Below, in pieces: positions 1 to 32,393 of a DNA stretch of 32,393 nucleotides (position 1 is the stretch's first letter; each line of letters begins with the position of its first letter). A program made the translations under genes and the position numbers. Source of the stretch: a bacterium (GTDB taxonomy: Bacteria; Bacillota; Clostridia; Lachnospirales; Lachnospiraceae); contig JAUNGR010000018.1 in NCBI GenBank assembly GCA_030524485.1, positions 1 through 32,393 of the forward strand, read 5' to 3'. The notes under the pieces were generated by a model. That model ran no database searches and was not told the DNA's origin. It worked only from the letters and a program-made list of their open reading frames with translations.

Positions 1-80
1 GTATGCAAGATTAAGAAAGGAGATAGCACTCCTCCCACCGCCTAAAGGCAATGGGTTTCCGTGCTAAAAATTTTTATGAA
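1..80 (+). promoter_or_regulatory. Structured leader repeat, copy 1, in front of fabF
   Basis: This is one of two nearly identical leaders in the window; the other is inverted at 32259-32337 in front of nagB. They differ by one substitution (position 9) and one T in a T-run. A Shine-Dalgarno-like AAAGGAG lies at 16-22, far from the fabF ATG at 76. Between them is a nested hairpin: TAGCAC 24-29 with GTGCTA 61-66, CCCA 34-37 with TGGG 52-55, GCC 40-42 with GGC 47-49, loop TAAA. In an alternative fold AGGAG (18-22) pairs with CTCCT (29-33), hiding the ribosome site, and its loop can still pair with 62-66 as a pseudoknot. That second topology resembles the crcB fluoride riboswitch. There is no ribosome site next to the ATG. 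A regulatory role is inferred. Confidence 0.7.
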
Positions 81-1311
81 AAGAAGAGTAGTAGTGACCG
101 GTATGGGGGCAGTTACTCCTGTTGGAAATGACGTTGAGACATTTTGGAAGGCATTGAAGGAAAAAAAGGTTGGAATTGGACCTATCACAAAGTTTGATAC
201 CACAGAATATAAGGCGAAATTGGCAGCGGAATTGAAGGATTTTGATGCAAAGCAGTACATGGACGCGAAGGCAGCCAGAAGAATGGAGCCTTTCTCCCAG
301 TATGCGGTGGCAGCAACCAAGATGGCACTGGAGGATGCAGGAATTGATATGGAGAAGGAAGATGCCTTCCGTGTCGGCGTGAGCATTGGTTCCGGAATCG
401 GAAGCCTGCAGGCAGTGGAGAGGGAGCATAAGAAACTCTTGGAAAAGGGACCTTCCCGTGTGAATCCTCTCTTGGTTCCGTTAATGATTAGCAACATGGC
501 AGCTGGAAATGTAGCCATTCAGTTTGGCTTAAAGGGCAAGTGTATCAATGTGGTGACTGCCTGTGCGACAGGAACCCATTCCATCGGTGAGGCCTTCCGT
601 TCGATTCAGTACGGAGAGGCGGATGTGATGGCAGCAGGTGGAACGGAGGCCAGCATCACTCCGATTGGGGTTGCCGGATTTACTGCACTGACCGCATTGT
701 CCGAGAGCACAGACCCACTGCGGGCATCCATTCCGTTTGACAAGGATAGAAATGGTTTTGTGATGGGAGAGGGTGCCGGTGTGGTGATTTTGGAGTCCTT
801 GGAACACGCTCAGGCAAGAAATGCCCATATTTATGCAGAGGTTGTTGGATATGGTGCGACCTGCGACGCTTATCACATCACTTCTCCGGCGGAGGACGGC
901 AGCGGTGCGGCAAGAGCCATGACGGATGCCATCAAGGATGCAGGCATTGAACCAGAACAGATTGACTATGTGAATGCACATGGTACCGGCACACATCACA
1001 ACGATTTGTTTGAGACCAAAGCCATCAAATTGGCTTTGGGAGAGCACGCATATCAAGTGAAAATCAATTCCACAAAGTCCATGATAGGACATTTGCTCGG
1101 AGCAGCAGGCGGTGTGGAGTTTATCACCTGTGTGAAGTCCATTGAGGATGGATTTGTGCACGCAACGGCAGGTCTGGAGCAGGAAGATGAGGGCTGTGAT
1201 TTGAATTATATGAAGGGCGAGGGAGTGGAGATGGAAGTGAATTATGCCATCAGCAACTCTCTGGGCTTTGGCGGTCACAATGGTAGCCTTGTGGTAAAAA
1301 AGTTTGTCTGA
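76..1311 (+). CDS. fabF: Beta-ketoacyl-ACP synthase II (FabF)
   Basis: FabF condenses malonyl-ACP with the growing acyl-ACP in cytosolic type II fatty-acid synthesis. The 411-residue product has the usual family length. It shows the thiolase-fold triad: Cys163 in TACATGTHSIGEA, His302 in NAHGTGTHHND and His339 in STKSMIGHLLGAAGG, with the conserved Lys334. The start at ATG 76 (MKRRVVVTGMG) matches the family. An in-frame GTG at 61 would add five residues but lies inside the hairpin of the leader. No Shine-Dalgarno sequence is adjacent to the ATG, so initiation probably depends on the leader structure. It is the first gene visible in the fab-acc operon; fabH, fabD, fabG and acpP are not in the window and may lie upstream. 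Confidence 0.97.
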   Translation: MKRRVVVTGMGAVTPVGNDVETFWKALKEKKVGIGPITKFDTTEYKAKLAAELKDFDAKQYMDAKAARRMEPFSQYAVAATKMALEDAGIDMEKEDAFRVGVSIGSGIGSLQAVEREHKKLLEKGPSRVNPLLVPLMISNMAAGNVAIQFGLKGKCINVVTACATGTHSIGEAFRSIQYGEADVMAAGGTEASITPIGVAGFTALTALSESTDPLRASIPFDKDRNGFVMGEGAGVVILESLEHAQARNAHIYAEVVGYGATCDAYHITSPAEDGSGAARAMTDAIKDAGIEPEQIDYVNAHGTGTHHNDLFETKAIKLALGEHAYQVKINSTKSMIGHLLGAAGGVEFITCVKSIEDGFVHATAGLEQEDEGCDLNYMKGEGVEMEVNYAISNSLGFGGHNGSLVVKKFV

Positions 1312-1367
1312 TACCAGCGTCAAACAGAGGAAAAGCGTTTGGCAGCAGGAAAGGAATGAGGATAAGA

Positions 1368-1859
1368 ATGGATATTCAAACAGTTTTGACATTGATTCAA
1401 GCAGTTTCGGACTCCAATCTGACGGGATTTGAGTTGGAGGAGGGAAATCTTAGACTGACCTTAAAGAGAGAGAATGGAACAGTTGCTGCAAGCTCTGTTT
1501 TGAACTCTGGCACAGAAAAGAGAGAGAAAAAGAATGAGGTTGTGAAGGAGGAGCAGCCGCAGGCAGCACCGAGTGTGGAGCAGGCGGAAGCACCCAAGGC
1601 CTCAGAAACGGTTTCGATTGCTTCGGATAAGGTTGTGGTTTCCCCTCTGGTTGGAATCTTTTACTCCTCCCCCTCTCCGGATGCTCCGCCTTTTGTGAAG
1701 GTAGGAGATACGGTAAAGAAGGGACAGGTAATTGGCATCATTGAAGCGATGAAGCTGATGAATGAGATTGAGAGTGAATACGACGGCGTGGTGGAAGCGA
1801 TTTTGGTGGAGAACGAGGATGTGGTGGAGTACGGACAGCCACTGTTTCGGATTCACTAA
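1368..1859 (+). CDS. accB: Biotin carboxyl carrier protein of acetyl-CoA carboxylase
   Basis: AccB carries the biotin that shuttles carboxyl groups from AccC to the carboxyltransferase in malonyl-CoA synthesis. The N-terminal half (residues 1-80) is the usual helical start plus a flexible Ala/Pro/Glu linker. The C-terminal half (about 85-163) is the biotinyl domain, with the biotin-acceptor Lys129 in the EAMKLMNEI motif. ATG 1368 ([10 protein letters not shown]) is preferred over ATG 1356 because the latter has its AAAGGA directly abutting the codon, while 1368 has GAGG about seven bases upstream. It lies 56 nt after fabF and 26 nt before fabZ in the same operon. Confidence 0.95.
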
Positions 1860-1885
1860 AAAAGAGCAGAAAGGACGGAAGAGCT

Positions 1886-2308
1886 ATGTTAGGAATTAAG
1901 GAAATTCAGGAGATTATCCCGCATCGTCATCCTTTTTTGCTGGTGGACTGTATTGAGGAGCTGGAACCAGGGGTGCGTGCGGTAGGTTATAAGTCGGTGA
2001 GTTACAACGAGCCTTTTTTTGCGGGACATTTTCCGCAGGAGCCGGTGATGCCGGGGGTTTTGATTGTGGAAGCTCTGGCCCAGACGGGAGCGGTGGCCAT
2101 TCTTAGCTGTGAGGCGAACAAGGGAAAAATTGCTTATTTTGGTGCCATTAACAATGCAAAGTTCAAGAAAAAGGTGATTCCGGGAGACAGACTGCGTTTG
2201 GAATGTGAAATTATCAAACAGAAAGGCCCAGTTGGTGTGGGAAAAGCGACTGCAACGGTGGATGGAAAGGTTGCGGTCAGTGCGGAATTGACATTTATGA
2301 TTGGATAG
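1886..2308 (+). CDS. fabZ: 3-hydroxyacyl-ACP dehydratase FabZ
   Basis: FabZ removes water from 3-hydroxyacyl-ACP to give trans-2-enoyl-ACP. The 140-residue hot-dog-fold protein contains the family motif with catalytic His48 in [11 protein letters not shown] and Glu62 in VEALAQ. The start has a good ribosome site (AAAGGACGGAAG). It sits between accB and accC, the order standard for Clostridia and streptococci. No fabA/fabM-type isomerase is visible here, so the origin of any unsaturated fatty acids cannot be read from this window. Confidence 0.96.
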
Positions 2309-2320
2309 GAGAACGTGGCG

Positions 2321-3664
2321 ATGTTTCATAAAATACTGATTGCCAACAGAGGCGAGATTGCGGTACGGATCATCCGTGCCTGTAGGGAAATGGGAATCAA
2401 GACGGTTGCTGTGTACTCGGAGGCGGATAGGGAGGCTCTGCACACCTTACTGGCCGATGAGGCAATCTGTATCGGGCCGGCTTCTTCTTTGGAGAGTTAT
2501 CTGAACATGGAGAGAATCTTGAGTGCAACGGTTGCGATGAAGGCAGATGCCATTCATCCAGGCTTTGGTTTTCTCTCCGAAAATGCCAGATTTGCAGAAT
2601 TATGTCAAAAATGCCACATTGCCTTTATCGGGCCGTCTGCACAGATCATTCATAAGATGGGAAATAAGTCCGAGGCGAGAAAAACGATGATGGAGGCCAA
2701 TGTTCCTGTGGTTCCGGGAAGCCGTGAACCCGTGTATACGGTGGAAGAGGCCGAGAAGATGGCCGAGGAGATTGGCTATCCGGTGATGATTAAGGCATCT
2801 TCTGGCGGAGGTGGCAAGGGAATGCGTATTTCTCGAAGCAGCGAGGACTTTGCGGCCAATTTCCAAAATGCACAGATGGAGTCTATCAATGGATTTTCGG
2901 ACGATACCATGTACATTGAGAAGTATATTGAGCAACCTCGCCACATTGAATTTCAGATTTTAGCGGACAAATACGGAAATGTGCTGCATCTGGGAGAGCG
3001 TGACTGCTCCATTCAGAGACGGCATCAGAAGGTGATGGAGGAGTCTCCATCCGCTGCGATTTCGCCAGAGTTGCGTAAGCAGATGGGAGAGATGGCCGTT
3101 CGGGCTGCAAAAGCCGTGAATTATGAGAATGCTGGAACCATCGAATTTTTGTTGGACAAAAATAAACAGTTTTATTTTATGGAAATGAACACCCGAATTC
3201 AGGTGGAGCATCCAGTCACAGAGATGGTGACAGGCATTGATTTGATTCAAGAGCAGATTCGGATTGCGGCGGGGGAGAAACTTTCTCTGCGTCAGGAGGA
3301 CATTCACATCAATGGCCATGCGATTGAGTGTAGAATCAATGCCGAGAATCCTTCCAAGCACTTTATGCCCTGTCCAGGACTTATCACCAATGTACATGTG
3401 CCAGGAGGAAATGGCGTGCGAATTGATACGGCAATCTATAACAACTACCGAGTGCCGCCCAACTACGATTCGATGCTTTTAAAGTTGATTGTGCATGGCA
3501 ATGACAGAGCGAGTGCGATTGAGAAGATGAGAAGTGCTTTGGGAGAGCTGATTATTGAGGGCATAGAGACCAATCTGGACTTTGAGTATGAGATCATCAA
3601 CAACGAAGATTTCCAGAAGGGAAACATTGATACGGATTTCATTCCCAAGCATTTTAATGTATAA
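2321..3664 (+). CDS. accC: Acetyl-CoA carboxylase, biotin carboxylase subunit
   Basis: AccC carboxylates the biotin on AccB using ATP and bicarbonate. The 447-residue product has the standard length and all domains: N-terminal preATP-grasp (KILIANRGEIAVRIIRA), ATP-grasp with the glycine-rich loop KASSGGGGKGMR near residue 160, the metal and bicarbonate site around FMEMNTRIQVEHPVTE, and the C-terminal biotin-carboxylase domain. Start ATG 2321 (MFHKILIANRG) is chosen because AGGAG at 2307-2311 is well spaced from it, whereas the in-frame GTG at 2315 is too close. Only 12 nt separate it from fabZ, suggesting translational coupling. Confidence 0.97.
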   Translation: MFHKILIANRGEIAVRIIRACREMGIKTVAVYSEADREALHTLLADEAICIGPASSLESYLNMERILSATVAMKADAIHPGFGFLSENARFAELCQKCHIAFIGPSAQIIHKMGNKSEARKTMMEANVPVVPGSREPVYTVEEAEKMAEEIGYPVMIKASSGGGGKGMRISRSSEDFAANFQNAQMESINGFSDDTMYIEKYIEQPRHIEFQILADKYGNVLHLGERDCSIQRRHQKVMEESPSAAISPELRKQMGEMAVRAAKAVNYENAGTIEFLLDKNKQFYFMEMNTRIQVEHPVTEMVTGIDLIQEQIRIAAGEKLSLRQEDIHINGHAIECRINAENPSKHFMPCPGLITNVHVPGGNGVRIDTAIYNNYRVPPNYDSMLLKLIVHGNDRASAIEKMRSALGELIIEGIETNLDFEYEIINNEDFQKGNIDTDFIPKHFNV

Positions 3665-3774
3665 AACAGAGGAAGGCTTGCGAGAGCACTTTGTGTGGCC
3701 GAATCTGGCATCATAAATCATAATAAAAAAAGAGACTGCGAATAAGAAAGAGCATTGGAAGGGAGAATCGGACT

Positions 3775-5556
3775 ATGCTTCGGGATATGTTTAAGAAAAC
3801 GTACACAAGATTAGACAGCAAATATAGAAGTGATAGAAGTGCGGATGGGCAGGAAGAGCCGAATATTCCGGAAGGCTTGTGGCGTAAGTGCAACAAGTGT
3901 GGCCGTCCGATTTATACGGAAGATGTCATAGAAAATTTTTATGTTTGTCCAAAGTGCAAGGGATATTTTCGGGTTCATGCCTACCGCCGTTTTGAGATGA
4001 TTGCAGATACGGATTCTTTTGAGGAGTGGGATAAGGAGATGGACTTCGTCAATCCCTTAGACTTTGCAGGATATGAGAAGAAGTTTCAGGCAGTCAAGGA
4101 AAAAACGAACTTGAACGAAGCCATTGTGACAGGCAAGGTTTTGATTGAGGGAGAGGCAGCGGTGATGGGAGTCTGTGATTCCCGCTTCTTTATGAGTAGT
4201 ATGGGCTATAACGTCGGGGAGAAGATTACCAGAGCGGTGGAGAGAGCGACCGAGGAGAGGCTTCCGGTGATTCTATACTGCTGTTCGGGTGGTGCTAGAA
4301 TGCAGGAAGGTCTGGTTTCTCTGATGCAGATGGCAAAAACTTCAGCTGCTCTAAAGAGGCATCAGGATGCAGGGCTTTTGTATGTGACGGTGCTGACTGA
4401 CCCGACAACAGGCGGTGTGACAGCGAGTTTTGCGATGTTGGGAGACTTGATTCTGGCAGAACCTGGAGCCTTGATTGGTTTTGCAGGGCCGAGAGTCATT
4501 GAGCAGACCATAGGACAAAAGCTGCCAGAAGGCTTCCAGAGAGCGGAGTTTTTGCTGGAGCATGGTTTTGTGGACTGCATTGTGGAACGGAAGGAGCAGA
4601 AGGCTTTTCTGGCTAAGATTTTAAGGATGCACAGGGCAAGCACAAAGGCACAGGGCATACGGAATCTGTTTGAGAGCGAGATGGCAAAAGCAGCCGAGCT
4701 GCAGATGCAGGAAGAAAATCCAAAGGAGAGCAAACAGGGGGAGGAAAGCAAGGAGAGCAAGCGTGACGGTGGCAAAAAGACGGCATGGGATACGGTGCTG
4801 CTTTCCAGAAAGGCAAGTCGTCCGCCAGCCTCTTCTTATATTCAAGCTTTGTTTACGGATTTTATTGAGTGTCACGGAGACCGTCTCTATCGGGATGACG
4901 GAGCGATTGTGGGAGGCATTGCCCTCTTTCATGGCTGTCCAGTCACGGTGATTGCTCAGGAAAAGGGAAAAAATACGAAGGATAATATTAAGTGCAATTT
5001 TGGAATGCCGTCGCCGGAAGGGTATCGAAAGGCTTTACGTCTGATGAAGCAGGCGGAAAAATTTAATAGACCGGTCATTTGCTTGGTGGACACCCCCGGA
5101 GCTTTCTGTGGCATGGAAGCGGAGGAGAGAGGACAGGGCGAGGCGATAGCCCGCAACCTGTTTGAGATGTCCTCTTTGAAGGTTCCGGTGTTGACTCTTG
5201 TGATTGGAGAGGGCGGCAGCGGAGGTGCATTGGCTTTGGCTGTTTCCAATGAGGTTTGGATGATGGAAAATGCCGTGTACTCAATTTTATCGCCGGAGGG
5301 CTTTGCCAGCATTTTATGGAAGGACAGCAAGAAGGCAGCGGAGGCCGCTAGGGTGATGAAAATGACCTCAAGAGACCTTCTGGAAATGGGATTGATTGAG
5401 AAAGTGATTGCAGAGCCAGAACCGGTGGAGATGAAAAATCTGCCGGAGATCGCAAAAGAGATAGAGAACTCGGTGCAGGAATTTTTGGAGAAGTACGGCA
5501 GAATGTCTGAGGCGGAAGTGGTGGAGCACAGATATCGCAGATTTCGGAGGATGTGA
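3775..5556 (+). CDS. accDA: Acetyl-CoA carboxylase carboxyltransferase, fused beta-alpha subunits (AccD-AccA)
   Basis: This single 593-residue polypeptide carries both carboxyltransferase halves, which are separate proteins in most bacteria. Residues 1 to about 285 are AccD, with the four-cysteine zinc ribbon (Cys39, Cys42, Cys58, Cys61) and the [10 protein letters not shown] motif. Residues about 290-340 are a charged Glu/Lys/Ser linker ([20 protein letters not shown]). Residues about 341-593 are AccA, with [35 protein letters not shown] and [11 protein letters not shown]. The AccA part lacks most of the N-terminal helical region of free AccA. A good GGAAGGGAG site precedes ATG 3775. The reading frame is continuous across the junction, so this is a real fusion. 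Its stop overlaps the start of the FabK-like gene. Confidence 0.95.
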
Positions 5557-6662
5557 TGAGTGGTTTGATTCTGGGGGCAGAATTTCCTGTCATTCAGGGA
5601 GGGATGGGAGTGGGTATAAGCCTCTCCTCTCTGGCAGGACATGTGGCAAAAGAGGGGGGAGTCGGAATCATTTCGACAGCCCAGATCGGATTTCGGGAGC
5701 CAGATTTTTATGAACAGCCCCTGAAGGCCAATCTGCGTGCCATTGGGAAAGAGTTGGCAAGAGCAAGAGAGCTTGCAAACGGCGGCATGTTGGGGTTTAA
5801 TATTATGGTTGCGACCAAGAATTACAAGGAATATGTTAAGGAAGCGGTACGTTGTGGTACAGATGTCATCATCTCCGGTGCAGGGCTGCCGGTGAGTCTG
5901 CCGGAGTATGTGAGAGAGGCTGAGACTGAGATGCAGCTAGTAGAAAGACATACCTTGCTGGCTCCGATTGTGTCCTCGGAGAAATCAGCCTCCGTGATTT
6001 GCAAGTTGTGGGACAGAAAATATAAGACAGTTCCAGATTTTGTGGTGATAGAGGGACCTTTGGCAGGAGGTCATCTGGGTTTTTCTTTGGAGACGCTGCA
6101 TGAGCTTGGAGCAGATACCGACAATGTGCCTAAGAGTTTTCAGGCAGACATGTATGAGAGAGAAATCCGTAACATTTGTACACTAGTGAGAGATTATGCA
6201 AAGAAGTATCAAAAGGAGATACCAGTCATTTTGGCAGGTGGCATCTACGACAGAGCGGACGTGCTGCACGCACGCACATTAGGAGTGGATGGGGTGCAGG
6301 TGGCCACTCGTTTTGTGACCACAGAGGAGTGTGATGCACCTCAGAGCTATAAAGATGCTTATATTCGAGCAAAAAAAGAGGACATTGTTATTACCAAGAG
6401 TCCAGTGGGAATGCCAGGAAGAGCGATTCGGAATGCATTTTTGGAGCAGGTACAGAGAGAGGGAAGAATCGCCATAGAGCATTGCTATCAGTGTCTGGAG
6501 AAGTGTGACAGGGCTTCGATTCCGTATTGCATCACCAAGGCCTTGGTGAATGCCGCAAATGGGGATTTGGAACATGCACTGTTGTTTTGCGGAAGCAATG
6601 CCTACCGTGCAGAGAAAATGGAGACGGTGGCAGAGGTTATGGCGGATTTGAGAGTAAACTGA
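5556..6662 (+). CDS. fabK: FabK-like enoyl-ACP reductase / nitronate monooxygenase-family flavoprotein
   Basis: The product belongs to the FMN-dependent nitronate monooxygenase/FabK TIM-barrel family: N-terminal FPVIQGGMGVGIS, GFNIMVATKNYKEYV, then GPLAGGHLGFS and ILAGGIYDRADV with GVDGVQVATRFVTTEECDA. In a fatty-acid operon that shows no fabI, enoyl-ACP reduction is the likely job, but nitronate oxidation cannot be excluded. At 368 residues it is longer than pneumococcal FabK (about 324). The extra C-terminus has a cysteine cluster (HCYQCLEKCDRASIPYC) that could bind metal. The ATG at 5556 shares its A with the accDA stop (TGATG), with GGAGG at 5546-5550, so the two genes are translationally coupled. 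An in-frame GTG at 5553 is less likely. Confidence 0.83.
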   Translation: MSGLILGAEFPVIQGGMGVGISLSSLAGHVAKEGGVGIISTAQIGFREPDFYEQPLKANLRAIGKELARARELANGGMLGFNIMVATKNYKEYVKEAVRCGTDVIISGAGLPVSLPEYVREAETEMQLVERHTLLAPIVSSEKSASVICKLWDRKYKTVPDFVVIEGPLAGGHLGFSLETLHELGADTDNVPKSFQADMYEREIRNICTLVRDYAKKYQKEIPVILAGGIYDRADVLHARTLGVDGVQVATRFVTTEECDAPQSYKDAYIRAKKEDIVITKSPVGMPGRAIRNAFLEQVQREGRIAIEHCYQCLEKCDRASIPYCITKALVNAANGDLEHALLFCGSNAYRAEKMETVAEVMADLRVN

Positions 6663-6730
6663 CTTCATTTTGAACATACAATATTATATTAACAGTGACT
6701 TGTTTTAGATGATAGCCGTAAGAAAAAAGG

Positions 6731-6770
6731 AATAAGCGAAGACCAAAATCAGGAATTCGCTTATTTTTTT
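6731..6770 (+). terminator. Intrinsic terminator of the fab-acc operon
   Basis: A 10-bp perfect stem AATAAGCGAA / TTCGCTTATT with a 15-nt loop is followed by a run of T. It lies 70 nt after the fabK-like stop and immediately before the marR promoter, and so closes the fatty-acid operon. Confidence 0.9.
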
Positions 6771-6771
6771 G

Positions 6772-6802
6772 TTGACAAAGAATAGTTCTATATAGTACTA
6801 TT
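6772..6802 (+). promoter_or_regulatory. marR-MATE promoter with MarR operator palindrome
   Basis: The -35 box TTGACA is at 6772-6777 and a -10 candidate TACTAT at 6796-6801 (spacing 18). Positions 6781-6802 (AATAGTTCTA then TATAGTACTATT) form an imperfect palindrome matching its reverse complement at 20 of 22 positions. It fills the spacer and covers the -10 box, where a repressor would block RNA polymerase. The obvious candidate is the MarR protein encoded 33 nt downstream, which implies autoregulation together with the efflux gene. The repressor assignment is inferred. Confidence 0.75.
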
Positions 6803-6834
6803 CGATATAGGACAATAAAAAAGGAGGGGAAGGT

Positions 6835-7305
6835 ATGGATGAGCAGCCTGTACCCATTGGAATTCGAATCGCTCAGATAAAATTGCTTCAGGGACGAATT
6901 TTTGAGGCGTTGTTGAAGGAGCATCTAAAAAGAGAGCTGAATGCTTCGCAGGTGAATATTTTGTTTCAGCTGTGGGAGGAGGACAATATCAGCATTCGAG
7001 AGTTGAGCGAGAGAAGCAAGTTGGCAAAGACCACTCTTACGAGTATGCTAGACCGACTGGAGCAGGCCGGATGGGTAAAAAGGGAGAATAATCCGACAAA
7101 CAGAAGAGAGGTTCGCATTCTCCTATCAGATGGGGCATTTCAGGCAGAGAAAGAGTGTTATGAGGCCTTTTGGAGGATGCAGGCTATCAATTTTAAGGGC
7201 TTTCAGGAAGAGGAAAAAGCGAAACTTAATGTCTTATTGGAGCGTTTGTACCAAAATCTGGCAGAGTATGAGAAGCAGGAGCTACAGGGTAAGACAAAAG
7301 CTTAA
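6835..7305 (+). CDS. MarR-family transcriptional regulator of the adjacent efflux pump
   Basis: This 156-residue protein has the MarR winged-helix layout: N-terminal dimerisation helices, helix-turn-helix around residues 55-85 (SIRELSERSKLAKTTLTSML), wing with NPTNRREVRILLS, and C-terminal dimer helices. MarR proteins usually repress their own operon and release DNA on binding a phenolic or hydrophobic ligand. The start ATG 6835 follows a strong AAGGAGGGG site. The gene lies directly before a MATE exporter on the same strand, and its promoter contains a dyad that fits a MarR dimer. The inducing compound cannot be deduced. Confidence 0.9.
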   Translation: MDEQPVPIGIRIAQIKLLQGRIFEALLKEHLKRELNASQVNILFQLWEEDNISIRELSERSKLAKTTLTSMLDRLEQAGWVKRENNPTNRREVRILLSDGAFQAEKECYEAFWRMQAINFKGFQEEEKAKLNVLLERLYQNLAEYEKQELQGKTKA

Positions 7306-7398
7306 AAATGAGAGCCTGTGCGAGAGCACGAAGGAACAGAATGGGTAAAGCAAGTAAAGTAAGAAAAGAACAACAAGGAGAAGGATAAGGAGAAAACG

Positions 7399-8772
7399 AT
7401 GAGTCAGAGCAAAGATGAGAGATTGGGAAGTGAACCGATTCCCAAACTTATGATAAGTTTAGCGATTCCGTCGGTGATAGCACAGTTGATAAATGTGTTG
7501 TATAACATTGTAGACCGTATGTATATCGGACATATTGCAGAGATAGGAGATGTCGCCTTGACAGGTGTGGGATTGACCTTTCCTATTATTATGTTGATTT
7601 CTGCCTTCAGTGCCTTTGCCGGAGCCGGTGGTGCACCTTTGGCATCCATCCAACTCGGAAGGGGCAATAAGGAGAAGGCGGAGCAGATTTTGGGAAACAG
7701 TGTCAGTATGCTACTGTTTTTTGCGGTTGTGCTAACTGCTTTTTTTATGGTATTTAAGAGACCGCTGCTGTATATGTTTGGAGCGAGTGATAATACGATT
7801 GTGTATGCAGAGCAGTATATCACGATTTATCTGGTGGGAACGATTTTTGTGCAGATAGCCTTGGGTTTAAATATGTTTATCAGCTCTCAAGGACAGGCAA
7901 AGATAGCGATGCTGTCGGTTTTAATTGGAGCGATTATCAATATTGTACTGGACCCGATTTTTATTTTCCTGTTTGGAATGGGAGTACGGGGAGCGGCGTT
8001 GGCGACCATTCTGTCCCAGATGGTCAGTGCGATTTGGGTGCTTCGCTTTTTGCTTTCCTCCAAATCGGCATTTCAGATTAAGAAAAAGAATTTAAAGGTC
8101 AGTATGCCACTGTTGATGAACATTGCCGCTTTGGGTATCTCTCCTTTTATCATGCAGGCGACAGAGAGTGCCATTAACATCGTGTTGAACAGTGGTTTGC
8201 AGAAGTATGGCGGAGACTTGTATGTTGGTTCTATGACGATTTTACAGAGTGTGATGCAGTTGATAGTCATTCCGATTCAGGGCTTTACGCAGGGCGTACA
8301 GCCGATTATCAGCTATAATTTCGGAGCAGGGCAGTTTGACCGCGTGACCAAAACCTACAAAATTACCATGGCGATTACCTTTGCGATTGCCACCATCGCT
8401 TGTATTTTAACCACCCAATTTCCGGCTGTGTTTGCCAGTATCTTCACCAACAAAGAGGAGTTGATTCTTTTGGTGAGTCAGGTGATGCCTATTTTTATGG
8501 CGGGAATTTGGATTTTTGGAATTCAGATGGGCTGTCAGACCACTTTCCTAGGCTTGGGACAGGCAAAAATCTCCCTGTTTATTGCACTGCTCAGAAAGGT
8601 AATTCTTTTGATTCCGTTAGCCATCATTCTTCCGGCGGTGACTAACAATGTAATGGGAATCTACTATGCGGAGCCAATCTCGGATATTGTGGCAGCGACC
8701 ACGGCTTTTATCTTGTTTATGATATTCCGCAAGAAGATACTGTCGAAGGAAAGTCTGGAGAAATTCGGCTGA
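7399..8772 (+). CDS. MATE-family multidrug efflux transporter (first copy)
   Basis: This 457-residue integral membrane protein has about 12 hydrophobic segments and the two-fold MATE layout. Typical blocks are PSVIAQLINVLYNIVDRMYI near the start, GLNMFISSQGQAKIAMLSVL mid N-half, and PIQGFTQGVQPIISYNFGA in the C-half. It resembles the MepA/NorM branch, which exports cationic drugs against Na+ or H+. It is 93 nt downstream of the MarR gene with its own AAGGAG site, forming a two-gene operon that ends at the hairpin 8818-8873. It is only distantly similar to the second MATE protein at 9663, so it is not a recent duplicate. Confidence 0.93.
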   Translation: MSQSKDERLGSEPIPKLMISLAIPSVIAQLINVLYNIVDRMYIGHIAEIGDVALTGVGLTFPIIMLISAFSAFAGAGGAPLASIQLGRGNKEKAEQILGNSVSMLLFFAVVLTAFFMVFKRPLLYMFGASDNTIVYAEQYITIYLVGTIFVQIALGLNMFISSQGQAKIAMLSVLIGAIINIVLDPIFIFLFGMGVRGAALATILSQMVSAIWVLRFLLSSKSAFQIKKKNLKVSMPLLMNIAALGISPFIMQATESAINIVLNSGLQKYGGDLYVGSMTILQSVMQLIVIPIQGFTQGVQPIISYNFGAGQFDRVTKTYKITMAITFAIATIACILTTQFPAVFASIFTNKEELILLVSQVMPIFMAGIWIFGIQMGCQTTFLGLGQAKISLFIALLRKVILLIPLAIILPAVTNNVMGIYYAEPISDIVAATTAFILFMIFRKKILSKESLEKFG

Positions 8773-8817
8773 TGGGTTCGGCTTGGAGAAGTTAGGACGG
8801 AATGATATGACATGTTT

Positions 8818-8873
8818 GGAGTGCCTGCATCATAGGTTTAGAGCAAGAATGCCTATGATGCGGGTGCTTTTTT
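8818..8873 (+). terminator. Strong hairpin plus U-tract abutting the spmA start
   Basis: A 19-bp stem with several G-U pairs joins 8818-8836 to 8852-8870, followed by a run of T that ends exactly at the spmA ATG (8874). It has every feature of an intrinsic terminator for the marR-MATE operon. The only Shine-Dalgarno-like bases before spmA (GGAG, 8818-8821) form the base of the stem. It may therefore also shape spmA translation, in an arrangement like the fabF and nagB leaders. Confidence 0.8.
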
Positions 8874-9479
8874 ATGCTGAATGTTCTCTGGGCGGTTATG
8901 ATGGGCTTGGGTGTGCTGTGGGGAGCGGCACACGGAAATTTGGGGGCAGTGACGAATGCTGCCTTGGAAAGTGCAAAGGAGGCAGTGACGCTTTGTATTA
9001 CTATGTTAGGAATCCTATCTTTTTGGAATGGAATGTTGGAAATTGGGAGTCGGTCAGGGTTGATGGAGAAAATGGCAGAAAAATGTTCGCCCTGTCTTAG
9101 TTTTCTGTTTCCGGATTTGCCAAAGGGACATCCGGCACGAAAGGAGATAGCAGCCAATATGATAGCCAATATTCTGGGCTTGGGATGGGCGGCGACACCG
9201 GCGGGACTGAGAGCCATGCAGGAGCTTGAGAGGTTGGAGGAGGAGAGGCGAGATGGCTTTCCCAAGGGAACGGCAAACAACGAGATGTGTACCTTTTTGG
9301 TTCTCAATATCTCCTCGCTGCAGTTGTTGCCCATCACAATGATTGCGTATCGCAGCCAATATGGCAGCTTGAATCCGAGTGGAATTGTGGGGGCTGCCAT
9401 GCTTGCCACTTTGGTGAGTACGGCAGCAGGAGTGCTATTTTGTAAGCTGATGACCGCTTGGGGACACACGGAAAAATAA
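8874..9479 (+). CDS. spmA: Spore maturation protein A (nucleoside-recognition/Gate-domain membrane protein)
   Basis: The 201-residue protein matches SpmA: an N-terminal membrane helix, the amphipathic stretch GAVTNAALESAKEAVTLCI, helix LGILSFWNGMLEI, then PDLPKGHPARKEIAANMIANILGLGWAATPAG, and a C-terminal NNEMCTFLVLNISSLQLLP segment. In Bacillus, SpmA and SpmB together influence spore-core dehydration and heat resistance. ATG 8874 aligns with the family start, but it has no adjacent ribosome site because the upstream bases are the T-run of a hairpin. The usual partner spmB is not next door; it lies about 4 kb away on the other strand at 13447. Transcription from within the preceding MATE gene, read-through or leaderless initiation are all possible. 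Confidence 0.88.
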   Translation: MLNVLWAVMMGLGVLWGAAHGNLGAVTNAALESAKEAVTLCITMLGILSFWNGMLEIGSRSGLMEKMAEKCSPCLSFLFPDLPKGHPARKEIAANMIANILGLGWAATPAGLRAMQELERLEEERRDGFPKGTANNEMCTFLVLNISSLQLLPITMIAYRSQYGSLNPSGIVGAAMLATLVSTAAGVLFCKLMTAWGHTEK

Positions 9480-9560
9480 GTGGGATTTCCCAGTGCTTTT
9501 CTATGCTCTTAAGTACTAAAAATAAAGCGATTTTAGGGAAAAAATTGTCAATAACGTGGA

Positions 9561-9589
9561 TTGTAGAATTTAACCTTTTTTACTATAAT
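9561..9589 (+). promoter_or_regulatory. Sigma-A-type promoter of the second MATE gene
   Basis: TTGTAG (9561-9566) and TATAAT (9584-9589) are separated by 17 nt. The start codon of the MATE gene is 74 nt downstream of the -10 box. Confidence 0.75.
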
Positions 9590-9662
9590 GGGTTTCTGAA
9601 CGCAGAGGGAAAAGAAACAAAAATTAGGAAAAGAAAAAGAAAAAGGAGAAGGAGAAACGACC

Positions 9663-11066
9663 ATGCAAAAGGACATGACTTATGGGAATCCTGCCAAATT
9701 GATTATGGGGTTTACGTTTCCTATTTTTATCGGAAACATTTTTCAGCAGTTTTATAGTATGGCGGATACGGTTATTGTTGGAAAATTCGTTGGTACAACT
9801 GCATTGGCGGCGGTGGGGTCCACAGGTACCATTACATTTTTGATTATTGGTTTCCTGACAGGTCTTACAGCGGGCTTTACTGTCTTTCCGGCTCAGAGAT
9901 TTGGGGCGGGAGATATGAAAGCGATGCGAAAAAGCGTAGGTTCGGCGGCGGTGCTTTCCGGAATCATTTCTGTGATTATGACCGTTTTGAGTCTGCTGTG
10001 TATGAAACCTCTGCTTACGATTATGAATACGCCGGATGATATTTTTCAGGATGCGTATTCCTATATTATGATTATTTGTGCGGGGATTGTGGCACAGGTG
10101 CTGTATAACCTGTTGGCCAGTGTGTTGAGAGCTGTGGGAAATAGCAAAACACCTCTGTACTTTTTGATTCTGGCAGCTTTGTTAAATATTGTTTTGGATT
10201 TGGTATTTATCATTGTATTTCACATGGGGGCAGCCGGAGCTGCTTATGCGACGGTGATTTCTCAGGGTGTTTCTGGTGTTCTCTGCTTGGTATACATCAT
10301 TAAGGCTGTGCCGATATTGAAGCTGGAGAGGGAAGACTGGCATTTGGATTGGCATTTGGTGAAGCTGCAGGTAGGAGTTGGTTTTCCTATGGCTTTGCAG
10401 TATTCCATCACCGCAATTGGAACCATGATGGTGCAGTCCGCACTGAATATTTTGGGTTCCACAGCGGTGGCCGCCTTTACAGCGGCAAGTAAGATTGAGC
10501 AGGTGGTGACACAGGCCTATGTGGCAATGGGAACCACAATGGCAACGTATTGTGCACAGAATATGGGAGCCGGAAAGGTCGGACGTATCCGCAGAGGCTT
10601 CCGTTCCGCAACTTGGATGGGCTTTGCTTATTCCATCGTTGCCGGTGCATTGGTGATTTTTGTCGGAAAGTATTTGACTTATCTCTTTCTTTCCGATGTC
10701 ACCACAGAGATTTTGGATTATGTGAGTGTATATCTGCTTTGTGTCGGAGTATTTTTCATTCCTCTGACCATCGTAAACCTGTACCGAAACGGAATTCAAG
10801 GCATGGGCTATGGATTGCTGCCCATGATGGCCGGTGTCGCTGAACTGCTGGGAAGAGGCGTGGTGGCACTGATTGCTTCCGCAAACAGGAGCTATGTCGG
10901 TGTATGTCTGGCAAGCCCCTTTGCGTGGGTGCTGGCAGGAGCTCTGCTTTTGGTGGTATATTTCTATATCATAAAAACCTTGTCTAAGAATAAGAGACTG
11001 GATCACAGTCAAGAGGACGAGCAGGAGAAAACGGTGGAATACGAGAAAGCCTTTGCTGGACAATAA
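9663..11066 (+). CDS. MATE-family efflux transporter (second copy)
   Basis: The 467-residue membrane protein shows the MATE fold with about 12 helices. Characteristic pieces are GNIFQQFYSMADTVIVGKFV in helix 1, SVLRAVGNSKTPLYFLIL, LNIVLDLVFIIVFHMGAAGA and GIQGMGYGLLPMMAGVAELL. This branch (YeeO/NorM-like, common in Clostridia) is annotated as multidrug or unknown-substrate exporters. It has its own promoter and terminator and no linked regulator, so it appears to be a monocistronic unit. ATG 9663 follows a purine-rich AAAGGAG/AAGGAG stretch. The C-terminus ends in a charged cytosolic tail. Confidence 0.93.
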   Translation: MQKDMTYGNPAKLIMGFTFPIFIGNIFQQFYSMADTVIVGKFVGTTALAAVGSTGTITFLIIGFLTGLTAGFTVFPAQRFGAGDMKAMRKSVGSAAVLSGIISVIMTVLSLLCMKPLLTIMNTPDDIFQDAYSYIMIICAGIVAQVLYNLLASVLRAVGNSKTPLYFLILAALLNIVLDLVFIIVFHMGAAGAAYATVISQGVSGVLCLVYIIKAVPILKLEREDWHLDWHLVKLQVGVGFPMALQYSITAIGTMMVQSALNILGSTAVAAFTAASKIEQVVTQAYVAMGTTMATYCAQNMGAGKVGRIRRGFRSATWMGFAYSIVAGALVIFVGKYLTYLFLSDVTTEILDYVSVYLLCVGVFFIPLTIVNLYRNGIQGMGYGLLPMMAGVAELLGRGVVALIASANRSYVGVCLASPFAWVLAGALLLVVYFYIIKTLSKNKRLDHSQEDEQEKTVEYEKAFAGQ

Positions 11067-11072
11067 ATAGAG

Positions 11073-11115
11073 AAAAGGTATTCTGTGTGTGTTTCTGCCA
11101 CAGAATACCTTTTTT
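11073..11115. terminator. Bidirectional terminator between MATE and darA
   Basis: The stem AAAAGGTATTCTGTG / CACAGAATACCTTTT has an 11-nt loop, an A-run on the left and a T-run on the right. It can terminate both the rightward MATE transcript and the leftward darA transcript. Confidence 0.9.
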
Positions 11116-11126
11116 AATATGTTGTT

Positions 11127-11462
11127 TTATACTTTCTCGAAACGGTCTACATTGACAACGAAGATAACCGCACCGCCCACATCAACGGAGAGGGGCATTG
11201 CCATGTAACTGGTCTGCATCGGAACGCCGGGGGCGTAAGGCGTGTTATACACAACCTGTTTACGGGTGCCGCAGTTCTCACGAATGATACGGATGATGGA
11301 ATCAATCTTTTCATCCTCTGCACCAATCAACAGAGTGGTATTTCCTTTGCGAAGAAATCCGCCGGTGGAAGCAAGACGAGTAACACTAAACTTATTTTCG
11401 TTCAGTTTTTTGGTAACACGAACTTCATCATCAGGTTGAATAATAGCATAAACAATTTTCAT
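11127..11462 (-). CDS. darA: Cyclic-di-AMP receptor, PII-like (DarA/PstA)
   Basis: The 111-residue protein matches the DarA/PstA (YaaQ) family of PII-like signal proteins that bind cyclic di-AMP as trimers. It has the conserved KFSVTRLASTGGFLRKGNTTLLIGAEDEKID block, with the Thr/Gly/Gly motif that contacts the nucleotide, and the C-terminal GGAVIFVVNVDRFEKV strand. The large loop of classical nitrogen PII proteins is replaced by YNTPYAPGVPMQTSYM. The start is preceded by GGGGGAAG at normal spacing. It is monocistronic and divergent from the FabT-like gene. Its output partner is unknown in most species. Confidence 0.93.
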   Translation of the reverse strand: MKIVYAIIQPDDEVRVTKKLNENKFSVTRLASTGGFLRKGNTTLLIGAEDEKIDSIIRIIRENCGTRKQVVYNTPYAPGVPMQTSYMAMPLSVDVGGAVIFVVNVDRFEKV

Positions 11463-11488
11463 AGAATTCTTCCCCCTTATGTTTTTCC

Positions 11489-11517
11489 AATTGCGGTTGC
11501 TTGATGCAATAGCAATT
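11489..11517 (-). promoter_or_regulatory. Dyad/hairpin in the darA 5' leader
   Basis: Read on the plus strand, AATTGC 11489-11494 pairs with GCAATT 11512-11517, and TTGC 11497-11500 with GCAA 11506-11509, around a 5-nt loop with one 2x2 internal loop. It sits in the untranslated leader just downstream of the darA -10 box. It could be an operator or an RNA hairpin; the sequence does not decide. Confidence 0.5.
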
Positions 11518-11524
11518 TTACCTT

Positions 11525-11553
11525 ATTATACGAGAAAAACAGGAGAATTACAA
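11525..11553 (-). promoter_or_regulatory. darA promoter
   Basis: On the minus strand TTGTAA (plus positions 11548-11553) and a perfect TATAAT (11525-11530) are spaced by 17 nt. The leader to the darA ATG is about 55 nt. Confidence 0.78.
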
Positions 11554-11629
11554 GTAAAATTTTCTTAAGAAGTCATGAAAATTCAGATAATACAGAGCCG
11601 CTTTGTTTGCTTACACGCAATTCCTTTCC

Positions 11630-11658
11630 TTGCACCCATTGTCGGAGTATTGTATAAT
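11630..11658 (+). promoter_or_regulatory. Promoter of the FabT-like regulator gene
   Basis: TTGCAC (11630-11635) and TATAAT (11653-11658) are spaced by 17 nt. The leader to the TTG start at 11793 is about 130 nt and shows no convincing hairpin. With the divergent darA promoter it fills the 330-nt gap between the two genes. Confidence 0.72.
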
Positions 11659-11792
11659 AAGGATTGACTAACAAAGACGAAAAATAAGGAAAATAAGAGA
11701 CATAGAGACGGAACAAGAGCCGTGCGGATAGGTCAGCACAGGGATAAAAGAGAATGAGAGAGAACAAAGGACAGTAAGTGGGAGGGAATAGA

Positions 11793-12245
11793 TTGGATAA
11801 TTATGAGACCTTAAATGAGATATTGGTGAATTTGTTTCGAGATATTATGGATATTGAGCAGAAAGCGATTATCACCCCTGAATTTTCAGATATTACCAAT
11901 AATGATATGCATGTAATTGAGGCAATTGGGATGGACAAACCTAAAAATATGTCAACCATTGCCAAGTCCTTATCGGTCACGGTGGGAACGCTCACGATAG
12001 CGATGAACAGTCTGGTGAAAAAGGGCTATGTTCATCGAGAGAGAAGCGAGGAAGACCGACGGGTGGTATATATTTCCCTGTCGGATAGAGGAAAAAGAGC
12101 CTATCGGCATCATGCAAAGTTCCATCAGGAGATGATACAGTCCATTCTGGAATATATGGAGCCGAAGGAGACAGAGGTGTTGGTGCGGGCATTGACGAAG
12201 TTGAATCAGTGGTTTCGAGAGCACCAGAAGGAGAATGAGAGTTAG
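11793..12245 (+). CDS. fabT: FabT-like MarR-family regulator
   Basis: This 150-residue MarR-family protein resembles FabT, the streptococcal repressor of type II fatty-acid synthesis, along its length: LNEILVNLFRDIMDIEQ, ITNNDMHVIEAIG, the recognition region SLSVTVGTLTIAMNSLVKKG, the wing RSEEDRRVVYISLSDRG and AYRHHAKFHQEMI. FabT binds DNA better with long-chain acyl-ACP. TTG 11793 is favoured as start because GGGAGGG (11780-11786) is correctly spaced; a GTG at 11778 lies in front of that site. In streptococci fabT is inside the fab cluster, whereas here it is about 5 kb after it and next to lrgAB. Regulation of the fab operon is inferred from homology only. Confidence 0.82.
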   Translation: MDNYETLNEILVNLFRDIMDIEQKAIITPEFSDITNNDMHVIEAIGMDKPKNMSTIAKSLSVTVGTLTIAMNSLVKKGYVHRERSEEDRRVVYISLSDRGKRAYRHHAKFHQEMIQSILEYMEPKETEVLVRALTKLNQWFREHQKENES

Positions 12246-12267
12246 GGAGAAAAAGAACTTTTTCCCC
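12245..12267 (+). promoter_or_regulatory. Short hairpin between fabT-like gene and lrgA
   Basis: GAAAAAG pairs with CTTTTTC across an AA loop, extended by GGG/CCC with one bulged A. It lacks a downstream T-run, so it is at best a weak terminator or attenuator, allowing read-through into lrgAB. Confidence 0.4.
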
Positions 12268-12314
12268 CCAACATCATAAAAGATAGAACAAGAAAGAGAG
12301 GATTTTCAGGTGAA

Positions 12315-12680
12315 ATGAAACTTTTAAAACAGGTTGCCATTATTTTTTCGATTTGCTGGGTCAGTGAGATTGTGGAGCAGCTGTTGCCTTTCTCCTTTCC
12401 GGCAAGTGTAATCGGCATGATTTTGCTCTTTGTATTTTTGTTGAGCGGTGGATTGAAGATTGCTCATATTCAGGAAAAATCAGATTTTTTGCTTTCCAAT
12501 ATGGCATTTTTCTTCATTCCGGCAGGAGTCAGTGTGATGAACTATTTTGATGTGTTGAAAAGTTCGGCACTTCCGCTTCTGCTGGTCTGTGTCCTGACCA
12601 CGGTGATTACCTTTGCGGCGACGGCGGGGGGTGTGAAACTAACGCTCTGTCTGATGCAGCAAAAGAGAAAAAAGAAATAA
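12315..12680 (+). CDS. lrgA: LrgA/CidA-family holin-like membrane protein
   Basis: The 121-residue protein has four hydrophobic segments and the CidA/LrgA hallmarks: LLPFSFPASVIGMILLFVFLLSG, then the helix FLLSNMAFFFIPAGVSVMNYFD. LrgA and LrgB act as a pair; they have been linked to control of autolysis and, in several bacteria, to pyruvate or glycolate transport. The basic C-terminal tail (QQKRKKK) fits a cytosolic end. It is followed after 36 nt by lrgB. The upstream FabT-like gene is 70 nt away on the same strand and may be co-transcribed. Confidence 0.92.
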   Translation: MKLLKQVAIIFSICWVSEIVEQLLPFSFPASVIGMILLFVFLLSGGLKIAHIQEKSDFLLSNMAFFFIPAGVSVMNYFDVLKSSALPLLLVCVLTTVITFAATAGGVKLTLCLMQQKRKKK

Positions 12681-12716
12681 GAAACAAGAAACAAGAGAAA
12701 GGAAAGGGTGGACAGA

Positions 12717-13397
12717 ATGTTAGAGTTGACAGCATCTCCTTTTTTTGGAATTGCGTTGAGTATTATTGCATTTTTTATTGGAGAGAAGATTCAGAAAAAA
12801 ACCGGATTTGCCATTTGCAATCCGCTGATTATTGCGATTGTTCTTGTGATCGCTGTGCTTTCTATTTTTGGTATTTCTTATGAGTCTTATAATGTCGGTG
12901 GGACAATTATCAATATGTTTTTGGCTCCGGCGACAGCCTGTCTGGCGGTTTCCGTCTACACAAAAATTCAGATTTTAAAAGAAAATTGGCTGCCGATTGT
13001 TGTGGGCTGTACGGTGGGGTCTTTGGCTTCCATGGGCAGTGCCTATCTGCTCTGCCATCTATTTGGACTGGACGATGCCGTGGTGGTTTCTATGATACCA
13101 AAATCTGTGACCACCCCGATTGCGGTGGGAATCTCGACCTCTCACGGGGGGATTGCATCCATCACGGTGGTGGCGGTGATTTTTACAGGGATTTTTGGTA
13201 ACATAGCGGCTCCCTTTCTCATCCGTCTGTTTCGAGTGAAGGATGCCATGACGGCGGGACTCAGCATAGGAGCCTGCAGCCATGCGGTGGGAACCTCAAA
13301 GGCCATTGAGCTGGGGGAGACGGAAGGAGCCATGAGTGGATTGGCCATCGGAGTCTGTGGCATTATCACGGTGCTGTTTTCCCTGTTTCTCCACTGA
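12717..13397 (+). CDS. lrgB: LrgB/CidB-family membrane protein
   Basis: LrgB is the larger partner of LrgA. The 226-residue protein has several hydrophobic helices and the family signatures FLAPATACLAVSVYTKIQ, the stretch SMIPKSVTTPIAVGIS and GACSHAVGTSKAIELGETEG. ATG 12717 is chosen over the in-frame GTG at 12708 because GGAAAGG (12700-12706) is well spaced from the ATG and abuts the GTG. No terminator follows before the convergent spmB gene only 50 nt away; the first plus-strand candidate is the dyad at 14041-14105, beyond spmB, so lrgAB read-through would run antisense to spmB. Confidence 0.93.
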   Translation: MLELTASPFFGIALSIIAFFIGEKIQKKTGFAICNPLIIAIVLVIAVLSIFGISYESYNVGGTIINMFLAPATACLAVSVYTKIQILKENWLPIVVGCTVGSLASMGSAYLLCHLFGLDDAVVVSMIPKSVTTPIAVGISTSHGGIASITVVAVIFTGIFGNIAAPFLIRLFRVKDAMTAGLSIGACSHAVGTSKAIELGETEGAMSGLAIGVCGIITVLFSLFLH

Positions 13398-13446
13398 GTG
13401 GGATGGGAGGCGGAACCGGCTGCTTCGTCTGTTTGGAGCTTTCGTG

Positions 13447-14019
13447 CTAGAATACTAGGAGAAGGCTGGCAGCGAGTCCGGCAGCAGTGGAAAATAGGGC
13501 TCCGGCGAGAGTCCAGCGGGTTTTGCTCACCTTGACGCTCAAAAAATAGACACTCATGGTATAAAATACGGTCTCGGTGCAGCTCATCAATATGGAGGCG
13601 GCAAGACCGATGGGCGAGTCCGGTCCATATGTTTTAAAAAGGTCGAAGAGCAGTCCCAAAGCGGCGGAGTTTGAGATGAGTCGCACCAAAACGAGGGGAA
13701 TGAGAGGCTCGGGAAGATGCAAGAAAGCCGCCGGTATTTGGAGGCATTGTCCCAAGAAATCCAAAAAGCCAGAGGCACGGAGCACGCCAATGGCACTCAT
13801 CAGTCCAAGCAGAGTGGGGAAGATACCAACTACCGTCTTCATGCCTTCTCGTGCCCCATCCGTAAAATCGTCAAATACCGGTCGTTTGGAGCGAATGCCA
13901 AAGCCTATGATAGCAAATAAGAGCAGAGGCAAAAGGCTGTCGGAAAGCAGTTGTATCCCGTTTGTAAAGGAAGTCATAGTAGGGGTAGCAGAGGCAGTGG
14001 TCGTAGAAATAGCAAGCAT
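13447..14019 (-). CDS. spmB: Spore maturation protein B (SpmB)
   Basis: The protein matches SpmB, the partner of SpmA: LLPLLLFAIIGFGI, then VFDDFTDGAREGMKTVVGIFPTLLGLMSAIGVLRASG, PLVLVRLISNSAALGLL and SILMSCTETVFYTMSVYFLS. The start is uncertain. The longest frame begins at a GTG (14049) inside a hairpin stem. ATG 14019 has a weak TAGG site five bases upstream and is used here. ATG 13977 (MTSFTNGIQLL) best matches the usual N-terminus. The extra residues before it are a Ser/Thr/Ala-rich stretch not usual for the family. It is downstream of the DUF885 lipoprotein gene on the same strand and separated from spmA by about 4 kb. Confidence 0.87.
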   Translation of the reverse strand: MLAISTTTASATPTMTSFTNGIQLLSDSLLPLLLFAIIGFGIRSKRPVFDDFTDGAREGMKTVVGIFPTLLGLMSAIGVLRASGFLDFLGQCLQIPAAFLHLPEPLIPLVLVRLISNSAALGLLFDLFKTYGPDSPIGLAASILMSCTETVFYTMSVYFLSVKVSKTRWTLAGALFSTAAGLAASLLLVF

Positions 14020-14040
14020 AGACCTAGCAAGGATAGAAGC

Positions 14041-14105
14041 AGCCCTCACATTCTGAAACAGAGGAAACCTTGTTTTCTTTGCTGTCAGTATATGAGGGCT
14101 TTTGT
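14041..14105. terminator. Long-loop dyad between the DUF885 gene and spmB
   Basis: AGCCCTCA (14041-14048) and TGAGGGCT (14093-14100) form an 8-bp stem, with an inner CTG/CAG pairing. On the plus strand TTTTGTT follows, so it could stop rightward read-through from lrgAB. On the minus strand there is no T-run, and it would appear as a hairpin overlapping the GTG that opens the longest spmB frame. Confidence 0.45.
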
Positions 14106-14109
14106 TGAC

Positions 14110-15948
14110 TTATGCTTTTTGGGAGAGCAGCCAAGAATTAAAATATTGGCGAATGACACGGAAGCTTGCCGGTGCCATATCCAAGAGAAAGGTGTGGAAT
14201 TCTTTGATATCAAAGTTATCTCCCAACTCTTTTTCGGCCGTCTCTTTTAGGTCCATAATCTCCAGATAGCCGGTGTAGTACGTCAGATAGTTCGCCGGAC
14301 AATCCACCATGCTGTAAAACATATCTTCTGCAACTGCGGCATCGTCGATGCCGTAATTGTTGTTGAGATAGTCTGCCACATCGTTTTTGTCCCAGTTTTT
14401 ATAGTTGACGTTGTAGTCAAGCAGAGCACTCAAACCCAGAATGGCAGCGGAATTGTGAGCCAAAAGCTGCTGCAAATCGGAATGTAAGCCGTTGTCAAAG
14501 GAATAGGAGTAGTATTCGGAGTAAGTAGCCCAACCCTCAATGTAACCGGAGCAGGAGAGAATGCGTGTCAGCGGAGAGCGATTCTTCTGCATATAGTAAA
14601 GGGTTTGATAGAGGTGGCCGGGCATTCCCTCGTGAGCGAGAGTGCTGTACAGGGAAGTGGTTTGGTTGACCGATTGTCGGTTGATGTAAATGGTGTTGTT
14701 TTGCAGGTCATCAATCGGCGGAAGCAGGAAGAAAGCGGGGCTTAAGGAGGATTCTAAGGCCTTCGGAACGTATTTGAGAGTCAAAGTGGAGGAAGAATCC
14801 GCAAGGGCTGGGAAGTCCTCGGTCATCTCTGCCTGTAGATTGCTGAGGATATCCGTAGGCTCTGAGACGGAGTACAGGTAGGAATTCATCTGTTCTCTCA
14901 AATCGGGGTTAGCAGTCACCATCTTGGATATGGTTCTCAAATCGGAATCCAAACGGACCTGCAATTGTTTGTAGAGTTCTTCCATTGAGTAGGAGGTTCC
15001 GGTTTCGCTCTTGACAAGGTATTCGTAATATTCTTTTCCGTCAGGAAACGCACAGAGACCGCCGCTGTTGCCTCCTTTTCCTTTCAATGCCGTCAACTCG
15101 TCTATGAGGCTTTGGTAGGCAGGAATAAAAACTTCCGTGATGACCTTTGTGTTTTGCTCCAGATACTTCTCTTTTTCTTCTGCACTCAAATCCGAGAGCT
15201 GCGAAATCCTCTCCTCAAAGGTTTCCGTGAGGGGGTGGCTAGCAGGTGCGGTCATAGAAGCCTCACAGGAAGCAATGATGCGGTCTATGGAGCCGTCATC
15301 CAAGCCCAAACCAGCCTCTGTTTTTTGGCGTTCAAAGGCCATAATCTCCTGAAAAAGGCTGGGCACTGCCTCCAAAAGAGAGAGATATTCCTCTGCCTCT
15401 TCCTTGGAAGCGATGCGGTACTCGGACAGCAAAATCGGAAGCTGGGCCTGAACGCCTATGGTTTCGGACAGAGGCTGGGAGTAGAGTTCCAGTCCCTTTG
15501 CGGGAAGGGAGACCTCCAGATAATCTCTCAAAAGGGCATAGAGGAACTGTTGGTCTGAGGTGAGACGATTGTAGGAAATCTGGTTTAGGGTATCAAAGAG
15601 CATTTGAAGATGGTCGGACTCTTCCTGAAGTTTCACCAAAGAATATTCTCCAAAGGGGGAAGCGGTGGAGCGAATCCCATAAGCCTCGGGGTCTTTCAGA
15701 AGAAAATGAAGATAGAGAGAAGAAGATTGAGCGGCATCGCAAAAAATGGCATTGGCAAGCTCATCAAATTCTCTCTGCACCTGCAAAGACTCCTCATCCG
15801 ATTTATCGTAGGATAGGTACTCGCTGTCTGTTTCTTCCTGCAAAGGGAGAGAATCCCCTTGGGGAGCCGTGCCCAAGGAACAGGCACTCAAGGGCAGAAG
15901 GAGGCACAGACAGAGCAAAAGGGGGAGTAAAAAGTTTCTTTTTGGCAT
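14110..15948 (-). CDS. DUF885-family lipoprotein, putative metallopeptidase
   Basis: This 612-residue protein starts with a lipoprotein signal peptide: Lys/Arg, hydrophobic core, lipobox LSAC with Cys23 as the lipidation site. It should be anchored outside the cell membrane. The rest matches the DUF885 family; its hallmark AHEGMPGHLYQ near residue 438 carries a zinc-binding-like HExxxH-type arrangement, followed by GYIEGWATYSEYYS. DUF885 proteins are thought to be zinc carboxypeptidase-like enzymes; the substrate here is unknown. ATG 15948 has a perfect GGAGG seven bases upstream; an in-frame upstream ATG at 15987 would disrupt the signal peptide. Confidence 0.88.
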   Translation of the reverse strand: MPKRNFLLPLLLCLCLLLPLSACSLGTAPQGDSLPLQEETDSEYLSYDKSDEESLQVQREFDELANAIFCDAAQSSSLYLHFLLKDPEAYGIRSTASPFGEYSLVKLQEESDHLQMLFDTLNQISYNRLTSDQQFLYALLRDYLEVSLPAKGLELYSQPLSETIGVQAQLPILLSEYRIASKEEAEEYLSLLEAVPSLFQEIMAFERQKTEAGLGLDDGSIDRIIASCEASMTAPASHPLTETFEERISQLSDLSAEEKEKYLEQNTKVITEVFIPAYQSLIDELTALKGKGGNSGGLCAFPDGKEYYEYLVKSETGTSYSMEELYKQLQVRLDSDLRTISKMVTANPDLREQMNSYLYSVSEPTDILSNLQAEMTEDFPALADSSSTLTLKYVPKALESSLSPAFFLLPPIDDLQNNTIYINRQSVNQTTSLYSTLAHEGMPGHLYQTLYYMQKNRSPLTRILSCSGYIEGWATYSEYYSYSFDNGLHSDLQQLLAHNSAAILGLSALLDYNVNYKNWDKNDVADYLNNNYGIDDAAVAEDMFYSMVDCPANYLTYYTGYLEIMDLKETAEKELGDNFDIKEFHTFLLDMAPASFRVIRQYFNSWLLSQKA

Positions 15949-16030
15949 AATAAAACCTCCGTGTTCAATCAAAAGATATAGGGGCATTTTGCAACGATAT
16001 GTGCTGGACGTATGTCCCCCTGTCCACTGA

Positions 16031-16071
16031 CGCTATCTTTGCATTATAGCGTAATTATTTGCAGTTTACAA
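16031..16071 (-). promoter_or_regulatory. Promoter of the DUF885 gene with overlapping dyad
   Basis: On the minus strand TTGTAA (plus 16066-16071) and TATAAT (16043-16048) are spaced by 17 nt. The -10 box lies in the left arm of a dyad CGCTAT / ATAGCG spanning 16031-16051, an attractive operator for an unidentified repressor. The leader is about 85 nt. Confidence 0.72.
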
Positions 16072-16157
16072 GGATACAAAAAGGACTTTTGCCCCTGCCT
16101 TATTTTACGAAAAAAAAGAAGGGGATATTCCTATTCCCAAAAAGGAGAAAAAGGGGA

Positions 16158-16511
16158 TTGACAAAATTTGGAAAAAGTAGCATAATAAGAAATATAAAAA
16201 CGCAAGAATCTTAAGCATAAACAAAAATGGATGTATCCACGGATGCTAAGCATCTTCTGTAAGTTTTGTCTCTTTAGAAATAACATGAGAGAGGGCTTAT
16301 CTGTATCAATCAAATTCATGTATCTATTATTTTTCAACGTTGGTTTTATACGAGTTCTTATATTTTCCCATTTGTAAGGGCAGGAATTTACATTTGCATC
16401 CGGACTGCTTGGAAGCGGGACAGAGCAGGGGCACTTGTAATAGCACGAAAGGACATCTGCATAGACTGAGAAAGGAAGGGGAGAAAAATCGAGTATACGC
16501 AAACACAAAAA
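16158..16511 (+). promoter_or_regulatory. tad operon promoter and long leader
   Basis: A consensus TTGACA (16158-16163), 17-nt spacer and CATAAT (16181-16186) start a leader of about 320 nt before the first tad gene. Inside are a perfect short dyad GATGC-TAA-GCATC near 16241-16253, a TCTC/GAGA hairpin near 16270-16293, and a CTGCT/AGCAG dyad near 16406-16429. No open frame of note is present. I could not match it to a known riboswitch; the c-di-GMP class I core is absent. The length suggests regulation at the RNA level. Confidence 0.55.
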
Positions 16512-17027
16512 ATGCTGTGGGAATCGCTGTGGTTGATGGCGTGGATGGCAGTGGGAGCCGCAATGGACCTGCGTCACCGAAGAATCGCAAATGGATGGAT
16601 AGTGGTAGGCATTTTGACGGCCTTGGCTGTGGCTTTTTGGACAGAGGGGCTGGGGAGGGGAAGTGTCCTATTTGGACGACAGGCAGGAGTGCTGCTGCTG
16701 GTCTGTTTTCCCCTATTTTGCTTGGGAGCCTTGGGGGGAGGCGATGTCAAGGCTCTTTCACTGATAGGAGGTGTTTGGGGAGTTGAGAGAGGGCTGCGAG
16801 TGTTGGGGCTTAGTCTGCTCATAGGAGCGGGAGTGGGGCTGGTGAAACTGTTGTATCAAGGAAGGATGGGAGAACGTATGCGCTACTTGTTTTTTTATCT
16901 GTTAAGGCAGGAAGAAAAGAAAGAAGGCTCGTATTGGATGGAAGAGAGGGATGGCTATGGCATGACGGTTGCTTTTGGCTGTTGTATTTTTGTAGGAATG
17001 CTGCTTTTGGCACTTCTCTCCAGATAA
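16512..17027 (+). CDS. Prepilin peptidase, A24 family (TadV/CpaA-like), first copy
   Basis: The 171-residue membrane protein has the two catalytic aspartates of A24 aspartyl prepilin peptidases: the first in GAAMDLRHRRIANGW just after helix 1, the second in LGGGDVKALSLIGG. Such enzymes cleave the leader of Flp pilins and TadE-like pseudopilins. It lacks the N-methyltransferase domain, as is usual for tad loci. The start is odd: the ribosome site GGAAGGGGAG (16474-16483) is 28 nt from ATG 16512 but ideally placed for an in-frame ATC at 16488, which would add IEYTQTQK. It heads the tad operon; a second A24 peptidase lies at 24514. Confidence 0.88.
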   Translation: MLWESLWLMAWMAVGAAMDLRHRRIANGWIVVGILTALAVAFWTEGLGRGSVLFGRQAGVLLLVCFPLFCLGALGGGDVKALSLIGGVWGVERGLRVLGLSLLIGAGVGLVKLLYQGRMGERMRYLFFYLLRQEEKKEGSYWMEERDGYGMTVAFGCCIFVGMLLLALLSR

Positions 17028-17072
17028 GCGAATGCTTACAGAGCGTTTGAGAGGGAGGAAGGGAGGCGAAAG

Positions 17073-18083
17073 ATGGAGAGGATTTTGGCAGTGTATGATG
17101 TGGAGCTAGAGTATGCGGCACGTTTTGCGGAGGTGAGCAACCAGAAGGAATCCATTCCGTTTACGGTGATGGCTTTTACTTCTTTGGAGAAACTGAGAGA
17201 GTATGCGGGGAAGCATTCGGTGGAAGTGCTCTTGGTGGGGGATGAGGTGGAACAGGAAGCCCTAGAGAAGCTGCCGGTGGATCGGATTTTGCGGCTTAGG
17301 GAGGGAGAAGCCGTGGCGGAGAGGGAGGGATATCAGGGAGTTTATAAATATCAGCCTTCCGATGCCATTTTAAGAGAGGTGATGGCTTATTATGGGGCAG
17401 AGGAGGAGGCGGTGTTGGAATATAGCGGAAGAAAGAACTCTCATATCATAGGGGTGTACTCTCCCGTCTCTGGATGTCTAAAGACCTCCTTTGCTTTGAC
17501 TCTAGGGCAGTTGATGGCTCTGGAAAGTCGGGTGTTGTATTTGAATTTGGAAGCCTTTTCGGGATTTTCGGCACTGACAAAGGAGAGATACCATAGAGAC
17601 TTGTCGGATGTTTTGTATTTTTATAAGCAGGGAAACCGAATGGGGGTTTCGTTGCACTCGCTGGTCTATCATCTGGGGCAGATGGATTACATTCCACCGG
17701 TTCGCTATCCAGATGACTTAAATCAGGTGGAAGCGGCAGAGATGGCGGAGATTGTAAAAAAAATTTCAGAGGAGGGCGGCTATCATACACTCATCTTGGA
17801 TGTTGGGCATTATGCAAGGAAGGTGGAGGAACTTTTGCAGATTTGTGACAGGATATATATGCCAGTCAAAAACGATGCTGTGTCAGCCGCTAAGCTAGAA
17901 GAATGGGAGGCATTTCTTTGCTTGTCCAAAAAGCAGACGATTTTAGATAGGACTAAGAGGCTTTTCTTGCCGTCTTGTCGCAAAATGACAAGGAAAGAAG
18001 GGTATTTGGAGCAGTTGCTCTGGGGAGAATTGGGAGATTACACCAGACAATTGTTGAGAGGAGGTGGAGAGCTGCAGGAGTAA
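17073..18083 (+). CDS. TadZ/CpaE-like pilus-placement ATPase
   Basis: This 336-residue protein is placed where tadZ normally lies and has its layout: residues 1 to about 120 could be an atypical receiver-like domain, and about 125-300 a MinD/ParA-like fold. The P-loop is deviant: IGVYSPVSGCLKTSFALTLG keeps the G-x-x-K-T core but lacks the usual KGG signature. A later HTLILDVGHYARKVEELL corresponds to Walker B. TadZ proteins localise the pilus machinery at the cell pole. A GGAAGGGAGG site precedes ATG 17073. The gene ends 30 nt before the most plausible TadA start. Confidence 0.82.
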   Translation: MERILAVYDVELEYAARFAEVSNQKESIPFTVMAFTSLEKLREYAGKHSVEVLLVGDEVEQEALEKLPVDRILRLREGEAVAEREGYQGVYKYQPSDAILREVMAYYGAEEEAVLEYSGRKNSHIIGVYSPVSGCLKTSFALTLGQLMALESRVLYLNLEAFSGFSALTKERYHRDLSDVLYFYKQGNRMGVSLHSLVYHLGQMDYIPPVRYPDDLNQVEAAEMAEIVKKISEEGGYHTLILDVGHYARKVEELLQICDRIYMPVKNDAVSAAKLEEWEAFLCLSKKQTILDRTKRLFLPSCRKMTRKEGYLEQLLWGELGDYTRQLLRGGGELQE

Positions 18084-18112
18084 GAAGAGGAAAAGACGAT
18101 GCCAAAAGGAGG

Positions 18113-19468
18113 ATGTCGGTTTGGAGAGAGAGGGGCAGAGGTGAGGAAAGAGAAGAGAAAAAAGGAGAGGATGGAGAGAGAGTAGGAGGAAGCAGAAGAG
18201 GGGAGGATGAGAAGAAGGGAGAGAGCACAAAAGCGGTTTGGCAGGAGAAGTCCAAACAGGAAGCGAAGGAACTGTTGCGGGAGAGAATCGTCCAAGAGAT
18301 CAATAGCAGGAGCCGTATGGAGGATGAGGAACTTTTGGCTTGCATTGATTCCTTGTTGTTGGAGGAAGCGAGGGAGTGCTATCTTCCCTTAGAAAGCAAA
18401 ATCAGGCTGAAAAAGGAATTGTTTGATCGCTTCCGCAGGCTGGGACTGCTGCAAGAATTGGTGGATGACAAAGAAGTGAGTGAGATTATGGTGAATGGGG
18501 CGAAGGATATTTTTATAGAGAGGGGAGGGAAGGCAAGCCGCTGGGACAAAGAATTTGAAGACGAGGGGCAGTTGGAGGACTTGATTCAAAAAATGGTCAG
18601 CCGAGTCAATCGTATTGTCAATCGTTCCACGCCGATTTGCGATGCGAGATTGGAGGATGGCTCCCGCATTCACATTGTACTGCCGCCCATAGCCCTAAAT
18701 GGGCCGGTGCTTACCATACGGAAATTTCCCAAGGTGCTTTCTATGAAAGCATTGATAGAGAACGAAACACTCACGCAGGAAGCCGCCCTCTTTTTGAAGC
18801 TGCTCGTGCAGGCTGGTTATAACATTTTTGTGAGTGGGGGGACGGGCTGTGGAAAGACCACCTTTTTGAATGCACTGTCCGAATTCATACCTCCAAACAG
18901 CCGTGTGATTACGATTGAAGATGCGGCGGAACTTCAGATTCGGCAGGTGGAAAACTTGGTTCGGATGGAGACCAGAAATCAAAATATGGAGGGAGAGGGA
19001 GAAATTTCAATGGGGCAGTTGATTAAGGCGGCTCTTAGAATGAATCCGGATCGTATTATTGTGGGGGAGGTGAGAGGAAAAGAAGCGATGGATATGTTGG
19101 CAGCCATGAATACGGGTCACGATGGCAGTTTGTCCACTGGTCATGCCAATGGTCCGGCGGACATGCTGCGTCGCTTGGAAAGTATGGTGCTGATGGGAGC
19201 GGACTTGCCTTTGGCAGCCATCCGCAGTCAGATAGCATCCGCTGTGGATGTTTTGGTGCATATTGGAAGGCTGAGAGACAAAAGCAGGCGGGTACTGTCC
19301 ATCATGGAGGTGATGGGAATTGAAGAAGGAGAGATTCAACTCTCACCGCTTTTTGCTTTTCGGGAAACGGGAAAGGCCAAAAAAGGAGAGAAGGTGGAAG
19401 GCAGTTTGTTTCAAGTGGGCGAACTCTGCCACAGAGAAAAGCTCCATGCAGCAGGAGATTTGCTATGA
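18113..19468 (+). CDS. tadA: Tad secretion ATPase TadA/CpaF
   Basis: TadA is the cytosolic hexameric ATPase that powers Flp pilus assembly. The 451-residue product has the CpaF N-terminal domain (LREL-type helices, LLQELVDDKEVSEIMVNGAKDIFIERGG), Walker A GGTGCGKTTF with Lys248, the Asp box around ITIEDAAELQIRQVENLVRMETR, Walker B DRIIVGEVRGKEAMDML and the His box STGHANGPADMLRRLE. The start is uncertain: ATG 18113 abuts AAAGGAGG, while ATG 18099 has better spacing but reads another frame ending at 18185. Residues 1-45 are an extremely purine-rich Arg/Glu/Lys/Gly tract outside the family core. Confidence 0.93.
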   Translation: MSVWRERGRGEEREEKKGEDGERVGGSRRGEDEKKGESTKAVWQEKSKQEAKELLRERIVQEINSRSRMEDEELLACIDSLLLEEARECYLPLESKIRLKKELFDRFRRLGLLQELVDDKEVSEIMVNGAKDIFIERGGKASRWDKEFEDEGQLEDLIQKMVSRVNRIVNRSTPICDARLEDGSRIHIVLPPIALNGPVLTIRKFPKVLSMKALIENETLTQEAALFLKLLVQAGYNIFVSGGTGCGKTTFLNALSEFIPPNSRVITIEDAAELQIRQVENLVRMETRNQNMEGEGEISMGQLIKAALRMNPDRIIVGEVRGKEAMDMLAAMNTGHDGSLSTGHANGPADMLRRLESMVLMGADLPLAAIRSQIASAVDVLVHIGRLRDKSRRVLSIMEVMGIEEGEIQLSPLFAFRETGKAKKGEKVEGSLFQVGELCHREKLHAAGDLL

Positions 19469-20198
19469 TTGCTATACATTGTCACGAAAGGAGTGGCTGT
19501 TGTATGCAGCAGAGGGAGTCGGAACGATGGCAGTGTTTGTGTATGTCTTTTATCGAAGTATGCTGCTTTTTTGGCTGCTGTTGCTTCCGGCAGCCTGCTA
19601 TCCTCTTTATAAGAGAAAGGCTCTGGCAAGGGAGAGAGAAAAACGTTTGGTTTCGGAGTTTCGAGATGCCATTCTAGCGATAGCGGCTGCATTGCGTGCC
19701 GGATATGCCGTGGAAAATGCAATGGAAGAAGCATTGAAGGAACTGAGGATTCTACATGCGGGGAAGGAGAGTTTGATGGTGAGGGAGCTGGAGGGGATGT
19801 TGTATCAAATTCGCATGAATCGGGCACCGGAAGCGGTATTTTTGGAGTTCGGAAAGAGAAGCGGAGTGGATGTGATTCAAGAATTTGCCGAAATCTTTGC
19901 CGCAGCGAAGAAGAGCGGAGGAGAACTGATTCGTATGGTGGACCGAACGGCGGTATGGATTGGAGAGAAGATACAGGTGAAAGAAGATATTTCTGTGATA
20001 ACAGCTGCCAGAAGATATGAGCAGAAATGGATGAATGGGATGCCACTGTTTTTGGTTCTGTATCTGGATGTCTCTTCCCCCGATTATTTTGCTGTTTTGT
20101 ATCAGACTCTGTTTGGGCGGATGGTGATGACGGTCTGCCTTGGAATCTATATATTTGCCATTTGGATGGCAGAGAGGATATTGAAAATTGAGGTGTAA
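19446..20198 (+). CDS. tadB: Tad inner-membrane platform protein TadB (T2SF domain)
   Basis: The 250-residue protein has two N-terminal membrane helices (about residues 22-55), a cytosolic GspF/T2SF helical domain (FRDAILAIAAALRAGYAVENAMEEAL through FAEIFAAAKKSGGELIRMV) and a C-terminal membrane helix near 225-245. TadB and TadC form the membrane platform on which TadA acts. ATG 19446 is chosen because it begins just before the conserved N-terminal region and overlaps the tadA end by 23 nt. A TTG at 19320 in the same frame would lie deep inside tadA. Its end overlaps the start of the TadC-like gene by 11 nt. Confidence 0.87.
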   Translation: MQQEICYDCYTLSRKEWLLYAAEGVGTMAVFVYVFYRSMLLFWLLLLPAACYPLYKRKALAREREKRLVSEFRDAILAIAAALRAGYAVENAMEEALKELRILHAGKESLMVRELEGMLYQIRMNRAPEAVFLEFGKRSGVDVIQEFAEIFAAAKKSGGELIRMVDRTAVWIGEKIQVKEDISVITAARRYEQKWMNGMPLFLVLYLDVSSPDYFAVLYQTLFGRMVMTVCLGIYIFAIWMAERILKIEV

Positions 20199-21414
20199 GA
20201 GAAAAAAAAGAGGGACAAGCCGGAAGATAGCCCTTTGTTTGTTGGCAAGTGTTCTTCTGTTTGGGGCAGCAGAACTTGGGAGTGGGAAGGGAGGGGAAGC
20301 AAAAGAACTGCTGCGAAATGCCTATGGAGAGGGAGAGGAAAGGTATCAGCTCCTCGTAACAGGAGAGGAGGGAGAGCCGAAATGGGAGCTGGCATTGACA
20401 CTGCAAGAGCAGAGCTATACAGAGGAGACGGCCAAAGAGGCCTTTCAGAGAGAATATGAAAGACTGTGTCGGGAGATTTTGGGAGAGAATCTTTCTTTGT
20501 CCGAAATTCGGCAGTCCTTGCATCTAAAAGAACACAGGGAACATAGGGGGATTCGTTTCTCTTGGAAGTCTGAACAGCCGGAGGTTTTGAGCGATGAGGG
20601 GGAAATTCTTTTGTCTTATCGGGAGAAGGAAGGGCAAGCGGTTACTCTTAGCGTTAGCATGAAGGCTGGGGAGTTTGAGCAAAGCTTTGAAATGCCGCTT
20701 TTTGTCTATCCGCCTGCCGATACGTTGGAGGAAAGGGGGAAGGAATTTCAGCTCTATTTGCAGGAGAAAGAGCAGCAAGAACAGAGTGAGGAGAGTTTCA
20801 CCCTGCCCTCTTCCTATCAGGGAGAGAGGCTTTTTTATCAGAGAAAGGGTAAGAGGGATTCGCTGCTGTTTCTTCTGTTGGGGTTGTTGGCAGCGGTGGC
20901 CTGCTACTTTGAGGAACCGTTTCGGGAGAGGGAAGAAAAGCGAAAAAGAGAAGCACAGATGCTGTCCGATTATGCAGAGATTGTATCGAAGTTGTTGGTA
21001 TTTTTGGGAGCTGGATTTAGTATTCGGGGAGCGTGGGAGAAGGTGGTAATGGACTATGAGAGAAAGCAAAGGCAGGAGGGGAGGGAAGAACGTTGGGCCT
21101 ATGAGAGGATGCGGGAGACATACAGCCAAATCACAAGCGGGATATATGAAGCACAGGCTTATGGGAATTTTGGAAGAAGGTGTGGCTTGCATTGTTATAT
21201 GAAATTGGGCAGTCTTTTGGAGCAAAATCTGAGGACAGGAAATCGCTATCTGCGAGATATGCTAGAAAAAGAGATGGAAATGGCATTTGAGGAAAAGAAA
21301 AGGAGTGCGAGAAAGCTGGGAGAGGAGGCGGGAACAAAATTGGTCATTCCTATGGTGCTTTTGATGGCGGTGGTCATGGTATTGGTGGTGGTGCCAGCTT
21401 GGATGGCTCTTTAA
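20188..21414 (+). CDS. tadC: TadC-like platform protein with N-terminal extracytoplasmic Ig-like domain
   Basis: The 408-residue protein joins two parts. The N-terminus has a basic segment and a hydrophobic helix (about 12-30) followed by an outward-facing region to about residue 215. Within this, residues about 120-176 (FSWKSEQPEVLSDEGEILL and VTLSVSMKAGEFEQSFEMPL) resemble the atrophied bacterial Ig-like fold. After a second helix (about 223-240) comes a T2SF domain (SDYAEIVSKLLVFLGAGFSIRGAWEKV) and a C-terminal helix (385-407). TTG 20188 is the start, with GAGAGG ten bases upstream, inside the end of tadB. Ordinary TadC is shorter and lacks the external domain. Confidence 0.8.
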   Translation: MRCKRKKRGTSRKIALCLLASVLLFGAAELGSGKGGEAKELLRNAYGEGEERYQLLVTGEEGEPKWELALTLQEQSYTEETAKEAFQREYERLCREILGENLSLSEIRQSLHLKEHREHRGIRFSWKSEQPEVLSDEGEILLSYREKEGQAVTLSVSMKAGEFEQSFEMPLFVYPPADTLEERGKEFQLYLQEKEQQEQSEESFTLPSSYQGERLFYQRKGKRDSLLFLLLGLLAAVACYFEEPFREREEKRKREAQMLSDYAEIVSKLLVFLGAGFSIRGAWEKVVMDYERKQRQEGREERWAYERMRETYSQITSGIYEAQAYGNFGRRCGLHCYMKLGSLLEQNLRTGNRYLRDMLEKEMEMAFEEKKRSARKLGEEAGTKLVIPMVLLMAVVMVLVVVPAWMAL

Positions 21415-21469
21415 AGGATAAAAAGGAAAGGAAAAAGAAGGGAAAAACGAACGAAAGGAGAGGAATTTT

Positions 21470-21652
21470 ATGAGGAGAGGTCTGGAATGGGTTTGGGAGT
21501 TCATGCAGGATGAGAGCGGAATCGGCGTGATTGAAATAATCCTGATTTTGGTGGTTTTGATAGGTTTGGTGCTTATCTTTAAAAAACAGTTGACCACCCT
21601 GATGGAAAATATTTTCAAAGAAATCACAAAACAGTCGAAAGAGGTGTACTAA
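21470..21652 (+). CDS. Flp-type IVb pilin subunit
   Basis: The 60-residue product is a class IVb prepilin: a short charged leader ending DESG, predicted cleavage after Gly, a mature start IGVIEIILILVV with glutamate at mature position 5, one long hydrophobic helix and a short charged tail. It is the likely main pilus shaft subunit, cleaved by one of the two A24 peptidases. It has one of the best ribosome sites in the locus (AAAGGAGAGG), consistent with high expression. A 55-nt gap with a purine-rich sequence separates it from tadC; no terminator is visible on either side. Confidence 0.88.
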   Translation: MRRGLEWVWEFMQDESGIGVIEIILILVVLIGLVLIFKKQLTTLMENIFKEITKQSKEVY

Positions 21653-21667
21653 CTGGGGAAGGGGAGA

Positions 21668-23599
21668 GTGCCGGAGAAAGACGGTGAAAGAAAAGCCTAT
21701 ATTACGGTGTTTTTGAGTTTGATTTTTCTGTGTATTTTATCGCTGCTCCTGCTTTTAGCGGAGTCCGCATACATAGCTGGGGAGAGGTATGCCTTCCAGA
21801 TGGCGGCAGCCTCCTCCTTGGATTCGGTGATGAGCCAGTATCACAGGGAACTTTGGGAAAAGTACCGCATTCTGCTGTTAGATTTGTCTGAGGAAGAGAT
21901 AAAAGAACAGTATCAAACCTACATGGAGAAGAATGCTTTTGCGGATACCGAAGGCTTTCTCTTGCAAAGCATCCAAGCCGTGGATGAGGGTGGTTATTGG
22001 ATAGAGAAAGAGATAGGGGAATATATGAAATATGGCATTTGGACTTTGGATTGGGATGAGGAAGGCGTGCAAGAGATTGAGGAGGAAATCGCAGGAGCCA
22101 AACAGCTCTCCCAGATAGCGGAGAAGTATGCGGACTGCACAAAAGAAGCCTTAAAACTGGAAAATATAGTGAGAAAGCTGGAAAAATCCTTTGACAAGGA
22201 AAATCGCTATGGGGAGGAGGCAGAGAGGGGAATCCAAGACAAGAAGGAAAGTCAGGTTGAAAAAGCCGCAGAAAAATACAAGAAGGAAAATGCCAGTGTG
22301 CAGAAGCTTCTGCAAAAGTATGAGAAAATAGCCGAAACGATGCGAAACAAGCTGGAAGGGAGGGAAGAAGCGAAGGAGAGGGAGGAAAGTTATGAAAATT
22401 GGGAGGAGGTTTCGAGCTGGGCTAGTGAGGAAGTGTTATCTTATGACAGTTATGTGGAGTTAGAGGGGGAACGGTATCAGGAAATCGTAGAGCTTGTGAA
22501 ACAATCGGAGAGCAACTGTCTCATGCTGCAAACGGCGGCAGAGCTGGCAAAGCAGGCACAAGAGGCAGAGAGGGATGACGAGGACGAAGAGGGGAGTGAG
22601 GGAGAGGACGTTTTTTGGAGCGAGGCAGAGGATGCCCTGAGTGGATATAGTAAACTGGAGATGGAACTGGAGAGAACGGAGGGGGATGAGGAAAAAGCAG
22701 AGCTTTTGGAGCAGGCGAAGGAATGGTTGGATGGGGAGGGACTGGGCTTGTTGTTGGGAAAAGACGTTGCCATCTCGGAGAGCAGATATCAGGGAGAAAA
22801 TCTGCCCTCTTCCCAGAAAACGGAGCGAACGAGGAAGAAGGCAGATTTGGCAATCTTGACAGCCATACAGATGAGTGCCTATATTCAGGCCTATTTTCCA
22901 TCCTATCTGGATGGGGGAAGCAAAAACCAAAAGACAGATAAGCATAGCCTGCAATATGAGATGGAATATGTGCTGGCGGGGGAAAACACGGATAAAGAAA
23001 ATCTCAAACAGGCTGCAAAACAGATATGGCTGTTGAGAAGCGGATTTAATTTATTGCACTTGTACCAAGATGGGCAAAAGAGAGGGGAGGCGGAACAACT
23101 TGCACAAATCATTTTGGGGAGCGGAGGTTTGGCACCCTTTTCTCCTATTTTGACCTTTTTTATTCTGACGGTATGGGCGGCAGCAGAGGGGCTTATGGAT
23201 GTCAGAAGTCTGTTGCGGGAGGAGAAGGTTCCTCTTTGGAAAAAAAGGGAGGACTGGAAGCTGTCTTTGGAGGAAGTGTTGCAGTTGGGAGAGAGGGAGG
23301 CGAGAAAGCAGCTGGAAGGAGGAAGTGGACAAGAAAAAGGAGAAAAAGGGGCCAAGGGAAGAGATTACGAGGAATATTTAAGTCTGTTGCTGTTGCTGCA
23401 GGAGAGAAGGGAAAAAGTGTACCGGATGATGGATTTGATGCAAATGAATATACAAAAAGAGCAAAAAGGATTTCAAATAAGTAATTGTCTGTATTTTTTG
23501 AGGATGGAGGTTTCCGGAAAGAAAGAACATTTCTTTTTTGCCCATCGTTTCGCAGACAAAAGCTTTTTGCTTACGGCAAGAGTAGAAAAAGCATATTAA
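21668..23599 (+). CDS. DUF5702-like tad-locus membrane protein
   Basis: The 643-residue protein has one N-terminal membrane helix (AYITVFLSLIFLCILSLLLLLAESAY, residues about 9-34) and a large, highly charged, predicted coiled-coil-rich remainder. Its start resembles TadE/TadG-type pseudopilins, with an early glutamate in the helix, and its size and place fit the DUF5702 proteins found in clostridial tad loci. A hydrophobic block (FSPILTFFILTVWAAAEGLMDV) occurs near residue 495. Function is unknown; a role as a surface or pilus-tip component is inferred. The start is GTG 21668 after GGGGAAGGGGAG, 15 nt past the pilin stop. Confidence 0.72.
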   Translation: MPEKDGERKAYITVFLSLIFLCILSLLLLLAESAYIAGERYAFQMAAASSLDSVMSQYHRELWEKYRILLLDLSEEEIKEQYQTYMEKNAFADTEGFLLQSIQAVDEGGYWIEKEIGEYMKYGIWTLDWDEEGVQEIEEEIAGAKQLSQIAEKYADCTKEALKLENIVRKLEKSFDKENRYGEEAERGIQDKKESQVEKAAEKYKKENASVQKLLQKYEKIAETMRNKLEGREEAKEREESYENWEEVSSWASEEVLSYDSYVELEGERYQEIVELVKQSESNCLMLQTAAELAKQAQEAERDDEDEEGSEGEDVFWSEAEDALSGYSKLEMELERTEGDEEKAELLEQAKEWLDGEGLGLLLGKDVAISESRYQGENLPSSQKTERTRKKADLAILTAIQMSAYIQAYFPSYLDGGSKNQKTDKHSLQYEMEYVLAGENTDKENLKQAAKQIWLLRSGFNLLHLYQDGQKRGEAEQLAQIILGSGGLAPFSPILTFFILTVWAAAEGLMDVRSLLREEKVPLWKKREDWKLSLEEVLQLGEREARKQLEGGSGQEKGEKGAKGRDYEEYLSLLLLLQERREKVYRMMDLMQMNIQKEQKGFQISNCLYFLRMEVSGKKEHFFFAHRFADKSFLLTARVEKAY

Positions 23600-23627
23600 A
23601 TAGGTTTGAGCAGGGAGGTGGAACAGA

Positions 23628-24524
23628 ATGTCTTTTCTTCTAAAACCAAAAAGTGAGACTCTTAAAGTGCAAAGGAAGCTCCAAACACCCCTAATAAATA
23701 TCCAAACAAGCAGCGAGGAGGAAAGGACATTCTATTCTGCTTCCCTGCAGGCTAGCATTACAGTGGAAGCTTCTTTGGCCTTTGTCCTATTTCTGTTTGC
23801 AGTGATTGCTATGTTGCTGCCCATGCGCATGGTTCAGGTAAAGAGGCAGGTGAGGGCAGCGATGGAAGCGGCCAATGAGGAATTGTGTCAATTGGCATAC
23901 GAGGGGGATTGGAGCTGGTTGGAGAGTGAGGCAGCAAAGTGGTATGTAAAGGCAAAAGTGATGGGCATTTCAGAGAAAGATGCGATAGAAGAGTTGTCTG
24001 TTGCCGAGAGTAAGATTTTGGAGGATGGAAAGCATATTGATTTGCGGGTAAGGTATCGCATGAAAATTCCTTTTTCGGTCTGGAAGTTAGGCTCTCTTCC
24101 TGTGACTGTGAGAAATTATAAGAGGGCATGGGTCGGAAAAAGCGGAAAGGAGGCAGAAGAAGGGGGAAAGAGAGAGGCAGGGAAAGGGGAAGGGGACAAA
24201 ACCACGGTCTATGTCGGAAACAAAAAGAGCAGATTTCACTGGTATAGGGATTGCCATTATCTGTCAAATGAGAGCGATGCGGTGAAGTACTCGGAAATTT
24301 CCACTCAAAAAAATAGGTTTGGGAGACATTATAGTCCCTGCAAACGCTGTTGCAACAATGTGGGGGGAGAGCAAGACTTGGTATACATTTTTGAGGGAGG
24401 AGAGAGCTATCATAGCACTCGGAATTGCTCTTCCTTATATGCATATGTAGAGGAAGCAGAATGGAAGGACGTATCCAATCTGGGGGAATGCTCGTATTGT
24501 GCAAGGAGAAGAGATGCAGAATAG
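23628..24524 (+). CDS. TadE-like pseudopilin with duplicated Cys/His C-terminal motif
   Basis: The 298-residue product has a TadE-like hydrophobic start (ASITVEASLAFVLFLFAVIAMLL, about residues 42-66, with the TVEAS glutamate) preceded by a 40-residue cytosolic leader. The middle is an extracytoplasmic TadE-like region. The C-terminus, after a Lys/Gly/Glu linker, holds two similar units: VYVGNKKSRFHWYRDCHYLS then CKRCC, and VYIFEGGESYHSTRNCSSL then CSYCARR. Each has H-x4-C followed by C-x2-C, like the metal-binding module of Ada-type proteins. Metal or disulfide cross-linking at the surface is possible. ATG 23628 has a strong GGGAGGTGG site. Confidence 0.75.
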   Translation: MSFLLKPKSETLKVQRKLQTPLINIQTSSEEERTFYSASLQASITVEASLAFVLFLFAVIAMLLPMRMVQVKRQVRAAMEAANEELCQLAYEGDWSWLESEAAKWYVKAKVMGISEKDAIEELSVAESKILEDGKHIDLRVRYRMKIPFSVWKLGSLPVTVRNYKRAWVGKSGKEAEEGGKREAGKGEGDKTTVYVGNKKSRFHWYRDCHYLSNESDAVKYSEISTQKNRFGRHYSPCKRCCNNVGGEQDLVYIFEGGESYHSTRNCSSLYAYVEEAEWKDVSNLGECSYCARRRDAE

Positions 24525-24948
24525 CAGTCAAGTGATATTTTTGATTTTTTTGATAATAGCTGCCATTTATGATGGGAAGGAAAGAAGCATTCCGCTGTGG
24601 CTGTTGGGAGGGACAGCGGGATGTGCTATTATGGCAGAGATTTTGACAAGAGAAAAAAGCATATGGGATATGGGGCTGGGAATGGCAGTTGGATGTTTGT
24701 TGTTGCTGTTAGAAAAAGTATTTCAGGGAGAACTGGGAAGAGGAGATGGGCTGTTTTTTTGTGTCAGCGGCTTCCTTTTGGGAGGCAAAAGGAATCTGCT
24801 GCTCTTGGGAGGGGGAATTTTGGTATGTGGGATATACAGTACATTTTTGCTGCTTTTTGGAGCCATTGCAAACATTTCCGTGAGACGGTGGAAACTGCCC
24901 TTTCTGCCCTTTTTGCTTCCGGCAGGCATCGCTGTGCTGCTTTTATGA
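24514..24948 (+). CDS. Prepilin peptidase, A24 family, second copy
   Basis: This 144-residue membrane protein has the two A24 aspartates: in AAIYDGKERSIPLWLLGG after helix 1, and in GELGRGDGLFFCVSGFLLGG. It is smaller than the first peptidase at 16512 and only weakly similar to it, so the pair is not a recent duplication. ATG 24514 (AAGGAG five bases upstream) is preferred over GTG 24499. It overlaps the TadE-like gene by 11 nt, and its stop overlaps the next start as ATGA. Close linkage to the two TadE-like genes suggests it may process pseudopilins rather than Flp. Confidence 0.82.
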   Translation: MQNSSQVIFLIFLIIAAIYDGKERSIPLWLLGGTAGCAIMAEILTREKSIWDMGLGMAVGCLLLLLEKVFQGELGRGDGLFFCVSGFLLGGKRNLLLLGGGILVCGIYSTFLLLFGAIANISVRRWKLPFLPFLLPAGIAVLLL

Positions 24949-25100
24949 CGGTGGAGACTTCTTTGGTAATGGGATGGCTCTTGTTTGCTCTGTTTGCTCT
25001 CTTGCACAGCAGTTTTCTTTTGCACGAGCAAATCACGGGCAGTGCCCATCTTCAAAGAGAGATTGAGATCGAAAGGATAAGAGAAGGAGAAGACCACTAA
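24945..25100 (+). CDS. Small TadE-like pseudopilin, ending at an in-frame TAA
   Basis: The 51-residue product begins MTVETSLVMGWLLFALFALL, a TadE-type hydrophobic N-terminus with the TVE motif, followed by a charged helix. The start codon overlaps the peptidase stop as ATGA, so it is translationally coupled. It ends at TAA 25098-25100, but the same frame stays open for another 54 codons and reads like protein. The gene therefore looks truncated by a nonsense mutation, or is read through. TadE-like proteins of this kind usually exceed 100 residues. Confidence 0.65.
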   Translation: MTVETSLVMGWLLFALFALLHSSFLLHEQITGSAHLQREIEIERIREGEDH

Positions 25101-25265
25101 GAAAAAAAGGAAGAACAGTCCCTCTTTGTCACAGGAACGCTCAAGACAGAAAAGGGGGAATTTTGGCTTAGCATAAAAACATTTGAACCGGAAGAGTTTA
25201 TGAGACTTACCAGTGCTTTTTTGAGGGAAGAGGGAGAGAAAGCAAGTTCGCTGCCTGCTCCTTAA
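25101..25265 (+). pseudogene. In-frame downstream half of the small TadE-like gene
   Basis: Directly after the TAA at 25098-25100, in the same frame, lies an open stretch of 54 codons ending at TAA 25263. It encodes QSLFVTGTLKTEKGEFWLSI and KTFEPEEFMRLTSAFLREEG, an ordinary amphipathic composition with no start codon or ribosome site of its own near its beginning. It fits the C-terminal part of the preceding gene, separated by one stop codon. Sequencing error, a true nonsense mutation or programmed read-through are the options. Confidence 0.55.
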
Positions 25266-25315
25266 GGAAGGAGGAAGGCAGGAGCTTACCTGCGAGAAAC
25301 GAAAGGATTTTGCTT

Positions 25316-26371
25316 ATGAAAGTTTATTTCCGGAGAGAGATACAGCACAATTATCTAGTGATTGAGCCGGACAATAAGGCAGATGAGAGCTATGAAATAA
25401 AAATGTTGACTCATAATACAATAGAGGGATTGTTAAAATTTCGTGTGAAGCGATTGGATGGAGAAGCACAATTTTTTTATGACATCACTTCCAAACAGCC
25501 ATTGAGCAGAATCTGGGAGAGTCGAGAAATCACAGCGGAGGAGATTCGCATCCTTATCAGCACTTTGGCAGCTGTTTTAAATAGAATAGAGGTATTTTTG
25601 TTTCTGCCGGAACGGCTTTTGATTCAGGCAGAGTATATTTATGTGGAACCGGAATCGCTGCATTTCTATTTTTGTCTGCTTCCCAACAGAGAAGCGGATT
25701 TTTTCAAAGAATTGCAGGAGTTATTATACTTTCTATTGAAGAAGGTGAAGCATCAGAATCAGGAGAGTGTGGTGTTAGCCTATGGTCTTTATCAAGAAAC
25801 GCAAAAAGAAAACTACGGAATGGGAAATCTGTTGCGTTTTTTAGGTACGCATACCGAGAAAGAAGAAAGCTGTGAAGAAGGACACGAAAGAAGAAAGAAT
25901 ATGGGGGAAGAGGATACAATAAGAAAAAATAAGGAAATAAATAGCACACAAAGAGACTTTATAATAAAAAATACGGCAATGAAAAAGGATGTCGTGAAAG
26001 ATACTACGGTAAAAAGTAAGGCAGAAGGAAGCTGTGTGGAAGAGAAAAGAACAGCAGAGGAAGGGAGGAAAGAGAGGACAAAAAAGAATCAGAATCAACC
26101 ACTTCTTTATCTTTGTATGCTCTTGTGGATAGGACTTCTTTTGGGAACGGGGATTTTGTATTGGCAGGGGGGGCTGGGAGTTTGTTTGGAGATGGAAGGA
26201 AGCAGTGGCTGGAAGCTTTGTGATAATAATAGGATTGAGCCTGTTGGTGGGATATTGGGGGCTGCAGGAAGAAAAGAAAACGGAAAGGGAAAAGGAGGAG
26301 TTCTGCCCTGTAGAGGGGAAGGAGGAGAGCTTACAAGAGAGCAGGCACGAAGCGAGGGAGGCAGAAAATAG
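25316..26371 (+). CDS. DUF6382-like N-terminal part of a frameshifted FHA protein
   Basis: The first about 185 residues (MKVYFRREIQHNYLVIEP, LTHNTIEGLLKFRVKRLDG, FFYDITSKQPLSRIW) match the DUF6382 domain found before FHA domains in clostridial tad loci. A Lys/Glu-rich linker and a membrane helix (PLLYLCMLLWIGLLLGTGIL) follow. After the G7 tract at 26167-26173 the frame turns into Gly/Arg-rich sequence without family features and stops at 26371, while the expected second helix and FHA domain continue in another frame. The true product is probably 25316-26768 joined by a one-base shift. ATG 25316 has AAAGGA nine bases upstream. Confidence 0.72.
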   Translation: MKVYFRREIQHNYLVIEPDNKADESYEIKMLTHNTIEGLLKFRVKRLDGEAQFFYDITSKQPLSRIWESREITAEEIRILISTLAAVLNRIEVFLFLPERLLIQAEYIYVEPESLHFYFCLLPNREADFFKELQELLYFLLKKVKHQNQESVVLAYGLYQETQKENYGMGNLLRFLGTHTEKEESCEEGHERRKNMGEEDTIRKNKEINSTQRDFIIKNTAMKKDVVKDTTVKSKAEGSCVEEKRTAEEGRKERTKKNQNQPLLYLCMLLWIGLLLGTGILYWQGGLGVCLEMEGSSGWKLCDNNRIEPVGGILGAAGRKENGKGKGGVLPCRGEGGELTREQARSEGGRK

Positions 26372-26768
26372 AAGATGGCAGGTCTTTTTTGAGGAGGAAG
26401 AGAAAGAATACCATGAAAAACAGAAGGAGAAAAAAGAAATGCAGACCACATTGCTTTCTGTGGGGATGGCTGCACAAGAGAAGCACTATCTTGTCAGTCT
26501 TCAGGAAGGATATGAGGATATTTTGTTAAGTTATTATCCATTTTTGATTGGAAAAGCGGAATATATGACAGATTATGCTCTTTTGAGAGATTCTGTCAGC
26601 AGACTGCATGTCAAAATAGAAAGAACGGAGCAGGGATTTCAGATTACCGATTTGAATTCCACAAATGGGACATGGGTGGGGGAGCATTTATTGGAGGCCA
26701 ATGAGACCTTTCCTCTTAAGGAAAACGACAAAATACGTCTGGCGGATTTGACTTTTTGGTTTAAATAA
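26205..26768 (+). CDS. FHA-domain C-terminal part of the frameshifted protein
   Basis: This frame supplies the missing half: a membrane helix (AGSFVIIIGLSLLVGYWGL), a charged coiled-coil-like linker, and an FHA domain (about the last 95 residues) with FLIGKAEYMTDYALL, the phosphothreonine-binding SRLH and STNGTWVGEHLL motifs and a final strand IRLADLTFWF. FHA domains read phospho-threonine marks. The frame is open back to 26133 and the 26205 codon is only an internal GTG without a ribosome site, so independent translation is unlikely. Together with the preceding gene it forms one DUF6382-TM-TM-FHA protein. Confidence 0.75.
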   Translation: MAGSFVIIIGLSLLVGYWGLQEEKKTEREKEEFCPVEGKEESLQESRHEAREAENRRWQVFFEEEEKEYHEKQKEKKEMQTTLLSVGMAAQEKHYLVSLQEGYEDILLSYYPFLIGKAEYMTDYALLRDSVSRLHVKIERTEQGFQITDLNSTNGTWVGEHLLEANETFPLKENDKIRLADLTFWFK

Positions 26769-26772
26769 TGCC

Positions 26773-26800
26773 TTAACAAATTTTGATACATGTGTTAAAA
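26773..26800 (+). promoter_or_regulatory. Weak promoter-like dyad before the rhomboid gene
   Basis: TTAACA (26773-26778) and TTAAAA (26795-26800) are spaced by 16 nt, and TTAACA/TGTTAA form a dyad. This could be a promoter with operator for the rhomboid-HIT-sigma genes, or chance in AT-rich sequence. The rest of the 26769-26952 gap shows nothing else. Confidence 0.35.
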
Positions 26801-26952
26801 TGGGGGAGAAGCCAAAAGACCTCCAGAAAGAGAACTTACACTGGATTTTAGGATCTTTCGACCTTGGTATCCATAAAATAAAATATTTCAAAAGGGCGGA
26901 TGGGCAGTAAGAACCCGATTTCCGATTGATGAAAGAAAGGCAGTACATTGCA

Positions 26953-27543
26953 ATGGGAGAAAAAAACAGCCGAAGCTTACCATACATTAATATTGCTCTT
27001 GTCGCAGTGAATGTCCTTGTGTTTCTCTGGACAGAATGGGGAGGTTCTTCTGAGGACAGTATTTGGATGCTGCAGCATGGAGCCATGTTTGCACCGCTTG
27101 TCATAGAGAAAAAGGAATATTATCGTCTGTTTACGGCGGTATTTCTTCATTTCGGTGTCAACCATTTGGCGAATAATATGTTAATTTTATGCATTATGGG
27201 GGAACACCTAGAGCGTGCTCTGGGAAAGCTAAAATACGTATTGTTTTATGTTCTTTGCGGAGTTGCTTCCAATGTTGTTTCCATGATGATACATTTGAAT
27301 CAGAGAAGTTTGACGGTTTCTGCCGGAGCTTCCGGAGCGATTTTTGGGGTAATTGGAGGCTTGTTCTGGGCGGTTATCCGAAATCATGGTCGCTTGGAAA
27401 ACTTAAATAGTAGGCAGTTGGCAATGGTGATCGTGTTCGCCTTATATTTTGGTTTCACCAGTACAGGGGTAGATAATGTTGCCCATATATCCGGACTTGT
27501 GATAGGATTCCTGCTGTCTATGCTGCTGTATCGAAAAAAATAA
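26953..27543 (+). CDS. Rhomboid-family intramembrane serine protease
   Basis: The 196-residue protein has the six-helix rhomboid core. The catalytic serine is in AGASGAIFGVIGG and the catalytic histidine in NVAHISGLVIGFLL; the oxyanion-side NHLANNMLILCIMG motif and the L1-loop region are also present. Rhomboids cut membrane proteins within or near the bilayer. ATG 26953 has AAAGG about 12 bases upstream; an earlier ATG (26929) and a TTG (26926) in frame lack a ribosome site. It starts a short run of plus-strand genes with HIT and sigma-factor genes; substrates are unknown. Confidence 0.92.
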   Translation: MGEKNSRSLPYINIALVAVNVLVFLWTEWGGSSEDSIWMLQHGAMFAPLVIEKKEYYRLFTAVFLHFGVNHLANNMLILCIMGEHLERALGKLKYVLFYVLCGVASNVVSMMIHLNQRSLTVSAGASGAIFGVIGGLFWAVIRNHGRLENLNSRQLAMVIVFALYFGFTSTGVDNVAHISGLVIGFLLSMLLYRKK

Positions 27544-27614
27544 TGACCTTTTACCAGCATCAAGGAACAAGTAGGTACCAAAAGGTAGGATAGATAGGAA
27601 AAGGAGAGAAGATT

Positions 27615-28031
27615 ATGAGAGATAACACATGTATTTTTTGTAAAATTGCAAATGGAGAGATTCCATCTGCAACGGTATATGAAGATGAAACCTTTCGAGC
27701 TATTTTGGACTTAAATCCTGCATCTAAGGGACATACCATTATTTTGCCAAAGGATCATTATAAAGATGTATGCGATTTGGGAGAGACCGCTGCACAGAAA
27801 ATTTTGCCTACGGCAGCAAGAATCGGAAAGGCCATGAAAAAGTCCTTGGGATGTACGGGATTCAATTTGGTGCAGAACAATGGAGTCAGTGCAGGTCAGA
27901 CCGTGTTTCATTTTCATATGCATGTGATACCCAGATATGAGGGGGGTCCCGCTATGGTATCTTGGGAACAACAGGCATCCAATCCAGAGGAACTTCAGAA
28001 AACTGCAGAACAGATTAGACAAGAATTATAG
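27615..28031 (+). CDS. HIT-family nucleotide hydrolase (Hit/HinT-like)
   Basis: The 138-residue histidine-triad protein has the HxHxH signature in FHFHMHVIPRY, the N-terminal CIFCKIANGEIPSATVYED with the zinc-type C-x2-C, and the GHTIILPKDHY block. Members hydrolyse nucleoside phosphoramidates or dinucleoside polyphosphates in the cytosol. ATG 27615 follows AAAAGGAGAG. The sigma-factor gene begins 30 nt after its stop, so co-transcription is likely. The precise substrate cannot be read from sequence. Confidence 0.94.
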   Translation: MRDNTCIFCKIANGEIPSATVYEDETFRAILDLNPASKGHTIILPKDHYKDVCDLGETAAQKILPTAARIGKAMKKSLGCTGFNLVQNNGVSAGQTVFHFHMHVIPRYEGGPAMVSWEQQASNPEELQKTAEQIRQEL

Positions 28032-28060
28032 GGATTATGGATAATAAGGGAGGAGCTGCT

Positions 28061-28591
28061 ATGCAGCAGGCTGAAGAAAACCAGTTGCTGCTCTCCTTGT
28101 ATGATACATATCAAAAGGATTTGAAAAAGTTCATAAGGTACAAAGGTGTAGCAAGAGATGATTTAGATGATGTGATACAAGAGATTTTCTTGGCATATTG
28201 CAGAAATTATAGTCTGACTCTCCCAGATGATGAAAAGAAAAAGATTCTGTTGACGATTGCAAAGACGAAAACAATTGATTATTACAGAATGAAAAAAGAT
28301 GTGGATATCTTGAACATTGATTCTCTGTATGGTGAGATGGAAATGTTATCCAAATATCATATGGGAGATGGTTTGGAGAAGGTCATCCATGATGAGACTT
28401 GCCGTGAAATTCGGGAGGCGATTTACAAGCTAAAACCAGAGTGGAGAGATGTCATCATGGAATATGTAGTGCACGGAAAGAGTACAAAAGAAGTTTGTGA
28501 AAAACTGGGTATCAAAGAAAGTTCACTTCGCACGAGATTGTTTCGAGCAAAACAGTATCTGCGTGCGAAGTATAAATTCAGTTTTAAGTAG
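28061..28591 (+). CDS. ECF-type RNA polymerase sigma factor
   Basis: The 176-residue protein has region 2 ([20 protein letters not shown] and YCRNYS) and region 4 ([18 protein letters not shown] with [18 protein letters not shown], a helix-turn-helix), the compact layout of extracytoplasmic-function sigma factors. ATG 28061 is the start because GGGAGGAG lies six bases upstream; ATG 28037 in the same frame has no such site. Its 3' end overlaps the end of convergent murG by 8 nt. No anti-sigma gene follows directly; a candidate is the membrane protein at 30001, beyond murG. The target promoters are unknown. Confidence 0.88.
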
Positions 28592-29651
28592 CAGAACAAC
28601 ACTCTTCAATCAATGAAATAATGGTGTCAACGGCATTCTTTTGATGACTTTGAGACATGGTTTGGATAAAAACATCTCTTTGTTTATAAGTATCGAGGAT
28701 GGTTTGATAGAGATTCTCATCAAGCTCATTTTCTTCCAACACAGCACTGAAACCTTGCTTTTTGAAGGATGCAGCATTTAAAATTTGGTCTCCTCGACTT
28801 GCCTCTGCTGAGAGAGGGATTAAGATATTGGGTTTGTGCAGTGCAAGCAATTCACAGATGGAATTTGCACCGGCTCTGGAAATCACAAGGTCAGCAGCAG
28901 CAAAAAGGTGTTTCAAGGGGCTGTCAACATATTCATATTGAACATAACCCTGAAGTCCGATTAATGTTTCATCTATATGTCCTTTTCCGCAGATATGAAT
29001 CACTTGAAAGTTGGTGAGAAGCTGAGGTAGAATACGGCGCACGGCTGTATTGACTGTAACAGACCCAAGACTTCCGCCAATTACAAGGAGGACAGGTTTA
29101 TTTGCAGATAAATGGGTATACTTTAAACCGGATAGACGATCTCCTTTCAAAAGCTCCTCACGGATGGGAGAACCTGTGAGAACGGCCTTTTCCTTGGGAA
29201 GGTATTGTAAGGTTTCCGGAAAATTACAGCAAACTTTGCGAGCGGAAGGGATACAGATTTTGTTTGCCAGTCCGGGAGTCATATCTGACTCATGGATGAT
29301 AGTAGGAATTTTATAGCGTTTTGCCGCCAGAACAACTGGAACAGAGACAAAACCGCCTTTTGAAAAGACAACGTCGGGTTTGTATTTTTTAATCAGGCGT
29401 TTGGCTTCTGAAAATCCTTTTAATACCCGAAATGGGTCCGAAAAGTTTTTCAAGTCAAAGTAACGGCGCAACTTGCCGGAGGAGATACCATCATAGGGAA
29501 CTCCGGTGGCTTCAATGAGTTTGCGTTCTATGCCATTGTAAGAGCCAATATAGCGAATGTCATAGCCCAGTTCTCTCAGAGAGGGAATCAGAGCAAGGTT
29601 CGGGGTGACGTGACCGGCGGTACCACCGCCAGTTAGAATGATTTTTTTCAT
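28584..29651 (-). CDS. murG: UDP-GlcNAc:undecaprenyl-PP-MurNAc-pentapeptide transferase (MurG)
   Basis: MurG adds N-acetylglucosamine to lipid I to make lipid II on the inner face of the membrane. The 355-residue protein has the standard length and the family motifs: [14 protein letters not shown] near the N-terminus, [41 protein letters not shown] and [23 protein letters not shown] in the C-terminal UDP-binding domain. ATG 29651 (MKKIILTGG) is chosen; AAAGGA lies about 11 bases upstream. It stands alone here, away from the usual mur/fts cluster, convergent with the sigma-factor gene. Confidence 0.97.
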
Positions 29652-29761
29652 AAAAAGTTGTATCCTTTCTGTTGTCATAGGCTCCACCATCGTCTTTTAG
29701 ACAGGGGAGAGTCTTGTGATAGTAGGTGGCAAAAGATGTTTTCTTACAATAGTATATTGCA

Positions 29762-29791
29762 TTGCGTTCGCATAAAGAAAAAGAGTATAAA
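29762..29791 (+). promoter_or_regulatory. Promoter before the structured intergenic element
   Basis: TTGCGT (29762-29767) and TATAAA (29786-29791) are spaced by 18 nt. Transcription would begin near 29798, just ahead of the paired element at 29813-29898. Confidence 0.5.
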
Positions 29792-29797
29792 ATAAGT

Positions 29798-29900
29798 ACG
29801 ACAAAGGGTGTGGTCAACCACCCTATGAAAGTCTGCCTTATGGTGAAAGCACACCTAGGCAGTTATAAACTCAGGGCATTTGGTCATGGGTAGTTGACTC
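29798..29900 (+). ncRNA. Structured RNA-like element of unknown class
   Basis: GTCAACCACCC (29813-29823) pairs with GGGTAGTTGAC (29888-29898) at 10 of 11 positions, the exception being a C/A mismatch. Enclosed is a second stem: CTGCC 29833-29837 with GGCAG 29858-29862, then GGTG 29842-29845 with CACC 29852-29855. The remaining 25 nt, including CTCAGGGCATTTGG, are unpaired and could carry a binding site. It lies between murG and the anti-sigma-like gene, behind a promoter. It could be a cis-regulatory leader, a small RNA, or the end of an IS200/IS605-type element; no transposase gene is present. I could not assign a known class. Confidence 0.45.
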
Positions 29901-30000
29901 GCGTTGCCTTCCTATTTGTTTATATAAATCTTATAGTAAACCATCACAAGAAAAAGTCAACCCTCAACGGAGAGCTTGTTTGTGATTTTCGAGGTATATC

Positions 30001-30822
30001 ATGAAAAAAATGGAGAAAGACAGAGAAACCGATGCGGTAGAGCAGAAGATAAAAGAAGCTTTTGGCTTTGACGAGGAACAGCTTTTGCGAGAATTTCATA
30101 TGGCCGAAAAAGCAATCTCTGATGAGGAACTTCCTGAGACACCGGCGGATGATTTCAAACGCCTTCTTGCACGGATTGATGCAGATAAACATGCAAATCA
30201 TGGTAGATATCCAGAAAATATAGAAAATTTATATAGCAATCATAAGAAAAAGAGGATGATAGTGAGAATGAGAAGAGCAACAGTGTTGGTAGCTGCGTTA
30301 GCGATTGCTACATTGGGAATAAGTATTGTGGGTGTAGGAGGGAAAACGTATTATTTTAGAGAGAAAGCGAGAGATAGTATACGAAATGACATTGTGTTTA
30401 ATAACGATGAGGTACTAGAGAAGGTATCAGATGAAGAAAAAGCTTATAAGGAGATAGAGAAGGCATTTCAAGTAGATGCCTTAAAATTAGGGGATCGTCC
30501 AGAAGATTTGGAATTTAGCAAGTTAGATATTGGAACTTATCAGTCCATCTTGAGTTTTACGACATCTGAAGAACAGTTTTTATATGTATACCAAACGAAT
30601 GCCAAAACAGGCCATTCTTATAATGCAATGTACGATGGGAAAGAAATTGGAACTTGTAAAAATGAATGGTTAAACCAAGAATTTCCTATTTTACTTTATG
30701 AAAGTGATACTGGTTGGGAGTATACAGTGAAATTTACCCATGAAAATAATTATTTTATTGTGGAAGCAAACAATCTATCTCTAGACGATTTTATGTTGAT
30801 TGTATCAGATTTGCATTTTTAG
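30001..30822 (+). CDS. Single-pass membrane protein, anti-sigma-like with DUF4367-like exterior
   Basis: The 273-residue protein has a charged cytosolic N-terminus (1-92, rich in Glu and Lys, with EEQLLREFHMAEKAI), one membrane helix (93-114, ATVLVAALAIATLGISIVGVGG) and an outer domain. The final part (GWEYTVKFTHENNYFIVEAN then LSLDDFMLIVSDLHF) resembles DUF4367 domains of clostridial membrane-bound anti-sigma or sensor proteins. No zinc-binding HxxxCxxC motif is seen. It could restrain the ECF sigma factor at 28061, although murG and the structured element separate them. ATG 30001 has GAGG ten bases upstream. It is followed after 65 nt by the secreted protein gene. Confidence 0.62.
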   Translation: MKKMEKDRETDAVEQKIKEAFGFDEEQLLREFHMAEKAISDEELPETPADDFKRLLARIDADKHANHGRYPENIENLYSNHKKKRMIVRMRRATVLVAALAIATLGISIVGVGGKTYYFREKARDSIRNDIVFNNDEVLEKVSDEEKAYKEIEKAFQVDALKLGDRPEDLEFSKLDIGTYQSILSFTTSEEQFLYVYQTNAKTGHSYNAMYDGKEIGTCKNEWLNQEFPILLYESDTGWEYTVKFTHENNYFIVEANNLSLDDFMLIVSDLHF

Positions 30823-30887
30823 TAATAGCACTATTTTCGTTTCGTTAATCATTATGGAAGGGTTAGATATTAGATGAAAGGAAGGCT

Positions 30888-31403
30888 ATGAAGAAAAAAA
30901 TTGCAGTTGTTACGTTGATTTTGAGTTTGATGCTTACCTTTGTTGCTTTTGCCAGTTTGGAAGAGGGAGATTGGGAGCAATATACAGATATCAATTATGA
31001 GTCAGAGTTGCTACCAAGTGGGGTAAATAGTTCTTATGGAAGTAGCAATAAAGGAGCCAGAGGAGATTACATTGCAGTTGCCACAGTGGGACTTGGAAAT
31101 GAGGGAAATGGAAAAATGGCAGTTATTTCAAGTACAAGTTCTCATACCTATTGTGACAGAATTCGTATGAAAATTTACTTGGATAAGTACAATGAGAGTA
31201 AAGATACATGGGAAAACATCAAAACATTTACGTATGATGTAAAATCCTCAGATGTAGGTGGTAACTTACATTTACTGAATGAAGAAGAAATAGTTACTGT
31301 GCAGAAAGGGTATTATTATCGTGTCAGAGGAGTCCATACTGTTTACCAGAACGGAAAATCAGAAAACTTCTCGACCTATTCTAAGGGTGTCTTAGCAGAG
31401 TAA
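30888..31403 (+). CDS. Secreted DUF6147-like protein
   Basis: The 171-residue protein has a clear signal peptide (MKKKIAVVTLILSLMLTFVA, cleavage likely after AFA near residue 22). The mature part includes ARGDYIAVATVGL, the GNGKMAVISSTSSHTYCDRI motif, MKIYLDKYNESKDTWENIKT and KGYYYRVRGVHTVYQNGKSE, which match the DUF6147 family of small secreted clostridial proteins. Function is unknown. A good AAAGGAAGG site precedes ATG 30888. It probably shares a transcript with the anti-sigma-like gene and ends at the terminator at 31461. Codon use in both genes is more AT-rich than in the fab and tad regions, hinting at a different history. Confidence 0.78.
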   Translation: MKKKIAVVTLILSLMLTFVAFASLEEGDWEQYTDINYESELLPSGVNSSYGSSNKGARGDYIAVATVGLGNEGNGKMAVISSTSSHTYCDRIRMKIYLDKYNESKDTWENIKTFTYDVKSSDVGGNLHLLNEEEIVTVQKGYYYRVRGVHTVYQNGKSENFSTYSKGVLAE

Positions 31404-31460
31404 TTGAAACAAAACCGGAACAGAACATACTATAACATACTATTATATTTAACCTTTCAA

Positions 31461-31520
31461 AAAAGGGATTGTCGCTCTGCGACTGTTTAAGCAGTCGTTT
31501 TGCAACAATCCCTTCCTTTT
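31461..31520. terminator. Bidirectional terminator between the DUF6147-like gene and nagB
   Basis: The outer stem GGGATTGT (31465-31472) with ACAATCCC (31505-31512) encloses an inner stem CGACTG / CAGTCG. It has an A-run on the left and T-rich sequence on the right, so it serves both convergent genes. Confidence 0.88.
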
Positions 31521-31531
31521 ATCTACGTTTT

Positions 31532-32263
31532 TTACTTAGGCATCTTGGATAAGGCAGCCTCATCCGCAACAATCGTCACATCTGGGTGCATCTGCAGAAT
31601 GGATGCTGGAACCTTCGGTGTGATAGGACCGCAGATGGTTTTTGCGAGAATGTCGGCTTTTCCTTCTCCGTTTACAATCAAGAGGATTTTCTTTGCACTC
31701 ATAATGGTACCGATGCCCATGGTGTAGGCCTGTCTGGGAACCATGCTAATATCCTCAAAGAAGCGTTTGTTTGCTTCAATGGTACTTTCCTGTAAATCGA
31801 CACACTGGGTACCTTTGACAAAGTGGTCGGATGGCTCATTGAAGCCGATGTGTCCGTTGTGTCCAAGACCGAGAAGCTGTAAATCGACACCGCCAAGGTC
31901 TTTTACAACCTTATCGTAGCGGCTACATTCTTTCTCAGCGTCTGGCTCCGTTCCGTTTGGAATGTTGGTATTTTCCAGATGAATATTAACAGATTGGAAA
32001 AGGTGCTGATTCATAAAATAATAGTAACTCTGGTCGTTGTCACGAGGCAAACCTCTGTATTCGTCCAGATTAGCTGTCTTTACCTCAGAAAAATCCAAGT
32101 CACCAGCTTGATACATTTCAATCAGTCTTTTGTAAGTGCCAATGGGAGTGGAACCCGTAGCCAAACCCAGTACACAATCTGGTTTAGTGATAATTTGTGC
32201 AGCAATGATATTGGCTGCCTGACGACTCATATGGTCGTAGTCCTTTGCGTGAATAATCTTCAT
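31532..32263 (-). CDS. nagB: Glucosamine-6-phosphate deaminase (NagB)
   Basis: NagB converts glucosamine 6-phosphate to fructose 6-phosphate and ammonia, linking amino-sugar use and cell-wall precursor supply to glycolysis. The 243-residue protein shows the family motifs GLATGSTPIGTYKRLIEMY, ANLDEYRGLPRDNDQSYYYF, LLGLGHNGHIGFNEP with the catalytic His/Glu, and the substrate-binding MGIGTIMSAKKILLIVNGEG. ATG 32263 (MKIIHAKDY) matches the family start. Upstream is the second copy of the structured leader, with no adjacent ribosome site. In this copy an ATG within the hairpin (32287) is in frame and would add eight residues; in the fabF copy the equivalent ATG is out of frame. nagA is not in the window. 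Confidence 0.96.
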   Translation of the reverse strand: MKIIHAKDYDHMSRQAANIIAAQIITKPDCVLGLATGSTPIGTYKRLIEMYQAGDLDFSEVKTANLDEYRGLPRDNDQSYYYFMNQHLFQSVNIHLENTNIPNGTEPDAEKECSRYDKVVKDLGGVDLQLLGLGHNGHIGFNEPSDHFVKGTQCVDLQESTIEANKRFFEDISMVPRQAYTMGIGTIMSAKKILLIVNGEGKADILAKTICGPITPKVPASILQMHPDVTIVADEAALSKMPK

Positions 32264-32337
32264 AAAATTTTTAGCACGGAAACCCATTGCCTTTAGGCGG
32301 TGGGAGGAGTGCTATCTCCTTTCTTAATATTGCATAC
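32259..32337 (-). promoter_or_regulatory. Structured leader repeat, copy 2, in front of nagB
   Basis: This is the inverted partner of the leader at 1-80, nearly identical through the start codon and diverging immediately after ATGAA. The Shine-Dalgarno-like AAAGGAG is at 32322-32316, the outer stem is 32314-32309 with 32277-32272, and the ATG is at 32263-32261. The spacer before the ATG has one T fewer than the fabF copy. Both copies start with GTATGC. Further upstream (32338-32393) the octamer AACGTATG occurs twice, 52 nt apart; no convincing promoter is seen there. Confidence 0.7.
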
Positions 32338-32393
32338 GTTACTGATTTGTGCTACACTTCTTTTCAAGAGAAAACCGTTAGGCAACATACGTT

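What the first reader, a model, noticed from the sequence alone, without database searches (positions are those of the whole stretch)
1..32337. Two near-identical ~79-nt leaders in inverted orientation precede fabF and nagB
Positions 1-80 and the reverse complement of 32259-32337 differ by only one substitution and one T. Identity runs from GTATGC through the start codon and ends just inside the coding region. The two downstream genes are unrelated in sequence and pathway (fatty-acid elongation; amino-sugar deamination), so common gene ancestry does not explain it. Both enzymes feed envelope building blocks. Possible meanings are a dispersed regulatory leader defining an envelope regulon, a mobile 5' UTR cassette, or a recombination site: recombination between the copies would invert the segment and exchange upstream sequences of fabF and nagB. 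The window beginning inside one copy is also what an assembly break at a dispersed repeat would look like.
Basis: partly seen in the sequence, partly recalled or inferred. Interest (0 to 1): 0.8.

Follow-up and report, generated by a model that had tools for sequence, protein, structure and literature searches.

The report
Transposon ends parked at start codons
The two matching leaders are the end of a small dispersed transposon that sits exactly between genes' own ribosome-binding sites and their start codons and seems to bring a replacement ribosome-binding site with it, so that the gene it interrupts can still be translated.

Summary
In detail: window 1-80 and the reverse complement of 32259-32337 match except for one substitution and one T. 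They are not a regulon leader but the left end of an IS605/TnpB-type non-autonomous element (416 bp in its complete C54 copy). The genome holds 13 strong copies, 9 near contig ends, so the window begins and ends in one. Full-length relatives (1.8-2 kb) encode Y1 TnpA and TnpB. The fixed flank is TTCAT, reverse complement of ATGAA, so copies end directly before an ATGAA. Of 32 complete elements, 16 lie by rule at a native start codon, the gene's own Shine-Dalgarno stranded on the far side (13 of 18 MITEs, 2 of 11 full-length IS, 1 of 3 others); random ATGAA sites give 122 of 1808. In 17 of 17 aligned MITEs the left end carries an outward Shine-Dalgarno: beside the start codon in 15, before a hairpin in 2, the window type. 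There the predicted hairpin would shorten 53 nt to about 10, as in T4 gene 25. Translation from this site is inferred, not shown. A new variant of a known kind: a transposon end that may double as a portable ribosome-binding site.

The parts
1..75 (-). Left end of the IS605/TnpB-type MITE (element on the minus strand; its outer end is base 75). The rest of this copy lies beyond the contig start.
   Evidence: same sequence as the left end of the complete 416-bp element in contig C54.
16..22 (+). Outward Shine-Dalgarno AAAGGAG in the element's left end, reading toward fabF
   Evidence: Direct reading. A like motif stands before the hairpin in L105, L126, L203, L213 and the garR-like remnant in C13.
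24..66 (+). Left-end hairpin (outer stem TAGCAC/GTGCTA, inner CCCA/TGGG and GCC/GGC)
   Evidence: Folding; hairpin conserved in element alignment A1.
76..80 (+). ATGAA = reverse complement of the element's fixed flank TTCAT (candidate TAM); 76-78 is also the fabF start codon
   Evidence: (80 of 81 pattern sites are followed by ATGAA).
76..1311 (+). fabF (3-oxoacyl-ACP synthase II), host gene whose start codon abuts the element
31532..32263 (-). nagB (glucosamine-6-phosphate deaminase), host gene whose start codon abuts the element
32259..32263 (-). ATGAA/TTCAT candidate TAM of the second copy, overlapping the nagB start codon
32264..32393 (+). Left end and beginning of the body of the second MITE copy (element on the plus strand, outer end at 32264); runs off the contig
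   Evidence: 135-nt query 98% identical to C54; 32264-32393 matches element positions 2-131.
32272..32314 (-). Left-end hairpin of the nagB copy
   Evidence: MFE -17.7 kcal/mol with the Shine-Dalgarno open.
32316..32322 (-). Outward Shine-Dalgarno AAAGGAG toward nagB
   Evidence: Direct reading.

Best explanation
The leaders are the left ends of two copies of a small non-autonomous transposon of the IS200/IS605 (Y1 TnpA + TnpB) type. SHOWN by sequence: the element has sub-terminal hairpins at both ends; its left end is joined to TTCAT (80 of 81 pattern sites); its right end finishes ...GTAGTTGAC or close to it and is joined to variable sequence; full-length relatives encode Y1 TnpA and TnpB. 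Read on the other strand TTCAT is ATGAA, so a copy that inserts at a gene starting ATGAA lands exactly between that gene's Shine-Dalgarno and its start codon. SHOWN by rule on joined flanks: this is where MITEs of this lineage mostly lie, with the native Shine-Dalgarno left on the far side. SHOWN as sequence: the left end carries an outward Shine-Dalgarno, either about 5-9 nt from the ATG (common form) or upstream of the hairpin (window form). INFERRED: the host gene is translated from this element-borne ribosome-binding site; in the window form the hairpin bridges the gap, reducing 53 nt (fabF) or 52 nt (nagB) to about 10 or 9 nt, as in the split ribosome-binding site of phage T4 gene 25. INFERRED: purifying selection keeps copies where the gene survives, so start-codon insertions accumulate. 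The inverted arrangement in the window follows from assembly stopping at two repeat copies.
For: Copies: 13 strong in the own assembly, 9 within 135 nt of a contig end. Complete 416-bp element in C54 with both flanks. Relatives: 37 of 397 genomes searched (own included) match the element, many only in part. Pfam of relatives: Y1_Tnp in 2 of 2 proteins tested, TnpB domains (Cas12f1-like_TNB, OrfB_IS605) in 1 of 1. A hairpin-only pattern (no Shine-Dalgarno, no ATGAA in it) gave 81 sites in the 80 loci handed out of at least 113 stretches: 80 are followed by ATGAA, exception L143. Outward Shine-Dalgarno by rule in the linker in 71 of 80 scored, before the hairpin in 5 (convincing by eye in L105 and L126), none in 4. 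Empty sites: 16 of 32 complete elements have an ORF of at least 60 aa starting at the ATG plus a native Shine-Dalgarno in the joined flank, versus 122 of 1808 random ATGAA, p = 9e-11; MITEs 13 of 18, p = 7e-12. NCBI annotation starts BPR_RS17485 on Butyrivibrio plasmid pCY360 exactly at this ATG. fabF and nagB orthologues displayed start with ordinary Shine-Dalgarnos. The C13 copy, before a reductase gene, matches the element over only 73 nt, Shine-Dalgarno included. Folding of 7 window-type leaders: a hairpin with GGAG open is the MFE in 3 and within 1.3 kcal/mol of it in 4. T4 gene 25 precedent, 27 to 11 nt (PMC3014915, passages).
Against: No expression data. Full-length IS show no significant start-codon excess (2 of 11, p = 0.17 versus random), so the target rule alone does not produce it, and the split by size was drawn after seeing the table. 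In the wide left-end sample the excess of open frames is modest (32 of 79 versus 509 of 1808, p = 0.02). Four of 12 readable copies in the own genome are not at a start codon by my reading. The linker Shine-Dalgarno could be conserved for TnpA binding or cleavage. Related sequences are not independent, and L108/L230 look like one ancestral insertion counted twice. No TnpB was found in the own, incomplete assembly, and its one Y1 transposase lacks these ends in the 5 kb around it. Four of 80 scored elements have no recognisable Shine-Dalgarno (one of them, L148, ends at the hairpin). In 4 of 7 leaders the MFE pairs all or part of GGAG, and a fold of window 1-110 pairs it with CUCC and is no more stable than shuffles (z -0.55).
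Confidence: 0.8

Rival explanations
1. Plain transposon insertions whose position at start codons is a by-product: TTCAT happens to contain the reverse complement of ATG, insertions inside genes are purged, and the Shine-Dalgarno-like linker is only part of the TnpA recognition sequence.
For: Non-disruptive ATGAA sites (by a rough ORF caller) are already 122 start-like of 381, and full-length IS (2 of 11) fit that baseline (p = 0.51). The linker is nearly identical across most elements.
Against: MITEs exceed even that baseline (13 of 18 versus 122 of 381, p = 0.001; grouping by size was made after the fact). By reading of the alignment the Shine-Dalgarno is present in 17 of 17 MITEs, in two different places, before and after the hairpin. 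The decayed C13 copy keeps the Shine-Dalgarno exactly while the hairpin sequence drifts. The second family in this genome, with another flank (ATAAA), has no Shine-Dalgarno in the 3 linkers scored, of 7 loci given to the script.
Confidence: 0.3
2. A dispersed regulatory leader (riboswitch-like or protein-binding) defining an envelope or other regulon.
For: Near-identity of the leaders and their position at start codons.
Against: Unrelated downstream genes, one copy inside malQ and two before no open frame, no leader at the orthologous fabF/nagB displayed, no Rfam match in the window at gathering scores, complete elements with transposon ends.
Confidence: 0.03
3. A recombination or inversion site that swaps the upstream regions of fabF and nagB.
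For: Two inverted copies 32 kb apart could recombine in principle.
Against: At least 13 copies exist; the layout follows from assembly ending at repeats, and contig L149 shows it too. I did not search for a site-specific recombinase, and no reads were available.
Confidence: 0.03

Closest known systems
IS200/IS605 family insertion sequences (ISDra2, IS608)
   Same: Y1 TnpA and TnpB in the full-length relatives, sub-terminal hairpins at both ends, insertion next to a fixed pentanucleotide at the left end, simple joins without target duplication. The right end finishes TTGAC (that ISDra2 uses the same right cleavage site is recalled, not checked). TTGAT as the ISDra2 TAM was seen in passages of PMC8612924.
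   Different: The fixed flank is TTCAT, so it can overlap start codons (ATGAA); the left end carries an outward Shine-Dalgarno; the complete C54 copy is internally deleted, and the window copies probably are.
PATEs and terminal-only IS605 derivatives of Haloquadratum (PMC3119063, passages)
   Same: Transposase-free IS605 derivatives with near-terminal palindromes, down to fused ends of about 50 bp (compare the 50-bp C42 copy).
   Different: The passages I saw describe no start-codon position and no ribosome-binding site.
Split ribosome-binding site of phage T4 genes 25 and 38 (PMC3014915, passages)
   Same: A hairpin between Shine-Dalgarno and AUG brings them to working distance.
   Different: There it is a phage gene's own leader, tested; here it is a transposon end repeated before unrelated genes, and bridging is predicted only.
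IS605 stem-loops linked to Borrelia lipoprotein genes (PMC2775950, abstract and passages)
   Same: IS605 end hairpins retained beside host genes after the element decays.
   Different: There at gene 3' ends; here between the native Shine-Dalgarno and the start codon.

Membership tests
IS200/IS605 (IS605 subgroup, divergent tnpA/tnpB) | Y1 (HUH) TnpA of the IS200 type | tested here: met
   In full-length relatives only: L098 and L091 ORFs hit PF01797. The window copies carry no gene in the part that is present.
IS200/IS605 (IS605 subgroup, divergent tnpA/tnpB) | TnpB gene | tested here: met
   In relatives: L098 ORF of 379 aa hits PF07282 and PF01385; ORFs of 379-393 aa at the same place in 10 of 10 full-length elements listed. 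Not found in the own assembly.
IS200/IS605 (IS605 subgroup, divergent tnpA/tnpB) | Sub-terminal hairpins at both ends | tested here: met
   Alignment A1 of 17 MITEs: predicted left and right hairpins, both with two-sided changes.
IS200/IS605 (IS605 subgroup, divergent tnpA/tnpB) | Insertion 3' of a fixed short target, no target duplication | tested here: met
   TTCAT at the left end in 80 of 81; joined flanks printed show no duplication by eye.
IS200/IS605 (IS605 subgroup, divergent tnpA/tnpB) | Single-strand transposition, TAM-dependent TnpB cleavage | not testable with these tools
   Biochemistry.
MITE/PATE (non-autonomous derivative) | Has both ends but no intact transposase | tested here: met
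   C54 copy of 416 bp and C42 copy of 50 bp. For the two window copies only one end is in hand.
IscB/HEARO element | HEARO RNA and RRXRR protein | tested here: not met
   no RF02033 or PF14239 match in the own genome, but neither search rang in its 14 control genomes; no HEARO match in 8 own-genome loci. Relatives carry TnpB instead.
Split (hairpin-bridged) ribosome-binding site | Mutations in the hairpin reduce translation | not testable with these tools
   Only structure prediction here.

The most novel reading that the evidence does not exclude
A MITE lineage in Lachnospiraceae and neighbours has evolved into a portable translation-initiation module. It reaches ATGAA start codons through its TTCAT flank, separates the gene from its native Shine-Dalgarno and imposes its own, in two architectures, one a hairpin-bridged split site. 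Decayed copies that keep only this part become permanent host 5' UTRs, so one mobile end spreads a common translation signal over unrelated genes.
Probability: 0.35. Interest if true: 0.78.

Novelty: new variant of a known kind. Interest (0 to 1): 0.6.

Why it matters
Transposons that bring promoters are familiar; one whose target motif overlaps the start codon and whose end restores the ribosome-binding site would be a clear solution to the problem of inserting into genes without killing them. It would also give a natural, repeated experiment on how a hairpin between Shine-Dalgarno and AUG affects translation, and it warns that near-identical 'leaders' before unrelated genes in draft genomes may be mobile-element ends at contig breaks.

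Tried and rejected
IscB/HEARO first guess: RF02033 and PF14239 searches of the own genome gave nothing (neither rang in its control genomes), and relatives encode TnpB. Rfam scan of the window at gathering scores: none; a laxer scan of 8 own-genome loci, the C54 element included, gave two riboswitches, a tRNA and one weak match, all outside the element. Regulon idea rejected because of one intragenic and two geneless copies and unrelated genes. The only Y1 transposase found in the own genome (C63) lacks these ends in the stretch examined. The idea that the conserved 5' part of the MITE RNA is unrelated to tnpB was dropped: short pieces match tnpB coding sequence in order, though each alone is a weak match (BLAST E 0.045 or worse). 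A broader control family (exact pattern for the ATAAA-type hairpin) was found only in the own genome (1 of 250), so the no-Shine-Dalgarno control rests on one lineage. Outward promoters were not scanned with a tool. Paper searches for start-codon-targeting IS605/TnpB elements, or for elements that provide a ribosome-binding site; I saw nothing of that kind in the listings; the library lacks most subscription journals. Judgement by eye: start-codon status of own-genome copies other than fabF and nagB. Pfam places profile starts near residue 1 for the glycerate kinase and the reductase; the sensor kinase and ABC protein are named but their N-termini untested; C167 and C176 have no Pfam match; that C47 lies inside a MATE gene is recall only, Pfam found nothing.
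Full report
WHAT IS THERE. Window 1-80 and the reverse complement of 32259-32337 are near-identical: one substitution (base 9) and one T fewer. The match ends at ATGAA, the first five bases of fabF and of nagB; both gene names and both start codons hold. On the right the match continues to the last base of the window. A search of the window's own assembly gives 27 matches: 13 strong copies and 14 weak ones that look like a second family of short elements. Nine of the 13 lie within 135 nt of a contig end. The window therefore starts and stops inside a dispersed repeat, and the inverted arrangement is what two repeat copies at the two ends of a contig look like. A contig of another organism, L149, shows the same layout.

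THE ELEMENT. One copy, in contig C54, is complete with both flanks: TTCAT, 416 bp, then variable sequence; its right end finishes ...GTGGGTAGTTGAC. A 50-bp copy in C42 is the two ends fused. Thirty-seven of 397 genomes searched, the own one included, carry matches, many only partial, and a hairpin-only pattern in GTDB genomes reported at least 113 stretches and handed out 80 loci with 81 matches. Longer relatives (1.77-2.05 kb) hold a tnpB-type ORF on one strand in 10 of 10 listed and, divergently, a tnpA-type ORF that ends about 80 nt from the left end and so reads toward the host gene: 134-150 aa in 6 of 10, shortened, absent or unclear in the other four. Pfam confirms Y1_Tnp for 2 of 2 and TnpB domains for 1 of 1 proteins tested. 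Seventeen MITEs of 416-449 bp align over their whole length; the predicted structure has 66 pairs, 23 with two-sided changes. Their inner part carries short pieces of tnpB coding sequence in order (one motif in 10 of 10 and the next in 6 of 10 full-length elements; each alone a weak match), which suggests one ancestral deletion derivative.

THE TARGET. In 80 of 81 pattern sites the left end is followed by ATGAA, that is TTCAT on the element's strand (the exception is L143; in L157 the script took an earlier ATGAA inside the linker). I joined the flanks of complete elements to see the empty site. Only 20 of the 81 pattern sites had a right end within reach; 17 complete elements and the fused C42 copy came from other loci. 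After removing repeats and dropping two with too short a flank (L133, L163), 32 sites remain. L108 and L230 look like one ancestral insertion, so 15 of 31 is the stricter count. One of the 16 is C54, the query itself. By size: MITEs (327-449 bp) 13 of 18, IS of 1.4 kb or more 2 of 11, others (690, 181 and 50 bp) 1 of 3; I drew this split after seeing the table. L125, a miss by rule at a contig end, looks by eye like a response-regulator start. MITEs exceed even the share of start codons among non-disruptive ATGAA (122 of 381 by a rough ORF caller; p = 0.001), full-length IS do not (p = 0.51). In the wide left-end sample, where the other flank is mostly unknown, 32 of 79 sites open an ORF of at least 60 aa against 509 of 1808 (p = 0.02).

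OWN GENOME AND NAMED CASES. Twelve of the 13 own copies have readable downstream sequence (C128 runs into Ns). I judge 8 of 12 to be at start codons: fabF and nagB by alignment; a sensor kinase, an ABC transporter, a glycerate kinase and a reductase with Pfam names; two unnamed ORFs of 132 and 80 aa by look only. The C143 copy interrupts malQ (the fragment after it matches positions 409-464 of 465 of Glyco_hydro_77). C41 and C42 precede no open frame. C47 opens a 131-aa frame without Pfam match that I take, from recall, for the inside of a MATE gene. Annotation not made by me agrees in one named case: BPR_RS17485 on Butyrivibrio pCY360 starts at the ATG beside the element, with a native Shine-Dalgarno at the far end. 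In relatives, 7 of 9 fabF and 4 of 4 nagB orthologues displayed start with ordinary Shine-Dalgarnos and no element.

THE OUTWARD RIBOSOME-BINDING SITE. Most left ends finish GAAAGGATTTTATTT or close to it before the ATGAA: a Shine-Dalgarno at good distance (about 5-9 nt). By rule it is in the linker in 71 of 80 scored sites; 5 more have a 4-mer before the hairpin (convincing by eye in L105 and L126; the L157 entry comes from the earlier ATGAA), and 4 have none, one of which (L148) has no sequence beyond the hairpin. In the 17 aligned MITEs, by reading, 15 have it in the linker and the two that lack it there (C54 and L203) have CTCCTTTC, its complement, on the other side of the hairpin. The window copies are of this second form: AAAGGAG, hairpin, AAAATTTTT or AAAATTTT, ATG. 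GGAG lies 53 nt (fabF) and 52 nt (nagB) from the ATG; with the hairpin formed about 10 and 9 nt remain. Folding of 7 window-type leaders gives a hairpin with GGAG open as the MFE in 3 and within 1.3 kcal/mol of it in 4; in L105 and L213 the MFE hides the Shine-Dalgarno, in the fabF copy and L203 part of it. Window 10-80 is more stable than shuffles (z -2.3), but window 1-110, which includes fabF codons, is not (z -0.55) and pairs GGAG with CUCC. So bridging is plausible, not established. The review PMC3014915 (passages) reports T4 genes 25 and 38, where such a structure reduces 27 to 11 and 22 to 5 nt and helps initiation.

FOSSILS. The copy before a reductase gene (C13) matches the element over only 73 nt, keeps AAGAAAGGAG exactly, and still folds into a hairpin although its sequence has drifted. 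The C14 copy matches over 83 nt. These look like ends retained as leaders, but two cases prove little.

LIMITS. No expression data; draft assembly of 195 contigs, 86% complete; relatives are not independent; gene starts of most sites are by rule or by eye. The negative control for the Shine-Dalgarno is one other family with ATAAA at the same place, 3 linkers scored of 7 loci given and the rest by eye. Literature was searched in open-access papers only; in those listings I saw no report of start-codon-overlapping IS605/TnpB targets with an element-borne ribosome-binding site.

VERDICT. Observation confirmed; regulon and inversion readings not supported; mobile-cassette and assembly-break readings supported and made specific. 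The element belongs with IS605-type MITEs; what seems new is the start-codon position and the outward ribosome-binding site.

Noticed in passing
L034:2647-3062 and 16 relatives (alignment A1): The 416-449-bp MITEs carry a conserved, covarying RNA (66 predicted pairs, 23 with two-sided changes) that fuses short pieces of tnpB coding sequence to the right-end guide-RNA region; probably a stand-alone omega RNA of the MITE.
   Followed up: partly
Own genome contigs C7, C14 (15730), C18, C38, C139, C140, C147 (loci L020-L024, L031, L033): A second family of short palindromic elements (GTGAACTACCCATCGCCTAAAGGCAATGGG..., flank ATAAA), with the same hairpin core but no Shine-Dalgarno seen; an exact pattern found it in none of 249 other genomes searched.
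   Followed up: partly
   Followed up: partly
L010 (own contig C167, last 53 nt): The left end is preceded by an inverted piece of the same MITE; either a real rearrangement or an assembly artefact at the contig end.
   Followed up: no
window 32263-32287 and 61-76: The hairpin itself holds an ATG in frame with nagB (ORF 251 aa) and a GTG in frame with fabF (ORF 416 aa), so automatic gene callers may start these genes inside the transposon end.
   Followed up: no
L149 (3336-bp contig): A contig bounded on both sides by left ends of a related element in inverted orientation, the same layout as the window.
   Followed up: no
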